DNA from: Anaerosoma tenue
GTDB lineage: Bacteria > Actinomycetota > Coriobacteriia > Anaerosomatales > Anaerosomataceae
Direction of reading: 5' to 3'
NCBI RefSeq assembly: GCF_023161965.1
Contig: NZ_JALNTY010000004.1
Span: 117,987-181,986, forward strand
Length of the DNA: 64,000 nucleotides
The notes beneath the pieces are model-generated. The model searched no databases. It was given only the letters and a program-made list of their open reading frames with translations, and was not told the DNA's origin. Position numbers and translations under genes: made by a program. Below, piece by piece: positions 1-64,000 of this stretch. Within the stretch, counting starts at the first letter, position 1; each line of letters begins with the position of its first letter.

Positions 1-79
1 GTGGCTGCTGCTTGCGGCAGCGTTGGCAGCCGGCACGGCCGGTCTGGCGCTCAGGCTTGCACCCCGCAAGACGTCGTAG
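1..79 (+). CDS. C-terminal end of a membrane- or wall-anchored protein (start outside window)
   Basis: Reading from base 2, 25 codons lead to a TAG at 77-79. The peptide is one hydrophobic Leu/Ala/Gly stretch followed by a short Arg/Lys tail (APRKTS), and a strong terminator follows. A hydrophobic segment with a positive tail is how sortase substrates end, and a sortase gene lies 1 kb downstream, but the LPXTG region would be outside the window. It could equally be the last helix of any membrane protein. Confidence 0.5.
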   Translation, partial: WLLLAAALAAGTAGLALRLAPRKTS

Positions 80-124
80 CGCACACCGGTTGTGAGGGGC
101 CCGGCACTGTCCGACTGCCGGGGC

Positions 125-157
125 GAGGGGCGCACTCGAGAGGGTGCGCCCCTCTTT
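125..157 (+). terminator. Intrinsic terminator
   Basis: A perfect 11-bp stem (125-135 with 144-154), GC-rich with an 8-nt loop, is followed by TTT. It sits 45 bases after the preceding stop codon. Confidence 0.75.
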
Positions 158-170
158 GTGCGCATACAAC

Positions 171-200
171 GAGACCCCGGGGAGGGAGGTCCGGGGTCTC
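171..200. terminator. Second hairpin, probably terminating the minus-strand gene
   Basis: A perfect 10-bp stem (171-180 with 191-200) and a 10-nt loop lie just past the stop codon of the minus-strand gene at 228. There is no clear U-run on either side, so termination efficiency is uncertain. Confidence 0.5.
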
Positions 201-227
201 GTGTCGCTCCTATGGGGGTGCCGCGTC

Positions 228-824
228 TTACAGCGCCGGGATGTTCTCGCCCCAGTCGATGACACCGTTGTCACGCCAGTCGAGGATGTGTCCCACCTCG
301 TGGGCGATGATGCGCTCCAGGCTGCTGGTGTGCGTGGGGCTGATCACGATGCGGCCCGACTGGTAGTAGCAGATCGCCTGGTATCCCTTGGCGTCGCCGA
401 AGGTGACGGTCGAGCCGGCGAGGATCGGGTACTTGGAGATGTAGCGGGCCAGGATCGACCGCGCGGTTGCCGTCTCGTCAACGGGAGCGGAGGTGGTGCT
501 GCGGGCGCTTGAGCTCGTGGTGGATGCCGACGAAGTCCGGGTGCTGCTGGTGCGGGCCGCGCTTGTGGCGGCTGGCGCGGGCGCCTCGATCTTCGTGGCC
601 GTGCGTGCGGCGGTGCGAACGCTCTTCGCGAGCGGCTCGACCGAGTCCGCGACGAGTGCCGCTGTGTGCGTTTCGGCACTGAGCCTGTTGCGGAAGACGC
701 CGCCGATGTTGGCTGCGGCGACCGCGTCATCGACCGGTGCGAAGCCTGCGACGAGAACGAGTGCGAGGGCAACGAGCGTGGTCGCCGCTGCGAACCTCAT
801 CGTCCGGGTGGTGATGCTGGTCAT
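228..824 (-). CDS. Secreted HExxH metalloprotease-like protein
   Basis: This is a 198-residue protein with an N-terminal signal peptide (about residues 8-38), a Ser/Thr/Ala-rich linker (about 80-115) typical of exported proteins, and a small C-terminal domain. That domain carries HEVGH at residues 175-179, the HExxH zinc signature of zincin peptidases. The third ligand is not obvious and the domain is short, so activity is unproven. The ATG at 822-824 is chosen because an AAGGGG ribosome-binding site lies upstream and the signal peptide begins there. The gene lies behind a cyclic-dinucleotide riboswitch and is divergent from a sortase, which suggests surface processing controlled by a second messenger. 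Confidence 0.65.
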   Translation of the reverse strand: MTSITTRTMRFAAATTLVALALVLVAGFAPVDDAVAAANIGGVFRNRLSAETHTAALVADSVEPLAKSVRTAARTATKIEAPAPAATSAARTSSTRTSSASTTSSSARSTTSAPVDETATARSILARYISKYPILAGSTVTFGDAKGYQAICYYQSGRIVISPTHTSSLERIIAHEVGHILDWRDNGVIDWGENIPAL

Positions 825-859
825 GGTGGATCGCCCCTTGTTCGAGTTCCTCGCGCACA

Positions 860-900
860 TCGGCCCGACTTCTCCTCAAGGCGCAGAGGTGTCGGGCCGA
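860..900 (-). promoter_or_regulatory. Leader hairpin between riboswitch and start codon (candidate expression platform)
   Basis: On the minus strand a 10-bp perfect stem (860-869 with 891-900) encloses a smaller CCTC/GAGG stem. It lies between the aptamer and the ribosome-binding site of the HExxH gene. No U-run follows, so it may act on translation or anti-termination and not as a simple terminator. Confidence 0.5.
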
Positions 901-921
901 CAACGCGTGGCTCGTACCTTC

Positions 922-1000
922 GGCAATCCGGCTGTCGTGGGAAGCGAGGCTTCCGGTAGACCCGTGATTTTGCGAAGCCGACCTTTCGGCCGACCGTGCC
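922..1000 (-). promoter_or_regulatory. Cyclic-dinucleotide riboswitch aptamer (GEMM-I / c-di-GMP-I type)
   Basis: Read on the minus strand, the segment starts AAAAGGCACGG and has a 7-bp stem capped by a GAAA tetraloop (stem 77-83 and 88-94 of the 900s). It continues with CGCAAAA, then ACGGGUCUA, and ends with AGCCGGAUUGCC, which pairs back to GGCA. This order (GGCA, GAAA-capped stem, GCAAA, CGGGUCU receptor-side stem, AGCCGG..UUGCC) is that of the GEMM-I class, known to bind c-di-GMP, with some members binding 3',3'-cGAMP. A minus-strand TATAAA at 1075-1080 could be its -10 box. The controlled gene is the HExxH protein at 228-824. Which ligand is bound cannot be decided here. Confidence 0.78.
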
Positions 1001-1086
1001 TTTTCGGGAGCGATCCGATGTTCGCTTTTCAATCCTGCCGTACACTTCTCATATCGGCAGCGGTACGGCTGGTCTTTATAGCATAT

Positions 1087-1125
1087 TGTGTCGTTCGTCA
1101 CAGGATTCTTGTGAGGAACGTCACA
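1087..1125. promoter_or_regulatory. Two tandem CRP/FNR-family operator palindromes
   Basis: TGTGA-N6-TCACA occurs exactly at 1110-1125, and TGTGT-N6-TCACA (one mismatch) at 1087-1102. The spacing is 23 bp, about two helical turns. This is the classic CRP consensus, and both sites lie in the divergent intergenic region between the riboswitch-controlled gene and the sortase. The proximal site ends 25 bp before the sortase start codon. No crp-type gene is in the window. Confidence 0.65.
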
Positions 1126-1150
1126 CCGCTCGAGCGGAGGTCTGCAGAAC

Positions 1151-1822
1151 GTGCGCCTACGGGATCGCTGGATACGCGCAACAGGGAACCTCCTGCTCGG
1201 CGTCGCCCTAGGCCTTGGGTCGTACTACGGGCTCACGACCCTCGTCGGCTCCCATGCCCAGGAGGTCCTGCGCGACGAGGCGGCTGCGGTGGCTCCCTAC
1301 CGGGCCGAGGCGCCCGACAAGGTCCTCGAGGCGCCCGATGGCCCCGCCCTGGACTTCTCTGGGTGGCATGAGGAGGACGAGGCGCACTGGCGGTCGCTCG
1401 ATGCGGGTGCGGTGTTCGGGAGGATCGTGATCCCGGCGATCGGGTTGGATACCCTCGTGGTGAACGGCGTGAGTACCGCTGACCTGCGAAAAGGTCCCGG
1501 ATGGATCGACTGGACCGATCTCCCGGGGCCGGAGGGCACCTGCGGCATATCGGGACACCGCACGACCTACGGCGCGCCGTTCGCACGCGTGGATGAGCTC
1601 GTGCAGGGTGATACCATCGACCTGTACTCACCGTACCGGCGCTATCGCTATTCTGTGACCGGTACGGTGATAGTGCGTCCGGACCAGATCGAGGTCGTAG
1701 CGCCAACGGAGCACCCCTCATTGACGCTCACGGCCTGTCATCCGCCGTACAGCGCACGGTATCGCATAGCGGTACAGGCGGAACTCGTCGAAGTGCGGCG
1801 CGTCTCCGGAGATGCGCCATAG
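1151..1822 (+). CDS. Sortase (cysteine transpeptidase)
   Basis: This 223-residue protein has an N-terminal membrane anchor (about residues 10-30) and a sortase fold toward the C-terminus. Catalytic residues are visible: His136 in SGHRTTYG, Cys196 in TLTACHP and Arg205 in ARYRI. Sortases cut LPXTG-like signals and join surface proteins to peptidoglycan or to pilins outside the membrane. The length and TLTAC-HP motif suit an actinobacterial class D/E type enzyme. The GTG start has a GGAGG 10 bases upstream. It is divergent from the HExxH gene, and an epimerase follows 9 bp downstream. Confidence 0.85.
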   Translation: MRLRDRWIRATGNLLLGVALGLGSYYGLTTLVGSHAQEVLRDEAAAVAPYRAEAPDKVLEAPDGPALDFSGWHEEDEAHWRSLDAGAVFGRIVIPAIGLDTLVVNGVSTADLRKGPGWIDWTDLPGPEGTCGISGHRTTYGAPFARVDELVQGDTIDLYSPYRRYRYSVTGTVIVRPDQIEVVAPTEHPSLTLTACHPPYSARYRIAVQAELVEVRRVSGDAP

Positions 1823-1831
1823 GGAGGCAGC

Positions 1832-2773
1832 ATGAGGGTGGTCGTAACGGGAGGCGCCGGATTCATCGGCGGTAATCTGGTCCACGCGCTGCTGGGTGGC
1901 GGGGCCGAGGTGACGATCATCGACGACCTCTCAACAGGGTCGATGGACAACGTGCACCCGGCAGCCGCCTTCCGATGCCTGGACGTGCTGTCTCCGGAGG
2001 CGGCACAAGCCATCAGCGATGCGCATCCGGACGTGGTGGTCCACCTCGCCGCACAGGTGAGCGTTGCCGCTTCGCTGGCGGATCCGGCGTTCGACCGGGC
2101 GGTGAACGTAGATGGGACGCGCGCTGTGGCTGAGGCCGCGGTCGCTGCGGGTGCAAGGCGGGTCCTGTCGGCGTCCTCTGCCGCCGTGTACGGAGAACCG
2201 CAGGAGCTGCCGCTCACCGAGACGTCGCCCACTGCGCCTGCTGTGCCGTACGGCGCATCCAAGCTGGAGGCTGAGGGCGTCATCGCGGAGGTGCTGCGAC
2301 CGGCGGGCGTGGACTTCGCTTCTCTGCGGTTCGCGAACGTCTACGGACCCCGTCAGCGAGCCGAGGGTGAGGGAGGCGTGGTGGCGGAGTTCGCCTCTCG
2401 TATGGCGCGCGGTGAGACGCCGGTGATATTCGGCTCGGGCAGCCAGACCAGGGACTTCATCTACGTGGCCGACGTGGTCAACGCGTGTGTCCTGGCTGCG
2501 ACCCACGAGGGGGTACTCGCCCATCCCGGCGTGAGCGGCCCCGCGTACAACATCTCCACGGGGACGGCGACGTCCGTGAACATGCTGGCCGAGGGGCTGC
2601 GGGTGGCCATGCGGTACCCCGGGGCGATCGAGCGGGCGGATGCCCGCGAGGGGGACGTCGAAGAAAGCGTCCTCTCTCCCGCAAAAGCGGCGGATGCCTT
2701 CGGCTGGAGCGCAGCGGTGGAACTGCAGGCCGGACTCGCCGCGACCGGGACCTGGTTCATGCAGCAGTCGTGA
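1832..2773 (+). CDS. NAD-dependent epimerase/dehydratase (UDP-glucose 4-epimerase-like)
   Basis: This is a 313-residue extended short-chain dehydrogenase. TGGAGFIG at the N-terminus is the Rossmann NAD(P) loop, YGASK is the catalytic YxxxK, and SSAAVYG with the later NVYGPRQ fit sugar-nucleotide epimerases of the GalE group. It probably interconverts nucleotide sugars for surface polysaccharide or glycoprotein. Its exact substrate cannot be read from the sequence. It follows the sortase by 9 bp, has GGGAGG upstream, and its stop overlaps the next start, so the three genes are likely one operon. Confidence 0.85.
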   Translation: MRVVVTGGAGFIGGNLVHALLGGGAEVTIIDDLSTGSMDNVHPAAAFRCLDVLSPEAAQAISDAHPDVVVHLAAQVSVAASLADPAFDRAVNVDGTRAVAEAAVAAGARRVLSASSAAVYGEPQELPLTETSPTAPAVPYGASKLEAEGVIAEVLRPAGVDFASLRFANVYGPRQRAEGEGGVVAEFASRMARGETPVIFGSGSQTRDFIYVADVVNACVLAATHEGVLAHPGVSGPAYNISTGTATSVNMLAEGLRVAMRYPGAIERADAREGDVEESVLSPAKAADAFGWSAAVELQAGLAATGTWFMQQS

Positions 2774-3330
2774 AGGATCCCGCGGACATCACCGGCGAGG
2801 CGAAGCGGCTCGATGCTCTCTTCCGGGCGAAGGCGCAGGCGGAGATAGCTGCTGCCGAGGCCGTTGCAGGCGACAACGGCTCTGTGAGAGGGCAGGGCGA
2901 CGAACTCGCAGACGTGCTGCTCGTCAAGGGTGAGCCCGGGCCCGGTGACCTCGACGCGGGCCGTGCTCTCGCGGGCGCTGATGGAGAAGCAGCAGGTAAG
3001 GCGCTTGACGCGCTCGGAGTGGCATCGGAGCGGTTCGCTTTCTGTACGCGGTCAGCGGACCTGCCGGAGGCCACCCGGCTCGAGCGGACGCGCCTCATGG
3101 TGGAGGCGGTCGACCCGCGGATCGTGGTCGCGCTCGATCCCCTGGCCGCCGAGGACATCCTGGACGCCTACGGTTGCGAAGCCGTGCCGCCGGGGACGCT
3201 CACCTACGTGCAAGGCCGCGCCTTCGTCGCCCTCGAAGGACTTGAGGCGTCGCTCTCCGACGAGGCCCTGAAGAGGCGCGTGTGGCGACAGCTCAAGGCT
3301 CTAGGTCCGCTCGGGCAGGCCGGACAGTAA
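2770..3330 (+). CDS. Degenerate uracil-DNA-glycosylase-superfamily-like protein
   Basis: This 186-residue protein starts at a GTG overlapping the epimerase stop. The order VLLVKGEPGPGDLDAGRAL, then LDALGVASERFAFCTRS, then a segment ending DPRIVVALDPLAAEDIL matches the framework of family-4 uracil-DNA glycosylases (VGEAPG, GRPFVG, VYITNVVKC, RPKVIVALG). The Fe-S cysteine pattern and the catalytic GEAPG..GRPF residues are not preserved. It is therefore probably a non-catalytic or repurposed relative. The assignment rests on motif order only. Confidence 0.45.
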   Translation: MKDPADITGEAKRLDALFRAKAQAEIAAAEAVAGDNGSVRGQGDELADVLLVKGEPGPGDLDAGRALAGADGEAAGKALDALGVASERFAFCTRSADLPEATRLERTRLMVEAVDPRIVVALDPLAAEDILDAYGCEAVPPGTLTYVQGRAFVALEGLEASLSDEALKRRVWRQLKALGPLGQAGQ

Positions 3331-3356
3331 GACAGGCGCCCCGGGGGACGCCTGTC
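3331..3356. terminator. Bidirectional hairpin between convergent genes
   Basis: An 8-bp stem (3331-3338 with 3349-3356) starts right after the stop of the UDG-like gene and faces the end of the minus-strand ferredoxin gene. Confidence 0.55.
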
Positions 3357-3379
3357 GAGACCTTGCGCGCGGGCTGTGA

Positions 3380-3568
3380 TCAGTCTTCCTCGATCTCCGT
3401 GATCGCGCCCATCGGGCACTCCTCCATGCACGTGCCGCATGCCGTGCAGTCCTCTTCGTTCACCGGCTGAGCGACATCGTTCACGAGGTCGAGCACGCCC
3501 TCAGGGCACACGTCCACGCAGATGCCGCAGCCGGAGCATTCATCCACATCGATGATCGGTCGGGGCAT
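3380..3568 (-). CDS. 2[4Fe-4S] ferredoxin
   Basis: This is a 62-residue protein with two full CxxCxxCxxxCP motifs, CSGCGICVDVCP and CTACGTCMEECP, the pattern that binds two [4Fe-4S] clusters in clostridial-type ferredoxins. It is a soluble low-potential electron carrier. The acidic tail EIEED is usual. The start is the ATG at 3566-3568, which leaves no extra N-terminal residues. It is monocistronic, with a terminator at its 3' end. The presence of this carrier agrees with an anaerobic lifestyle. Confidence 0.93.
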   Translation of the reverse strand: MPRPIIDVDECSGCGICVDVCPEGVLDLVNDVAQPVNEEDCTACGTCMEECPMGAITEIEED

Positions 3569-3791
3569 AGAGACTCCTTCGTTTCGAACGCCGCATCCGT
3601 GCGGCGGTGGGCACATCGCGGCGGATGATACAGAAGGCCCGGCAAGCGTGTAAAGGAGCGTAGGCCGCTGCAGGTCGAGCGGTCCGGAACCGCTGCTGAG
3701 CGGCGGTAGGTCATTCGCGTACGCGCGCATGCAGGAGATATGCTGCGCACCGGCCCACAGCCTCGCGTATTGCATGGCTGTTACAGATAAC

Positions 3792-3820
3792 TTGACAATG
3801 GAACACTTAGATTTCATACT
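3792..3820 (+). promoter_or_regulatory. dnaK promoter with overlapping HAIR-like element
   Basis: TTGACA (3792-3797), a 17-bp spacer and CATACT (3815-3820) make a good vegetative promoter about 95 bp before dnaK. The -35 box overlaps CTTGACA-N7-ACTTAGA (3791-3811), which has the spacing of the HspR operator HAIR (CTTGAGT-N7-ACTCAAG) with 9 of 14 matches. The rest of the 346-bp gap (3569-3914) shows no other clear element. Confidence 0.6.
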
Positions 3821-3914
3821 GCGAAAGGCGCCGGCTCAGTGTCGGCGCACTGCGCTGCACTCTGTGAACAAGCCGCTCCGGTGCGACCGGGGGGATTCGA
3901 AAGGAGCACTACCC

Positions 3915-5801
3915 ATGGGCAAGATCATCGGCATCGACCTCGGTACGACGAACTCGGCTGTCGCGGTCCTCGAGGGCGGCGAGCCCACGATCATCGTGAA
4001 CGCCGAGGGCGATCGCACCACGCCGTCGGTCGTCGCGTTCCGCAAGGATGGCGAGCGTATCGTCGGCAAGGCGGCCAAGAACCAGGCCGTGACGAACCCG
4101 GAACACACCATCACCTCGATCAAGCGCTTCATCGGCCGCAAGTACGAGGAGACCTCCTCCGAGCGCGGCACCATCGCGTACAACGTGGAGAAGGGCAAGG
4201 ACGGCCGTTCGGTCGTGATGGTCGAGGACAAGCGCTACACGCCCGAGGAGATCTCGGCCATGGTGCTGCAGAAGCTCAAGGCCGACGCCGAGGCGTACCT
4301 CGGCCATCCGGTCACCGAGGCGGTCATCACCGTTCCGGCCTACTTCAACGACATGCAGCGTCAGGCCACCAAGGACGCGGGTAAGATCGCGGGCCTCGAG
4401 GTCAAGCGCATCATCAACGAGCCCACGGCGGCGGCGCTGGCGTACGGCCTCGACAAGGGCGCTCACGACCAGACCATCCTGGTGTTCGACCTTGGCGGCG
4501 GCACGTTCGACGTGTCCGTCCTCGAGATCGGCGAGGGCGTCTTCGAGGTGAAGTCCACCTCGGGTGACAACCACCTCGGCGGCGATGACTGGGACCAGCG
4601 CATCATCGATTGGCTTGCCGACAAGTTCAAGGCCGATCACGGCATCGACCTGCGCAACGACAAGATGGCGCTGCAGCGCCTGCGCGCGGAGGCGGAGAAG
4701 GCGAAGATGGAACTCTCCACCACGCAGACCGCGCAGATCAACCTGCCGTTCATCACGGCGGATGCGAGCGGCCCGAAGCACCTCGACTACACGCTCACGC
4801 GCGCCGAGTTCCAGAAGATCACTTCTGACCTGCTCGAGCGGTGCCGTAAGCCGGTCCAGGCCGCGCTCAAGGACGCCGGGGTCAAGTCCGGCGACCTCGA
4901 CCACGCGATCCTGGTCGGCGGTTCCACGCGCATGCCGGCGGTCCAGGAGCTGGTGAAGCAACTCACCGGCAAGGACCCGCACAAGGGCGTCAATCCGGAC
5001 GAGGTCGTGGCCATCGGCGCGGCTATCCAGGGCGGCGTGCTTGGCGGCGACGTGAAAGATATCCTCCTGCTCGACGTGACGCCGCTCGCACTCGGCGTTG
5101 AGACGCTTGGCGGCGTGATGACCAAGCTGATCGAGCGCAACACGACCATCCCCACGCGCAAGAGCGAGACCTTCACCACGGCGGCGGACGGTCAGACGAG
5201 CGTGGAGATCCACGTGCTGCAGGGCGAGCGGGAGATGGCCGCGTACAACAAGACGCTCGGGAAGTTCCATCTCATGAACATCCCGCCCGCGCCCCGCGGC
5301 GTGCCGCAGATCGAAGTGGCCTTCGACATCGACGCCAACGGCATCGTGAACGTCTCGGCCAAGGATCTGGGCACGGGGCAGGAGCAGAAGATCACCATCA
5401 CGGGCACGACCGCTCTCTCGGACGAGGAAGTCGACCGTATGGTCAACGACGCCGAGGCGCACGCGGACGAGGATCTCAAGAAGAAGGAAGAGGCGGAGGT
5501 GCGCAACAACGCCGACACACTGGTGTACGGCACCGAGAAGACGCTCTCAGACCTGGGCGACAAAGTACCCGAGGATACGAAGAGCGAGATCCAGTCGGCC
5601 ATCGCGGACGTGAAGACGGCGCTCGAGGGTGACGACACCGAGGCCATCAAGACCGCCACGACCGGCCTGCAGGAGAAGAGCTACAAGCTTGCGGAGATCG
5701 TGTACCAGCAGGTACAGGAGGAGCAGGCTGCCGAGGGTGAGACCACGCCCGAAGCGGACGAGGAAGTGGCCGACTACGAGGTCGTCGACGAGGACGAGTA
5801 G
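3915..5801 (+). CDS. dnaK: Chaperone DnaK (Hsp70)
   Basis: This is a 628-residue ATP-dependent chaperone that binds unfolded peptides and works with DnaJ and GrpE. The N-terminus [16 protein letters not shown] is the phosphate-1 loop, [10 protein letters not shown] is phosphate-2 and LVGGSTRMP is the adenosine loop. The substrate domain begins near residue 385 (LLLDVTPL linker), and an acidic helical C-terminus ends in DEDE. ATG 3915 is preceded by AAAGGAG. It is first in dnaK-grpE-dnaJ-hspR, with 2 bp to grpE. Confidence 0.98.
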
Positions 5802-5803
5802 AT

Positions 5804-6496
5804 ATGAACCGGAAGCACACGACCCCCCGCGGCGGAGACCCCTCCGGTCTCGGTCCTCGGGAAGACCACCCGGCGGAGGTTCCATTCGGGGCCTCCTCCG
5901 CGGGGAGGCGCTTCACAGGCCGCAAGCCTGCGGAGACGGCCTCGGAGATCCCCCCGGCCGCGTCCGCGCATACCGATCCTGTGCTCGAGCAGGACCTGGG
6001 AGCGGAGTTCGAGTTCCGGGGCGACCAGCTCGAGGCCGAGCTGGAGGCGGCACGCGAGGAGGCGGGCCGTCACTTTGAGACCGCGCAACGGCTTCAGGCG
6101 GAGTTCGACAACTACCGCAAGCGTATGGCCCGCGAACAGGAAGACGCGGTCAAGCGGGCAGGGCAGCGCATCATCACCGAGGTGCTCCCGGCTCTCGACA
6201 ACCTTGAGCGTGCGGTGGCCCATGCCGAGGAGGCCGGTGGATCGAGCGACCTGACCGACGGTGTGCGGATGGTGCTCCAGCAGGTGCTCGACGTCTTCGC
6301 CAAGGAGGGCGTGGAGCGCATCGCGCCGGAGGGTGAGCCGTTCGACCCCAACGAGCACCAGGCGGTGGGGCAGGCCGAACGCGACGACGTGCCGGAGGGC
6401 ACGTGCGTCGACATGTACCAGTGCGGGTACCGGATGCACGGGCGCGTGTTGCGTCCGGCGGCGGTCGTGGTGAGCACCGGAGGCCCGAGGCCCTAA
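5804..6496 (+). CDS. grpE: Nucleotide exchange factor GrpE
   Basis: This 230-residue GrpE releases ADP from DnaK. The long helix FDNYRKRMAREQEDA and the C-terminal beta-wing motif GYRMHGRVLRPA are diagnostic. The first 60 residues are a low-complexity extension, common in actinobacterial GrpE. It starts 2 bp after dnaK, so translation is probably coupled. Confidence 0.95.
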   Translation: MNRKHTTPRGGDPSGLGPREDHPAEVPFGASSAGRRFTGRKPAETASEIPPAASAHTDPVLEQDLGAEFEFRGDQLEAELEAAREEAGRHFETAQRLQAEFDNYRKRMAREQEDAVKRAGQRIITEVLPALDNLERAVAHAEEAGGSSDLTDGVRMVLQQVLDVFAKEGVERIAPEGEPFDPNEHQAVGQAERDDVPEGTCVDMYQCGYRMHGRVLRPAAVVVSTGGPRP

Positions 6497-6508
6497 AGGA
6501 GCCCAGCG

Positions 6509-7639
6509 ATGGCCGAGAAAGACTACTACGACATACTCGGCGTCCCTAAGACGGCGACAGCCGACGAGATAAAGAAGGCGTTCCGCAAGCAGGCGCGCAA
6601 GCATCACCCTGACGCGGGCGGCTCCGAGGCCAAGTTCAAGGAGATCAACGAGGCGTACGAGATCCTCTCGGACGAGGAGAAGCGGAAGCAGTACGACACG
6701 TACGGCCGCTACTTCGGCGGCAACGTCCCGCCGGGTGGTCCCGGAGGTGCGGGAGCGGGTTGGCCCGGAGGCGGTGTCCCGGGCGGCGGCTTCCCCGGCG
6801 GCGCGTCGTATCAGACCGTGGATATGGGTGATCTGGGCGACCTCTTCGGCAACCTCTTCGGAGGAGGCGCAGGCGCATCGAGGCGAAAGAGCGCGCACAG
6901 GGGCGCGGACATGCAGTACGACCTCACGCTCTCCTTCGAGGAGGCGCTGAAGGGCACCTCCACCAAGGTCGACGTCAAGCGTACCGAGACATGCGCCACC
7001 TGCAAGGGCACCGGCGCGAAACCCGGCACCAGCGTGAGCACGTGTCCCACATGCTCGGGAGCCGGCCACGTCACGCAGGGCCAGGGTGTGTTCGGCTTCT
7101 CCCGCCCATGTCAGCGCTGTGGCGGCACAGGCACGGTGGTGGAGCAGCCGTGCACCACCTGTAGAGGTAAGGGGCAGGTGGTGAGGGCCAAGCCGCTGAC
7201 GGTGAACATCCCGCCGGGCGTGACCGATGGCGGCAAGCTGAGGTTCGCGGGCAAGGGCGAGCCCGGGACCGGTGGCGCACCGGCGGGCGACCTGTACGTG
7301 ATCACGCACATCCGCCCGCATGCGTTCTTCACCCGTGACGGGGCGGATGTGGTCCTCGACCTTCCGGTGACGATCACGGAGGCGGCGCTTGGCGCCCAGG
7401 TGATGGTGCCCACGCCCGATGGCGGCAAGGTGAAGGTGAAGATCCCGGCTGGCACCGCCGACGGCAAGGTGTTGCGGGTGCCGGGCAAGGGCGCACCCAA
7501 GCTGAAGGGCCGCGGCACAGGTGACTTGAAGGTCCGCGTGCGGATCGACGTGCCCAAGAAGCTCACCTCGGAGCAGAAGGAACTGCTGAAGAAGTTCGAG
7601 TCGCTGCGTGCGGACGACGTCCGGGCGCACATCGCGTAG
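6509..7639 (+). CDS. dnaJ: Co-chaperone DnaJ (type I Hsp40)
   Basis: This 376-residue protein has a J domain with the HPD motif (KHHPDAGG), a Gly/Pro/Phe linker (about 75-105) and four zinc-binding CxxCxGxG repeats ([32 protein letters not shown]), followed by the C-terminal beta domains. It stimulates DnaK ATPase and delivers substrates. It is 12 bp after grpE with an AAAGGAG ribosome-binding site. Confidence 0.97.
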
Positions 7640-7655
7640 GGAAGGTGATCCGGTC

Positions 7656-8072
7656 GTGGTGAGACGGCAGCACGGAAGCGGCGGCAAAGACCGGCCGGTC
7701 TACATGATCAGCGTGGCGGCCGAGCTTGCCGGCGTGCACCCGCAAACGCTCCGGATCTACGAACGCAAGCGGCTCATCCAGCCGAGCAGGTCTCCTGGCG
7801 GCACGCGGATGTACTCGGAGTCGGATATCGAGCGGCTCCGTCTCATCCAGCGGCTCACGCAGGAGGAAGGCATCAACCTCGCGGGCGTGATGCGGATCAT
7901 CGAACTCGAGGTCGAGAAAGAGAAGCTCGAGGCCCGACTCGCCGAGGCGCAGGCTGCCGCCACCCGCGCCGAACGCGATCTGGCGCAGGAGATCAACGAG
8001 TTCCGCAAGTCGCTCCGTGCGGACATCGTGCACGTGCCGCGTGGCGGCATCGTGAAGAGGGGTGCCCGATGA
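7656..8072 (+). CDS. hspR: HspR, MerR-family heat-shock repressor
   Basis: This 138-residue regulator has a MerR-type winged helix (YMISVAAELAGVHPQTLRIY, then RLIQPSR and YSESDIERL) and a coiled-coil tail. In actinobacteria HspR binds HAIR operators with DnaK as co-repressor and controls the dnaK and clpB operons. Two adjacent in-frame GTG codons (7656, 7659) follow GGAAGG, and the first is used. It is the fourth gene of the dnaK operon. Confidence 0.93.
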   Translation: MVRRQHGSGGKDRPVYMISVAAELAGVHPQTLRIYERKRLIQPSRSPGGTRMYSESDIERLRLIQRLTQEEGINLAGVMRIIELEVEKEKLEARLAEAQAAATRAERDLAQEINEFRKSLRADIVHVPRGGIVKRGAR

Positions 8073-8164
8073 GCGGCGACCCCGGAGCGAAGGACCGCCG
8101 CAGCGCGGTGGTGAAGTGGCTCGAAGGGATCCGCTCCGGCGAGATCGTCGGAGGACCCGGTTGA
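8069..8164 (+). CDS. Possible 31-residue peptide overlapping hspR
   Basis: An ATG overlaps the hspR stop (ATGA) and opens a 31-codon frame ending at TGA 8162-8164. The peptide is basic at first (AKDRR) with a short amphipathic stretch (VVKWLEGIRSGEIV). The overlap start resembles translational coupling elsewhere in the window. No family is recognised and no length-conserved comparison was possible. Confidence 0.35.
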   Translation: MSGDPGAKDRRSAVVKWLEGIRSGEIVGGPG

Positions 8165-8211
8165 CAGGCCGTGGCCTGGGTGTGGTCACGCCTCTTCAAG
8201 AAGAGAACGGC

Positions 8212-8266
8212 ACCGGCTTGAACGGTTTCCCGGTAGCCCGTGAGGCTATCGGTCCTGCGAGCCGGT
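8212..8266 (+). promoter_or_regulatory. Structured leader upstream of clpB
   Basis: In the 165-bp gap before clpB, an outer stem (8212-8218 with 8260-8266) encloses a 9-bp inner stem (8230-8238 with 8244-8252, one G-U pair, 5-nt loop). Just upstream, TTCAAG and CTTGAA half-sites flank 16 bases. The structure could be a leader RNA (for example temperature-sensing) or chance pairing in GC-rich DNA. Confidence 0.4.
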
Positions 8267-8329
8267 CGTGGCAGGCCAGGCTAATGACCGCCCGAGGGCG
8301 GTGAGCGCGGACCGTGGGAGTTGAGTGCT

Positions 8330-10933
<2,604 letters not shown>

Positions 10934-11016
10934 CGGAACGGGACGAAGGTATCAGACGGCGCCGCCGCAGGTACGCCATGCGCGGCGGCGTTCGAGAGAC
11001 AGTGGAGGTGATCATC

Positions 11017-11496
11017 ATGGCGATCGTACGGTGGGATCCGTTCGGAGAGGTGCTGCGCATGCAGCGCGACATGGACCGCATCTTCTCGCGTCTCGGCTCG
11101 GCCGAGGTGGGAGGGGAGTCGGTCGCATGGATGCCGAAGGTCGATGTCAAGCGCAAGGACGACGACATCGTCGTGCGTGCGGAGCTTCCGGGCATCGACC
11201 CGGCCGACGTGGACGTCGAGGTCACGGACGGCGTGCTCACGATCCGCGGGGAGCGCAAGCAGGAAGAGAAGCAGGAGGGCGAGGACTGGCTCGTGTGCGA
11301 GAGCTGCTACGGCAGCTTCGAGCGTTCGCTCACCATTCCCGATGGCGTCGACCCGGCATCCATCACCGCCGACTACAAGGACGGCATTCTGATGGTGCAC
11401 GTTCCCAAGGCGCTTGAGGCCGCGCGTCCGAAGACGACCAAGATCGAGATCGGGTCGTCGGCAGGCGCGCCTGAGCTCGAGGGTGCGCAGGAGTAG
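11017..11496 (+). CDS. Small heat-shock protein (Hsp20 / alpha-crystallin)
   Basis: This 159-residue holdase has an alpha-crystallin domain from about residue 38 (MPKVDVKRKDDDIVVRAELPG) to the closing motif DGILMVHVPK. The N-terminal PFGEVLRMQRDMDRIF is usual for bacterial Hsp20. ATG 11017 follows GGAGGTG at good spacing. It sits 83 bp after clpB on the same strand and is followed by a strong hairpin, so it closes the heat-shock cluster. Confidence 0.95.
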   Translation: MAIVRWDPFGEVLRMQRDMDRIFSRLGSAEVGGESVAWMPKVDVKRKDDDIVVRAELPGIDPADVDVEVTDGVLTIRGERKQEEKQEGEDWLVCESCYGSFERSLTIPDGVDPASITADYKDGILMVHVPKALEAARPKTTKIEIGSSAGAPELEGAQE

Positions 11497-11540
11497 CGCC
11501 GCTACGGTGGCACCGCAGCCGTGCCGGCATGCCAGCCTGA

Positions 11541-11569
11541 GAACGGGGCCCCGCACAGGGGCCCCGTTC
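11541..11569 (+). terminator. Hairpin ending the heat-shock cluster
   Basis: A perfect 12-bp GC-rich stem (11541-11552 with 11558-11569) with a 5-nt loop lies 45 bases after the Hsp20 stop. There is no clear U-run. Confidence 0.65.
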
Positions 11570-11733
11570 CGTGCTCAGGGTCCGCTCATCGCCGCCGAGC
11601 GGTCAGTCGTGCCGTTCGTCACGGAATGCCGCTCGTCAACATCGGTCTTGCGCCGGTGGGCCGTGATGCCGATAGGCATGACAGGTGGTGTCATCGCCGG
11701 GAGGTGGCTGCGACGGACCTGAGCGCTGCTGAT

Positions 11734-13401
11734 ATGGGAGTCCTTACGCCGGGACTGTGGGATCCCCGGCGCATCTCGATGCTGCTCGAGGGCGCTCCGT
11801 TTCCTGCTGCGTTGTGGTCCGGCAGCGAGCTCCGCTTCACCTGGATGAACACGACCTTCCTCGACCTCCTCGGCGAGGTCCGTCCCCGGTGGGACCTCCT
11901 CGGCATGCCCGTGAAGGGCTTCCTGTCGGATTCCCGCTCGGCCTCGCGCTTCATAGACGTGGCGTACACCGGGCATCCGATCACGGTGCCCGAGTATGAG
12001 TTCCGCTCGCCATGGGGTGAGAAGTCGTACTGGCAGCTCTCGTATCTGCCGGTCCCGGGGCGTGTGTCGGACCCGCACAACGTGCTCTTCTTCGGGGTGG
12101 ACGTCACTGCGACCGTCCGCGACCGTCTCGAGAGCGAGGAAGTCGCGCGCGATCTGCGGCGCGCGACCGGCCTGATCGACGTCACCGTGCTCTCCTCGCT
12201 CGATGCGGAGGACATCCTGCAGCGCGTGCTGGTGGAGGCCACCGAGGCGCTCGGCGCCGACTGGGGGTGGCTGGCCGACCGGGAGGCGGACGCATGGGTG
12301 TTCCGCAACGTGCACGGGTGGCCGATCGAGGCCACGGGCCTGCGGTTCACCGAGGACGACCTCTCGCTGCCGGGATACGCGGCCCGTATCGGGCGGGCGC
12401 TCGCGGTCTCGCAATCGGACGCGAAGCGCCGCGAGGAGTTCGAGCTGATGCTCAAGCACGATATCGGCGGGTTCGCGCTCGTCCCGGTGAAGAGCAGGGG
12501 CGACATCACCGCGGTCATGGGCTTCTGCTGGGATGCGGACCTGGCGTTCGGCGATGCCCATCAGGAGTTGTTGCACAAGCTCGAGCTCTCGCTGTCCCTG
12601 GCGTTGGAGAACGCGCGTCAGTATGCCGCCGAGCGTTCGCTCACGCGGTCGCTGCGAAGCGCCTTCTTCACTGCGCCGGCGGCGGTGGAAGGCTTCGAGA
12701 TGGGGCACCTGTATCACGCGGTCTCGGGCTCCGGGCACGTGGGTGGCGACTTCTACGACGTGGTGCCGCTGCCGGGCTCGCAGATCGGCGTGCTGATCGG
12801 CGACACCGCGGGCCACAGCATCGAGAGCGCCGGTCTGACGGCGCTCGTGAAGAACGCCATGCGCTCCGAGGCGCTCCACCTTCCGTCGCCCCGTTCGGTG
12901 ATCTCTCGCGCCAACGAGCTCGTGCTCCGGGGCGCCGAGCCCCATGAGTTCGTGTCGGCGTTCTTCGGCACGATCGACGCGGTCAGCGGCCGTATGGCGT
13001 ACAGCCTCGCGGGCCATCCACCCGCGGTCGTCGCACGCACGGGAGAAGCGCCGGCGCTGCTGGCACAGGACGGGACGGCGCTGGGCACTGCGGGCAGGAC
13101 CGAGTACGGCGACCACGAGACCACGCTCGACATGGGGGATCTCCTGGTGCTGTACACAGACGGGTTGCTCGAGGCACGCTCCCCGTCGGGCGAGCCCTTC
13201 GGTACTGAGCGGCTGCTCCAGGCGGTCCACGAGCATGCCGACGAGAGCGCCGAGCACATCCCGGAGTCGCTGTTCCTCAAGGCCTTCAGCTTCGCCGATG
13301 GCCACCTCGCCGACGACATCGCGATCGTCGCGCTTCGTCGAACCTCGGCTCCCGGCGGTATCGAGCAGCCACGGCTCGACCTGGGTGCTGCCGTCGCCTG
13401 A
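11734..13401 (+). CDS. PAS-GAF-SpoIIE/PP2C serine phosphatase
   Basis: About 555 residues: an N-terminal PAS-like region, a GAF-like sensor (from about DVTVLSSLDAEDIL), then a SpoIIE-type PP2C domain. The phosphatase motifs VGGDFYDVVPL, GDTAGHS, LAGHPPAVV, LYTDGLLEAR and ADDIAIVALR include the metal-binding aspartates. Such proteins dephosphorylate anti-anti-sigma factors in partner-switching stress pathways. No partner kinase is adjacent. The frame is open upstream to 11521, but that would include the terminator hairpin, so ATG 11734 is preferred. GTG 11704 is possible. Confidence 0.85.
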   Translation: MGVLTPGLWDPRRISMLLEGAPFPAALWSGSELRFTWMNTTFLDLLGEVRPRWDLLGMPVKGFLSDSRSASRFIDVAYTGHPITVPEYEFRSPWGEKSYWQLSYLPVPGRVSDPHNVLFFGVDVTATVRDRLESEEVARDLRRATGLIDVTVLSSLDAEDILQRVLVEATEALGADWGWLADREADAWVFRNVHGWPIEATGLRFTEDDLSLPGYAARIGRALAVSQSDAKRREEFELMLKHDIGGFALVPVKSRGDITAVMGFCWDADLAFGDAHQELLHKLELSLSLALENARQYAAERSLTRSLRSAFFTAPAAVEGFEMGHLYHAVSGSGHVGGDFYDVVPLPGSQIGVLIGDTAGHSIESAGLTALVKNAMRSEALHLPSPRSVISRANELVLRGAEPHEFVSAFFGTIDAVSGRMAYSLAGHPPAVVARTGEAPALLAQDGTALGTAGRTEYGDHETTLDMGDLLVLYTDGLLEARSPSGEPFGTERLLQAVHEHADESAEHIPESLFLKAFSFADGHLADDIAIVALRRTSAPGGIEQPRLDLGAAVA

Positions 13402-13536
13402 GCGCGTCATCGGCTTCGCGCCTGCCGGGTGTGCATCATACGTAGGGCGGAAGCCCCTTCGATGCTACGATATCGGTGCACCGCCGCCGTGCGGTCGCGT
13501 GCTCGTCGAAGCGAGGCGGATGTGAAGGGGGCCGAC

Positions 13537-14601
13537 ATGCGGTGTCCGAATTGCCAGACCGAGGTCCGTGACGGCGCTGCGTTCTGCGGGTCGTGCGGCG
13601 CCGCGATACCGCAGGGGGCGCCCGCCGGGACGGAACAGCCTACAGCGCCGATGACGCCTCCAGCCGCCGCGGCGCCCGCCGGGGCCGCAGTGGACCAGGC
13701 GCAGGCGGAGTACGAGCGGCAGATGGCCGAATATCGGGCCAAGCAGGCGGAGTACGAGCGGCAGAAGGCCGCTTACGACCAGCAGCAGGCGCCCTACCAG
13801 CAGCCCACGCAGGTCATGCCGCCGGCACAGGGACAGCCGGGCTATGCGCAGCCCGGGTACGTCCAGCCGCCGCCACCGCCGAAGAAGAAGACCGGACTCG
13901 TCATCGGCATCGTCGCAGCGGTCGTGGTGGTGCTCATCGGGCTTGTGGTCGGCGGCATCCTCATCGCGCGCAACCTCGCCGATGACGCCATACAGGACCT
14001 GGAGGCGTCGATCGAGCAACCCGTCGTCGAGGAGGCCACAGGGGAAGAAACCGAAGCGGACGCGGGTGGTGCGGCAGCGCCGTCCGGCTATGCCACCGCC
14101 GATGAAGCCGTGGCCGCCGCACTGGCCGAGGACGACGCGGGCGACTGGGTCTACCAGATCTACGATGAGGACGGCGACACGATCACCTACTGGGCAGGGC
14201 CGCCCAACAGCGAGTGGGTCTCGGAGATAACCGTTCAGCGTGGCCCCGACGGTTCGTGGACCGTGACCGGCGCGGCTCCTCTGGAGTTCGGCGGCGATGT
14301 GCCGATGTCTGCTGGCGATGAGGCCGCGTTCATCGTGCTCGAGTTCCTCACGGCCGTACAGCAGGATCGCGCCGAGGACGCCCACGGCTTCACCGTGGAG
14401 CCGTTCAGCCTCGATCCGGCGAGCGCCTCCTACTCCAACGGGGAGCTCACGGCGTTCGAGGTGCTTGCGGTGGAGGAGCAGTCGGATGGCACCGTGTGGG
14501 TGACCACCAGCGAGACGTGGTACGGCAACACCGAGAGCTGGAGCTACTACGTGGTCCCCACGGAGATCGGCTACCGCATCTCGAGTCTCGAGCCGGCCTG
14601 A
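13537..14601 (+). CDS. Zinc-ribbon, membrane-anchored protein of unknown function
   Basis: This is a 354-residue protein. It starts with a zinc ribbon (MRCPNCQTEV..FCGSCGA), continues with a Pro/Gln/Tyr-rich stretch containing repeated EYERQ units (about 50-110) and one transmembrane helix (about 115-140), and ends in an exported-looking domain rich in Asp/Glu/Trp. This layout (ribbon, low-complexity linker, single helix, outer domain) is common in Gram-positive proteins of unknown role. ATG 13537 is preceded by GAAGGGGG. Confidence 0.75.
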   Translation: MRCPNCQTEVRDGAAFCGSCGAAIPQGAPAGTEQPTAPMTPPAAAAPAGAAVDQAQAEYERQMAEYRAKQAEYERQKAAYDQQQAPYQQPTQVMPPAQGQPGYAQPGYVQPPPPPKKKTGLVIGIVAAVVVVLIGLVVGGILIARNLADDAIQDLEASIEQPVVEEATGEETEADAGGAAAPSGYATADEAVAAALAEDDAGDWVYQIYDEDGDTITYWAGPPNSEWVSEITVQRGPDGSWTVTGAAPLEFGGDVPMSAGDEAAFIVLEFLTAVQQDRAEDAHGFTVEPFSLDPASASYSNGELTAFEVLAVEEQSDGTVWVTTSETWYGNTESWSYYVVPTEIGYRISSLEPA

Positions 14602-14620
14602 GACGCTGTGCCCGGCAGTG

Positions 14621-15211
14621 TCACTGACCGCGCTCGAGCACTGAGCGCGCGTAGTCCAGGCCGGCGGCGGGCGCCGGGTGGAGCGACTTGCTCGTGTGCC
14701 AGTGCTGGACGTCGCGGTAGTACCGGTGCATGCCGGTGATGCCAAGGGCGAGATAGGCGCGCTCCAGCTCGGGGAGCGTGTCGATGAGGTGCTGCAGGTG
14801 GAGCAGCACCGCATGCTGCGCGTCCTCGTCCTCGGGATCCGCCGGCTTCTCGTTGGCGCAGCGGTACTCTCCCGGCTTGAGGACTGAGAGCGTTCCGGTC
14901 CATACCGCGCGTGGCTCGGTGGAAGCCTCGGCGACGATGTCCATGCCCCGGGTCAGATGTACCTTCTCGCCGTCGGAGCCCGCGATGTCACGGACGGCCT
15001 CATCCATCCACTCCACCAGCTGGTCCGCCGTGTCGCGGAAGCTGAGGAAGAAGAGTATCCGGGCGTAGTGCATGAGGAAGAGCAGGATGGCGTTGTAGCT
15101 CTGCTCCTGCCTGTCCGAGCCGTCCGACCACGCTTCCACCTGCGCCGTGTCGCCGTCGAGGAACGCCACGCGCACCGTTGCGATCGGCGTCTTCCTGGAC
15201 AAGAGTCCCAT
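14621..15211 (-). CDS. Hypothetical protein, 196 residues
   Basis: No family was recognised. The start is the ATG at 15209-15211, with AAGGGGG upstream. It begins MGLLSRKTPIATVRVAFLDG and has a hydrophobic patch (NAILLFLMHYARILFFLSF) that could be a buried helix or a membrane contact, and a His/Trp-rich C-terminus (HRYYRDVQHWHTSK). No signal peptide is seen. It is convergent with the zinc-ribbon gene and divergent from the potassium-transport operon. Confidence 0.7.
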   Translation of the reverse strand: MGLLSRKTPIATVRVAFLDGDTAQVEAWSDGSDRQEQSYNAILLFLMHYARILFFLSFRDTADQLVEWMDEAVRDIAGSDGEKVHLTRGMDIVAEASTEPRAVWTGTLSVLKPGEYRCANEKPADPEDEDAQHAVLLHLQHLIDTLPELERAYLALGITGMHRYYRDVQHWHTSKSLHPAPAAGLDYARSVLERGQ

Positions 15212-15353
15212 GTCGAGCCCCCTTCTCTCTGCGTGGTACAGACTAGCATGTGCGGATGGAACGGTGCGGACCCTTGCCCGGCCACCAGCATGTGGCACAA
15301 TGCAGGAGTCCATATCTGACGGCCCGCTGACAGGGCCGGGGAGGCGACATCGG

Positions 15354-15479
15354 GTGGAGATGCGTTCTCGTGGGGTCTTCCGGCAGTGGCCAGCGGGGCT
15401 GCTGGCCGAGATAGCCGCCTACACACTGGTGGTGGTCGCGTCGTCGCTCGTCGCCCTCCTCTTCGCCAGGCTGGTCTGA
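15354..15479 (+). CDS. Small single-helix membrane protein before trkH
   Basis: A 41-residue frame begins at GTG 15354, nine bases after GGGGAGG. It has a basic N-terminus (MRSRGVFRQW) and one hydrophobic helix (IAAYTLVVVASSLVALLFA). Seven bases separate it from trkH. Its size and position recall KdpF and other small subunits of ion transporters, but no homology is claimed. Confidence 0.5.
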   Translation: MEMRSRGVFRQWPAGLLAEIAAYTLVVVASSLVALLFARLV

Positions 15480-15486
15480 TCCCGCC

Positions 15487-17004
15487 ATGTGGGTCGCCCT
15501 CGAACGGCGCAACATGCGCGCCATCCTCCATTACACCGGCATGCTGGTGCTCGCCCTTGCGGCGATGATGGTCATCCCGTTCTTGGTGGCGGTCTTCTCG
15601 GCCGAGTGGGACCCTGCGCTCGACTACCTCTGTGGCGCCGGCGTGACGGCGGCTGTGGGCGCCCTGCTCGCGCAGGCGGCTCCGCGCGGCGCACCGATCA
15701 ACAGGCGCGATGCGCTCCTGATCACCGCGCTGGCGTGGCTCGCGGCGTCCCTTGCCGGGGCGGTGCCGCTGGCGCTTTCCGGCCACTGGGGCAGCTATCT
15801 CGACGCCTGCTTCGAGGCGATGTCGGGGATCACCACGAGCGGCTTGGTGCTGGTGCAGGACCTCGACCATCTTGCCAACGCCCACAACGTGTGGCGCCAT
15901 CTGATGCAGCTCATGGGAGGTCAGGGGATCGTGGTGGCCGCGCTTACCGTCGCCCTCGGCGTGCGCGGTGGCGGCGCAATGTCGCTGTACATGGCCGAGG
16001 GCCGGGACGAGCGCATCATGCCCAACGTGCTTCACACCGCGCGGTTCATCTGGCTCGTCACCGCGGTGTACGTGGCGCTCGGCATCGTCTCGCTCACGAT
16101 CGTGAACCTCGTCTCGGGCATGGAGCCCGCCCGCAGCGTGCTCCACGCGTTCTGCAACACGGCGGCGTGCTGGGACACCGGCGGTTTCGGGCCGCAGTCG
16201 CAGAACTCGCTCTACTACCACAGCGCCGTGTACGAGGCGATCACAGTGATCCTCATGATCGCGGGCACGTTCAACTTCAACCTGCATGCGCACATCTGGC
16301 GTGGCGAGCGGATGGAGATGTTCAAGAACATCGAGGCCCGCACGATGGCGATCAACACGCTGGTGTTCAGCATGCTCGTCGGCCTGGGGCTTGCGAGCAC
16401 CTCTCTCTACTCGGAGTCCGGAGAGATCGTGCGCAAGGGCATCTATCATCTCCTCTCGGCGAGCAGCGGCACCGGGCAGCAGAGCCTGTATGCCGCCCAG
16501 TGGACGAACGGCTTCGGCGATCTTGCGTTCGTGGCGATCCTGCTGGCGATGGCCTTCGGCGGCATGGCCTCATCCACGGCGGGCGGCATCAAGGCGTTCC
16601 GCATCGGCGTCACGGTCAAGGGGCTCATCTGGCGCGTGCGGCAGTCGTTGGCGCCGCAGAGCGCGATGATCAGCGGCTCCTACCACCACTTCTCCAAGGC
16701 GCCCATTAACGCCGAGATCCTCTCGAGCGCGTTCCTCATCACGTTGCTGTACACGTTCACATACATCACCGGGGGCATCATCGGGATGATGTACGGCTAT
16801 GCGCCAGCCGAGGCGTTGTTCGAATCCATCTCGGCCACGGCGAACGTGGGGCTCTCCACGGGCGTGACGAGCCCTGCGATGCCCGTTGGGCTGAAGCTCG
16901 TGTATATCGTGCAGATGTGGGCCGGCCGGCTCGAGTTCCTGGCGCTCTTCACACTGGTGGCGAGCGCCATCGCGGCGATCCGGGACAGGAGGCGCAGCGC
17001 ATGA
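15487..17004 (+). CDS. TrkH/KtrB-family potassium uptake channel subunit
   Basis: This 505-residue integral membrane protein repeats the TrkH/Ktr pattern of membrane-pore-membrane units, with filter-like segments such as MSGITTSGLVL, CNTAACWDTGGFG, SSGTGQQS and ISATANVGLSTG. It should carry K+ (or Na+-coupled K+) across the cytoplasmic membrane. The regulatory TrkA/KtrA partner is not in the window. It overlaps the next gene by four bases. Confidence 0.88.
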   Translation: MWVALERRNMRAILHYTGMLVLALAAMMVIPFLVAVFSAEWDPALDYLCGAGVTAAVGALLAQAAPRGAPINRRDALLITALAWLAASLAGAVPLALSGHWGSYLDACFEAMSGITTSGLVLVQDLDHLANAHNVWRHLMQLMGGQGIVVAALTVALGVRGGGAMSLYMAEGRDERIMPNVLHTARFIWLVTAVYVALGIVSLTIVNLVSGMEPARSVLHAFCNTAACWDTGGFGPQSQNSLYYHSAVYEAITVILMIAGTFNFNLHAHIWRGERMEMFKNIEARTMAINTLVFSMLVGLGLASTSLYSESGEIVRKGIYHLLSASSGTGQQSLYAAQWTNGFGDLAFVAILLAMAFGGMASSTAGGIKAFRIGVTVKGLIWRVRQSLAPQSAMISGSYHHFSKAPINAEILSSAFLITLLYTFTYITGGIIGMMYGYAPAEALFESISATANVGLSTGVTSPAMPVGLKLVYIVQMWAGRLEFLALFTLVASAIAAIRDRRRSA

Positions 17005-17504
17005 GGCGTATGTGCGTCATGGCGATGCTGCTCCTTGTGACGTGCGCCTTTCCCGGCCTTGCGCACGCCTCCGAACCAGCAACGGTCTCCATCTCCGATC
17101 TCGTGTCCATGGAAAGCGGCCTGGACGGAGAGCGGGTGCGGTTCTCCGGCGAGGTGGTGAGCGAGCAGTTGCGCGGAGGGGACGGCCACGTCTGGCTGAA
17201 CGTGCTCTCCGAGGGGATCGCCGTTGGCGTATGGCTTCCCAAGGCCGAGGCTGACAAGGTGACCGCCTTCGGCGATTGGGAGCAGGACGGCGACATGGTG
17301 GAGATCGTCGGCGTGCTCAACGAGGCGTGTGACCAGCATGGCGGCGACCTGGACATCCACGGGGAGAGCGTCACGGTCCTCACCGCCGGAACCCCCCGGG
17401 AGCACCCGGTGGCGTGGTGGAAGATCGTTCCCGGGCTCGCCGGGCTGGTGATCGCATATGTGGTGATGTGGCGCATGCGGCGCCGGGAGGAGCGGCCTTC
17501 ATGA
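17001..17504 (+). CDS. Exported OB-fold-like protein with C-terminal membrane anchor
   Basis: This 167-residue protein has a signal peptide (residues 1-24, ending AHAS), an extracytoplasmic beta-rich domain (GERVRFSGEVV, VWLNVLSEGIAVGVWLP, VEIVGVLNEACDQHGGDLDIHG) with the spacing of an OB fold, and a C-terminal helix with an Arg-rich tail. Its start overlaps the trkH stop (ATGA) and its end overlaps the aldolase, so it is co-translated with the transporter. A transporter accessory role is inferred from position only. Confidence 0.7.
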   Translation: MRRMCVMAMLLLVTCAFPGLAHASEPATVSISDLVSMESGLDGERVRFSGEVVSEQLRGGDGHVWLNVLSEGIAVGVWLPKAEADKVTAFGDWEQDGDMVEIVGVLNEACDQHGGDLDIHGESVTVLTAGTPREHPVAWWKIVPGLAGLVIAYVVMWRMRRREERPS

Positions 17505-18541
17505 CACAGGTGGTCCGCGGTTTCGCCAGCGACAACGCGTCCGGCGCCCATCCGTTGGTGATGGCGGCGATGTCCGAGGCCAACGCCGGGCATGTCCATG
17601 CGTATGGCGCGGACCCGTGGACCGAGCGGGCGCACGAACTCATGCGGCGGGAGTTCGGGTCGCAGGTGGAGACGTTCTTCGTGTTCAACGGCACCGGCGC
17701 CAACAGCACGGCGTTGCAGGCGCTGATCAGGTCATACGAAGCGGTCATCTGCCCCGCATCCGCGCATATCAACACCGACGAATGCGGCGCCCCCGAGCGG
17801 TTCACGGGAGGCAAGCTCCTTGCCGTGGACACGCCCGACGGCAAGCTCACCCCCGCGCTCATCGAGGGTTCGATCACCGGCGTCGGCTTCGAGCACACCA
17901 GCCAGCCCGCGGTGGTATCGATCACGCAGTCCACCGAGTACGGCACGGTGTATCGCCCCGACGAGCTCCGGGCGATCGCCGAGACCGCACGTTCCCACGG
18001 TCTGCGGCTGCACGTTGACGGCGCGCGGCTGTCAAACGCTGCGGCGGCGCTCGGCTGCTCGCTGGGAGAGGCGTGTGCGGGGGCCGACGTCCTGTCGTTC
18101 GGCGCCACCAAGAACGGGGCGGTGTTGGCCGAGTCGGTCGTGTTCTTCGACCCCGCGCTCGCGGACGGTTTCAAGTACGTGCGCAAGCAAAGCGCGCAAC
18201 TGGCCTCCAAGATGCGCTACGTCTCGGCGCAGTACGTGGCCTTGCTCGAAGACGGACTCTGGCGGCGCAACGCCGAGAACGCCAACGCGATGGCGGCGCT
18301 GCTCGCCGACCGCGTACGCACCGTCCCCGGCGTGCGCATCACGCAGGCGGTTGACGCCAACGAGGTGTTCGCCATCTTGCCCCGGGAGGTCATAGGCCCG
18401 TTGGCCGAGAAGCACGACTTCTACGTTTGGGACGAGCGCGCCGACGAAGTCCGCTGGGTCACGAGCTGGGACACCACGACAGAGGACGTCGAGCGGTTCG
18501 CCGCGGCAGTGGCCGAGGCGTGCGCCGGCGTGGGGGCGTAG
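17501..18541 (+). CDS. ltaE: Low-specificity L-threonine aldolase
   Basis: This 346-residue PLP enzyme splits threonine or allo-threonine into glycine and acetaldehyde. It has the fold-type I pattern FASDNASGAHP at the N-terminus, HVDGARLSNAA with the PLP-ring aspartate and SFGATKNGA with the Schiff-base lysine. The length is normal. It overlaps the previous gene by four bases, which makes it the last gene of the trkH operon, although no functional link is evident. Confidence 0.92.
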   Translation: MTQVVRGFASDNASGAHPLVMAAMSEANAGHVHAYGADPWTERAHELMRREFGSQVETFFVFNGTGANSTALQALIRSYEAVICPASAHINTDECGAPERFTGGKLLAVDTPDGKLTPALIEGSITGVGFEHTSQPAVVSITQSTEYGTVYRPDELRAIAETARSHGLRLHVDGARLSNAAAALGCSLGEACAGADVLSFGATKNGAVLAESVVFFDPALADGFKYVRKQSAQLASKMRYVSAQYVALLEDGLWRRNAENANAMAALLADRVRTVPGVRITQAVDANEVFAILPREVIGPLAEKHDFYVWDERADEVRWVTSWDTTTEDVERFAAAVAEACAGVGA

Positions 18542-18566
18542 CTGTCTCGATCGTGCCGCGAGGCCG

Positions 18567-19034
18567 TCAGTGGGAAGAGGTCTCCCGTATCGTGGCCACC
18601 ACATCGTCGGCGTGACCCTCGAGCTTGACCTTGTGCCATGCGCGAGCTATCACGCCCTCGGGGTCGATCAGGAACGTGCGGCGTTTGGCTGCGACACCCA
18701 GCACCTCGCGGGCGCCGTATGCGTCGATGATGGTCTTGTCCTTGTCGGAGATCATCGGGAACGTCAGGTCGAACTTGTCGATGAACTTCTGCTGGATCTC
18801 GGGTTTGTCGGCTGAGACGCCCACGACCAGGGCGTTCAAGGACTCCAGCTCATCGCGATGCTCCTGGAAGTCCTTGGCTTCATGCGTTCAACCCGGGGTG
18901 TTCGCGCGCGGGTAGAAATACACCACCACCCACTCGCCCCGGTGATCCGAGAGCCTGAACCGGTCACCACCGGTGGCCATCGCGTCGATCTCCGGCGCGG
19001 GCATGCCTGCTTCGAGCACGACCTGGTCGGCCAC
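18567..19034 (-). CDS. bcp: Peroxiredoxin of the BCP group with selenocysteine at the peroxidatic site
   Basis: This 155-residue thioredoxin-fold peroxidase is interrupted by one in-frame TGA (18888-18890, codon 49). The context is YFYPRANTPG-TGA-THEAKDF, and the usual BCP sequence is YFYPxxxTPGCTxEA, so UGA replaces exactly the peroxidatic cysteine. A hairpin suitable as a bacterial SECIS follows the UGA, and selA, selB, selD and tRNA-Sec are in this window. The usual BCP resolving cysteine five residues later is absent, which suggests a 1-Sec enzyme that reduces peroxides with an external thiol. It starts at a GTG after GAGGAGG. It is not a frameshifted pseudogene, because the frame is intact on both sides. 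Confidence 0.93.
18837..18876 (-). promoter_or_regulatory. Candidate bacterial SECIS of the peroxiredoxin mRNA
   Basis: Beginning 12 nt after the UGA on the minus strand, an 8-bp stem (CAAGGACT/AGTCCTTG), one bulged U and a further 4-bp stem (CCAG/CTGG) close a loop that can itself pair (CATC/GATG). The apex lies about 30 nt from the UGA, within the range known for SelB-binding elements. Confidence 0.65.
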
Positions 19035-19139
19035 AACGCCTCCTCACATCGGGGATCCTCATCATGGTTCGTACCACACGGTGTCCGCGCCGAGTCAACC
19101 GGTGCGGCCCGATGCGGTCATTGGGTGTAGCATTGCCGC

Positions 19140-19610
19140 ATGCGATTCCTGGTTGACGGCTACAATGTGACGCGGAGCGACCCCGCCACGAAGGATCTCG
19201 CGCTCGAGGAGCAGCGCGAGGCTCTCGTAGCGCGTCTGGCCGCCCGTCGGCGTGAACTGCTGGGTGACGGCGAGGTGGCCGTTGTCTTCGACGGCGTCGC
19301 CGGAGGCGGCAGCGGCGCCGGGCGTGGAGCGGTGGAGGTGCGGTACGCGCGCAGTCCGGAGAGCGCCGACGACCTCATCGCGCGACTCGCCGCGGGTGGC
19401 GGCGTCACGGTGGTGACCTCCGACGGAGGGCTCGCGCGTCGGGTGGAGGGCACGGGAGCGGTCGTCGTTCCCTCGGCCACGTGTTTCGAGGGCGTGCGCG
19501 GGCGGAGACGCCGCGGCGGCCGGTATCCGGCGTCCACCGTCGGGCTGCCGGCAGGAGCGAACGAGATAACGCGCGAACTGAAGGACCTCTGGCTGAAGGA
19601 CGGGGAGTGA
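19140..19610 (+). CDS. YacP-like NYN/PIN-domain ribonuclease
   Basis: This 156-residue protein has the acidic residues of NYN/PIN nucleases: FLVDGYNV near the N-terminus, VVFDG in the middle, SADDLI and TSDGGLARRV. YacP (Rae1) of Bacillus cleaves mRNA on the ribosome, and this is a relative by motif order. A basic patch (RGRRRRGGR) could contact RNA. It is divergent from the peroxiredoxin, and DUF554 follows after 3 bp. Confidence 0.8.
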   Translation: MRFLVDGYNVTRSDPATKDLALEEQREALVARLAARRRELLGDGEVAVVFDGVAGGGSGAGRGAVEVRYARSPESADDLIARLAAGGGVTVVTSDGGLARRVEGTGAVVVPSATCFEGVRGRRRRGGRYPASTVGLPAGANEITRELKDLWLKDGE

Positions 19611-19613
19611 GCG

Positions 19614-20369
19614 ATGCCGGGTATCGGGGTTGCGGTCAACATCATCGCGGTGCTCGTGGGTACCGCGATCGGGCTCGTGTTCGGCCGCCTCATCTCCGAG
19701 CGGTTCCGTGCGATCGCCTACTCGGGGATCGGACTCGCCGTCATCGTCATCGGTGTCGCGATGGCGCTGGGCGGGCTTGGTGATCTGGGGGCGACGGCCA
19801 TCGGAGACTACTCGGCACTTGTGCTCGTGGGCGCGCTCGTGGTTGGTTCGATCACCGGCGAGGCGATGCGCATCGAGCACTACCTCGAGCGTTTCGGTCT
19901 GTGGCTTCAGGAGAAGGCGTACCGCGCGCCGATGCTCGCGCCGGGCAAGGTCGACCAGCCGGGGGAGAAGGGGCACACGCTGGTGGAGGGTTTCGTTGCG
20001 GCGAGCCTGCTCTTCTGCGTGGGCGCGATGACGGTGCTTGGCTCGCTTCAGGACGGGCTCGGCGACCCGTCGCTCCTCTACCTCAAGGCGCTGCTGGACG
20101 GGATCGCCTCGATGGCGCTCGCAACCACGCTTGGCGCGGGGGTCGGGCTCTCGGTCATCCCCATCCTCCTCATCCAGGGCGGTATCGTCCTGGCTGCCAC
20201 GGGTGTGGAGCCGTACATCACGCCCGCGGTGGTGGCTTCGATCGAGGCGGTGGGAGGCGCGCTGATCCTCGCCATCGGCCTGGACCTCGCGCAGATCAAG
20301 CGGCTTCCTGTGGGGAACATGCTGCCGTCGGTCTTCCTCGCGGCGTTCCTTGCGCTGATCCTCGTGTGA
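19614..20369 (+). CDS. DUF554 membrane protein
   Basis: This 251-residue protein has about seven hydrophobic segments. The opening GIGVAVNIIAVLVGTAIG and the central EGFVAASLLFCVGAMTVLGSLQDGL are the signature of the DUF554 (YqgA/YdfK) family, whose function is unknown. It starts three bases after the YacP-like gene, so they share an mRNA. Confidence 0.88.
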   Translation: MPGIGVAVNIIAVLVGTAIGLVFGRLISERFRAIAYSGIGLAVIVIGVAMALGGLGDLGATAIGDYSALVLVGALVVGSITGEAMRIEHYLERFGLWLQEKAYRAPMLAPGKVDQPGEKGHTLVEGFVAASLLFCVGAMTVLGSLQDGLGDPSLLYLKALLDGIASMALATTLGAGVGLSVIPILLIQGGIVLAATGVEPYITPAVVASIEAVGGALILAIGLDLAQIKRLPVGNMLPSVFLAAFLALILV

Positions 20370-20414
20370 TCCCGCGCGTCGGCCGCCCGAGAGCGCCCGG
20401 ATGGACGGCCCGGC

Positions 20415-21071
20415 TCAGGCCTGCTCGCGCCACCCGTTCACGGTGAAGGCGCTCGGGCACAGGTCGGCAAGCGCGCACTGACCGCAGATCGGCCGCTTGG
20501 CGTCGCAGATCGCGCGCCCGTGTTCGATGAGCCGGTATGTGAGCGCTCCCCACTCTTCGCGGGGGAAGAGCGCCATGAGGTCGCGCTCCACCTTGTTCGC
20601 GTCCTTCTCCGATGAGTAACCGAGTCGGTGCGCCAGCCTGAACACGTGCGTGTCGACCGCGATCCCCTCGGCCTTGCCGAAGGCGTTGTACAGCACGATG
20701 TTGGCGGTCTTGCGCGCCACGCCCGGGAGGGTGAGGAGGTCTTCCATGGTGTCGGGCACGCGCCCGTCGTACTCGGCCACGATACGCTGTGCGGCGCCGA
20801 TGATGTTCTTCGTCTTGTTCCGGAAGAAGCCGGTGGGGTGCACGATCTCCTCCACCTCGGCGGGGTCAGCGCCCGCGAGCGCACGCGCGTCGGGGAACCG
20901 ATCGAAGAGCACCGGCGTGACCTTGTTGACGCTCACATCGGTCGTCTGTGCCGAGAGGATCACCGCCACGAGCAGCTGGAAGTCGCTCTCGAACCGCAGG
21001 GCGATCTCCGCGCGGGGATAGAGCTCCTTGAGCAGGGCATCGATCTCGGCGGCGCGGGTCTTGGTCGTCAT
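20415..21071 (-). CDS. nth: Endonuclease III
   Basis: This 218-residue DNA glycosylase/AP lyase removes oxidised pyrimidines. The helix-hairpin-helix LLTLPGVARKTANIVL, the catalytic aspartate in AVDTHVFRLA and the [4Fe-4S] cluster motif CDAKRPICGQCALADLC are all present. ATG 21069-21071 gives the normal length. It lies on the strand opposite to mfd, a second repair gene, in a divergent pair. Confidence 0.96.
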   Translation of the reverse strand: MTTKTRAAEIDALLKELYPRAEIALRFESDFQLLVAVILSAQTTDVSVNKVTPVLFDRFPDARALAGADPAEVEEIVHPTGFFRNKTKNIIGAAQRIVAEYDGRVPDTMEDLLTLPGVARKTANIVLYNAFGKAEGIAVDTHVFRLAHRLGYSSEKDANKVERDLMALFPREEWGALTYRLIEHGRAICDAKRPICGQCALADLCPSAFTVNGWREQA

Positions 21072-21239
21072 CGGTCCTCCACGTGCAGCGGGTGCTCGTG
21101 TACATGGTACCTGACCGGCGGTGCCGGGCGGCAGGGCGATGCCGCGATTGACCGGGCAACCGGTGCGCCGTACACTCGCACCCGCTGCCCGCCCCGGTAC
21201 GCCGGATGCGGGTCATTCGTGTTGTCTGGAGTGTGGAGC

Positions 21240-24200
21240 ATGCCGGTGACATCCTTCTACACGGTGCTCGCGCCGTCGCTCGGCTCGGAGCCGGTGCTCT
21301 CTCGTGCGCTCGAGCGGCTCGGCGAAGGTGAGGACGCCACGCTGGCCGCGCCCGGTCTGGCGCGTCCTGTGCTCACCGCGGCGGCAGCTGCGGCGCGGAG
21401 CGGGCCGATCCTGGTGGTGGTGCCCGGTGAAGACGCCGCGGCGCGGTTCGCGAGACAGATCGCCACCTACATCGGGCACGATCGCGTACTCCATTTCCCC
21501 GAGCGGTCCGACACCCCCTGGGACCGGACGGCCCCTGATCTGGAGGCGGTGGGCGCGCGGGCTCGGGCGCTCTTCTCGCTCGACAAGGGCCGGCGGGTCG
21601 TTGTGGTGGCGAGCGGCAGGTCGCTCCTGCGGGCGCTTCCGCCGCAGGGCTCGCACGTATACGAGCCGATAGGGCTGGCCGCAGGCACGACCGTGGACCT
21701 CGGCGCGACCGTGGACCGGCTCGTGCGTATGGGGTACGAGCGCGTCGACACGGCCGAAGAACGCGGGCAGTTCGCTGTCCGAGGGGGCACGCTCGACGTG
21801 TTCGGCTCGGATTCCTCACACCCCGTGCGCGCCGAGCTCTTCGGCGATGAGATCGAGACCCTGCGCCGCTACGTCCCATCCACGCAGCAGCACATCGGCG
21901 ACTCCGGGCCCGTGGAGGTGTTCCCGTGCCGCGAGGTGGCTCCCGGCACCCGTGCCGGCGGGAACGCGCGACGCGCGTTCGGACAGGCCGCGCGCTCCAA
22001 CGAGCAGCTTGCACACGACCTGGAGCTCATCGAGCAGGGACAGACCTTCAACGGCATCGAGCAGTATCTGCCGTGCCTTTACAAGTCGACCGGCTCAGTC
22101 CTCGACTACGTCTCGCCGGGTACGCTCGTGGTGGTGGCCGAGCCGCGCGCGATCTTCGATGACCTGGTGCGTGCGCGGGGCGACATGGAGGCCCGGGCCG
22201 ACGCGGTGGGCCGTGTGCTCGACGGCCTGTTCCTCAAGCCGGCGGACATCGACCTGGGCGGTCATCAGCGTCTCACTTTCCTGTCGGTCCTCCGCGCGGG
22301 GGGCGCCGCGGACGGCGAAGTGGTAGTACGCCGTCCGCAGGTGGGACGGCGTGAGGAGTCGTTCGCCGCGGGCCTGCGCGCGCTGCTCGACACGGGCTAC
22401 CGGGTGGTCGCCTGCGTGCGGGACAGGCAGGGCCGGGAGCGTCTGTCGGCCGCGCTCGTGGGCGCCGGGATGTCGGTGGCGGAACTCGGCGGGTCGCCGG
22501 ACGAGTTGCCGCACGGCGTCGTATCTCTCGCCGTGGCGGACGTGCCGTCGGGATACGTGGTGCCCGCTGCACGCCTGGCGGTGATCTCGATCGACGATGT
22601 GTTCCCGCGGGCGGCCGAGCGTAAGCGACAGGCGGCCGACCCCACGAAGCTCACCTTCGCATTCGGTCCGGGAGACTACGTCGTGCACGAGGTGCACGGC
22701 ATCGCGCTCTTCAAGGACATCGTGCGTCAGTCGGTGCTGGGCTCCCAGCGCGACTACCTGCTCCTCGAGTACGCCAAGGGCGACAAGCTCTACGTGCCGG
22801 TGGAGCAGCTCGACCGCGTGACCCGCTATGTTGGTCCCGAGGGCTCGGCGCCGCGGGTCACGCGGCTGAACACCGCCGACTGGTCCAAGGCCACGGGCAA
22901 GGCCCGGAAGCAGGCGCGGAAGCTGGCGTTCGACCTGGTGGACCTCTACACGAGGCGCGCGGCGGTGACCGGCTTCGAGTACGGGCCGGACACGCCCTGG
23001 CAGCGGGAGATGGAAGCGGCCTTCCCGTTCGAGGAGACGCCCGACCAGTTCGCCGCCATCGCCGATGTGAAGGCGGACATGGAGAGCGACCGGCCGATGG
23101 ACCGTCTGGTCTGCGGCGACGTGGGCTATGGCAAGACGGAGGTCGCGATCCGCGCGGCGTTCAAGGCGGCGCAGGCGGGCAAGCAGGTGATGGTGCTGTG
23201 CCCCACGACGATCCTGGCGCAGCAGCACCACACCACGTTCTCCGAGCGGTTCGAGCCGTACCCGGTGCAGGTGGAGGTGCTGTCCCGTTTCCGCAGCAAG
23301 GCGCAGCAGGCCCAGGCGCTCGAAGGATTCGCCTCCGGTACGGTGGATATCCTCATCGGCACCCACCGGTTGCTCAGCAAGGATGTCGTACCCAGGGATC
23401 TCGGCCTGGTCATCGTGGACGAGGAGCAGCGCTTTGGTGTTGAGCACAAGGAGCACCTGAAGAACCTGCGCGAGCAGGTGGACGTGCTCACGCTCACTGC
23501 GACGCCCATCCCGCGCACGCTGCAGATGTCGCTCTCGGGTGTACGCGACTTCTCCGTGATCGACACGCCTCCGGCCGACCGGTTCCCGGTGAAGGTCCAT
23601 GTGGGTGAGTACGACGAGGAGGTCGTGTCCTCGGCCATCCGCACCGAGCTCCAGCGCGGCGGCCAGGTGTACTACATCTCCAACCGCGTGCGCGGGATCG
23701 AGCGTGTGGTGGAGCGCGTGCAGGCGGCCGTCCCCGAGGCGCGCGTGGGCGTGGGGCACGGCCAGATGTCCGAGCACCAACTCGAGCGTGTGATGGAGAG
23801 CTTCGCCGCCGGCGAGATCGACGTGCTGGTCGCCACGACGATCGTGGAGTCGGGCATCGACAACCCGCACACGAACACGCTGATCATCGACGACAGCCAT
23901 CGCCTCGGCCTGGCCCAGCTGTACCAGCTCAAGGGACGCGTGGGCCGTTCGCACGTGCGCGCGTACGCGTACTTCCTGTTCCCGCGCTCGCAGATGCTCA
24001 CCGACCAGGCGTACGAGCGCCTCACCGCGATCCAGGAGCACAGCGAGCTGGGGAGCGGCATCAAGGTCGCGATGCGCGACCTTGAGATCCGCGGCGCAGG
24101 CAGCCTCCTGGGCGCCGAGCAGAGCGGCAGCGTGAGCGCGGTGGGCTTCGACCTGTACGCGCAGATGCTCCGCGAGGCTGTCTCGGAGATCCGCGGGGAG

Positions 24201-24668
24201 CCGTTGCCGGCGCATCCGGAGGTCCGCGTGGATCTGCCCGTGGCAGCGTTCCTGCCGGAGGAGTACGTGCCCGAGACCGACGAGCGTGTGCTGCTGTACC
24301 GGCGCATCGCCGCCGCCACCACGCCCGAGGCGGTCGAGTCGCTCGGCGCCGAGATCGAGGAGCGGTACGGGCCGCTCGCCGGGCCGGCGCGCGAGCTGCT
24401 CGCCATCGCCCGCATCAAGGCGACCGCGGCCGAGCTCGGCGTCACCAACGTGTCGCTCGCGCGACACCGTGTCACGATCACACCGGTCTCGCTCTCGGAC
24501 CAGGAGCGAGGGGTACTCGCCGGGGACGGTGCGGTGTACGTCGCGCGCTCTCGTTCTGTTCATTTTGTGGAGATGCCGGGAGAACCGCCCGCAGCCGCGG
24601 CTCTGCGCGCGTTGGGTGCTATACTCTCCGCAGTCCACGGCCCTGACAGCGGCCATCACGAACCCTAG
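21240..24668 (+). CDS. mfd: Transcription-repair coupling factor Mfd
   Basis: This 1142-residue translocase frees stalled RNA polymerase and recruits UvrA. The N-terminal UvrB-like module precedes the RNA-polymerase-interaction domain (FGPGDYVVHEVHGIALF) and a RecG-like superfamily 2 motor with Walker A DVGYGKTEVAI, the DEEQRFGVEHKE box, TATPIPRTLQ and GRVGRSHVRAYAY. The TRCF C-terminal domain ends the protein. ATG 21240 gives the usual length. Confidence 0.97.
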   Translation: MPVTSFYTVLAPSLGSEPVLSRALERLGEGEDATLAAPGLARPVLTAAAAAARSGPILVVVPGEDAAARFARQIATYIGHDRVLHFPERSDTPWDRTAPDLEAVGARARALFSLDKGRRVVVVASGRSLLRALPPQGSHVYEPIGLAAGTTVDLGATVDRLVRMGYERVDTAEERGQFAVRGGTLDVFGSDSSHPVRAELFGDEIETLRRYVPSTQQHIGDSGPVEVFPCREVAPGTRAGGNARRAFGQAARSNEQLAHDLELIEQGQTFNGIEQYLPCLYKSTGSVLDYVSPGTLVVVAEPRAIFDDLVRARGDMEARADAVGRVLDGLFLKPADIDLGGHQRLTFLSVLRAGGAADGEVVVRRPQVGRREESFAAGLRALLDTGYRVVACVRDRQGRERLSAALVGAGMSVAELGGSPDELPHGVVSLAVADVPSGYVVPAARLAVISIDDVFPRAAERKRQAADPTKLTFAFGPGDYVVHEVHGIALFKDIVRQSVLGSQRDYLLLEYAKGDKLYVPVEQLDRVTRYVGPEGSAPRVTRLNTADWSKATGKARKQARKLAFDLVDLYTRRAAVTGFEYGPDTPWQREMEAAFPFEETPDQFAAIADVKADMESDRPMDRLVCGDVGYGKTEVAIRAAFKAAQAGKQVMVLCPTTILAQQHHTTFSERFEPYPVQVEVLSRFRSKAQQAQALEGFASGTVDILIGTHRLLSKDVVPRDLGLVIVDEEQRFGVEHKEHLKNLREQVDVLTLTATPIPRTLQMSLSGVRDFSVIDTPPADRFPVKVHVGEYDEEVVSSAIRTELQRGGQVYYISNRVRGIERVVERVQAAVPEARVGVGHGQMSEHQLERVMESFAAGEIDVLVATTIVESGIDNPHTNTLIIDDSHRLGLAQLYQLKGRVGRSHVRAYAYFLFPRSQMLTDQAYERLTAIQEHSELGSGIKVAMRDLEIRGAGSLLGAEQSGSVSAVGFDLYAQMLREAVSEIRGEPLPAHPEVRVDLPVAAFLPEEYVPETDERVLLYRRIAAATTPEAVESLGAEIEERYGPLAGPARELLAIARIKATAAELGVTNVSLARHRVTITPVSLSDQERGVLAGDGAVYVARSRSVHFVEMPGEPPAAAALRALGAILSAVHGPDSGHHEP

Positions 24669-24682
24669 GGAAAGGCATCATC

Positions 24683-25570
24683 GTGCGAACCATCCGCGGC
24701 ATCGCCGCTCTTCTGCTCGCCACCGTTCTCATCGGCGCGGTGGCCGGCTGCTCGTCCACCGACGCCGTAGCGCGCGTCAATGGCGAGGAGATCACCCGTG
24801 CCGAGTTCGACACCATCTATGAGCAGATCCTCGCCCAGTCGGGGGGGCAGCTCGACGATGAGACCGCGCTTGCATACAAGAAGCAGCTGCTCGAGATGAT
24901 GATCGACTCGGCTCTGATCACCCAGGAGGCCGAGGAGCTCGGCGCCGATCTGAGCGAGGAAGCCGTGACCGAGCGCCTGTCGCAGCTCATGGGCGGGGCC
25001 GACGAGGCCACGATCGAGGAGCAGATCACCGCTGCCGGGCTCACGGTCGAGGACGTCCGCAAGAGCGTCCGCGACCAGCTGGCGAACGAGTTCATCCAGG
25101 AGAAGGCCGCCTCGGAAACGAGCGTCACGGTCGTTCCGCAGACCTACTCGCAGCTCTCGCACATCCTCGTGTCGGACGAGGCCCTGGCGAATGAGCTCTA
25201 CGATCGCGCCACCGACGGCGAGGACTTCGCGGCTCTCGCATCGGAGAACTCCTCGGATACCGCGAGCGCCATCGATGGCGGCAACCTCGGGTGGGCGCCC
25301 ACCAGCGACTACGTGGCGGAGTTCGCCTCTGCCGCTGACGCGCTCGAGGTGGGAGAGATCAGCGAGCCGGTCCAGTCGCAGTTCGGGTGGCACATCATCC
25401 TGAAGGTGGCCGAGGCCGCCGAGGGTAGCGAGATCAGCGAAGCGCCCGCGGACCTGCAGGCCATGCTCGCTGCGGGCGGCTCGGAGATCGCGCTGCAGCA
25501 GTACGTGGCTCAGCTGCGTGCGGACGCCGACATCGAGTACCTCGACGAGAGTCTCGCACCGAGCGAGTAG
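24683..25570 (+). CDS. SurA/PrsA-like peptidyl-prolyl isomerase lipoprotein
   Basis: This 295-residue protein has a lipoprotein signal (LIGAVAGC lipobox, Cys23), a SurA-N-like chaperone region starting VARVNGEEITRAEFD and a parvulin domain (SHILVSDEALA, GGNLGWAP, FGWHIILKV). It should fold exported proteins on the outer face of the membrane. The GTG start follows GGGAAAGG. It is 14 bp after mfd and before mazG, the order seen in many Gram-positives. Confidence 0.9.
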   Translation: MRTIRGIAALLLATVLIGAVAGCSSTDAVARVNGEEITRAEFDTIYEQILAQSGGQLDDETALAYKKQLLEMMIDSALITQEAEELGADLSEEAVTERLSQLMGGADEATIEEQITAAGLTVEDVRKSVRDQLANEFIQEKAASETSVTVVPQTYSQLSHILVSDEALANELYDRATDGEDFAALASENSSDTASAIDGGNLGWAPTSDYVAEFASAADALEVGEISEPVQSQFGWHIILKVAEAAEGSEISEAPADLQAMLAAGGSEIALQQYVAQLRADADIEYLDESLAPSE

Positions 25571-25593
25571 CGGTCGTCCGGGAGGGGGCGGTC

Positions 25594-27036
25594 TTGGGGA
25601 CGATAGCCATCGTCGGGCTCGAGCCCGACGCCGAAGGCATGCCCGACGTGCGTGCGGTCGCGCGGTTGCGTGACGCCGACACGGTGGTCGTCCCATCCGC
25701 GACCGGAGCGCCCGCAGCGGCTCTCGGATCGCTTGGGATACCCGCGGTGTCCCTCGCCGAACTCGGACTCACGGAGCGCGCCTCGACCACCGACGTGGTC
25801 GAGGCGCTCCTGCGTTGCGCCGCAACAGGAGACGTGGCCTTCGTGGCGGGAGCCTACCCGTTGGTGCGCGAAGGGCTCATCTCGGCGGTGCTTGCGCGCG
25901 GGCGCGGCAGCGTGGATGTCTTCCCCGTGGCCTCGCCGCTCCAGGTGCTCGTGCTCGCACTCGACGTGGACATGACGGCAGACCTCGAGATCGTGGACGC
26001 CGGCGCGGTGTCCGGGCTCGACCTGCGGCGCGACACACACCTGATCATCACCGGTGTGGACAATGCGCTCGAGGCACGGTCGGCGGCGTCGTACCTGCGC
26101 GGCTTCTATGCTGCCGAACATACGGTGGTGGTGGCCAGCGGGCTCGAGGGCGGCGGGTTCGAGCTCACGAGGACGACGCTGGACGAGATCGCATCCCTGT
26201 CAGGCGTGCCGAGAGGCAGCGCGCTGTACGTCTCCCCGAGCCGGATAGAGGCCCCCGGGGGCTTCCAGGAGCTGGTGCGTATCATCGCCGTGCTCAGGGG
26301 TCCTGACGGATGCCCGTGGGACCGCGAGCAGACCCATGCATCACTGGCGCCGCACATGATCGAGGAGGCGTACGAGGCGGTCGCGGCCATCGAGGCGGCC
26401 GACCCCGACGCGCTCGCTGACGAGCTCGGCGATGTGTTGCTCCAGGTGGTGCTGAACGCGCAGATAGGCGCCGACGACGGCTCCTTCACGATCGACGATG
26501 TCATCGCTTCGATCGTCACCAAGATCCGCCGGCGGCACCCGCATGTCTTCGGCGAGGTGAACGTGGAGACCGCCGAGGAAGTGACGCGCAACTGGGACGC
26601 CATCAAGCGCGGGGAGAAGCCCGCGCGCGGTGTCCTCGGCGAGGTGCCCGCGTCGTTCCCCTCCCTCATGCGTGCGCAGAAGATCTCCCGGCGGGCCGCC
26701 GCCGCGGGCTTCGAGTGGGACGACATCGATGGCGTGTGGGCCAAGGTGCACGAGGAGATCGATGAGCTGAAGGCCACGCAGGCGGGCTCGGCCGAGGCCG
26801 AGGAGGAGCTTGGCGACCTGCTGTTCACGGTGGTGAACGTCGCGCGGAAGATGGGCATCGACGCGGAGACTGCGCTCCGTCGCACGTGCGAGAAGTTCAC
26901 GGCGCGGTTCGAGGATATGGAGCGCGCCTCCTCGGAGGCGGGACGGCCTCTCGACGGGCTCACGGCGGACGAGTGGGACGGACTGTGGGAGGGCGCGAAG
27001 CGCGCCGAGCGTACTGGGGAAGGTTCTGGTCAGTAG
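25594..27036 (+). CDS. mazG: MazG nucleotide pyrophosphohydrolase with N-terminal methylase-like domain
   Basis: This 480-residue protein is built like YabN of Bacillus. Residues 1 to about 220 form a tetrapyrrole-methylase-like domain (LGTIAIVGLEPDA, VAFVAGAYPLVREG). From GCPWDREQTHASL comes the MazG domain, with the EEAYE and DELGDVL metal-binding motif repeated in a second half. It removes non-canonical or excess NTPs. The TTG start has GGAGGGGG upstream. Confidence 0.93.
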   Translation: MGTIAIVGLEPDAEGMPDVRAVARLRDADTVVVPSATGAPAAALGSLGIPAVSLAELGLTERASTTDVVEALLRCAATGDVAFVAGAYPLVREGLISAVLARGRGSVDVFPVASPLQVLVLALDVDMTADLEIVDAGAVSGLDLRRDTHLIITGVDNALEARSAASYLRGFYAAEHTVVVASGLEGGGFELTRTTLDEIASLSGVPRGSALYVSPSRIEAPGGFQELVRIIAVLRGPDGCPWDREQTHASLAPHMIEEAYEAVAAIEAADPDALADELGDVLLQVVLNAQIGADDGSFTIDDVIASIVTKIRRRHPHVFGEVNVETAEEVTRNWDAIKRGEKPARGVLGEVPASFPSLMRAQKISRRAAAAGFEWDDIDGVWAKVHEEIDELKATQAGSAEAEEELGDLLFTVVNVARKMGIDAETALRRTCEKFTARFEDMERASSEAGRPLDGLTADEWDGLWEGAKRAERTGEGSGQ

Positions 27037-28413
<1,377 letters not shown>

Positions 28414-28473
28414 CGCGAGGCCGTGCCGGCGCCCTGAGTCGGGCAGCTGGCATGGCATAGGCAGGCAGGTGCC

Positions 28474-29868
28474 ATGCGTCGGACGAAGATCATAGCCACG
28501 CTGGGGCCGTCATCGGATGACGCCGACGCGCTTCAGGGGCTTGTGGACGCCGGCATCGACGTGGCGCGGCTCAACACGGCCCATGCCTCGTGCGCCGTGC
28601 TGGAACGTCAACTGCACGCGATCCGGACCGCCGCGAAGGCATCCGGCCGTCACGTGGGGGTCATGCTCGACCTGGGTGGCGCGAAGCTGCGTCTGGGCGA
28701 GGTGGCCACGGGTACGCTGCTGGCCGAGGGCGAACCGTTCGTGCTGCGCGCGGCCGGAGGCGCCGGGGATCGCTCCGGCGCCGTTGTCACCCATGCAGGG
28801 CTTGCCGATGACGTGACGCCTGGCGACCGCATCCTGATCGACGATGGCCGGATCGAGCTTCGCGTGACCGCTACCGCGCCGGGCGAGGTGCATACCGTGG
28901 TGGTGAGCGGCGGGCCTGTCTCGAGCCGCAAGGGTGTGAACGTCCCCGGAGTGCGGTTGAACGTGGAGGGGATGACGCAACGCGACCTCGACGACCTGGC
29001 CTGGGCGCTCGACATGGGTGTGGACCTGGTGGCGCAGTCGTTCGTGCGGTGTGCCGAGGATGTCGTCCGGCTGCGGGAGGCGATGGGTGACCGGGCGGTG
29101 CCGATCGTCGCCAAGATCGAGAAGCATGAGGCGCTCGACGACCTCGAGCGCATCGTGGACACGGCCGACATCGTGATGGTCGCGCGCGGCGACCTGGGCG
29201 TGGAGACCTCGCCCGAGGCGGTGCCTGTGGCGCAGCGCCGCATCGTGGCCGAGTGTCATCGCACCGGAACACCCGTGATCGTGGCCACCCAGATGCTCGA
29301 GTCGATGACCTCGGCCATGCGCCCCACGCGGGCGGAGGCGTCCGATGTGGCCAACGCCATATTCGACAGTGTCGATGCTGTGATGCTCTCCGGGGAGACG
29401 GCGATCGGCGACCACCCCGTGCACGTGCTCGCCACGATGGACCGGATCGTGCGCGCAGCCGAGGGCGCTGGCGTGCGTGAGACGGTACGTCCCGGGCGGC
29501 GAGCTACCGACGTGGCTGCCGCGGTGAGCGGCGCCGTGTGCGATCTCGCCGGGAGCCTCGATCTTGCGGCGATCGTGACCGTGACCCAGTCGGGCGCCAC
29601 GGCGCGCAAGGTAGCGGCCCATCGTCCGGACACACCGGTGGTCGCAGCGACGCCCGATGACGTCGTCGCCAGGCGACTCACACCGGTGTGGGGCGTGCGT
29701 CCGCTGGTCATCGGCGCCTACGACTCGACCGATGGCATGGTGACCGCTGCGGTGCAGGCGCTCAGGGATGCGGGGGCGGCGCAGCCGGGGGAGATGGTGG
29801 CGGTCACGGGTGGCGTCGCGGTGCATGTGACCGGTTCGACCGACTTCATCCAGGTCTGTGGTGTGTGA
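28474..29868 (+). CDS. pyk: Pyruvate kinase
   Basis: This 464-residue enzyme makes pyruvate and ATP from PEP. MRRTKIIATLGPSS is the usual start, IVAKIEKHEALDDL holds the catalytic lysine, MVARGDLGVE binds metal, and ATQMLESM and DAVMLSGETAIG are the family signatures. The C-terminal domain is complete but without the extra PEP-utilising domain some bacteria add. Confidence 0.96.
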   Translation: MRRTKIIATLGPSSDDADALQGLVDAGIDVARLNTAHASCAVLERQLHAIRTAAKASGRHVGVMLDLGGAKLRLGEVATGTLLAEGEPFVLRAAGGAGDRSGAVVTHAGLADDVTPGDRILIDDGRIELRVTATAPGEVHTVVVSGGPVSSRKGVNVPGVRLNVEGMTQRDLDDLAWALDMGVDLVAQSFVRCAEDVVRLREAMGDRAVPIVAKIEKHEALDDLERIVDTADIVMVARGDLGVETSPEAVPVAQRRIVAECHRTGTPVIVATQMLESMTSAMRPTRAEASDVANAIFDSVDAVMLSGETAIGDHPVHVLATMDRIVRAAEGAGVRETVRPGRRATDVAAAVSGAVCDLAGSLDLAAIVTVTQSGATARKVAAHRPDTPVVAATPDDVVARRLTPVWGVRPLVIGAYDSTDGMVTAAVQALRDAGAAQPGEMVAVTGGVAVHVTGSTDFIQVCGV

Positions 29869-30006
29869 CAGGGCCCCTTCCATATCAGCCTAAGGTTGAG
29901 ATAGAGGGTTTCTCCACACCCGACGGCGGTGCTATGATGGTCCACACAGGGGCGTCCGCCCCACCAGGACAGTCGTCGGCCTTGTCACACCACGGATCGC
30001 GTGCCC

Positions 30007-30552
30007 ATGGCTACAGCACGAACGCAGAAGCGGGTCTCGACGAGCAGCGGAACGACCACCTCACGCAGGGGGTCGGGTCGCCGCACGGCGTCCGCTCGCA
30101 CCTCGAAAGCGCCCACCCGGAGCAAGAAGCGCGGCTCCGCGGCCCCTAAGCGGGCCGGCGCCACCGGGGCCAAGAAGGCCACACGACGCGCGCGTCTGCC
30201 GCGGTGGGTCACACCCGCTCTCCTCTCGGTCACCATCGTGCTCGCGGCGTGGACTGTCTACCCGGTCCTCCGTATCCAGTACCAGCACGAGCGCGAGCTG
30301 CAGACCCTGCAGGCCGAGCTCGACGGCCTCAAGACCCGGAACGAGACGTTGCGGGAGCAGGTCGACCGGCTGAAGACCCCCGAAGGCGTGGAGCAAGCGG
30401 CACGTGAGAGTCTCGGCATGGTCAAGCCGGGTGAGCAGGCGTATGTGGTGACCGGCGGGACACTGGGTGAGACGTCGGCGACCGTGCTCGTGGACGGCGA
30501 GCCCGAACCGCCGCTGTGGCAGCAGGCGCTCGACGCGCTGTTCGGTCTCTGA
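30007..30552 (+). CDS. ftsB: FtsB/DivIC-like septum formation protein
   Basis: A 181-residue protein: a very basic, Ser/Thr-rich N-terminal tail of about 60 residues, a single transmembrane helix (WVTPALLSVTIVLAAWTVYPV), a leucine-heptad coiled coil (HERELQTLQAELDGLKTRNE) and the DivIC motif TPEGVEQAARESLGMVKPGE. It belongs to the FtsB-FtsL-FtsQ division complex. GTG 30001 is an alternative start. It overlaps DUF501, the typical actinobacterial neighbour. Confidence 0.88.
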   Translation: MATARTQKRVSTSSGTTTSRRGSGRRTASARTSKAPTRSKKRGSAAPKRAGATGAKKATRRARLPRWVTPALLSVTIVLAAWTVYPVLRIQYQHERELQTLQAELDGLKTRNETLREQVDRLKTPEGVEQAARESLGMVKPGEQAYVVTGGTLGETSATVLVDGEPEPPLWQQALDALFGL

Positions 30553-31031
30553 TGGCCGACGACGCCCGCACCGTGGCATGGCAGCTTGGACGACCGCCGC
30601 GCGGCTCCTGGCGCGTGGCGGTGCGCTGTTCGTACGCCTATCCGGTGGTGATCGCCACGGCCCCCGACGGCGATCCGCCGTTCCCCACGCTGTACTACCT
30701 CACGTGCCCTCATCTGGTCAGGGCCGTATCTGCGATCGAGTCGCGTGGAGGGGTGGCCCGCTGGCGCGATGCGCTGACGCGGGATCAGGCCCTCGCGGAG
30801 CGGCTCGATGCGGCCGATGCGGCATACCGGGCGGCGCGTGCGGCCGAGGCGGGCGGCCCGGATCCCTTCGCGCGCGTGGGGATCGCCGGGCAGCGCGATG
30901 TCCGCGGAGTGAAGTGCCTTCACGCGCACGCGGCGGCGTTCATCGCCGGCATCGACGACCCGGTGGGTGCGGGTGTGCTCGCGGATGTCGCGCTGGAGTG
31001 CGATGACCGTCGTTGTGAGGAGGCCGGATGA
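30552..31031 (+). CDS. DUF501 protein
   Basis: This 159-residue protein has the DUF501 pattern: VAVRCSYAYPVVIATAP, FPTLYYLTCPHLVRAVSAIES, then RDVRGVKCLHAHAAAFIAG with conserved Cys/His. The function is unknown. It is found between ftsB and ppx in most actinobacteria, as here. Its ATG overlaps the ftsB stop and its stop overlaps the ppx start. Confidence 0.92.
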   Translation: MADDARTVAWQLGRPPRGSWRVAVRCSYAYPVVIATAPDGDPPFPTLYYLTCPHLVRAVSAIESRGGVARWRDALTRDQALAERLDAADAAYRAARAAEAGGPDPFARVGIAGQRDVRGVKCLHAHAAAFIAGIDDPVGAGVLADVALECDDRRCEEAG

Positions 31032-31981
31032 TGGGTGCGGAGCGACGCGCGGCGATCGACATCGGAACGGTCACGGCACGCCTGCTCGTGGCCGATGTCG
31101 TGGACGGCGAGGTGCATGAGGTCGTGCGCCGGTCGCGCATCACACACCTCGGCGAGGGCTGGTCGAGCACCGGCGTGCTGTCCGCGGAGGGGATGACGCG
31201 GGTCGCCGACGCCGTTGCCGGGTTCGTGGTCGAGGCGCGGGAGCTGGGCGCCGCACGGATCGTGGCCGTGGCCACCTCGGCATCGCGTGACGCCCGTAAC
31301 AGCGACGAGTTCCTCGAGCGGCTGGAGGCCGCGGGGATCCGTCCGCAGATCATCAGCGGCAGCCGCGAGGGCTACCTCACCTTCCTTGGCGCCACCTACG
31401 GCATCCGTGACGAACGCGTGATGGTCGTGGACGTGGGCGGCGGCTCCACCGAGATCGTGCTGGGGACCACGTCGGTGGCCGATGGACGCCGGCATGCATC
31501 CATCGAAGCGGTGCGCTCGGTGGACGTGGGCTCCCGCCGGATCACCGAGATGTTCCTTGAGAGCGATCCGCCCGCGCGTGACGAGGTGGAGCGCGCATCG
31601 GCGTGGGTGGCGGACGAGCTCCGTCCGTTCTTCAGCGCGTTGCGGGAGCGGCCCGCCGAGATGGTGTCGGTGGCGGGCACCGCCACGAGTCTTGCGGCGA
31701 TCGAGCTCGAGCTCGACCCGTACGACCCCGAGCGCGTGCACGGCTATCGCCTCAGCGGCTCGTCCCTGCTCGACACGCTCGACCACCTCGCACGGATGAC
31801 GCTCGCCGAGCGGCGGGGCGTCACCGGGCTCGAGCCCGACCGCGCGGGGGTGATCGTGGCGGGGGCGATCGTGCTGCAGTCGGTGCTTGCGTACGCCGGG
31901 CTCTCTTCGACGCTCGTGAGCGAACACGATATCCTCTACGGCATGATGCTGGACCCGTTCGATGACGGCGGGGCCGGATGA
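31028..31981 (+). CDS. ppx: Ppx/GppA family exopolyphosphatase
   Basis: This 317-residue protein has an actin-like ATPase fold: AAIDIGTVTARLLVADV is the first phosphate loop, VATSASRDARNSDEFL and VMVVDVGGGSTEIVLG the following motifs, and AGTATSLAAIELELD the third. It hydrolyses polyphosphate or pppGpp, and single-domain forms like this are common in actinobacteria. GAGGAGG precedes the start, which overlaps the DUF501 stop. Confidence 0.92.
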   Translation: MMGAERRAAIDIGTVTARLLVADVVDGEVHEVVRRSRITHLGEGWSSTGVLSAEGMTRVADAVAGFVVEARELGAARIVAVATSASRDARNSDEFLERLEAAGIRPQIISGSREGYLTFLGATYGIRDERVMVVDVGGGSTEIVLGTTSVADGRRHASIEAVRSVDVGSRRITEMFLESDPPARDEVERASAWVADELRPFFSALRERPAEMVSVAGTATSLAAIELELDPYDPERVHGYRLSGSSLLDTLDHLARMTLAERRGVTGLEPDRAGVIVAGAIVLQSVLAYAGLSSTLVSEHDILYGMMLDPFDDGGAG

Positions 31982-31984
31982 GAC

Positions 31985-32071
31985 GGCGGTGTATCCGAAC
32001 TGGTACAGGAGGGGGCCTTAAAAGCCTCTGGCCGTAAGGCCGTGTGGGTTCGAATCCCACCACCGCTACCA
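31985..32071 (+). tRNA. tRNA-Leu (anticodon UAA)
   Basis: An 87-nt tRNA with encoded CCA (32069-32071). The acceptor arm pairs 31985-31991 with the 3' strand (first pair G-U). The anticodon loop 32017-32023 carries TAA at 32019-32021. A long variable arm (GGCCGTAAGGCC) marks a class II tRNA, and the T arm is GTGGG-TTCGAAT-CCCAC. It starts four bases after ppx. Confidence 0.95.
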
Positions 32072-32194
32072 AACGGGCACGCGCGTGGTGCGCGTTGTAG
32101 TGACGGCAGGACGGCCGCGCCGTCCGGGTACCGTACCCGGACGTCAGTGCGGCCGACAGGTGCGGGGCGTCTCGCACGGGCAGGAGGGTGACGG

Positions 32195-32857
32195 TTGGCC
32201 GCGGAAGCAGCGGCACGACTCTATCAGGCGTTCATCGACCAGGATCCGGCCTCGGCCATCCAGGTGGTCGAGAGCGTCCGGTCGTCCGGGGTGGCCCAGG
32301 ACGCCCTCTTCGACACCCTGTATGCCCCGGCTATGGGCATGCTCGGCGGCGCCTGGGCATCCGGCGCGATCGACGAGATGGCGTTCACCCAGGCATCCGT
32401 GGTTGCCGAGCAGATCGGCTCGTTCGTGATGCCTCCGGCGGCAAAGCGCGACACCGGCGTCACGGCGGTGGTGGGCACGGTCCACAGGGATATGCATTCG
32501 ATCGCCCGGACCATCGTGGCCGCCACGCTCAAGGAGGCCGGATACCGCGTCAACGACCTGGGTGCCGATGTCCGACCCGCCGACTTCGTGGAGCGCGTGC
32601 AAGAGACCGGCGCGCGGATCGTGATCGCGTTCGCCGAGACGATGCGCACGGCGCGCTCGGTGGCGAGCATCAGGGACATGCTCACAGCCGAGGGCGTGGA
32701 CGGCGTCGTCCTTCTCGTAGGCGGCGGTCCGTTCGCGGCAGATCCCGCACTGGCCAGGGACGCAGGCGCCAACGGCGTGGTCACCGGGGCCGAGAGCGCG
32801 CTCAGGCTCATGAACCGTGTCGCCCGCGATCTTGCATCGACCGGCGGTGATGGATGA
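32195..32857 (+). CDS. Corrinoid (B12)-binding protein, MtaC/MetH-type
   Basis: This 220-residue protein has a helical cap (LYAPAMGMLGGAWASGAIDE..Q) followed by a Rossmann B12 domain. The cobalamin-binding DxHxxG is VHRDMHSIA here: Asp and His are kept and Gly is Ala. NDLGADVRPADFV and LLVGGGPFA complete the fold. No methyltransferase gene is adjacent, and the operon continues with a c-di-GMP enzyme, so a light- or redox-sensing role is as likely as methyl transfer. The TTG start follows AGGAGGG. Confidence 0.82.
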   Translation: MAAEAAARLYQAFIDQDPASAIQVVESVRSSGVAQDALFDTLYAPAMGMLGGAWASGAIDEMAFTQASVVAEQIGSFVMPPAAKRDTGVTAVVGTVHRDMHSIARTIVAATLKEAGYRVNDLGADVRPADFVERVQETGARIVIAFAETMRTARSVASIRDMLTAEGVDGVVLLVGGGPFAADPALARDAGANGVVTGAESALRLMNRVARDLASTGGDG

Positions 32858-34026
32858 TGGCAGGCCGGCCGAGCGCAGCGGAGCAGGCGGAGACCCTCGC
32901 ACGCCAGGGCCAGGTGGGCGCCGCTGTGGCCGCGTGCTACGAGGCGCTTGCGATCGACCACGGCCAGCCGCGCGTCCGCGCCCTGCTCGCGCATCTGATG
33001 CTCGAAGGCGACTTCTACGACGAGGCCATTGCCGAGGCCACCGCAGCGATCGAGGCGGACCCCGATTGCTCGCCGGCATACCTCGCGCTGGGCCTGGCGT
33101 ACGATCGCCGGGGCGGCATGTGGGACCAGTCCGTCCTCGTCTGGCACGAGCTTGCCGAGGTGGCGCCCGATCTGGTGACCGCTCACGTGCAGCTTGGCGA
33201 GGCGTTCTCCGCGGCCGCCTTCGAAGAGGAGGCGGTGGAGAGTTGGCGTCGTGCCCTCGACCTCGACCCCAAGGAGTCGCGGGCCACCTACAACCTGGCC
33301 ATCGACAGCCTCAAGCGCGAGGGGATGGCGCTCGCCCTCCCGCTGTTCCGTCAGGCCGGCGAGCTCGATCCCAGCCAGGACGAGCTCTTCTTCGCACTCC
33401 TCGGACTGAAGGACGCCCCGGTCGTGCAGGTGGATCCGGCTCGCGTGAAGCCCAACCGCGACGCCCGGGTGGGGGCGGCGGGGCTCGCGCTCAAGGCGGA
33501 CGACTTCTTCACCGCCGCCGATCTCGTGCGTCTCGCGCTCGACGAGCAGCCCGACGACGCCGAGGCGCTGGCGCTTGCGGCGTACGCGTACCTCAAGCAG
33601 GAGGCGGCCAACGAGGCGATGGCCTGCGCGGTGCGGGCGCTCTCGCTGCAGCCCGACCTCGCAACGGCGCTGTACTGCCTCGGGGTCGTGTATGCGCGAC
33701 GGACCGGGCTCAGCCGGCATGCGGCGAGGGTCTTCATCGCGCTGGCCAAGCAGGCGCCGTCGCACTCGCTCGTCCACGTGCTTCTCGCCGAGTCGCTGCT
33801 CGGCCTGCAGCGCTACGAGCAGGCGGGCAAAGCCTACCGCCTCGCCGTACGTCTCGACCCCGCGTGCGTCCGCGCCCGTTTCGGACTCGCGGCGGCCTAC
33901 CTCACCGAGGGGCGTCACGCCGAGGCGTCGTGGGAGATCCGGCGCGCCGCCTACTACGACACCAAGCGCCAGGGGCTCTTCTGGCGGCTGTACGACGAGT
34001 ACGTCGCGGGAGGTGACGACCAGTGA
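32854..34026 (+). CDS. Tetratricopeptide-repeat protein
   Basis: This 390-residue soluble protein is made of TPR helices throughout, for example EAIAEATAAIEADPDCSPAY, AVESWRRALDLDPKESRATY and QAGKAYRLAVRLDPACVRAR. It has no signal peptide or membrane segment. TPR arrays are protein-binding scaffolds, and its partner cannot be read. ATG overlaps the stop of the B12 protein, and its own stop overlaps the glycosidase start. Confidence 0.85.
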   Translation: MMAGRPSAAEQAETLARQGQVGAAVAACYEALAIDHGQPRVRALLAHLMLEGDFYDEAIAEATAAIEADPDCSPAYLALGLAYDRRGGMWDQSVLVWHELAEVAPDLVTAHVQLGEAFSAAAFEEEAVESWRRALDLDPKESRATYNLAIDSLKREGMALALPLFRQAGELDPSQDELFFALLGLKDAPVVQVDPARVKPNRDARVGAAGLALKADDFFTAADLVRLALDEQPDDAEALALAAYAYLKQEAANEAMACAVRALSLQPDLATALYCLGVVYARRTGLSRHAARVFIALAKQAPSHSLVHVLLAESLLGLQRYEQAGKAYRLAVRLDPACVRARFGLAAAYLTEGRHAEASWEIRRAAYYDTKRQGLFWRLYDEYVAGGDDQ

Positions 34027-35963
34027 GCGGCAGTCCATCCGGACCCGGCGCCGCGGAAGGCGGCGCGCCGGCGGCCGCGGCCCCGGTGCGGAACCCCTTG
34101 TTCCCGGTAGGGGTCGACCTCTACCCGCTCGATGCCGAGCGCGCCTCGTTCAGCGACTGGTATGACCGCGATCTCGCTGACGACTTCACGGCGATGGCGG
34201 AGGCGCACTTCTCCCTGGTGCGCGTGTTCGTGTCGTGGAAGCTCTTCGAGCCGCAGGTAGGCCAGTACGACGACGAGGCGATGGACAGGCTCGGCTCCGT
34301 GCTGGAGGGCGCGCGTGCGCACGACCTCCGGGCGATCGTCACCTTCTTCGCCGACGATCGTCTTGCCGAGATGAACGAGGTCCCCTGGGCGAAGAAGCGC
34401 GACCCGCGGACCGACGACTATCTGATCCAGCGAGAGATATCGCTCGTGCAGCGTGTGGTGAACCATTTCCGAACCGACCCCGCCGTCTGGGCCTGGGAGC
34501 TCGGGAACGAGGCGTTCTTCACGGGATTCGAGACCGAGGAGCGGCTCCAGGCGTGGGCCCGTACGCTCAAGGACGCGATCCGCGAGGTGGACACCGCCCG
34601 GCAGGTCATCCTGGGGGTCGGCGCCGAGACGCTCGTACGCGAGACCGGGGTGGATGCGCGCGAGACGATCGACGGCTTCGAGCACGCGCTCTCCCGCGTC
34701 ACGGCGCCCTACCTCTCCTACATGGCCGAAGGGCCGCTCACGTACGGCCCCGCCACCTATCTCGACTCGTTCCTGCTGCGCGCGAACAACCGCACGCTCC
34801 CCGTGCTGGCCGACGGCGTGGGCGTCCACTCCCTCGACGGATCGGTCGCCGAGGAGGCCGCGTACGTGAGGACCGCGCTGTTCTCGACGGTGATGAACCG
34901 CGGCGCGGGCGTGGTGCTGCGGCGATGGCGCGACCTCGAGGCGGAGAAGCGCGAGCCGTACTTCCGCGATCCGTACGAGACGCTCGTGGGCGTCACCGGT
35001 CCGGACGGCGAGCCGAAACCCGTGCTCGAGGAGGTCCGCCGCTTCATCCGCGCCGTGGCGAGACTCGACCTGCGACGCTACGCGCTCGCGCCCGAACGTT
35101 CGGCGGTGGTGGTGCCCGCCGAGCGGTACGAGTCGCTTCCCTCGCTTGCGGGGTTGTACGACCCGCGCTCGTGTCTGCAGTCGTACATCGCCGCCAAGGA
35201 GGCGCACCTGCCGGTGACGCTCATGAGCGAGGGCGACGACCTGGACGGTTTCATGACGCTGTTCGTCCCGTCGGCGGGCAAGCTCTCGCCCGGAATGTGG
35301 AAGGCTCTAGCGGCCTTCGTGCAGTCGGGCGGTTCGGTGGTGCTGTCGTACGGAGGCGGTGACGCGGATCCCGCGCTCCGTGAGATATTCGGCGTGGATT
35401 TCCTCGGCGATCATGGCGTGCGGCAGGTGGTGAGCTGCCGCATCGCGCAGCCGGGACTGCTGGGCGAACTGTCGGCGTTCGATGCGCGCCTCGACCTCCC
35501 GCACTACGCGCTCGTGGGGGGCGGGAGCGCCACGGTGGTGGCCACGGATGCCACGGGCAGTCCGCTGCTCACTGTCAACCAGTACGGACAGGGCCGGGCC
35601 GTGTTCCTCGCGGCGCCGCTGGAGCGCGCGATCGCCCAGAGCGATCCATGGGCGGCGCCCGAGGCCGTGAAGGGTCTCCTGCGCACGGTATACGGGTCGG
35701 TGGCGCGCGCCGCCGGCGGCGGGCCAGTGGTGGACTGCGACGACCCGGTCGTAGAGATCGCGCAGTTCCAGGGCGACGGCGACGATGTGGTCTGCGTGCT
35801 CAGCCACGATATGGCGCCGCGCACTGCCACGCTCACCACCGAACGTGTGGTAGCCTCCGTGACAGATGTCCGAGGGGGCAAGGCGGCCGACGTGGGAGCC
35901 AGGTCCTTTGGCGTACCGCTCGGCCCGAACGGCGCGGCACTACTGAGATTGACGTACGGATAA
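34023..35963 (+). CDS. Glycoside-hydrolase-like protein (TIM barrel of the GH-A clan)
   Basis: This 646-residue protein starts with a disordered Gly/Ala segment, then a (beta/alpha)8 barrel. FSLVRVFVSWKLFEPQVGQYD and VWAWELGNEAFF match cellulase/mannanase-type barrels, where the Glu of GNE is the acid/base. A glutamine-amidotransferase-like middle domain resembling the GH42 trimerisation domain follows (about 360-520), then a beta-domain. There is no signal peptide, so it would act inside the cell. The GTG start overlaps the TPR stop. Substrate unknown. Confidence 0.7.
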   Translation: MSGSPSGPGAAEGGAPAAAAPVRNPLFPVGVDLYPLDAERASFSDWYDRDLADDFTAMAEAHFSLVRVFVSWKLFEPQVGQYDDEAMDRLGSVLEGARAHDLRAIVTFFADDRLAEMNEVPWAKKRDPRTDDYLIQREISLVQRVVNHFRTDPAVWAWELGNEAFFTGFETEERLQAWARTLKDAIREVDTARQVILGVGAETLVRETGVDARETIDGFEHALSRVTAPYLSYMAEGPLTYGPATYLDSFLLRANNRTLPVLADGVGVHSLDGSVAEEAAYVRTALFSTVMNRGAGVVLRRWRDLEAEKREPYFRDPYETLVGVTGPDGEPKPVLEEVRRFIRAVARLDLRRYALAPERSAVVVPAERYESLPSLAGLYDPRSCLQSYIAAKEAHLPVTLMSEGDDLDGFMTLFVPSAGKLSPGMWKALAAFVQSGGSVVLSYGGGDADPALREIFGVDFLGDHGVRQVVSCRIAQPGLLGELSAFDARLDLPHYALVGGGSATVVATDATGSPLLTVNQYGQGRAVFLAAPLERAIAQSDPWAAPEAVKGLLRTVYGSVARAAGGGPVVDCDDPVVEIAQFQGDGDDVVCVLSHDMAPRTATLTTERVVASVTDVRGGKAADVGARSFGVPLGPNGAALLRLTYG

Positions 35964-35978
35964 GGGAGCGAGGATCGC

Positions 35979-37334
35979 ATGCCGGACACCCACTCAGGTT
36001 CGTCGTTCCTGCTCGGCCCCTGGCTCGAGCTGCACGACGTGGTGGCCAAGCACCCGCATCTCAGGCGGCTGCTGTTCGATCCGGTCACCGGGCTCCCCAC
36101 GGCGCCGCTGCTCTTCCCCCGGATCGAGTCGTTGCTCGAGGAGCGCGGGGAGATCTCCCTGCTGTGCCTTAACGTGATGAAGTACTCGAAGATCGAGGAG
36201 ATCTACGGGTGGGAGGTCTTTGACGAGGTCATGCGCGAGGTGGCGGCGTCGCTGGAGCGGATCACCGGTTTCGAGCTGCGCGACAGCGACATCGTGGCCG
36301 AGCTCATGATCTCGGGCAACGCGCTGGTGGTGCTGCTCTCGCCGCCGAGGACCACGGCCGGCATGGACCGCGAGGCGCTCGATGAGCTTGCCCGGCGGAT
36401 CGAGAGACGCGTGCGCGACGATCTGGAAACCGTGCTCGAGCCGGCGATCTTCCCCAAGTTCGGGTGCTACGTGGGAGCCACGACCGCTCGGCGGGACGGC
36501 AACGTACGGCTGGAGCGGTTGGTCCACATGGCGCTCGAGGATGCGCTGGCCGACTCGGAGAAGCGCGAATGCAGCGACGGCGAGTGCCGCAAGCGGCGGC
36601 TGGAGGAGATCCTCGCCGCCGGCGCGATCAGGACGCTCGTGCATCCCATCTACCGCCTGAGCGACCTCTCCATCATCGGGTACGAGGCGCTTTCACGCGG
36701 GCCGGAGGCGAGCGAGTTCGAGCGCCCGGACAAGCTGTTCAAGGTTGCCTACGATGCCGACCTGGTGCTTCAGCTCGAGCGGCTGTGCCGCAGCCGCGCG
36801 TTCGAAGCCGCGGCGTCGCTCCCCGAGGGCCGGCTGCTGTTCGTGAACATCGAACCCGAGGCCGTGGCCGATCCCGAACTGCGCGACATCATGCTCGGCA
36901 CGCTTGGAGAGAGTGAAGAGGCCGAGCCTTCACGGGTCGTCTTCGAGATCACTGAGCGCACGGCGGTGGAGGATTTCGCGGCGTTCCGGGCGACGCTCGA
37001 GTACCTGCGTACCCTGGGGTTCCGCATCGCTATCGACGATGGCGGGGCGGGGTACGGGTCGATGCAGTGCATCGCCGAGGTGCGGCCGGATTGGCTGAAG
37101 ATCGACATCTCGCTCATCCGTGATGTGGACACCGACGAGGTCCGCCGCGCGCTCGTGGGCACCCTCGTCACCTTCGCCGAGCGGACCGGCGTGAAGCTCA
37201 TCGCCGAGGGCATCGAGCGGGCCGACCAGCTCGCCGTTCTGCGGGAGCTCGGCGTGGAGTTCGGCCAGGGCTTTCTCTTCTGCAGGCCGCAACTCCCGTA
37301 TCCCGCCGACGAGGACGTCACACCAGCGTTCTGA
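35979..37334 (+). CDS. Degenerate GGDEF - EAL protein, probable c-di-GMP phosphodiesterase
   Basis: This is a 451-residue cytoplasmic protein. The N-terminal half has the GGDEF fold pattern (DPVTGLPTAPLLFPRI) but no GGDEF active-site motif. The C-terminal half is an EAL domain with GYEALSRGP, FVNIEPEA, FEITERTAV, the metal site IDDGGAGYGS, LKIDISLI and AEGIE, so hydrolysis of c-di-GMP is plausible. IDDGGAG replaces the usual DDFGTG. It is 15 bp after the glycosidase and the last gene of the operon. A c-di-GMP-type riboswitch at 922-1000 is a potential client. Confidence 0.88.
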   Translation: MPDTHSGSSFLLGPWLELHDVVAKHPHLRRLLFDPVTGLPTAPLLFPRIESLLEERGEISLLCLNVMKYSKIEEIYGWEVFDEVMREVAASLERITGFELRDSDIVAELMISGNALVVLLSPPRTTAGMDREALDELARRIERRVRDDLETVLEPAIFPKFGCYVGATTARRDGNVRLERLVHMALEDALADSEKRECSDGECRKRRLEEILAAGAIRTLVHPIYRLSDLSIIGYEALSRGPEASEFERPDKLFKVAYDADLVLQLERLCRSRAFEAAASLPEGRLLFVNIEPEAVADPELRDIMLGTLGESEEAEPSRVVFEITERTAVEDFAAFRATLEYLRTLGFRIAIDDGGAGYGSMQCIAEVRPDWLKIDISLIRDVDTDEVRRALVGTLVTFAERTGVKLIAEGIERADQLAVLRELGVEFGQGFLFCRPQLPYPADEDVTPAF

Positions 37335-37403
37335 TCGCGGCGAGGCGCCTCATGGGCACCGCTGCGCTCTGACGCCTCACGAACACGTGCCCGCACCCTT
37401 CCT

Positions 37404-37431
37404 TTGGCATCAGCATCGGTTATGCTATGCA
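37404..37431 (+). promoter_or_regulatory. Probable selD promoter
   Basis: TTGGCA (37404-37409), a 16-bp spacer and TATGCA (37426-37431) lie 30 bp before the selD start, after the end of the EAL gene. Confidence 0.5.
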
Positions 37432-37461
37432 TGAACGAAACCGATTCTTAGGAGCCGCCCA

Positions 37462-38490
37462 GTGGAGCCCGTCCGTCTCACGCAGATGTCGACCAAGGCC
37501 GGTTGAGCCGCCAAGTGGGGTCCGGGAGACCTCGCCGCCGTGCTCGAGAAGATGCATCCGGGAGAGTCGGAAGACCTGCTCGTGGGGTTCGACACCTCCG
37601 ATGACGCCGCGGTCTATCGTCTCGGCGACCAGACGGTCCTGCTCACGGTGGACTTCTTCACGCCGATGGTCGACGACCCGTACGACTTCGGGCGAATCAC
37701 CGCGGCCAACGCGCTCTCGGACATCTACGCGATGGGCGGCAGGCCGCTCACCGCGATGAACCTGCTTGCCATGCCCTGCTCGTTGCCGCCGGAGGTCACC
37801 GCCGAGGTGCTGCGCGGCGGCGCCGACAAGGTGCGCGAGGCGGGGGCCGTTATCGTAGGCGGCCACACCATCGACGACAAGGAGCCCAAGTACGGGCTGT
37901 CCGTGATGGGTGTCGCCGGCGCGGGAGGCGCGGTCCGCAACGTGGGAGCACGCCCGGGAGATGCGCTGGTGCTCACCAAGCGGATCGGCGTGGGGATCCT
38001 CAACACCGCGATCAAGCAGGGACTCGAGACCGAGGAGAGCCAGCGCGACGTGATCGAGAGCATGGCGCACCTCAACCGCGCGGCCGCCGAGGCGATGGTG
38101 GAGATCGGCGTGCATGCCGCTACCGACATCACGGGATTCGGCCTGGCGGGCCATATCCGGGAGATGGCCGAGGGCAGCGGCTGCGCGTGCGAGATCGAGC
38201 TTGCGGCCGTACCCACCTGGCCGGGCGTCATCGAATATGCCGAGGCGATGGTGCGGCCTGGCCGCACCGCCGATGTGGTGGCGTACCTCGACGCGTTCGT
38301 GGACTGGGGCCCCGCAGACTTCACCTGGAAAGGCATCCTCGCTGATCCGCAGACGAGCGGGGGCCTGCTGATGGCGGTCGCCCCGGAGAAGGCCGACGCG
38401 TTGCTTGCGGCGCTCGCGGCGCGGGGTGAAGAAGCCGTGGTGCTAGGCCGCGCCGTGAAGGGCGAGCCGGGCAGGGTCCGCATCGCCTAG
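37462..38490 (+). CDS. selD: Selenophosphate synthetase SelD, itself a selenoprotein
   Basis: This 342-residue ATP-dependent enzyme makes selenophosphate. Reading from GTG 37462 (AGGAG 8 bases upstream), codon 15 is TGA (37504-37506) in the context STKAG-TGA-AAKWGPGDL, where other SelD proteins have Cys or Sec in GC(U)AAK. The rest is a standard SelD: FDTSDDAAVYRL, TVDFFTPMVDDPYDFG, AMGGRPLTAMNL, GGHTIDDKEPKYG and DPQTSGGLL. Starting after the TGA at a later codon would lose the ATP-binding glycine/lysine loop, so read-through is favoured. It begins a selenium gene cluster. Confidence 0.96.
37517..37533 (+). promoter_or_regulatory. Candidate bacterial SECIS of selD
   Basis: Eleven nt after the UGA, a 6-bp stem (GGGGTC with GACCTC, one G-U) closes the loop CGGGA. 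The apical loop lies 17-21 nt from the UGA and begins with G residues after its first base, as in known SelB-binding hairpins. Confidence 0.55.
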
Positions 38491-38566
38491 GCCGTTCCCA
38501 CGGCTCTTCTCGTGTCGGCCCGACGACGCGCCGTGATGGGTGTAGGGCAGCGTTGCAGTGAACCGC

Positions 38567-38572
38567 TAGAAT
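38567..38572 (+). promoter_or_regulatory. Possible -10 box for leaderless selA transcript
   Basis: TAGAAT sits 7 bases before the ATG at 38580, so a transcript starting at normal spacing would begin on or beside that ATG. No ribosome-binding site precedes either possible start. Confidence 0.4.
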
Positions 38573-38579
38573 GACTCCC

Positions 38580-39974
38580 ATGGATACCAACACATTGCTT
38601 CGCTCACTGCCCAAGGTCGACGAGCTCCTCAAGCGGGAGGACGTGGCTGCGCTCGATGCCACGCACGGGCGCCCGCTCACGCTGGAGGCGCTGCGCGAGG
38701 CGCTCGACGCCACGCGAGCTGCTGTACGCGCCGGGGAGATCGTCGAGGTCTCGGCCGACGCGATCGCCGCGGACGCCGTCGCGTGGCTCGCGCTCAAGGC
38801 GCGCAGGTCGCTCCGGCGCGTCATCAACGCCACCGGCATCGTGGTGCACACCAACCTCGGCAGATCGCCGCTTGCGGAGACCGCGATCGAGGCCGTTGCC
38901 GAGGTGGCCCGCGGCTACTCCACGCTCGAGTACGACGTGCCGAGCGGGCAGCGCGGCAGCAGGCACGTGCACGTGGAGGATCTCATCTGCCGCCTCACCG
39001 GGGCCGAGGCGGCGATGGCCGTGAACAACAACGCCTCGGCGGTGCTGCTCGGCCTTGCCGCGCTCGCACGCCGCAAGGAAGCGATCGTGAGCCGCGGGCA
39101 GCTCGTGGAGATCGGGGGCAGCTTCCGGATCCCCGACATCATGCGCGAGAGCGGCGCCAAGATGGTGGAGATCGGCACCACCAACAAGACGCATCTGCGC
39201 GACTACAAGAACGCCATCACGTCCCGCACGGGACTCATGCTCAAGGTGCACACGAGCAACTACCGCGTGGTGGGCTTCACCGAGGAGGTGTCGCTCGAGG
39301 ATCTCGTGGCGCTTGGCGCCGAGCACGGCGTCCCGGTCTTCGAGGACCAGGGGTCCGGCGTGCTCATCGACCTCGCGCGATTCGGGTTGCCTGGCGAGCC
39401 GACGATCGGTGCGGCCGTGGCCGCAGGTGCGGACCTCGTGAGCGCCAGCGGTGACAAGCTGCTCGGCGGTCCGCAGGCGGGCATCCTGGCAGGCAAGCGA
39501 GATGTCATCGCGAAGCTGAAGAAGCACCCGCTCGCCCGCGCGGTCCGACTCGATAAGATGACGCTCGCAGCGCTCGAAGTGACGCTCCGCCTGTACCTGG
39601 ACGAGCGGCGCCTGTTCGCCGAGGTCCCCACGCTCAGGATGCTCACGATGACCCAGGCCAAACTGGAGCGGCGTGCCCGCAGATTGGCGGACGCGATCGT
39701 GAGCGCATGTGGCGAGGCATTCGATGTGGTGACTGCCGCCGACACCTCGCGGGCAGGCGGTGGCGCCCTGCCGATGAAAGACATCCCCACCACCGTGGTG
39801 GCGCTGGCCCCGCATCGCGGAAGCGCGACCTCGCTCGAGGAGCGGCTCCGCCTCGGCGAGCCCGCGGTGATCGCCCGCATCAAGGACGACCGCCTGCTGC
39901 TCGATCCCCGCACGCTCCGCGAGGACGAGGACCCCGAGGTCGCCTCGGCGCTCGCACGGGCGGCACGAGCGTGA
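38580..39974 (+). CDS. selA: L-seryl-tRNA(Sec) selenium transferase SelA
   Basis: This 464-residue PLP enzyme converts Ser-tRNA(Sec) to Sec-tRNA(Sec) with selenophosphate. Visible are RRVINATGIVVHTNLGRSPL, EYDVPSGQRGSR, AMAVNNNASAVLL, VFEDQGSGVLIDL and the PLP lysine in SASGDKLLGGPQAG. An alternative ATG at 38571 would add three residues. The TAGAAT box overlapping that codon favours 38580 as a leaderless start. Confidence 0.96.
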   Translation: MDTNTLLRSLPKVDELLKREDVAALDATHGRPLTLEALREALDATRAAVRAGEIVEVSADAIAADAVAWLALKARRSLRRVINATGIVVHTNLGRSPLAETAIEAVAEVARGYSTLEYDVPSGQRGSRHVHVEDLICRLTGAEAAMAVNNNASAVLLGLAALARRKEAIVSRGQLVEIGGSFRIPDIMRESGAKMVEIGTTNKTHLRDYKNAITSRTGLMLKVHTSNYRVVGFTEEVSLEDLVALGAEHGVPVFEDQGSGVLIDLARFGLPGEPTIGAAVAAGADLVSASGDKLLGGPQAGILAGKRDVIAKLKKHPLARAVRLDKMTLAALEVTLRLYLDERRLFAEVPTLRMLTMTQAKLERRARRLADAIVSACGEAFDVVTAADTSRAGGGALPMKDIPTTVVALAPHRGSATSLEERLRLGEPAVIARIKDDRLLLDPRTLREDEDPEVASALARAARA

Positions 39975-40017
39975 ACGGCCTGGCAGGGTGCAGGGCGGGC
40001 ATGCGTGTATGGGGGCG

Positions 40018-40397
40018 ATGACCACGGGCCTGGACAACTTCGCATCGCGTTCGCTTGAGGATGTCGAGCTCACCGGCGACGATGAGCGCGCCTTCGAGGA
40101 GGCGGGCCTGCGTCTCTGTGGCGGCATCTGCTCCGGTGCCGAGTCGTCGTTCCGCGGCAAGATCTACTGGGAGTTGATCCTCGAGGCCACCGGCTTCAAC
40201 ATCGCCGAGAGCCTGACACCCGCGCAGGTCGAGCAGCTCTCCGCGCTGCTCGAGGTCTTCGAGCCCGATGAGCTTGCGGCTCTCTCGGTGGAACGTGACG
40301 TGACCGGGGGCCCGCACGACGCCGACGTCTGCGCCGACCTGCAGCACTTCTTCCGCATCTGTGCCGGGCGCGGACTCGGCCTGATCGCCTGGGGCTG

Positions 40398-40398
<1 letters not shown>
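40018..40398 (+). CDS. Hypothetical protein between selA and selB
   Basis: This is a 126-residue acidic protein without a recognised family. It contains four cysteines ([26 protein letters not shown]) and short helices. There is no signal peptide or membrane segment. Its stop overlaps the selB start (TGATG), so translation is coupled with selB, which suggests a part in selenium metabolism. This is inferred from position only. Confidence 0.7.
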
Positions 40399-42308
<1,910 letters not shown>

Positions 42309-42315
42309 CCGCCGC

Positions 42316-42334
42316 GGCGCACCCGTGGTGCGCC
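42316..42334 (+). terminator. Hairpin after selB
   Basis: A 7-bp stem (42316-42322 with 42328-42334) with a 5-nt loop lies 8 bases after the selB stop and before the tRNA. No U-run follows. Confidence 0.45.
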
Positions 42335-42361
42335 AGGCCGGAAACCGCTATCCTTTCGGGC

Positions 42362-42458
42362 GGAGGCGGATGGGTCCTGGTGGGCTCCGCGGTCTTCAAA
42401 ACCGTCGTGGGGGGTGAAGAGCCTCCCGGGTGTGTTCGATTCGCACACGCCTCCGCCA
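42362..42458 (+). tRNA. selC: tRNA-Sec (anticodon UCA)
   Basis: A 97-nt tRNA with encoded CCA, longer than any normal tRNA. The acceptor (GGAGGCGG with CGCCTCC plus discriminator G) is extended as in bacterial tRNA-Sec, the anticodon loop CTTCAAA holds TCA at 42396-42398, and there is a long variable arm (about 42406-42428). The T loop is TTCGATT. TATCCT at 42349-42354 is a plausible -10 box. It is the adaptor for the UGA codons in selD and the peroxiredoxin. Confidence 0.95.
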
Positions 42459-42503
42459 TATGTCATCTTGATGGGGACCACGATGCCCCTCCGGGAGTGC
42501 GCC

Positions 42504-42746
42504 ATGAGTGAATGCAGCCTGAGACGACGTGTCCTCGACCTCGGCTTCGAGTGCGACGAGGACGGCTGCATCTTCTGGTCGCAGATCGGCCCGGAACACG
42601 CCCGGCCCCAGTGCGCCGTGGAGTACTTCGGCCTGCTTGGAGAGCCCGGCAGGGAACTCGCCGAATGGCTGCTGAGCCTCAAGGAGCGCGCCGATATCGA
42701 GACCGCGCTCGGACTGAGACATCAGGAGCGCGCCGAGGAGGTCTGA
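42504..42746 (+). CDS. Hypothetical protein, 80 residues
   Basis: A small soluble protein beginning MSECSLRRRVLDLGFECDED, with cysteines at residues 4, 15 and 20 or so and a C-terminal helix rich in Glu/Arg. No family is recognised. GGGAG precedes ATG 42504. Upstream in-frame codons reach back through tRNA-Sec and are not used. One base separates it from the nitroreductase, so they form one operon. Confidence 0.65.
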   Translation: MSECSLRRRVLDLGFECDEDGCIFWSQIGPEHARPQCAVEYFGLLGEPGRELAEWLLSLKERADIETALGLRHQERAEEV

Positions 42747-42747
42747 C

Positions 42748-43257
42748 ATGGACGCCATCGAAGCGATCCTCACACGCCGTTCGATCCGCGACTACACCGA
42801 CGAGCCTGTTCGGGAGGCGGACATCGAGACGATCCTGAGCGCGGCGATGGCCGCGCCCTCGGCGGGCAATCAGCAACCGTGGCGGTTCGTGGTCTCCACC
42901 GATCGCGAGCGGATCGACGCGATGGCCGAGACGACGCCCTACGGCTCGATCCTGCGCCGGGCGCCGCTGGCGATCGCCGTGTGCGCCGATACGCGCGACC
43001 TCAAGCACGACGTGATGTGGCAGCAGGACTGCGGGGCGGCCACTCAGAGCGCGCTCGTGGCGATCCATGCGCTCGGTCTCGGCGCGGTGTGGCTCGGCTT
43101 CTGGCCCAAGATGGAGCGCGTGGCGCCCCTGCGCACGGTCCTGGAGCTGCCCGAGGGCGTGGAGCCGTTCTGCGTGCTGGCCGTCGGGCATCCTGCCGAG
43201 ACGAAACCCCCGGCCGGCCGGTACGACCCTGGCGCGGTGCACCGGGACCGCTGGTGA
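42748..43257 (+). CDS. Nitroreductase-family FMN oxidoreductase
   Basis: This 169-residue protein has the family start AILTRRSIRDYTDEPV (FMN phosphate contact RRSIR), SAAMAAPSAGNQQPW, and ALGLGAVWLGFWP with GHPAE near the end. Members reduce nitro groups, quinones or other acceptors with NAD(P)H. The physiological substrate is not evident. GGAGG precedes the start, and its stop overlaps the ABC ATPase start. Confidence 0.92.
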   Translation: MDAIEAILTRRSIRDYTDEPVREADIETILSAAMAAPSAGNQQPWRFVVSTDRERIDAMAETTPYGSILRRAPLAIAVCADTRDLKHDVMWQQDCGAATQSALVAIHALGLGAVWLGFWPKMERVAPLRTVLELPEGVEPFCVLAVGHPAETKPPAGRYDPGAVHRDRW

Positions 43258-43934
43258 GCGCGCAGCCTCTCCTCGAGGCGCGTGACCTACGGTTCGTGCG
43301 GCAGTCGGACGCGGGGCCGCTCAAGGTGCTGGACGGCGCGCATCTCGCGGTGGAGCGTGGCGAGGTAGTGGACGTGTTCGGCCCGTCTGGGGCGGGGAAG
43401 ACCACGCTGCTCCGCGCTCTCGCGCTCTTGCAGCCGGGTGTCACCGGCGAGCTTCTCCTGGACGGCGCGACGCCCGCCGAGCTGGGTGAACGCGTGTGGC
43501 GGACCCGTGTGGCGCTCCTGCCGCAGAAGCCGGTGATACTCAAGGGCACGGTGCGTGAGAACCTGCGCATGCCCTGGGACCTCAAGGTGAGGGACGGCGA
43601 GGCGGCTCCGGACGATGACGAGCTCCGTGCCGCGCTCGACCGGGTGAGTCTCGAGGATGTCTCGCTCGACCGTGACGCCGTGAGGCTGTCGGTGGGTCAG
43701 GCGGCGCGCGTGGCGCTGCTGCGCGTGGTGCTCACCGCGCCTGACGTGCTGCTCCTGGACGAGCCCGACGCAAGCCTCGATTCGGACTCCGCCTCTCAGG
43801 TGGCGATGCTCACGGCCCAGTTCGCAGCCTCGGGTGCTGTGGTGCGGGTACGGCACCAGATGCCCGACGAGGTCCCCGCGCGCCGGTTGCGGCTTACCGC
43901 CGGTCACCTCAGGGGGGTGGGTCCCGGTGCCTGA
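43254..43934 (+). CDS. fetA: ABC transporter ATP-binding protein (FetA-like)
   Basis: This 226-residue ATPase has Walker A GPSGAGKTT, Q-loop ALLPQKPVI, signature LSVGQAAR (variant of LSGGQ) and Walker B VLLLDEPDASLD. The H-loop position is RHQMPDE. It is paired with a FetB-like permease by an 8-bp overlap. In E. coli FetAB exports iron and helps against oxidative stress. The name is by this pairing. Confidence 0.85.
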   Translation: MSAQPLLEARDLRFVRQSDAGPLKVLDGAHLAVERGEVVDVFGPSGAGKTTLLRALALLQPGVTGELLLDGATPAELGERVWRTRVALLPQKPVILKGTVRENLRMPWDLKVRDGEAAPDDDELRAALDRVSLEDVSLDRDAVRLSVGQAARVALLRVVLTAPDVLLLDEPDASLDSDSASQVAMLTAQFAASGAVVRVRHQMPDEVPARRLRLTAGHLRGVGPGA

Positions 43935-44751
43935 GACCGTTGGCGTGGTCGCGATCGGATGGCCGCAACTGCTGCTCTCTGCAGGGTTCATGGTGTTCGT
44001 GGGCGTCGTGTCGATCCGGCTTTCGCTCGGCATCGAGAAGAGCCTGGCGGTGGCCACGCTGCGCACGTACGTGCAGCTGTTCATCCTCGGCCTCGTGCTC
44101 CGTTGGGTGTTCGGCATCGACAGCCCCTGGCTCGTGCTGGCGCTGCTTCTGGTGATGGTCGCGGCGGCCGCGCGCACGATAGTGCAGCGCGCGCCGGACG
44201 CTCCACGCGGGATATTCGGCAGCTCGTTCGTCTCCATGCTGCTCACCGGGTTCATCGTCACGTTCGCGGTGACCGGGCTCGTGGTGCAGGTGGAGCCGTG
44301 GTACCGCGCCCAGTACGTGATCCCGATCGCGGGGATGGTGCTCGGCAACTCGATGAACGGTATCGCCCTGTCGCTGGAGCGGATGTTCGCCGACCTCGAT
44401 CTGCGCGCGGAGGAGCTGCTGGCGCTGGTGGCGCTGGGCGCCACGCCGTGGGAGGCGGCCGGACCGAGCGTGCGCAAGGCTATCTCGGCGGCGCTGATCC
44501 CCACGATCAACTCGATGGCCGCGGCGGGCATCGTGTTCATCCCGGGGATGATGACCGGGCAGATCCTTGCGGGCGCGGACCCGCTCGCCGCCAGCGCTTA
44601 TCAGATCGTGGTGATGCTCATGGTGGCGGCTGCTACCGCGCTGGGGTCGGTCGTGGCGGTGATGCTGACGTTCCGGAAGCGCTTCAGCGATGACGGCGTC
44701 TTCCTGGAACAAGGGATGCGCGAGGAGAACGGGGATGGCGCCGGCATGTAG
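43927..44751 (+). CDS. fetB: FetB-like ABC permease (UPF0014)
   Basis: This 274-residue protein has about seven transmembrane helices. LATLRTYVQLF-like text (VATLRTYVQLFILG), PIAGMVLGNSMNGIALSLERM, LLALVALGATPWEA and GIVFIPGMMTGQILAGADP are the hallmarks of the UPF0014/FetB family. It is the membrane partner of the preceding ATPase, probably for iron or another metal. The GTG start lies inside the end of fetA. Confidence 0.9.
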   Translation: MPETVGVVAIGWPQLLLSAGFMVFVGVVSIRLSLGIEKSLAVATLRTYVQLFILGLVLRWVFGIDSPWLVLALLLVMVAAAARTIVQRAPDAPRGIFGSSFVSMLLTGFIVTFAVTGLVVQVEPWYRAQYVIPIAGMVLGNSMNGIALSLERMFADLDLRAEELLALVALGATPWEAAGPSVRKAISAALIPTINSMAAAGIVFIPGMMTGQILAGADPLAASAYQIVVMLMVAAATALGSVVAVMLTFRKRFSDDGVFLEQGMREENGDGAGM

Positions 44752-44872
44752 GACTGCCGGTGCGCCCGTCGTATGTCTAGTGGTGGAGGCTCCAAACCGG
44801 CGGTTGCCGCGTTGGGGGCGGCACCCTACACTATCGGGGACCGTGGACCCGCTGCGGTCCATCAGGAGGGTC

Positions 44873-45880
44873 ATGACCGCTTTCGAGCTCTATCTGAAAC
44901 GCAATGCGAAGAAGTTCGACGCGTACCTCGCGCGGTTCTTCAAGGACGGCACACACGAAGACATGGGCCGTTACCTGTACCGGTTGCTCGCCGACTACAC
45001 CGCGAACGCCGGGAAGCGGCATCGGCCGCTCATCTGCATGCTCGCTGCCGAGGCGGTGGGGGGCGACCCCGAGCGTGCGAGGACGTCGGCGGCGGCGATC
45101 GAGCACTTCCACACCGCGGCGCTGATACACGATGACATCATGGACTCGTCGCTGACACGGCGGGGCGTGCCGTGTTTGCACGTGACCGAGGGCGAGGCCC
45201 TGGCGATCAACGCGGGCGATCTGGCGCTTGCGCTGGTGACCGGCACGGTGGTGGGGGACGACACGCTCGAGCCCGATGTGCGTCTCCGCGTGCTGCGCGA
45301 GCTGGTGGACATGACCACGCGCACGATCGAGGGGCAGGCGCTCGACATCGGATGGGCGCGCGACGACCGCTTCAACCTCACCGTCGATGACTACCTGGTG
45401 ATGGCCACGCACAAGACGGCGTTCTACTCGGGCGCCGTGCCGCTGGCGATCGGCGCCATCGCGGGCGGAGGGACCGACGAGCAGGTGGCCGCGCTCCGCG
45501 CGTTCGGCGAGGCCACCGGGCTGGCGTTCCAGATCCAGGACGACGTGCTCAATCTGGTGGGCACGCGCGAGGCCACCAAGAAGGACTTCCGCAGCGACGT
45601 GACCGAAGGCAAGCGTACGCTCGCCGCCGTGCATGCGCTCGAGCATTCGGACCGGCGGGAGCGGCTGCTCGAGATCCTCGCGTCGCGCACCGAGGATCCG
45701 GCCCTGCTCGAGGAGGCTGTGACGATCATGCGTGAGAGCGGCAGCATCGAGTTCGCGCGTTCGTATGCGCGCGGGATCGTGCTGACCGCTCAGGCCGACC
45801 TCAAAGCGGCGCTGCCCAAGAGCAAGGCCCGCGACCTGCTGCTCTCGATGGCCGACTTCTTCGTGGAGCGCGACAGCTGA
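44873..45880 (+). CDS. Polyprenyl diphosphate synthase
   Basis: This 335-residue trans-prenyltransferase has the first aspartate-rich motif in AALIHDDIMDSS and a second in FQIQDDVLNLVG (DDxxN), plus GKRHRPLICML and HKTAFYSGAVPL. It condenses isopentenyl diphosphate with allylic diphosphates. Product length (geranylgeranyl or longer) cannot be set. ATG 44873 follows AGGAGG. The 121-bp gap upstream shows only a weak GC hairpin. Confidence 0.9.
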   Translation: MTAFELYLKRNAKKFDAYLARFFKDGTHEDMGRYLYRLLADYTANAGKRHRPLICMLAAEAVGGDPERARTSAAAIEHFHTAALIHDDIMDSSLTRRGVPCLHVTEGEALAINAGDLALALVTGTVVGDDTLEPDVRLRVLRELVDMTTRTIEGQALDIGWARDDRFNLTVDDYLVMATHKTAFYSGAVPLAIGAIAGGGTDEQVAALRAFGEATGLAFQIQDDVLNLVGTREATKKDFRSDVTEGKRTLAAVHALEHSDRRERLLEILASRTEDPALLEEAVTIMRESGSIEFARSYARGIVLTAQADLKAALPKSKARDLLLSMADFFVERDS

Positions 45881-45896
45881 GACGCTGACTGAGCGC

Positions 45897-46048
45897 CGCG
45901 CGGCCACCGGGAGGTCCTCGTCGCTGTCCTCGCGCACAACCCGCGCTGCGGAGGACGACGCTCGCCTCGCGCGGCCACTGGGAGGCCCTCGTCGCTGTCC
46001 TCGCGCACAACCCGCGCTGCGGAGGCTTCCTCGGACCTCCCGGCGGCC
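45897..46048. repeat. Direct and inverted repeat patch
   Basis: A segment of about 58 bp at 45897-45954 is repeated at 45968-46025 (71-bp offset, only a few differences). In addition, 45902-45917 is complementary, with one mismatch, to 46033-46048. The patch fills the gap between the prenyl synthase and fprA and could fold into one large hairpin with smaller ones inside. Function unknown. Confidence 0.7.
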
Positions 46049-46110
46049 GAGCGGAGCTCGCTGACGGGTATGATGAACGGGATAACCCGTCCTCGAATGG
46101 AGGCTCTCCT

Positions 46111-47304
46111 ATGCGTGCTGCCAAGGTGACCGACAACATCTGGTGGGTCGGCGCGATCGACTGGAACCTGCGCGACTTCCACGGCTTCGAGACGCCGCAG
46201 GGCACCACCTATAACTGCTACCTCGTGATGGGCGACACGGGCATCGCGCTCGTGGACACCACCAAGGCGCCATTCGTGTCGGAGCTGCTGTCGCGCATCG
46301 AGTCGGTGGTGCCGCTCGAGAAGATCACGCACATCGTGGTGAACCACGTGGAGCCCGACCACAACGGCGGACTACCCGAGGTGATGGCGGCGATGCCGCA
46401 AGCGCGCGTGGTGGCTTCACCTGCCGGCGTGAAGGGCGTGGCCGAGTACCACAACGGACTCGAGGTGGAGGCCGTGAAGGCTGGCGATGTGATCGACCTC
46501 GGCGGGCGTACGCTCACGTTCCAGCCCATGTCGATGGTGCACTGGCCCGACTCGATGTTCACGTACTGTCCCGAGGAGCGCGTGCTCATGCCCAACGACG
46601 CTTTCGGGCAGCATGTCTCGAGCGACGAGCGCTTCGCGAGCGAGTACGGGTTGGATGCCGCGTTCCACGAACTCGGCGTCTACTACGCCAACATCCTGCT
46701 TCCGCTCGGCACCGCCATCGACAAGGCGATCACGAAGGTCGTCGAGACCGGGTGGGAGCTCGACGTGGTGGCCCCGTCGCACGGACTCATCTGGCGCGGC
46801 GAGGAGATCGGACGTGTGATTGAGTCGTATCAGCGGTGGGGCGTGGGAGAGAAGCGCGACAAGATCGTGATCGCCTACAGCACGATGTGGGGGTCCACTG
46901 CAGCGCTCGCCTCACGGATCGCGGATGCGGTGGGAGCGGCCGGGTGCGAGGTGGTCGTGTACGATCTCGCGGTCTCGCCGATCGCACACGTCACCGCCGA
47001 GCTGCTCGAGGCGAAGGCGCTGCTCCTCGGCTCGCCCACACTCCACCACGGCATGCTCTACCGAGTCGCCGGCTACCTGCAGTACCTGGCCGGACTCAAG
47101 CCCACCGGACGACTTGCGGCCACCTTTGGGAGCTACGGCTGGAGCAAGGGCGCGGAGAAGCAGATGCGTGCGCGGCTCGAGGAGATCGGCTTCGAGATGC
47201 CGTTCGACGACTTCACCGTGAAGTATCGGCCGGGCGACGACGATTTCTCGTCGGTTGCCGAGTGGGCTACAGGGATCGCCGAGGCGGTGAAGGACAAGCA
47301 GTAG
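46111..47304 (+). CDS. fprA: Flavodiiron protein FprA (A-type flavoprotein)
   Basis: This 397-residue protein has a metallo-beta-lactamase-like domain with the di-iron ligands HVEPDH (residues 79-84) and a later His (SMVHWPDSM), then a flavodoxin domain with the FMN loop YSTMWGSTAALA. These enzymes reduce O2 to water or NO to N2O and protect anaerobes. GGAGG is near the start. No rubredoxin gene is adjacent, and the ferredoxin at 3380 is far away. Confidence 0.95.
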   Translation: MRAAKVTDNIWWVGAIDWNLRDFHGFETPQGTTYNCYLVMGDTGIALVDTTKAPFVSELLSRIESVVPLEKITHIVVNHVEPDHNGGLPEVMAAMPQARVVASPAGVKGVAEYHNGLEVEAVKAGDVIDLGGRTLTFQPMSMVHWPDSMFTYCPEERVLMPNDAFGQHVSSDERFASEYGLDAAFHELGVYYANILLPLGTAIDKAITKVVETGWELDVVAPSHGLIWRGEEIGRVIESYQRWGVGEKRDKIVIAYSTMWGSTAALASRIADAVGAAGCEVVVYDLAVSPIAHVTAELLEAKALLLGSPTLHHGMLYRVAGYLQYLAGLKPTGRLAATFGSYGWSKGAEKQMRARLEEIGFEMPFDDFTVKYRPGDDDFSSVAEWATGIAEAVKDKQ

Positions 47305-47316
47305 GCGCGCGAACGG

Positions 47317-47517
47317 TCAGCGCTTGAGCGTGCTTATGCCGAGCACTTCGTATATGTGGCAGTAGCCTGTCCAGGCGCTGATCCACAGCGCTGCTGCGAA
47401 CAGCACGCCCACGACGGCGCCCACCGGCCAGAAGGCGAGGCCAAGGCCGAGCGCCGCGCCTCCGAGGATGAACCGCACCACGCGGTCGGTGTTGGACACG
47501 TTCGGCTGCCGCTTCAT
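47317..47517 (-). CDS. DUF2892 (YgaP-like) small membrane protein
   Basis: This 66-residue protein has two transmembrane helices. It begins MKRQPNVSNTDRVVRFILGG and ends with WTGYCHIYEVLGISTLKR, the typical DUF2892 frame, including the C-terminal Gly-x-Cys and Leu-Gly-x-x-x. Family members occur alone or fused to rhodanese domains, and the function is unclear. It is convergent with fprA and lies just upstream of the integron. Confidence 0.85.
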   Translation of the reverse strand: MKRQPNVSNTDRVVRFILGGAALGLGLAFWPVGAVVGVLFAAALWISAWTGYCHIYEVLGISTLKR

Positions 47518-47637
47518 CAGACCCTCCTCAGTGCTGCCGTCTCTGCGTCATGCTTCATCTGGTTTGTCCCCGGTTGGATCCTGGTGACCTACGCGTGCGC
47601 ATGATGTTTCGACCGAACGCGCACCCGGGAGCCGACC

Positions 47638-48609
47638 ATGTCCGATCCTCAACCACCGAAGCTGCTCGACATCATGGTGGAGGAGCTGCGGGCGCGTCAT
47701 TACAGCACGCGCACCGAGAAGGCCTACCTGCAGTGGGTCAGGCGCTTCATACGGTTCCACCGAATGCGGCATCCGGCAGAGATGGGCGCCGAGGAGGTCA
47801 ATGCGTTCGTCACGAGTCTTGCAGTCGATAGCGGCGTGAGCGCGTCGACGCAGACGCAGGCACTCTCGGCCGTGCTCTTCCTTTACAGATTTGTGCTGGG
47901 CATGGACGTCGGCGAACTCGAGGGGCTTGTCCGCGCGCGCAAGTCGACGCATCTGCCGGTGGTGCTGACCCGCGCCGAGATCCGGGCCGTCCTGGCCGAG
48001 CTCGAGGGCGAGTACTGGCTCATCTCGGCACTGCTCTACGGCACCGGCATGCGGCTGAGCGAGTGTCTTTCCCTGCGCGTGCAGGACATCGACTTCGGTG
48101 CGAACCAGATCGTGGTGCGCGACGGCAAGGGTGGCAAGGACCGCGTGACCATGCTGCCCGAGTCGCTGAAGGGCCCGCTCAAGGACCAACTCCGCCGTGC
48201 CGAGGTCGTGCACAAGCGGGATGTTGCCGACGGCTGGGGCAGGGTGGTGCTGCCCGAGGCGCTGGGGCGCAAGTATCCGAATGCCGCTGCGGAGTGGCGT
48301 TGGCAGTGGGTGTTTCCGCAACAGCGCCGGTGGACGAGCCGTGCGACGGGAGAGCAGGGCCGGCACCACATACACGAGACGCTCGTCCAGCGTGCGGTGC
48401 GTGAGGCGGTCCTGCGCTCCGGGGTCCAGAAGCATGTGACGTGTCACACCTTCCGGCATACGTTCGCGACGCAGCTGCTCGAGTCGGGCTACGACATCCG
48501 GACGATCCAGGAGTTGCTGGGACACAAGAGCGTGAACACGACCATGATCTACACACACGTGCTCAACAAGGGCGGGTTGGGCGTGCGGAGTCCGCTGGAT
48601 GGGATGTAA
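47638..48609 (+). CDS. intI: Integron integrase (IntI-type tyrosine recombinase)
   Basis: This 323-residue recombinase has an N-terminal SAM-like core-binding domain ([21 protein letters not shown]) and a catalytic domain with Arg139 (GTGMRLSE), His270 and Arg273 (CHTFRHTFA), His296 (LGHKSV) and nucleophile Tyr305 (MIYTHV). The insert at about 205-245 ([20 protein letters not shown] and after) is the extra domain found only in integron integrases and needed for attC hairpin recognition. GGGAG precedes ATG 47638. No LexA-type box is seen in the 120-bp upstream gap. Unlike class 1 integrons, intI reads toward the array. Confidence 0.96.
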
Positions 48610-48659
48610 GGCCGGTCCGGTGAGTGCCGGATTATCGAGACTGCATATCCTGGGCTGGA

Positions 48660-48748
48660 GATGCGACGTGAGAGGAATTGCGCTGTCTACACGGAACTCC
48701 ATAACCTAGAATCAAAGTGAATTTGAGTCTGTCGAATCATTGTTAGAC
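48660..48748 (+). other. attI recombination site (inferred)
   Basis: GTTAGAC at 48742-48748 fits the core GTTRRRY, and it is the exact complement of the R'' box (GTCTAAC) of the first attC, so the crossover is between 48742 and 48743. The left limit is arbitrary. TTGCGC (48678) with TAACCT (48702) is a weak candidate for a cassette promoter. Unlike attC, the site has no matching inverted arms. Confidence 0.7.
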
Positions 48749-48771
48749 CTACGTCCGATGGGGGCGACGAA

Positions 48772-49401
48772 TTGGATCGCGAGGAGCCACAGAGGGTGAT
48801 CCAATCCGCCTCACGCGAGGTCACTCCCGCTTTCACCCTTCACCAGATGAGCTACTCTGCCCTACTTCACGCCAAGTCGGGCGGACGCGGCCACTATCTC
48901 GACACGGTCACGGCGATGTTGCTCTGCCCCTTGACGGTAGAAGCGGTGCTCAACCATGTTGGCGCGTATCTCTTCCTGGAGAAGTCCTACGAGCCAGAGG
49001 TCTGGGCCGCCGTAGAGTGGCTGCGTCCGGAGAAGAAGCTTGATGCCATCGCTGAACGTTCACGCTTGGCGATTGACAAGGGTGTAGCACCCTTTCAGGA
49101 CTTCAAGGCCATGTTCGGCTTCAGGAGGCAGCTCGCGCACGGTAGGTCAGTATCGCTTTCAACAACTGAGATCCCCGCGCACGCCGTTGATGACGAGGGG
49201 TACCTGCTTGAGATGCGCGTTCCCGGCCTGCTTGCAGAGTGGGAGAGCCTGGTCGACATCAAGACCGCTGAACGATGGCGGGCGTCAGTCCGGGGCATCT
49301 CGGACGAGCTGTCGAGCGCTGCGGGTTGTATTGACCCTACGGTCGTTGGGAATGGCGTCACGTACTTGGGCGGCTTGGCTGCAGCATCGGACGAGGTCTA
49401 A
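48772..49401 (+). CDS. C1: hypothetical protein, possibly HEPN-like
   Basis: This is a 209-residue soluble protein from TTG 48772, with GGGGG upstream, ending inside the attC R'' box. No family is firmly recognised. FGFRRQLAHGRS contains R-x4-H, as in HEPN-type ribonucleases, within a predicted helical context after a long helix (DAIAERSRLAIDKGVAPFQD). HEPN proteins are common in defence and toxin systems. The similarity is limited to this motif, so it stays a hypothesis. It is the cassette next to attI and so likely the last inserted. Confidence 0.7.
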   Translation: MDREEPQRVIQSASREVTPAFTLHQMSYSALLHAKSGGRGHYLDTVTAMLLCPLTVEAVLNHVGAYLFLEKSYEPEVWAAVEWLRPEKKLDAIAERSRLAIDKGVAPFQDFKAMFGFRRQLAHGRSVSLSTTEIPAHAVDDEGYLLEMRVPGLLAEWESLVDIKTAERWRASVRGISDELSSAAGCIDPTVVGNGVTYLGGLAAASDEV

Positions 49402-49495
49402 CCCGCGCATCCACACCGACAGCGCGCCCCTTACGATAGACTCGGGATTGTGGCGCTCGCAGGCGCGCTGCGGGTGATGCGCAAGAACGTTAGGC
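49396..49495 (+). repeat. attC1
   Basis: 100 bp, R'' GTCTAAC and R' GTTAGGC, inner arms GCGCATC and GATGCGC. R'' pairs with the start of C1 at attI. Confidence 0.88.
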
Positions 49496-49515
49496 ATAGC
49501 AGAGGGGGGATTGCC

Positions 49516-49800
49516 GTGAGGCGAATTGCGATTGCTGGTGGCATCAGTGGGGTGCTCGTTCTGGCTTCGATTCTCCTGATGAGTGCTGTCGACACCGGGC
49601 TGTCGCGACTGTTCGCGTTCATCTTCCTACAGTTTCCCGCGATGCTGATCGGTTACGTGACCGGCGGGGAGGCAGGCACCTACGCGCTGGCCATCGTGGC
49701 CTGGGTTCTCTGGAGCGTCATCATGTACGCGGCTTTGTGGTTTGCCGGTACGTTCGTCGGTGGCCTGAGGGCTGCTGATCGACCGGCGAGGCATGCCTAA
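49516..49800 (+). CDS. C2: small membrane protein
   Basis: 94 residues from GTG 49516, with GAGGGGGG upstream. Three hydrophobic segments (IAIAGGISGVLVLASILLM, LFAFIFLQFPAMLIGYV, ALAIVAWVLWSVIMYAALWF) and a short basic tail are visible. No family is recognised. The stop codon is the TAA inside the attC R'' box, a common arrangement in cassettes. Confidence 0.75.
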   Translation: MRRIAIAGGISGVLVLASILLMSAVDTGLSRLFAFIFLQFPAMLIGYVTGGEAGTYALAIVAWVLWSVIMYAALWFAGTFVGGLRAADRPARHA

Positions 49801-49881
49801 CCCGCGCTTCCAGCCGACGGCGCAACCGCTAAGCTACGAAGGGAGGCGCTCGGCCGCGGCTGAAGCGCAAGAACGTTAGGC
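49795..49881 (+). repeat. attC2
   Basis: 87 bp, R'' GCCTAAC and R' GTTAGGC, arms GCGCTTCCAGC and GCTGAAGCGC. R'' is the complement of the C2 start. Confidence 0.9.
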
Positions 49882-49901
49882 ACAGCACCAGGAGGTCGCT
49901 A

Positions 49902-50255
49902 TTGGACGTGATCATCTCGTCGGAGGTTCTTTGGATTGCTCCTGCGGCGGCCGTTGTTGCGGTAGCTATTTGGGCGCTGGTTTGCTGGCGTCGCCCCGAT
50001 CCTCCAATTGGTCGACAGCTGGTCGGCACGCTACTGCTGCTGCTGGCAATCGGGCTGTTGGTGTTTGTGGTCCGCGACGCCGTTCTCACTGCAATGAGTT
50101 TCGGGTCGGACGCTCGGTTCGATGCTATGGGGCTCGCGTTCACCCTTATCGACAACTCTCTCGGACCGCTGGTGCTAGCCGCGATCACCCTAGTGCTCTC
50201 GGGGGTTGTGCTTGGCCGTCCTCGCCGTAGGGAGTCGGTGGGGGAGCGTGCCTAA
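49902..50255 (+). CDS. C3: small membrane protein
   Basis: 117 residues from TTG 49902, seven bases after AGGAGG. Three hydrophobic helices (VLWIAPAAAVVAVAIWALV, LVGTLLLLLAIGLLVFVV, LGPLVLAAITLVLSGVVLG) and an Arg-rich tail are visible. No family is recognised. It stops inside R''. Confidence 0.75.
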   Translation: MDVIISSEVLWIAPAAAVVAVAIWALVCWRRPDPPIGRQLVGTLLLLLAIGLLVFVVRDAVLTAMSFGSDARFDAMGLAFTLIDNSLGPLVLAAITLVLSGVVLGRPRRRESVGERA

Positions 50256-50337
50256 CAAGCGCTTCCAGCTGACGCGCCACGGTGTAGGCTACGAAGAGAG
50301 GGCTTCGGCGCGCAGCTGAAGCGCAAATGCGTTAGGC
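50250..50337 (+). repeat. attC3
   Basis: 88 bp, R'' GCCTAAC and R' GTTAGGC. Its arms and centre are nearly the same as attC4 and attC11. The L'' arm has two extra bases relative to L', as expected for the extrahelical bases. Confidence 0.92.
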
Positions 50338-50357
50338 AGGGCACTGGGGGGAGTCGC

Positions 50358-50579
50358 ATGGGTGTCTGGCATATCACCTCCGGATTCCTCTGTCTCGCCG
50401 TCGGGTTGGTCCTTCACCTGGCACAGAGGCCCCTGCGTGAGTGGTCTAGGCGTGTCTATCGCGGCATCACGCCGCTCTTCCCAAACTGGTCGATGCGAGT
50501 GCCGCCTGATGCTCTGCTGTTCTTCGCTGTGGGCATCGTCGTCATTCTGTGGGGAGTCGTGGAGCTGGCGGCTCCGTAG
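50358..50579 (+). CDS. C4: small membrane protein
   Basis: 73 residues from ATG 50358 after GGGGGGAG. Two helices (ITSGFLCLAVGLVLHLA and ALLFFAVGIVVILWGVVEL) flank a basic loop RPLREWSRRVYRG. No family is recognised. Confidence 0.72.
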   Translation: MGVWHITSGFLCLAVGLVLHLAQRPLREWSRRVYRGITPLFPNWSMRVPPDALLFFAVGIVVILWGVVELAAP

Positions 50580-50592
50580 GTCGCGGCGGCCT

Positions 50593-50680
50593 GCCTAACA
50601 AGCGCTTCCAGCTGACGCGCCACGGTGTAGGCTACGAAGAGAAGTCGTCGGCGCGCAGCTGAAGCGCAAACACGTTAGAT
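50593..50680 (+). repeat. attC4
   Basis: 88 bp, R'' GCCTAAC and R' GTTAGAT. It differs from attC3 in only a few central bases. Confidence 0.92.
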
Positions 50681-51030
50681 AGCCCTGACTCGCGAGCGGC
50701 ATCGAAGGACCTCGGTAGGGGCGGGCACCTGGGTCCGGTCGCATCGCTGGAAGTGCGGCGCCACCGTGCGGGCACCCCGTCGCTTATCACCGCAGCGCCT
50801 CCTCATCCGGGTGCACGCCTGCCCTCGGCGGTGATAAGTCCGTGGCTGGCCGCAGGCCAGGATGCGTGGCGTGAGCGCTCTTCGATCCCGGCAGCCTTCA
50901 TGATGTCCCCGGCCGGTGTCTGCCGGCTGGACCGGTCTTCCCGCGGCAATCTAACAAGCGCTTGCACCCGACGCGCAGAAGCGGTGCGCTAGACTGGATC
51001 CGCACGGCGCGCGGGTGAAGCGCAAATGCG
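50675..51030 (+). other. C5: cassette without a convincing gene, duplicated as C7
   Basis: 356 bp. The only frame of note (50753-50992, GTG, 79 codons) has no ribosome-binding site and runs far into attC. A perfect 11-bp inverted repeat (50783-50793 with 50828-50838, CTTATCACCGC) with a 34-base loop is present. C7 has the same length with 17 substitutions, no indels and both arms of this repeat unchanged, so an RNA or DNA-structure role is possible. Confidence 0.7.
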
Positions 51031-51036
51031 TTAGGC
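50949..51036 (+). repeat. attC5
   Basis: 88 bp, R'' ATCTAAC and R' GTTAGGC. R'' complements the unusual C5 start GTTAGAT. Nearly the same as attC7 and attC16. Confidence 0.92.
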
Positions 51037-51068
51037 CCAGCTTGTCGCTTCCTGTGTGGAGGTCTCCA

Positions 51069-51782
51069 GTGATTGTCACATTCGAGCAATCGGCAGACCG
51101 ACTGCATCTCGAGAGCAGGATGCGGTTGCGGTGGGGCCACGTGCGTGCGCTGCTTCTGACGGTTGTAGGAATCGTGGTCTCGGTGGGCGGTACTGTGCTC
51201 TTCTTCTGGTGGACGTCGCGCGCTGCAGGACTCGCACCACCCCAGCCTGACATCGGTGGGATTGTCGGTGTTGTCTCAGTCCTGGGCATCGCCGCTCTGG
51301 TGTGCCTGGCATGGGCTCTTACAGCGCGTGAGCGACTGACGGTAATCGGTAGGACTGTCCACTACGAGAGGTACATCGGTCCCTTTCGGCTGGAGAGTGC
51401 AGAGTATGACCTCCCTGCAATGACCGGGCTGCGCTGCGACGTCCTCGCACCAGAATTCCCTGTGAGCGGCTACGCTTCGCCACCGGATCCTTGTGCTGAG
51501 GCCGCCGCGGTGCCTGACTACGCGGTCGGCGACTCTCTGGCTGTTTGGTATAAGGGTGAACCATTCAAGTTCGGCCACACTCTGAATCCGGCTGAGCGAT
51601 CCGCTGTCGCAAGAGCTCTTCTTGAGTACGATGCTGCTCTCCGGGCGCGGCTCGGCCTGGACCCAGCCCAGGGTCTTAGCGACGTTGGTGTCTGGACGAG
51701 TACACGCTCGCTAACGCTCACCACACCTGTTCCAATGTTCAACGCGGGATTCCTTGGACGCAAGTCGGACTTCGACAAGTGA
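51069..51782 (+). CDS. C6: membrane protein with cytoplasmic domain
   Basis: 237 residues from GTG 51069 after GGAGG. Two helices (ALLLTVVGIVVSVGGTVLFFWW and IVGVVSVLGIAALVCLAWAL) are followed by a soluble domain of about 150 residues with PH-like beta segments (RLTVIGRTVHYERYIGPFRLESAEY). No family is recognised with confidence. Confidence 0.75.
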   Translation: MIVTFEQSADRLHLESRMRLRWGHVRALLLTVVGIVVSVGGTVLFFWWTSRAAGLAPPQPDIGGIVGVVSVLGIAALVCLAWALTARERLTVIGRTVHYERYIGPFRLESAEYDLPAMTGLRCDVLAPEFPVSGYASPPDPCAEAAAVPDYAVGDSLAVWYKGEPFKFGHTLNPAERSAVARALLEYDAALRARLGLDPAQGLSDVGVWTSTRSLTLTTPVPMFNAGFLGRKSDFDK

Positions 51783-51794
51783 TTCGCGGGGCGG

Positions 51795-51896
51795 GCCTAA
51801 CAAGCGCTTGCAGCAGAAAGCGCCGCCTGTCCGCGGTAGACTCGGGTGGCAAGGTCAAGGGGGCGGCGCTTCAGCTGATGCGCAAATGCGTTAGAT
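51795..51896 (+). repeat. attC6
   Basis: 102 bp, R'' GCCTAAC and R' GTTAGAT, longest of the array because of a larger central loop. Confidence 0.88.
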
Positions 51897-52246
51897 AGCC
51901 CTGAGTCGCGAGCGGCATCGAAGGACCTCGGTAGGGGCGGGCGCCCGGGTCCGGTCGCATCGCTGGAAGTGCGGCGTCACCGTGTGGGCACCCCGTCGCT
52001 TATCACCGCAGTGCCTCCTCATCCGGGTGCGTACCTGCCTTCGGCGGTGATAAGTCCGTGGCTGGTCGCAGGCCAGGATGCGTGGCGGGGGCGCTCCTCG
52101 ATCCCGGCAGCCTTCATGATGTCCCCGGCCGGTGTCTGCCGGCTGGACCGGTCTTCCCGTGGCAATCTAACAAGCGCTTGCACCCGACGCGCAGAAGCGG
52201 TGCGCTAGACTGGATCCGCACGGCGCGCGGGTGAAGCGCAAACACG
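51891..52246 (+). other. C7: second copy of cassette C5
   Basis: 356 bp, about 95 percent identical to C5 with no indels. The inverted repeat is at 51999-52009 and 52044-52054. In the corresponding 79-codon frame, changes are about equally silent and amino-acid-altering, giving no support for a selected protein. Confidence 0.7.
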
Positions 52247-52252
52247 TTAGCG
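52165..52252 (+). repeat. attC7
   Basis: 88 bp, R'' ATCTAAC and R' GTTAGCG. The R' departs from GTTRRRY at one base, and this base is matched in the R'' of the following cassette. Confidence 0.9.
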
Positions 52253-52635
52253 TGAGCTGCGCTTTCCTCCTCGGCGGTGACAAGGATTCAGGGGTGCGCC
52301 GGCTCCAAGCGCGCGCATCGCAAGTCATCACGGTGCACCTCGTCGGCCGCGACGCGTCCTCGCCCGCAGGGAGTGTGTGTTCTCTCGGCGGATTGCTTGA
52401 GCGCACGTCACCGCCGCGACTGACTCGCAAACCGCTCGCCCGGAGTCGTGGATGCGCGCCAGGGGCTCGTCGGGGCGGTCAGTGTGATCGCGAATCGCAC
52501 GCGGCAGCCGCTCTGCCGGCCTCTTTGCAGACAGTCATTGGGGAGGCGGACGCCACGCTAACAAGGGCATCCAGCTGACGGCCAGGAGCGCTAAGATGAA
52601 GAGAGGTGCATCGCCGCAGCTGATGCCCATTCACG
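52247..52635 (+). other. C8: cassette without a convincing gene, duplicated as C13
   Basis: 389 bp. Frames on both strands are present, but single-base insertions and deletions separate this copy from C13 at four places, and no frame is kept between them. No conserved ribosome-binding site is seen. The sequence is otherwise about 94 percent alike. It may be an RNA, or a decayed gene. Confidence 0.65.
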
Positions 52636-52641
52636 TTAGGT
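52556..52641 (+). repeat. attC8
   Basis: 86 bp, R'' CGCTAAC and R' GTTAGGT. R'' is the exact complement of the C8 start GTTAGCG. Confidence 0.9.
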
Positions 52642-52670
52642 GGGGACATGCGCAGAGCGTCGCGGCAAGG

Positions 52671-53222
52671 TCAGGCGTTGCGGTCGTTCATGAGCGCGTC
52701 CGCCGCGAGATCCGCTGTGCGTGCGTCAGCAACGCTGCGAAGCAGCAACAGGCCGTCGATCTGGGCTAGGGCCCCCAGTGCTGTCGCCCGCCGTGAGCGT
52801 CCTGACGCTGCGACGATCCGCGGCTCGAGCCAATCACACCAATCGGTCACAAGAGCTCGGACTGCGGAGCGATAGGGTTCGGAGCCGTCGCTGCCCAGTC
52901 CGACTACCTCGAAGAACAGGGCGAAGACACGGTCGTTCGCTGGAGTCGCCAGAATCGGCCACACCTGCTCCAGAAGCTCACGTGTGGTCATCGGCGCCGC
53001 GTCGAGAACGCCTGCGACGGTCTCTCTCAGGCGCTCACCGAGCACGCCCAGCACGGCCGTGGTTAGATCCGACTTAGTCGGGAAGTAGTAGACGACCGTG
53101 CGGTCGCTGATGCCAAGCCTGCGGCCTACGGCGCTGAAGGTTAGAGACGCGAGGCCATCCTGCATCGCGGTCTCAACCGCGGCGTTGAGAATCGCCTCCG
53201 GCGAATGTCGTCGATAGCTCAT
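52671..53222 (-). CDS. C9: TetR-family repressor
   Basis: 183 residues from ATG 53220-53222. The N-terminal helix-turn-helix reads SPEAILNAAVETAMQ, LTFSAVGRRLGISDRTVVYYFPTKSDL, and a helical ligand domain follows. It is divergent from the membrane protein of the same cassette, with two matching palindromic operators between them, so it probably controls both. The gene reads against the array and must have its own promoter. Confidence 0.9.
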   Translation of the reverse strand: MSYRRHSPEAILNAAVETAMQDGLASLTFSAVGRRLGISDRTVVYYFPTKSDLTTAVLGVLGERLRETVAGVLDAAPMTTRELLEQVWPILATPANDRVFALFFEVVGLGSDGSEPYRSAVRALVTDWCDWLEPRIVAASGRSRRATALGALAQIDGLLLLRSVADARTADLAADALMNDRNA

Positions 53223-53229
53223 GGGTTGA

Positions 53230-53275
53230 TTGTAGTCCTGACTACAACTATCCTCAACTGTAGTGATGACTACAA
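53230..53275. promoter_or_regulatory. Two TetR operators in C9
   Basis: TTGTAGT-N4-ACTACAA at 53230-53247 is a perfect palindrome. CTGTAGT-N4-ACTACAA at 53258-53275 differs in one base. Centres are 28 bp apart, in the gap between the divergent repressor and membrane-protein genes. Confidence 0.85.
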
Positions 53276-53293
53276 TTGAGGAGGTCGGCACCT

Positions 53294-53704
53294 ATGACTC
53301 TGGCAACACGAGACGGTCTCGTCTCGGGACTCATCTTGGGTACCCTGATCGCGTTCATCTTCGCGCTCGTGATTCGACTCATTCCTGATGAGTGGCTGGT
53401 CAATGAGCTCTACCGCGCACTCCTGTATGCAGCGCAAGTGCCGGCGGCACTTCTCTTCGTTCCGATCGCCACAGGGGTTGCGCGCTTCAAGAGCGAGAGT
53501 CCGCGTCACGTTCTGCTTTGGGCCTGCTCCGGGGCCTTGGCCTTCGACGGGCTCGTACTCGGCTTCTGGCCCTCGCTCTACGGTCACGATGGGGTAGCTC
53601 GTGCCGTGGTCGCCACTCTGCTGTTGTGGGCGTTCGCTTGGATCGTGGCCGCCGGACTGCTTGTGGCGCCCGACGAGGCGCGAGTCGCCACTGTCAGGCG
53701 CTAG
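53294..53704 (+). CDS. C9: membrane protein under TetR control
   Basis: 136 residues from ATG 53294 after GAGGAGG. Four hydrophobic helices (LVSGLILGTLIAFIFALVIRL, ALLYAAQVPAALLFVPIA, LLWACSGALAFDGLVLGF, ARAVVATLLLWAFAWIVAAG) are visible. No family is recognised. The paired repressor suggests response to a small molecule, perhaps as an export or protection protein, but this is inferred. Confidence 0.78.
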   Translation: MTLATRDGLVSGLILGTLIAFIFALVIRLIPDEWLVNELYRALLYAAQVPAALLFVPIATGVARFKSESPRHVLLWACSGALAFDGLVLGFWPSLYGHDGVARAVVATLLLWAFAWIVAAGLLVAPDEARVATVRR

Positions 53705-53770
53705 CCCGCTTCGCGGCGCGGTAATCTCAGCAGGACGCATCCAGAACGACCGACACCTAAGCCGCGTCCC

Positions 53771-53857
53771 ACCTAACAAGCGCATCGAGCAGAACGCCAG
53801 AAGGTAGAATCGGTCTGAAACCGCGTGGGCGTCTGCTCATGCGCAAACACGTTGGGC
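53771..53857 (+). repeat. attC9
   Basis: 87 bp, R'' ACCTAAC and R' GTTGGGC. R'' complements the C9 start. Confidence 0.9.
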
Positions 53858-53876
53858 ACACCACGCTGCGACGATG

Positions 53877-54881
53877 CTAGACGGTCACGGCACCGGCCTC
53901 GACTTCCTCGCTGTCCTTGCTAGCCGTCATCGAATGCGTGCGCTGCCGTTCGTGCAGTTGGTCGTAGCGCCCGTACATGAACGGGCAGTGCTTGATGCAG
54001 AGCGTGCAGCCGTCCATCGTGCTGAACGGTACGGCGCACTTCTTGTGATCTATGAAGACCGGACCGCCTTCTGGTGCTTCGCGCGGCTCCAGGAAGATTG
54101 CGTTGGCAGGGCAGTGCTTCACGCACGAGTTGCACATGTCGCAGTAGTCTCTGACCCATGCGTGTGGGTTCTCCTCGGCGAAGGGCAAGTTCTCGATATC
54201 TGTGTAGACGGCTGCCAGTCTCACGCGGGGACCATACGTTTTGGTGATGAGCATCCCGTTCTTGCCCACCTCACCGAGCCCCGCATCGCGCGCCATCGGC
54301 ACGAAGCTGCCCTCGCTCCCCAGCGCCGGACCGGCATGGGCATTGAAGCCGCGCTCGCGAAGGAAGTCGGATATCTGATTGACCACGTAGCCGAGCTGGT
54401 AATAGGTGCGAAAGATTTCCATCAGGGTCGGGACACTCGGAGCCTGCTCGATCTTCTCGAGGTCCATCTCCATCGCAAAGACGATGGCGTTGGGGTACAG
54501 GATGCTCAGGTCCTTGAAGATGTAGTCAGGGTTCACGCGCGTGTAGCCGATCTCGGAAACCCCGAGTGAGCGGGCGTACGTCTCGAGGTCGGCCAGCGTC
54601 GTGGCATCGATTCGCGTGTTCCCGAGTCGCGGGTTCTCGCGGATGCTCGTGTTCGCCCTGCGCAACTCACGCATGTTCGCCGTCATCGACTGGCGGAGGC
54701 GCACCATCCTCTTGATACGTCCCCACAGGCTTCCGTAGTCGAAGATCAACAGCGGAACCAGCCGCGGATACCGCGCGTTCGGGCCGCTCGTCACCGGATG
54801 GTCGCCCTCGCGCAGGTAGTGGTCCTTGTCGAGGAACCACGGTGGGCGCCGGAACCTCTCGTGCAGCAAGATGCGCTTCAT
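53877..54881 (-). CDS. C10: 2[4Fe-4S] oxidoreductase, QueG / reductive-dehalogenase-like
   Basis: 334 residues from ATG 54879-54881, with AGGAGG upstream. The C-terminal third carries CDMCNSCVKHCP and CTLCIKHCP cluster motifs. The central part (ETYARSLGVSEIGYTRV, PMARDAGLGEVGKNGMLIT) matches the corrinoid-binding fold shared by epoxyqueuosine reductase and reductive dehalogenases. There is no Tat signal, so it is cytoplasmic. It overlaps no other gene and is read with the downstream-encoded TetR as one minus-strand operon. Substrate unknown. Confidence 0.82.
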   Translation of the reverse strand: MKRILLHERFRRPPWFLDKDHYLREGDHPVTSGPNARYPRLVPLLIFDYGSLWGRIKRMVRLRQSMTANMRELRRANTSIRENPRLGNTRIDATTLADLETYARSLGVSEIGYTRVNPDYIFKDLSILYPNAIVFAMEMDLEKIEQAPSVPTLMEIFRTYYQLGYVVNQISDFLRERGFNAHAGPALGSEGSFVPMARDAGLGEVGKNGMLITKTYGPRVRLAAVYTDIENLPFAEENPHAWVRDYCDMCNSCVKHCPANAIFLEPREAPEGGPVFIDHKKCAVPFSTMDGCTLCIKHCPFMYGRYDQLHERQRTHSMTASKDSEEVEAGAVTV

Positions 54882-54891
54882 AGTCGGCCTC

Positions 54892-55467
54892 CTAGCTCGT
54901 GGGACTCCAGCGGGCGAGAAGCGCGTCCACATGGTCAGGGATGTACTCGCGCGACACGACGCGGCCCACGATGAAGCGTTCGTGGAAGAATGGGCCTGCT
55001 ATCAATGACAGTGCGGTCTCCATGGGGACGTCTATCTCGAGTCCCCCCTCGGTCGCGCCTCGTTCGAGCAGCGCTTCGATCTCATCCCTGGCGTGCACCA
55101 GGACGCTGTCCAGGAATGAGCGCACCTCCGGCTCCCACTCGGCGCGTGCGATGAGCGAGGACATCGCGAAGGCGACCGGTGATTCGAGGCGGTCGCACAG
55201 GGTTTCGAGAATGTATACAAGGCCATCACGGACTGAGAGACTCTCCGGCGCCCCGATGGACAGCGATAGCGCTTCGAGCGCTCCGAGCATGAGACTCTGG
55301 CGATCCGGCCAGTGCCTGTAGACTGTGGCGCGTCCAATGCCAGCCTTCTCGGCAACTCGCTGATGAGTGACCGCCTCGGGGCCGTCCTCGCGCAGCAACT
55401 CTAGGGCGGCCGCGGTGACAACCTCCCGCGTACGCTCTATCCGTGGGTCTATAGTCGTTCCGTCCAC
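54892..55467 (-). CDS. C10: TetR-family repressor
   Basis: 191 residues from GTG 55465-55467 (GGAG five bases upstream). An earlier in-frame ATG would put the coding region across the operator repeats and is not used. The DNA-binding domain reads RTREVVTAAALELLREDG, THQRVAEKAGIGRATVYRHWPDR. It precedes the Fe-S gene by 10 bp on the same strand, so it likely represses the whole operon. Confidence 0.9.
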   Translation of the reverse strand: MDGTTIDPRIERTREVVTAAALELLREDGPEAVTHQRVAEKAGIGRATVYRHWPDRQSLMLGALEALSLSIGAPESLSVRDGLVYILETLCDRLESPVAFAMSSLIARAEWEPEVRSFLDSVLVHARDEIEALLERGATEGGLEIDVPMETALSLIAGPFFHERFIVGRVVSREYIPDHVDALLARWSPTS

Positions 55468-55498
55468 TGCAACTCCGATCTCAGCAACCTGCAACACT

Positions 55499-55537
55499 AT
55501 GATACATACTGTATCGATACGATACAAGGCGTATCAT
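55499..55537. promoter_or_regulatory. GATAC/GTATC operator cluster in C10
   Basis: ATGATAC and GTATCAT border a 39-bp segment with five GATAC or GTATC half-sites, including the perfect 10-bp palindrome GTATCGATAC (55511-55520). It lies just upstream of the TetR start, where its operator and promoter should be. Confidence 0.7.
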
Positions 55538-55552
55538 ATGTTGTCAGAGGGT

Positions 55553-55639
55553 GCCCAACAAGCGCATCAAGCTGACGCGCACGAGGTTGTCGTATCCTGA
55601 AGGCGCATGGCGCGCAGCTTATGCGCAAAGACGTTAGGT
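55553..55639 (+). repeat. attC10
   Basis: 87 bp, R'' GCCCAAC and R' GTTAGGT. R'' complements the unusual C10 start GTTGGGC. Confidence 0.9.
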
Positions 55640-55659
55640 GCATGCGATGAGGGGGATGG

Positions 55660-56133
55660 GTGTCGAATCCTGACCTGAAGGCGCTCAAGATTGCGCGCAT
55701 CATCTCCGGTTGGCTTGCCCTGGTCGTGCTGCTTCTTCTCTGGAGCTCCTGGATGATCACCGGCGGCAACATCCCGATTGCGTCGCAGGACCGCGCATTC
55801 GTCGCGATTCTCATGGGGATGGCAGTCCCGGGCTTCGTGATCGGCCTGATGCCAAGGGTGGCACTCCGGCTCTGGCCCATCGCGCAGGGTCAGCCGCCCA
55901 CCGTGCTGTACGCGGTTAGCTCGGTGCTTTCCGCTCTCATCATTCAGTTGCTGCCGTTGATGGGCGTCGTCGCCAGCGTAACGGCAGAGAGCATGCTTCC
56001 ATTCGCCGGAGCGTTCGTCGTATGGGCACTTGCCGCAGTCTGGGTGTGGCCCAAACGCAGCCGGCTCGAGATCTGGATGTCGCGACAGTCCTCGGAGTCC
56101 TCGGCGCAGCACCTAACAAGCGCTTCCAGCTGA
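55660..56133 (+). CDS. C11: membrane protein
   Basis: 157 residues from GTG 55660 after GAGGGGG. Four hydrophobic segments (ISGWLALVVLLLLWSSW, FVAILMGMAVPGFVIGLM, VLYAVSSVLSALIIQLLPL, LPFAGAFVVWALAAVWVW) are visible. No family is recognised. The last residues are encoded within attC11. Confidence 0.75.
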   Translation: MSNPDLKALKIARIISGWLALVVLLLLWSSWMITGGNIPIASQDRAFVAILMGMAVPGFVIGLMPRVALRLWPIAQGQPPTVLYAVSSVLSALIIQLLPLMGVVASVTAESMLPFAGAFVVWALAAVWVWPKRSRLEIWMSRQSSESSAQHLTSASS

Positions 56134-56198
56134 CGCGCCACGGTGTAGGCTACGAAGAGAGGGCTTCGGCGCGCAGCTGAAGCGCCAAGACGTTAGGT
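56111..56198 (+). repeat. attC11
   Basis: 88 bp, R'' ACCTAAC and R' GTTAGGT, inner part the same as attC3. Confidence 0.92.
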
Positions 56199-56217
56199 GG
56201 AACGATAGGAGCGGTGC

Positions 56218-56487
56218 GTGCCCTCATCAGCTGATTTGGCGCTCGCAATCGTTGTTGTCATTGTGCTGGTTGGGTATGGCGCCTTCCTTCTTTCTGAAAG
56301 CGGCGCGCGGCTGCACGCTGACTACGGCCTATGGCTCTTCCGCTCGAAGTGGGGTCGTTTCCTCTACCCAGGTCCATGGTGGACGGAGCAGAGTGTTGAA
56401 CGGTTCACTGTGTGGTCCTGCCGGGCCAGCGGAGCGGTGACGATCATCCTCGGCTTGGCCGTTCTCGCCTGGGGCACGCTCGGATAG
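56218..56487 (+). CDS. C12: small membrane protein
   Basis: 89 residues from GTG 56218 after AGGAG. Two helices (LALAIVVVIVLVGYGAFLL and GAVTIILGLAVLAWGTLG) border an aromatic middle with PGPWWTEQSVERF. No family is recognised. Confidence 0.72.
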   Translation: MPSSADLALAIVVVIVLVGYGAFLLSESGARLHADYGLWLFRSKWGRFLYPGPWWTEQSVERFTVWSCRASGAVTIILGLAVLAWGTLG

Positions 56488-56493
56488 CCGTCC

Positions 56494-56580
56494 ACCTAAC
56501 CAGCGCATCCAGCAGGCGCGGCAAGCGATAGACTGAACGGCAGGGAATGGGCGCGCTGCTGATGCGCTCATACGTTAGCG
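56494..56580 (+). repeat. attC12
   Basis: 87 bp, R'' ACCTAAC and R' GTTAGCG, the latter belonging to C13. Confidence 0.9.
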
Positions 56581-56963
56581 TGAGCTGCGCTTTCCTCTTC
56601 GGTTGTGACAAGGATTCAAGGTGCGCCGGCTCTAGGCGCGCGCATCGCAAGTCATCACGGTGCACCTCGTCGGCCGCGACGCGTCATCGCCCGCAGGGAG
56701 TGTCTGTTCTCTCGGCAGATCGCTTGAGCGCACGTCACCGCCGCGACTGACTCGCAAACCGCTCGCCCCGGAGTCACGGATGCGCGCCAGGGCTCGTCGG
56801 GGCGGTCAGTGTGATCGCGAATCGCACGCGGCAGCCGCTCTGCCGGCCTTTTTGCAGACAGTCACTGGGGAGGCGGACGCCACGCTAACAAGGGCATCCA
56901 GCTGACGGCCAGGAGCGCTAAGATGATAGGAGGTGCATCGGCCGCAGCTGATGCCCAAAGACG
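56575..56963 (+). other. C13: second copy of cassette C8
   Basis: 389 bp, about 94 percent like C8 with two one-base deletions and two one-base insertions that cancel in length. The boundaries and attC are also shared. No frame survives in both copies. Confidence 0.65.
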
Positions 56964-56969
56964 TTAGAT
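56883..56969 (+). repeat. attC13
   Basis: 87 bp, R'' CGCTAAC and R' GTTAGAT, near-identical to attC8. Confidence 0.9.
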
Positions 56970-56982
56970 GCACGAGGTGACC

Positions 56983-57609
56983 ATGCGGGCGTACAAGCAC
57001 ATCGGGGTGATTGAGAACAACCGCCGGCTCGACTTCCTTTCGCGATACCGGAACGACGTCGTCGAGTACTTCAATCACTGCACGTCCGGGTATCTCGGTA
57101 CGTCATGGACTGAGGACGACACCGCGCGGGAAGTTCGTCGTCGGATCAACCTCGAGACTGACGAGGCCTACGACGTCATCCATGCTGCCGGCATATCCAC
57201 GACGATGACGTACACTCCGCCTCCGATGATCGGTGGATACATCCAGAACGTCGAACTGGTCCACAACATCTTCAACTTCGCCCACTTCGATCTCTCGCCG
57301 CAGGCCCTCATCGACATGGCTGAGCGAGCTGTGGGCGTCTACCAGCGCAATCACGGGGCCGCGGTGATTCGTACGCTCAACCCCTTCTTCTACATCGGGC
57401 TCGCTTTGGATGCGATCGCCCGATCTCCCTTCCTGCTCGCAACCCGCCTGGGATTGCCGGGTGGGCGGCTTGAGAGTTCCGTGCTGGGAGTCGTTGTACG
57501 TCTCGTCGTCTACCTCGCAGGAGCGATAGCCTCGGCATTGGCCATCCTCGGTTTCCTTGGCTACCTGGACGAGGCTCGGGCCGCAGTATCACGCTGGCTC
57601 GGCATCTAA
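56983..57609 (+). CDS. C14: hypothetical protein with C-terminal membrane helices
   Basis: 208 residues from ATG 56983 after GAGGTG. A soluble N-terminal part (FLSRYRNDVVEYFNHCTSGY, EAYDVIHAAGISTTMTYTPP) is followed by hydrophobic helices near 135-150 and 165-200 (VVRLVVYLAGAIASALAILG). No family is recognised. It stops in R''. Confidence 0.75.
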   Translation: MRAYKHIGVIENNRRLDFLSRYRNDVVEYFNHCTSGYLGTSWTEDDTAREVRRRINLETDEAYDVIHAAGISTTMTYTPPPMIGGYIQNVELVHNIFNFAHFDLSPQALIDMAERAVGVYQRNHGAAVIRTLNPFFYIGLALDAIARSPFLLATRLGLPGGRLESSVLGVVVRLVVYLAGAIASALAILGFLGYLDEARAAVSRWLGI

Positions 57610-57689
57610 CCAGCGCATCCAGCCGGCGGCGCAAGGTAGTCTTGTGAAGTGAGGCGCACGGCCGCGGCTGATGCGCAAATGCGTTATGC
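57604..57689 (+). repeat. attC14
   Basis: 86 bp, R'' ATCTAAC and R' GTTATGC, the least canonical core in the array. Confidence 0.85.
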
Positions 57690-57960
57690 CTGACGGACAG
57701 CAGCACTACGGGTTGTGACCGATCGCAGGTCGGTCGAACGGAAGTGTTCTGCTCCGATCCCCGCGCCAGGTGCCCGCGCTTCACGGTCTCGGGGGCAGCA
57801 GCCGGGTCAGCCGGTCGGCGGCTACGACGCGCCTCCGCGCATCTCCGCCGCGAAGACAGGTTCGAGTCATCGCTTCCGCGGCATAACAAGCGCATCCAGC
57901 CGGCGGCGTGAGGTAATCTTGTGAAGTGAGGCGCACGGCCGCGGCTGATGCGCAAATGCG
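57684..57960 (+). other. C15: short cassette without a convincing gene
   Basis: 277 bp including attC15. A 69-codon GTG frame (57715-57924) ends in attC and has no clear ribosome-binding site. The translation is rich in Arg/Pro/Ser with no hydrophobic or domain pattern, as expected by chance in GC-rich DNA. Confidence 0.6.
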
Positions 57961-57966
57961 TTAGGT
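57881..57966 (+). repeat. attC15
   Basis: 86 bp, R'' GCATAAC and R' GTTAGGT. R'' exactly complements the odd C15 start GTTATGC. The body is almost the same as attC14. Confidence 0.9.
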
Positions 57967-58026
57967 GGAGAGCCGGCAAGGCTTCACTCGCGCTGGTTGT
58001 TGGTCATGCGTGCGGGGGCCCGGAAT

Positions 58027-58515
58027 CTAGTAACCGACTGCCTGTACGCCGTACTCCGCCTCAGCCTGGGTGAATCCCTCGAAGATCAGCTGATCGATCA
58101 GTCCCTGGCGTGAGAAGGACGACATGTCCAGGTAGTCCTGCGCTTTCTGTGCCGCCTGCGCATCCCAGTCAGGGGCGATGTGGTCCACAGCGAATGTCGC
58201 GTCCTCGGTACTGAAGCCTTCGAACACCAGCTGGTCTATGAGCCCTTGGCGCGAGAATGATGCGAAGTCGAGGTAGTCCTCGCCCTTGCCGATCGCCTGC
58301 TGCTGACCCATCGTAAGCTCCGGTTCTGCGGGCTCCTCGACGACAGGCTCGGACTCCGTAGGCTGCTCGACGGCCTTTGATTCTGCGGGCTCCTCGACAG
58401 TCTCACTCGCTGGAGCGGCGCTCTCTGATTCGTTCGATGAAGTCGCCACCTCACCACAGGCCACTAACAGCATCAGCATCGCGATCGCTGACAGGATTAT
58501 CAGCGCCTTCTTCAT
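58027..58515 (-). CDS. C16: Ltp-like surface lipoprotein
   Basis: 162 residues from ATG 58513-58515 after GGGGGG. The lipoprotein signal ends MLLVACGE (Cys20). A Glu/Pro/Ser-rich spacer follows, then two repeats of about 45 residues: YLDFASFSRQGLIDQLVFEG and YLDMSSFSRQGLIDQLIFEG, each ending with a phrase like F(S/T)xxxAxxxV. These match the paired helix-turn-helix repeats of Ltp-type host-surface lipoproteins. A phage TP-J34 member blocks DNA injection of other phages. It reads against the array and must have its own promoter. Confidence 0.82.
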   Translation of the reverse strand: MKKALIILSAIAMLMLLVACGEVATSSNESESAAPASETVEEPAESKAVEQPTESEPVVEEPAEPELTMGQQQAIGKGEDYLDFASFSRQGLIDQLVFEGFSTEDATFAVDHIAPDWDAQAAQKAQDYLDMSSFSRQGLIDQLIFEGFTQAEAEYGVQAVGY

Positions 58516-58596
58516 CGTGTCCCCCCTCGTCATCGGAGCCACTACTACGCGCATCCCGAAGCTTATTATAGTCAAGTAGGGGCGTCGGTTGCTCCC

Positions 58597-58684
58597 ACCT
58601 AACCAGCGCTTCCACCCGACGCGCAGAAGCGGTGCGCTAGACTGAATCCGTACGGCGCGCGGGTGAAGCGCAAATGCGTTAGGT
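58597..58684 (+). repeat. attC16
   Basis: 88 bp, R'' ACCTAAC and R' GTTAGGT, inner part like attC5 and attC7. Confidence 0.92.
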
Positions 58685-58708
58685 CGGCGCCGAAGGGGGG
58701 TGACGACT

Positions 58709-58924
58709 GTGGAATCACGCAGGAGGCCCATGTTCCTCGTCGCGGCAGTCGTCTGTTTCGGGATTGCCGTTCTCGCGCTCACCGGGGTGATACTTGCAGG
58801 CGATGTAGTGGGCCGCATCATCTTCGGTGCGGTGTGGATCGCTGTTGGGATTGTCTGGCTCGGCTCCTATTTCGGTGCGTTCTTCGGTCACCGAGGACCT
58901 CGGGGAAGCGGCGGCACGACCTAA
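58709..58924 (+). CDS. C17: small membrane protein
   Basis: 71 residues from GTG 58709, eight bases after AAGGGGGG. An earlier GTG at 58700 overlaps that site. Two helices (MFLVAAVVCFGIAVLALTGVI and IIFGAVWIAVGIVWLGSYF) are visible. The stop is inside R''. Confidence 0.72.
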   Translation: MESRRRPMFLVAAVVCFGIAVLALTGVILAGDVVGRIIFGAVWIAVGIVWLGSYFGAFFGHRGPRGSGGTT

Positions 58925-59006
58925 CCAGCGGATGGAGCAGACTCACGCCATGCCGCGGCTATGATGGCAAGGGAGCGGTTCGCAGCTCATCCGCTCCACG
59001 TTAGGT
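58919..59006 (+). repeat. attC17
   Basis: 88 bp, R'' ACCTAAC and R' GTTAGGT, inner arms GCGGATGGAGC and GCTCATCCGC. Confidence 0.9.
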
Positions 59007-59027
59007 GGGCAGTGGCTGGAGGCTTGT

Positions 59028-59324
59028 GTGAGTAAGGTGCGTTGCAGCGATTGTCTCAACTACCCAGCCTGGCATCGGCAGCCCGGGTCCGACATGTGCA
59101 TCTCAGTTGCCAGTGATCGATCGCTCGAATCGCGTCCCTGTGAGCCCAGGCTGCGCGGACGCCTTGGTCGTATCGCGCGATCTCGACAGGCGGCGGGTAC
59201 CAGAGCGCAGGCACCTCGGCATGCAGACCAGCCAGACCAGTTTCTCGGCAAGCTTGTCGTTTGGATACTGGCGATCTTCGGAACGTTGCTCGTCGTGATC
59301 AAGATTCTGTCAGCTCTGTTCTGA
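59028..59324 (+). CDS. C18: Cys-rich protein with C-terminal membrane anchor
   Basis: 98 residues from GTG 59028, five bases after GGAGG. Cysteines RCSDCLNYPAW..DMC near the N-terminus could bind metal. A basic middle follows, and one C-terminal helix (LVVWILAIFGTLLVVIKIL) is a likely tail anchor. No family is recognised. Confidence 0.68.
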   Translation: MSKVRCSDCLNYPAWHRQPGSDMCISVASDRSLESRPCEPRLRGRLGRIARSRQAAGTRAQAPRHADQPDQFLGKLVVWILAIFGTLLVVIKILSALF

Positions 59325-59342
59325 AGTCTTGTCACCGGAGCC

Positions 59343-59435
59343 GCCTAACCAGCGCATCAACCTGGCGCGCACAGGCGCGCCGGCGCTTCGCGCGGTAAGC
59401 TGGTGGCGCGCAGGTTATGCGCAAACACGTTGGGC
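59343..59435 (+). repeat. attC18
   Basis: 93 bp, R'' GCCTAAC and R' GTTGGGC. R'' differs in one base from the complement of the C18 start, one of only two such exceptions. Confidence 0.88.
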
Positions 59436-59467
59436 GCAACACACGATCTCGGGGAGGGGGGATCCTG

Positions 59468-60448
59468 GTGTTCCATCGGCGTGTCCTAGCCGTCGCTGTC
59501 TTGTTGGTCCTGTTCTGTGCGGCGTACGCACAGGCTTCCGACGGCTGTAGGACCCAGCCCTTCGATGACACGTCGCGCGTCGATGAGTATGCGGCCGACG
59601 AGAGCCTGCCGTTCCGGTTCCCCATGGACGAACTCTTCGCGGAGTCAAGCGAGTACCAGGCGCGCTTCCGCGAGTGGGCCGGTCCCACCGATGATCTGAA
59701 GTATCACGCTGCAGAAGACTACCACCAGCCAGCAGGCACTCCCGTGTACGCGAGCGCGGACGGCAAGGTGAGTTTCTCGGGCAGAATGGGTGGATACGGG
59801 TGGCTGATCATCGTCGACCACCCGCAGTTCGACCTCTACTCACTCTACGGGCACTTGAGCCCTAGCCGGTGGCGGATTGACGCTGGGACCGAGGTCGAGA
59901 AGGGTGAGCTGCTCGCCTACTTGGGCGACGAGGACGAGAATGGCGGGAGCACCGACTCCCCACTCGTGACACACCTCCACTTCGGAATGCGTGTCGGTCA
60001 ACGCGGCGACTACCCGGGCAAAGGCGAGTGGCGTTGGATGGCTGGCTGGATCAAGCCGTGTCCCACCGACTTGGGATGGCTGCGCCCCTCCGAGGTGATC
60101 AACGCCCAAGGTGCGCCGGTCGGTGGGTTTCCCACGCCGCACGGCGGCTTCTGGGAGGTCTGGCGAGCCGAGATCGTGCTACTCAGCATCTACGTGGTCT
60201 CAGGATGCATGTGGCTGTTCTTCGGCACAAGACAACGCAAGCGGATCATGCTCGTGCTCGGGGGCCTCATGCTGATCGTTGTGGGATCGTTCTTCCACAT
60301 CCGAGGGATGAAGGCCGGCGCGGGGCTCCTCTTGTTCGCGCTTGCATACGCCACGATCGTGGGGGTGTGGTTCGCTCGACAGCGCGGGAGTGGCGAACAG
60401 GTCCGGGGAGGGGCGAGTGGCTTCGACTCAAGTGGGAGTCAGCCCTGA
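59468..60448 (+). CDS. C19: exported M23-type peptidase with membrane tail
   Basis: 326 residues from GTG 59468 after GGGGAGGGGGG. A signal peptide (residues 1-23) is followed by an M23/LytM domain with the zinc motifs HAAEDYH and HLHFG and the lysostaphin-like phrase GTPVYASADGKV. Three C-terminal transmembrane helices follow (about 225-305). It probably cuts peptidoglycan peptides while anchored in the membrane. The tail makes it unlike most M23 enzymes. Confidence 0.85.
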   Translation: MFHRRVLAVAVLLVLFCAAYAQASDGCRTQPFDDTSRVDEYAADESLPFRFPMDELFAESSEYQARFREWAGPTDDLKYHAAEDYHQPAGTPVYASADGKVSFSGRMGGYGWLIIVDHPQFDLYSLYGHLSPSRWRIDAGTEVEKGELLAYLGDEDENGGSTDSPLVTHLHFGMRVGQRGDYPGKGEWRWMAGWIKPCPTDLGWLRPSEVINAQGAPVGGFPTPHGGFWEVWRAEIVLLSIYVVSGCMWLFFGTRQRKRIMLVLGGLMLIVVGSFFHIRGMKAGAGLLLFALAYATIVGVWFARQRGSGEQVRGGASGFDSSGSQP

Positions 60449-60457
60449 GAAGCGTGC

Positions 60458-60554
60458 GCCCAACCAGCGGATCGAGCAGACACGGGCGCTCGGGAGCTAG
60501 AATCGAGTGAAGGCGGGAGCTGGCGCCCGGCAGCTCATCCGCTCGACGTTAGGG
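60458..60554 (+). repeat. attC19
   Basis: 97 bp, R'' GCCCAAC and R' GTTAGGG. R'' complements the C19 start GTTGGGC. Confidence 0.88.
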
Positions 60555-60580
60555 CGACGCGCAGAGGGAGGGGAGCGGGA

Positions 60581-61255
60581 GTGCAGAGAGAGCGTTGGGC
60601 AATGTCGTTCTGGGTGCGCTGGCTGGGGCTTGGACTCATGGTGCTCGCTAGCGTCCTTGCTAACGGAGCAGAGGCGCGGGCGGTGCAGTACAAGTACGAC
60701 ATTCAGGTGAAGAACCCCGCCTACAAGTACGGCACGAGCGGGTATGTGTACGTGAATCCAAGTCCGGATATCGCGGGTGCGAAGGTGACTGGCCTGGTGT
60801 CGTTCCGCACCGACTGGTCTGCGATTGCAGAGATTGGCCATTGGTGGGGGAGCGCGGGGATTTGCGATCAGTTCTACACATACACTGACTACTTCGCGCT
60901 GAAGACCGAGGAGGGTCTAGGGACGCCTGTCAAGGGGAGTTATCCGCGCTATCACACTGGGTACGACTACCGCGATGGGAAGCAGAACTACTGGATTAAC
61001 AATGTCTGGATCGCGGAACACGCCATCTATCCATCGATGACATCGCAATGGCCAGGCGTGAATGTCGAGCGGACCACTGACTCAGTGTACAACGGAGACA
61101 ACGTAGGCTGCTTCCAGACGCTGAAGTACAAGATATGGGACTGGGGCGTGTGGGAGAACTGGACCGGTCACACCCTCGAATATGACGGGGACATCCGCTA
61201 CAGGCCAAGCTATATATCAAACAACCACGTGGATTTTGTCTACGGTTGGTACTGA
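60581..61255 (+). CDS. C20: secreted protein of unknown function
   Basis: 224 residues from GTG 60581 after GGAGGGG. The signal peptide runs to about residue 34 (SVLANGAEARA). The mature part is rich in Tyr, Trp and Asn (NPAYKYGTSGYVYVNPSP, GVWENWTGHTLEYDGDIRY), a pattern of extracellular beta proteins. No family is recognised. A lipoprotein gene follows after 13 bp in the same cassette. Confidence 0.75.
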   Translation: MQRERWAMSFWVRWLGLGLMVLASVLANGAEARAVQYKYDIQVKNPAYKYGTSGYVYVNPSPDIAGAKVTGLVSFRTDWSAIAEIGHWWGSAGICDQFYTYTDYFALKTEEGLGTPVKGSYPRYHTGYDYRDGKQNYWINNVWIAEHAIYPSMTSQWPGVNVERTTDSVYNGDNVGCFQTLKYKIWDWGVWENWTGHTLEYDGDIRYRPSYISNNHVDFVYGWY

Positions 61256-61268
61256 GAGGACTTGGACA

Positions 61269-61922
61269 ATGGGTAGATCGATTCGGCCGATTCTCGCAGT
61301 TCTCTGCGGTGTGGCAATAGTGGTGCTATTCGTGACTGCCTGCTCCGTGGAGGTTCTCGCTCCCGCTACAGATGAGGGCGAGTTCATCAACCCCGGGGCA
61401 GCGCTCGCGCCTACTGCAAACGAGGACTGGTACGAACTGATTGCACGCGAGGAAGAATACGGTATCTCGTTCCAGCGGATGCTCGAAGAGGTGCCTTACG
61501 CGGTCTTGCTGCGCGGAGACAGCTCATCTGTCCTGAGCCCGAACTGGGTGACGGTCGTTGATCAGACCCTCTCCGACGGGACAATCGTCACGGGCTACAC
61601 GCTGCGGTACGGCGACCGTATTGCCCTCTTTGTTACACCAACTGACCGCAAGATGGACGCCAACACTGAAGCGAAGGACCGGGAGATCACCCCAGACGTT
61701 ACGGGTGAGCGTCATCCATGGAACGTCGTATCCATCCGCGGGGTTGAGGGAGTTGCACGCTCGGCTACTACTCAGAAGTGGCAGTCTGGCGACATGATGG
61801 CTGTACCCTCAGTTGTTGAATGGCAGGTTGTGTGTGAGGGCCCCGCGCCGTTCATTCGGTATGCTCTTGTTGGCGATATCCCTATCGACGATCTGATCAT
61901 CATTGCAGATAGCTTGAGGTAG
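61269..61922 (+). CDS. C20: lipoprotein of unknown function
   Basis: 217 residues from ATG 61269. The signal peptide ends in LFVTAC (lipobox). The mature protein is acidic with a mixed alpha/beta look, and no family is recognised. It is the second gene of a two-gene cassette, and both products are exported, so they may work together at the surface. Confidence 0.75.
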   Translation: MGRSIRPILAVLCGVAIVVLFVTACSVEVLAPATDEGEFINPGAALAPTANEDWYELIAREEEYGISFQRMLEEVPYAVLLRGDSSSVLSPNWVTVVDQTLSDGTIVTGYTLRYGDRIALFVTPTDRKMDANTEAKDREITPDVTGERHPWNVVSIRGVEGVARSATTQKWQSGDMMAVPSVVEWQVVCEGPAPFIRYALVGDIPIDDLIIIADSLR

Positions 61923-61944
61923 GGTATTGAGAATCCGTTGTGCG

Positions 61945-62031
61945 CCCTAACCAGTGCTTCCAGCTGACGCGCCGAAGGTTATGGTGTGAAGCGAAGTCTT
62001 CGGCGCGCGGCTGAAGCACCCGACGTTAGAC
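61945..62031 (+). repeat. attC20
   Basis: 87 bp, R'' CCCTAAC and R' GTTAGAC. R'' complements the C20 start GTTAGGG. Confidence 0.9.
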
Positions 62032-62110
62032 GCAATCTGGATTCCCCCGATGTCATCGCGCGCGGGTACAATCGCGATATACGGGTCTTCGGTTCACTGA
62101 GGTGATCAAC

Positions 62111-62332
62111 ATGACGGTCGAAGAGATCATGCGAGAGGCACTGACACTCGATGTCGAAACGCGGGCCTCGATTGCTCATGAGTTGCTCTCCAGCCTCGAG
62201 TCACTCTCCGATGCTGAGGTCGAGCGTCTCTGGGTGGCTGAAGCCAAGCGCCGCAGCGCTGATGTCAAAGCCGGACGGGCGCAGACTCTCTCGGCGCATG
62301 AGTCACTGGCCCGCGCCCGCGCCAATCGGTAA
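62111..62332 (+). CDS. C21: addiction-module antitoxin
   Basis: 73 residues from ATG 62111. EEIMREALTLDVETRASIAHEL and SDAEVERLWVAEAKRR match the short putative addiction-module component family found before RelE/ParE toxins. It neutralises the toxin encoded five bases downstream. Confidence 0.88.
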   Translation: MTVEEIMREALTLDVETRASIAHELLSSLESLSDAEVERLWVAEAKRRSADVKAGRAQTLSAHESLARARANR

Positions 62333-62337
62333 CCACC

Positions 62338-62634
62338 GTGATCCTCGACATCCACGAGGACGCTGACCGCGAACTCAACGACGCAGCGAACTACTACGAC
62401 TCGGAGAGCCCCGGACTCGGCACGCTGTTCCTCGACCAAGTTGACGACGGGTATCAGCGCATCCTCGAGAATCCGCATGCCGCAGCAGAGGTCGACTCTG
62501 ACATCAGAAGGCTCGTCCTTGCGAAGTTTCCCTTCAATCTGATCTACGAGATTGATGGCGACGTCATCCTGATTCTTGCCGTTGCGCACCAGAGGCGTAG
62601 GCCCCACTACTGGCGCGAACGCCGGGTGGGATGA
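62338..62634 (+). CDS. C21: RelE/ParE-family toxin
   Basis: 98 residues from GTG 62338. The fold pattern is seen in HEDADRELNDAANYYDSESP, the central FPFNLIYEIDGDVILILAV and the end AHQRRRPHYWRER. These are either mRNA interferases or gyrase poisons. The ending HxRRxPxYWxxR is typical of ParE-like members. Confidence 0.88.
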   Translation: MILDIHEDADRELNDAANYYDSESPGLGTLFLDQVDDGYQRILENPHAAAEVDSDIRRLVLAKFPFNLIYEIDGDVILILAVAHQRRRPHYWRERRVG

Positions 62635-62722
62635 ATCTAACAAGCGCTTCCAGCAGGCGCGATAGGCCGCTCGGCTACACTGTGAGCCACAGGCGCGCGG
62701 GTGAAGCGCAAATGCGTTAGAC
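62635..62722 (+). repeat. attC21
   Basis: 88 bp, R'' ATCTAAC and R' GTTAGAC. The outermost base of R'' does not match the C21 start, the second exception. Confidence 0.88.
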
Positions 62723-62740
62723 CCAACCATTGCAGGCGGT

Positions 62741-62768
62741 TTGGATTCCGTTAAGAATACGGTAAACT
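62741..62768 (+). promoter_or_regulatory. Possible promoter of the C22 toxin-antitoxin pair
   Basis: TTGGAT, a 16-bp spacer and TAAACT. The spacer and next 20 bases carry repeated CCGTTA / TACGG pieces that could be the antitoxin's operator. Confidence 0.5.
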
Positions 62769-62801
62769 GTACGGAGTAACGTATCTTATCGGAGGTGTCC
62801 C

Positions 62802-63083
62802 ATGGCTCAACTCCGCCCATCCACTGATGTTCGCCCTGTCACTGAGTTCCGCGCGAACACATCGGCCGTCCTCGACCAGGTCCACGCGACCAAGCGTCCG
62901 GTCATCCTGACGCAACACGGCCGCAGCGCAGCTGTGCTCATGGACGTCGAGGTGTACGAGGGGCTGCTCGACGAGGTCGCACTCCTACGGGCTGTTCGCT
63001 CCGGGGAGCAGGAGATGCTGCAGGGTGACTTTGTGCCGCATAACGACGTTGAGGCGCGCGTGCGCGAGAGATTCGCCAAGTGA
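62802..63083 (+). CDS. C22: Phd/YefM-family antitoxin
   Basis: 93 residues from ATG 62802 after GGAGGTG. DVRPVTEFRANTSAVLDQV and RPVILTQHGRSAAVLMDVEVYEGL are the DNA-binding core of this family. It both represses its operon and blocks the toxin, whose gene overlaps by four bases. Confidence 0.93.
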   Translation: MAQLRPSTDVRPVTEFRANTSAVLDQVHATKRPVILTQHGRSAAVLMDVEVYEGLLDEVALLRAVRSGEQEMLQGDFVPHNDVEARVRERFAK

Positions 63084-63376
63084 GGATCGTCTGGACACGG
63101 CAGGCGCAGGTGATGCTCGACGAGGCCGTCGACTACATCGCCGCAGAGCGACCGGCAGCTGCGCTCCGTTGGCTCGATGAGACGATGGAGCGAGTACGGT
63201 CTCTTGAGCGCTTCCCCGATCTCGGACGCATCGTTCCTGAACTGCAGCGGCCTGAGATCCGCGAGGTCCTTGTCGGCCCGTATCGCGTGCCGTATCACCG
63301 GGACGAGCAGCAGGTCACGATTCTGGCCGTGCTCCATGATCGGCGCCTGTTCGAGCTTGGTGGCACCGATGAGTAG
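63080..63376 (+). CDS. C22: RelE/ParE-family toxin
   Basis: 98 residues from GTG 63080. TRQAQVMLDEAVDYIAAERP, LERFPDLGRIVPEL and LVGPYRVPYHRDEQQVTILAVLHDRR are standard. It is paired with the preceding antitoxin by a GTGA overlap. Confidence 0.93.
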   Translation: MRIVWTRQAQVMLDEAVDYIAAERPAAALRWLDETMERVRSLERFPDLGRIVPELQRPEIREVLVGPYRVPYHRDEQQVTILAVLHDRRLFELGGTDE

Positions 63377-63381
63377 GGTGG

Positions 63382-63468
63382 GTCTAACAAGTGCTTCCAG
63401 CCGACTCACACACGCGCTAGGCTGGGCTGGAGCCGCTCGTTCGCAGCTGAAGCGCCAAGACGTTAGGC
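63382..63468 (+). repeat. attC22
   Basis: 87 bp, R'' GTCTAAC and R' GTTAGGC. R'' complements the C22 start. Confidence 0.9.
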
Positions 63469-63483
63469 GGATAGGAGTGGAGG

Positions 63484-64000
63484 ATGGGGGATTCCTACAG
63501 GGTCGGCCCCGCGCTCCCCGAACACGCCTGCTCGCTTCCGCACATCGAGCGCGCGGCCGCGGATTTGTTCGGGGATGCTGTGCCGGCGGAGCTGCTCGAG
63601 AATGTCACGCCCGAGTCCGTCTTCCTCGCCGCCCAGCAGGACGGCACGCTTTGGGTGGCGCTCGGTCCGGATGATCGTCCGGTCGGCTTCATTCGCGTGG
63701 TCGTGACAGGTCAACGAGTCCACCTCGCGGAGCTCGACGTGCTTCCGGCCCACGGGCGGCGCGGGATCGGCACAGCGCTCGTCCGGGCAGTGGGTGACTG
63801 GGCGCACTCGGAGCACTTCACGGAGATCACGCTCACCACCTATCGCGACCTGCCGTGGAACGCGCCGTTCTACGCCGGTCTGGGATTCGACGTCGTCCCA
63901 GAATCTGAATGGGATGCTGAGACGCGCCGGCGGTTCGAAGAAGAGGCGGGGCTGGAGTCGGAGCGAGCCAGACGTGTGGTCATGCGCAAACGGCTGGCTA
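63484..64000 (+). CDS. C23: GNAT-family N-acetyltransferase (cut by window end)
   Basis: 172 codons are visible from ATG 63484 (GGAGG upstream) with no stop before the edge. HLAELDVLPAHGRRGIGTAL is the acetyl-CoA-binding motif A, and LPWNAPFYAGLGFD is motif B. It transfers an acetyl group to an amine. The substrate is unknown. Such genes are frequent integron cargo, including antibiotic-modifying members, but nothing here points to a drug. Confidence 0.85.
   Translation, partial: MGDSYRVGPALPEHACSLPHIERAAADLFGDAVPAELLENVTPESVFLAAQQDGTLWVALGPDDRPVGFIRVVVTGQRVHLAELDVLPAHGRRGIGTALVRAVGDWAHSEHFTEITLTTYRDLPWNAPFYAGLGFDVVPESEWDAETRRRFEEEAGLESERARRVVMRKRLA

Follow-up and report, generated by a model that had tools for sequence, protein, structure and literature searches.

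A reverse-layout integron, probably of the Actinomycetota, with a putative promoter element in its attC sites

The DNA stretch analysed here (the window; 64,000 nucleotides of an Anaerosoma tenue contig) carries a likely chromosomal integron that is truncated by the contig end, with attI and at least 22 cassettes located 3' of the integrase gene intI, and we consider it probable that a -10-like element, TANNNT, within its attC sites drives the respective next cassette. A reverse-layout integron of the sedentary type, with attI 3' of intI and probably belonging to the Actinomycetota, is supported by the data. The sequence features predict that each attC site, by a putative promoter activity, turns on the captured gene that follows it.

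Integron integrase and attachment site

The gene intI (47638..48609, + strand) encodes a protein of 323 aa with the domains PF00589 and PF13495, which scored 474.8 bits against the NCBIfam integron integrase model TIGR02249 (cut-off 265) and 285.7 bits in the match to IntI4 (2a3v), whereas the XerC and XerD models gave scores far under their cut-offs. Residues 15-321 were aligned to V. cholerae IntI4 (2a3v) with an E-value of 4e-84, and this alignment includes a 35-residue stretch that we take to be the integron-specific insert. In the IntI tree the protein was grouped with other Actinomycetota and Coriobacteriia IntI; a phage or Xer origin was ruled out by the model scores together with the tree. 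The preliminary description had recognised an integron integrase with the specific insert, and this identification was confirmed by the TIGR02249 score and the 2a3v alignment, the place of the insert being presumed, as well as by the phylogeny. Control of intI by LexA (SOS) was considered and dropped, as the two motifs searched were both absent upstream of intI: GAACN4GTTC was found in none of 42 upstream regions longer than 150 nt and CTGN10CAG in none of the 43 platforms listed.

The attachment site comprises a left arm TTATCGAGACTGCA (48632..48645, + strand), a relative of TTACACAGACTGCA in the sister platforms, and the core GAGTCTGTCGAATCATTGTTAGAC (48725..48748, + strand) with the crossover G|TTAGAC at 48742/48743 on the + strand, which conforms to GTTRRRY. 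The core was scored at 31.9 by a position weight matrix (next best 6.5) built from 20 cores, the window's own among them. Among the 42 IntI loci of the order, from which the 20 cores were taken, 36 reached a score of at least 13, and locus L137 was added by eye to give 37 of 42; in held-out loci not used for the matrix the core was located in 6 of 6. The left boundaries of the cassettes were compared with the R'' of their own attC, and 86 of 88 variable bases agreed (maximum of 72 in 10,000 permutations; 4 of 4 for cassette 1), which places attI at 48725-48748, 3' of intI. The cassettes are units that moved separately. It is predicted that IntI cuts attI between G and TT at 48742/48743 and inserts the folded single-stranded attC there, so that new cassettes would enter beside intI.

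attC sites and cassette array

A pattern search detected 22 attC sites in the array. Their structure, drawn up manually on an alignment of the 22 sites, consists of 23 pairs, of which 92.0% are paired across the sites, with changes on both sides in 12 of the 23 pairs; the covariation score of 0.279 was reached by none of 500 shuffles (mean 0.097). A covariance-model search of the 64-kb window recovered exactly these 22 sites at 46.7-91.7 bits, all on the + strand and all 3' of intI, as the preliminary description had claimed for the sites and their cassettes. Up to E = 1, nothing else matched apart from two weak echoes of attC sites on the reverse strand. A generic attC finder of our own, which is stricter than the covariance model and was excluded from the counts, gave 19 of the 22 sites in the window and 3 on the reverse strand.

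The sites, all on the + strand, are attC1 (49397..49495; 53.8 bits; loop GATAGACT, also TACGAT), attC2 (49796..49881; 81.8 bits; GCTAAGCT), attC3 (50251..50337; 87.7 bits; TGTAGGCT), attC4 (50594..50680; 85.4 bits; TGTAGGCT), attC5 (50950..51036; 89.0 bits; GCTAGACT), attC6 (51796..51896; 57.7 bits; GGTAGACT), attC7 (52166..52252; 86.5 bits; GCTAGACT), attC8 (52557..52641; 76.2 bits; GCTAAGAT), attC9 (53772..53857; 76.4 bits; GGTAGAAT), attC10 (55554..55639; 82.3 bits; CGTATCCT), attC11 (56112..56198; 86.7 bits; TGTAGGCT), attC12 (56495..56580; 71.7 bits; GATAGACT), attC13 (56884..56969; 85.5 bits; GCTAAGAT), attC14 (57605..57689; 77.7 bits; GGTAGTCT), attC15 (57882..57966; 79.9 bits; GGTAATCT), attC16 (58598..58684; 91.7 bits; GCTAGACT), attC17 (58920..59006; 62.5 bits; GCTATGAT), attC18 (59344..59435; 71.1 bits; GGTAAGCT), attC19 (60459..60554; 46.7 bits; GCTAGAAT), attC20 (61946..62031; 74.7 bits; GTTATGGT), attC21 (62636..62722; 71.0 bits; GCTACACT) and attC22 (63383..63468; 71.1 bits; GCTAGGCT).

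The integron is located on contig C4 (181986 bases; replicon not closed), which ends at window base 64000 inside the array, and the array is therefore cut. When the best 150 of 3191 first-look candidates of the whole genome were scored, at least 28 solid attC sites were found, namely the 22 of the window, 4 at the extreme end of contig C3, the outermost stopping 3 bases short of it, and 2 on contig C1. In a synteny comparison of the C3 end with the regions of five relatives, a match was obtained for one cassette ORF only (on both its strands), in L133, so that a join of C4 and C3 is unproved.

Cassette C1 (48749..49396, + strand; ORF 48772-49401) gave no family match. A TetR-family regulator (PF00440) is encoded by cassette C9 (52671..53291, - strand), and cassette C10 (53877..55527, - strand) combines an Fe-S protein (53877-54932), whose reductive-dehalogenase-like C-terminus scored under the cut-off of that model, with a TetR regulator (54892-55527). 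Cassette C16 carries a lipoprotein with two Ltp domains (58027..58515, - strand; PF07553, E 3e-31); its ORF was listed from 58821, but translation more likely begins at the ATG at 58515, ahead of a lipoprotein-type signal. For the M23 peptidase domain protein of cassette C19 (59468..60448, + strand; PF01551), with an ORF listed from 59417 inside attC18, we propose as start the GTG at 59468, which follows a Shine-Dalgarno-like sequence. Toxin-antitoxin pairs are present on the + strand of cassette C21 (62102..62634; Unstab_antitox, PF09720, 62102-62332; ParE-type, PF05016, 62338-62634) and of cassette C22 (62802..63376; Phd-type antitoxin, TIGR01552, 62802-63083; ParE-type toxin, PF05016, 63080-63376). 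The segment from 63469 to 64000 (+ strand) is the start of a further cassette, or flank, up to the contig end. None of 10 array proteins matched the defence genes of PADLOC at E 0.01.

Layout in related genomes and other phyla

IntI proteins at or above the TIGR02249 cut-off were found in 40 of 61 related genomes, the own genome included, and the same-direction layout from intI to attI recurs in many sister assemblies and is order-wide. The reversed layout and sedentary type proposed initially are supported: attI and the 22 attC sites lie 3' of intI, attC points with intI, the array is long with alike attC sites, and IntI is present across the lineage. Among the 80 nearest IntI loci from named genomes, 39 had attC matches (E <= 0.01) located 3' of intI and on its strand, 1 had the classical layout and 40 were without an attC match at this threshold; as the covariance model was built from the window's sites, this survey is biased towards attC of like kind. 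The 39 loci include Chlorobi, Deltaproteobacteria, Neomarinimicrobiota, Cyanobacteria and one Spirochaete. Due to this occurrence in many phyla, also apparent from the IntI tree, the earlier restriction of the layout to a few lineages such as Treponema proved too narrow.

An assembly or binning artefact as the source of the array or its layout could be suspected, since the assembly consists of 6 contigs with no SSU rRNA match, a contig end falls inside the array and arrays are repetitive. However, the boundary agreement of 86/88 extends along the whole array, the same layout is present in many other assemblies including that of the relative G005 (L134) with one contig of 1.84 Mb, and IntI is placed in the tree with other Actinomycetota and Coriobacteriia IntI, and we regard an artefact as extremely improbable.

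A -10-like element in the attC loops

On the cassette strand, TANNNT is present in the attC loop of all 22 sites of the window (shuffle mean 3.1, maximum 8), and GNTANNNT in 18 of them. For the non-redundant loops of the lineage, 42 of 47 contain TANNNT (dinucleotide shuffles: mean 8.2, maximum 15) and 34 of 47 GNTANNNT (mean 3.5, maximum 9); TANNNT ranks first, by a wide margin, of 64 XYNNNZ motifs in these 47 loops. Held-out loops of at least 15 nt had it in 20 of 26 cases (11/13 and 9/13). The element is missing from 5 of the 47 non-redundant and 6 of the 26 held-out loops and from two held-out sites with shorter loops, and the counts are not fully independent because attC copies share ancestry. 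Short, cut or weak sites were counted (three Coriobacteriia sites and three others; two sites of the order and 21 others); their addition changed the held-out share from 19/23 to 20/26 and left the conclusions unchanged.

The attC TANNNT resembles an extended -10 promoter element: its three central positions are free to vary (19 hexamers), as in -10 elements, and G occupies the extended -10 place in 81%. The same form precedes 24 of the 30 tRNA genes in the genome (mean 9.3, maximum 15); no SSU rRNA match was obtained in the assembly, hence no rRNA promoter was available for comparison. Upstream of the attC hexamer, no conserved -35 element was found. A -10 element without a conserved -35 can be weak or silent, and attC hairpins are reported, in the available part of one account, to hinder downstream transcription or translation (PMC8876359).

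Since TANNNT lies within the recombination site itself, lacks a conserved -35 and is read as a promoter on the basis of sequence, it might instead serve recombination or DNA structure, e.g. as a loop shape or protein site. Against such a role stand the free middle bases, the G at the extended -10 place, the tRNA genes preceded by the same form, and the strand bias, as the reverse motif ANNNTA occurs in only 14 of the 47 loops (mean 10.7, maximum 19), although it is somewhat raised in the window (9/22; shuffle mean 4.3, maximum 9). Moreover, the enrichment is lineage-specific: attC sites that the same model detected in other lineages are without it (10/28 outside the lineage, of which 9/27 versus a mean of 8.4; 3/24 in other classes of the phylum, mean 1.3). 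A role other than transcription is accordingly considered unlikely.

Expression of the array and toxin-antitoxin genes beside intI

The element is located at a median distance of 52 nt before the 3' end of attC and therefore stays with its owner cassette and would drive the downstream neighbour; in an excised circle it would precede the gene of its owner cassette. An ORF on the + strand, equipped with a Shine-Dalgarno-like sequence, begins shortly after the preceding att site in 15 of the 22 cassettes. The ORF start is 13-41 nt after this site in 13 of the 15, so that a further promoter would hardly fit in between; in both toxin-antitoxin cassettes the distance is 79 nt. Several cassettes have minus-strand genes, for which other promoters are needed. 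For the first cassette the promoter would be supplied by attI, in which TAGAAT (48707..48712, + strand) is the predicted candidate -10 of Pc, the cassette promoter. Within the 75 nt that precede the attI core, 27 of 37 platforms have a TANNNT, a modest enrichment (shuffle mean 18.4; the maximum of 300 shuffles was also 27). With promoters in attI and attC, the array would depend neither on a single Pc nor on read-through from intI.

Expression by read-through from the intI promoter had been suggested initially because intI and the array share their direction. Read-through is possible since a search of the window's intI-attI interval gave no terminator-like site, and in 28 compact platforms attI follows just 96-209 nt past intI. 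The window's own platform is compact and without toxin-antitoxin genes in this gap. On the other hand, 15 of the 43 sister platforms have a displaced attI, 0.5-1.65 kb away from intI, with toxin-antitoxin genes in the gap of 14 of these 15, and in two platforms (L129, L152) these genes face intI; read-through would also leave the lineage-specific TANNNT unexplained. Given that attC and attI both carry -10-like elements and that relatives have opposing genes in the gap, read-through is unlikely as the only source of expression; it is possible, and not needed, and as the explanation for cassette expression we judge it doubtful.

Among 47 loci (of at least 500 nt) from records that are not Coriobacteriia-like, 3 had one of the same toxin-antitoxin representatives within 2 kb of intI, in one case past the first attC; the representatives were drawn from the gaps of this order, so that other toxin-antitoxin families would be missed. 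Genes in the gap would be out of reach of cassette excision and would penalise platform loss, and from their position we infer a guard role.

Discussion

The system shares several features with known integrons. In Treponema denticola and its kin, according to the available part of the account, the reverse ('unusual') integrons likewise have intI transcribed towards attI in cassette direction and a GTTRRRY attI box between intI and the first attC (PMC3607928). In contrast, the integron described here belongs to another phylum and its layout is order-wide; neither an attC -10-like element nor gap toxin-antitoxin genes (a third of the sisters) appear in that part of the account. Vibrio superintegrons, compared by description, resemble it in the long array of mostly unknown cassettes, the alike attC sites and the toxin-antitoxin cassettes (PMC11551772, PMC8876359); in Vibrio these cassettes are scattered along the array, whereas sister platforms here hold toxin-antitoxin genes in the intI-attI gap, and the excerpts available report no -10 common to attC sites. 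Moreover, intI of Vibrio is transcribed in the opposite direction and transcription from Pc starts upstream of attI, as far as the source extends (PMC3948777). In Vibrio sp. DAT722, a cassette-borne promoter bridges an attC junction, with its -35 inside attC; its -10 lies in one cassette and, in the portion of the report used, was not seen in the remaining cassettes (PMC2945992), unlike the -10-like element in nearly every attC described here, which has no conserved -35. Special promoter cassettes, among others of oral Treponema, similarly relieve Pc dependence within arrays in the passages available (PMC11014356, PMC6557892), but here the element is within the recombination site of each cassette.

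Two features seem to be new, the TANNNT of the attC loops and the displacement of attI from intI with toxin-antitoxin genes in the gap. With somewhat more confidence than doubt, we propose that in this order attC is also the cassette promoter at any array position, for the downstream neighbour and, in the free circle, for the cassette's own gene, and that toxin-antitoxin modules, locked into the intI-attI gap, have served repeatedly as guards of the platform. Integrons are order-wide here, in a phylum for which a RefSeq survey, in its available part, found no complete one, and the recurrent toxin-antitoxin genes between intI and attI bear on the persistence of integron platforms. The expression of cassettes far from Pc in large integrons is an open question, to which a -10-like element in nearly every attC of one lineage offers a direct and testable answer for that lineage, together with a naturally occurring collection of promoters whose sequences also have to fold as recombination sites. 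If true, genes far from the integrase could be expressed.

Integrase, attC sites and cassettes

The integron fills the final 16.4 kb of the window. The intI gene (47638-48609, plus strand) was confirmed with the curated integron-integrase model TIGR02249, which it matched with 474.8 bits (cut-off 265), and the alignment of V. cholerae IntI4 with the encoded protein spans query residues 15-321. A pattern search of the window yielded 22 attC sites. Their common fold, which was hand-written from the site alignment, is 92.0% paired and shows both-side changes in 12 of 23 pairs, with a covariation score that was reached by none of 500 shuffles; the sites are related to one another. The covariance model built from the window's own 22 sites recovered the same 22; its only additional matches in the 64 kb were two weak echoes on the reverse strand.

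In integrons, the left boundary travels with its cassette and is expected to complement R'' of the cassette's own attC rather than the adjoining R' box, which is the neighbour's. For the 22 cassettes of the window, 86 of 88 variable boundary bases fit R'' of the own attC, compared with 57 of 88 for the neighbouring R' and a mean of 57.8 (maximum 72) in 10,000 permutations of the boundaries. These sequences indicate that the cassettes have moved as units, and the boundary fit fixes the attI crossover at 48742/48743. Two near-identical cassette pairs are present (50656-50955 and 51872-52171, 94%; 52293-52613 and 56620-56940, 96-97%). The cassette at 53877-55527 (1.7 kb) encodes, on the minus strand, a TetR regulator and an Fe-S protein whose similarity to reductive dehalogenases is below cut-off, and the cassette lipoprotein at 58027-58515 contains two Ltp domains (PF07553), a family known from phage-exclusion lipoproteins. 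Upstream of the integron, at 45897-46025, two 58-nt direct repeats that are 97% alike lie 71 nt apart.

The contig of the window, C4, stops at window base 64000. A search of the whole genome (G000; 6 contigs, 2.1 Mb; 150 of 3191 candidates scored by the model) gave 28 solid attC sites, 22 of them in the window, four on contig C3 and two on contig C1. The C3 group (357935-360011) is on the minus strand and its last site lies 3 bases from the end of this contig of 360014 bases. It is probably the distal end of the window's array, which would continue into C3; comparison of the flanks gave no proof of continuity between C4 and C3. One cassette ORF of the C3 group shares 79% identity over 153 residues with an ORF in the array of a relative (L133). 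The two C1 sites (941018-943502) form a small cluster without integrase far from intI. No match to SSU rRNA was found in the G000 assembly.

Distribution and layout of related integrons

Matches to TIGR02249 above cut-off were obtained in 40 of 61 genomes (the window's own included). In samples of 296 genomes from the class and 396 from the phylum there were 46 and 16 such genomes, respectively, 13 of the latter lying outside the class; all 47 matching genomes of the class-wide search belong to the window's own order. In this order the attC matches are located 3' of intI on the same strand, the exceptions being one inverted site in L129 and weak echoes on the reverse strand. Seven loci from other classes of the phylum have this reverse layout (L195, L196, L199, L201, L204, L207, L208) and two loci of one genome (L200, L205) have the classical one, in which attI is 5' of intI and intI reads away from the array.

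The same-direction layout had been described as confined to a few lineages, which was not borne out. Among the 80 nearest IntI loci of named genomes, partly the same genomes as the relatives above, 39 have attC sites 3' of intI on the same strand (E<=0.01), one has the classical layout (L114, Contendobacter) and 40 have no attC at this threshold, the contig often stopping just past intI. At E<=0.1 the numbers are 40 reverse and two classical (L111 and L090 added), and L053 shows a partial attC match 5' of intI. In the IntI tree, calculated with a quick method that leaves many of its forks open, the IntI of the window groups with three from Actinomycetota (98) in a large group whose labelled layouts are all reverse; the two classical loci fall in one six-row group (93) inside a 13-row group that also holds reverse-layout loci.

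A -10-like element in the attC loops

Hexamers spotted by eye in the attC loops (TAGACT, TAGGCT, TAGAAT, TAAGAT) share the -10-like form TANNNT on the cassette strand. It is present in all 22 loops of the window (shuffle mean 3.1, maximum 8), and the reverse motif ANNNTA in nine (mean 4.3, maximum 9). In 69 loops of <0.8 similarity from the window and the matches in 20 loci, the respective counts are 58 (mean 9.3, maximum 17) and 20 (mean 12.9, maximum 21). For a non-redundant set, the matches of L130 on the reverse strand and all sites shorter than 75 nt were removed (120 of 129 sites kept), and 47 of the remaining sites were of <0.75 similarity. TANNNT occurs in 42 of these and is absent from five; its middle three bases take 19 forms, and a G stands two bases before the T in 81%. 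It is the strongest of all 64 XYNNNZ motifs (42 against a mean of 7.5, the next motif exceeding its own mean by 9). The longer form GNTANNNT was found in 34 of the 47 loops (mean 3.5, maximum 9) and in 18 of the 22 window sites. No conserved -35 element was detected upstream of the hexamer in the non-redundant set.

Held-out and outside loci were counted for loops of at least 15 nt. TANNNT was found in 11 of 13 loops of three held-out loci (L043, L070, L044; records titled Actinomycetota or Coriobacteriia), two shorter loops being without it, and in 9 of 13 loops from six more platforms in the order (9 of 11 once the two weakest sites are left out). In other phyla it occurs in 9 of 27 loops (mean 8.4; 27 of 54 sites have loops long enough) plus one of one, and in other classes of the phylum in 3 of 24 loops (mean 1.3; 24 of 45 sites long enough) and 4 of 21 shorter ones. 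Most attC sites located in IntI-bearing genomes of the phylum outside the class (e.g. L195, L196, L199, L200, L201, L205, L207, L208) are shorter-looped. The same -10-like form precedes 24 of 30 tRNA genes examined, out of 45, in the window's genome (mean 9.3, maximum 15).

The attC element is promoter-like, and it likely works as a promoter. Relative to the crossover it sits on the side of the owning cassette, 40-64 nt before the 3' end of attC, and for this reason it would drive transcription of the next cassette; in a free cassette circle it would drive the cassette's own gene. A plus-strand ORF with a Shine-Dalgarno-like sequence begins 13-41 nt past the site (79 nt in the two toxin-antitoxin cassettes) in 15 of 22 cassettes, so that a translation start is present and little space is left for a further promoter. 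Three of the four near-duplicate cassettes (C5, C7, C13) have no such ORF near the site.

attI and toxin-antitoxin genes between intI and attI

A conserved attI was recognized 3' of intI in the relatives; its left arm reads TTACACAGACTGCA and its core resembles CAGACTGTAGAATCATTGTTAGRY. With a matrix from 20 cores (acceptance at a score >=13), 36 of 42 IntI loci from the order gave one site. At L137 attI was placed by eye (one extra base in the core, score 5.8); L154, L156, L032, L160 and L159 yielded no attI (IntI truncated, end too early, or no site given). The matrix found attI in all of six further loci of the order outside the matrix set, and in two of 14 loci (L195, L196) of other classes of the phylum, the remaining loci scoring <11. 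TANNNT occurs in 27 of 37 attI sites (shuffle mean 18.4, maximum 27), a signal less clear than that of attC.

Of 48 IntI loci of the order, 43 platforms have a located attI. The compact type (28 of 43), to which the window belongs, has attI 96-209 nt from the intI stop codon; in 15 attI is displaced to 507-1647 nt. Toxin-antitoxin genes occupy the gap in 14 of the 15 displaced platforms, L158 having none: BrnT/BrnA in eight (L127, L131, L135, L136, L144, L161, L162 with BrnA alone, L211), YefM/YoeB in L128 and L157, MazE/Doc in L138, L142 and L157, and, on the minus strand, YefM/YoeB with a HigB/HigA-like pair in L129 and a HigB/HigA-like pair in L152. Families were named from Pfam matches of representatives; BrnA (match just under cut-off) and the HigB-like protein (no match) were named from partner and position. 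In L157 the two pairs stand in tandem, YefM/YoeB then MazE/Doc, ahead of attI. The L152 gap also contains a minus-strand ORF looking by eye like an HNH endonuclease. At L159, where the attI core was not found, the first ORF 3' of intI looks antitoxin-like by eye; this locus may be one more case of displaced attI.

The search revealed no array-strand attC in the gaps of displaced platforms; in L129 an inverted attC (8042-8125) lies between intI and attI amid the minus-strand toxin-antitoxin genes. In the first 1.5 kb past attI, only one of 18 compact platforms examined (of 23; 202-15252 nt available) carries any of these representatives. The window has its toxin-antitoxin pairs in the array, as cassettes C21 and C22. 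The occurrence of different families at one place suggests repeated entry, and the gap genes may guard the platform.

Relation to known integrons

The reverse layout is reported for Treponema and a few others (PMC3607928, PMC6557892). In the IntegronFinder 2.0 paper, Actinobacteria are given as having no complete integrons (PMC9024848), and in a 2021 review the phylum is counted among the integron-bearing ones (PMC8618304); database entries are already titled 'integron integrase [Coriobacteriia bacterium]'. One Vibrio promoter has its -35 inside attC (PMC2945992). A literature search by title, with subscription papers and preprints mostly outside its scope, retrieved no report of an attC promoter element or of toxin-antitoxin genes in the gap. 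The -10-like element of the attC sites and the toxin-antitoxin genes between intI and attI seem to be new features of these integrons.
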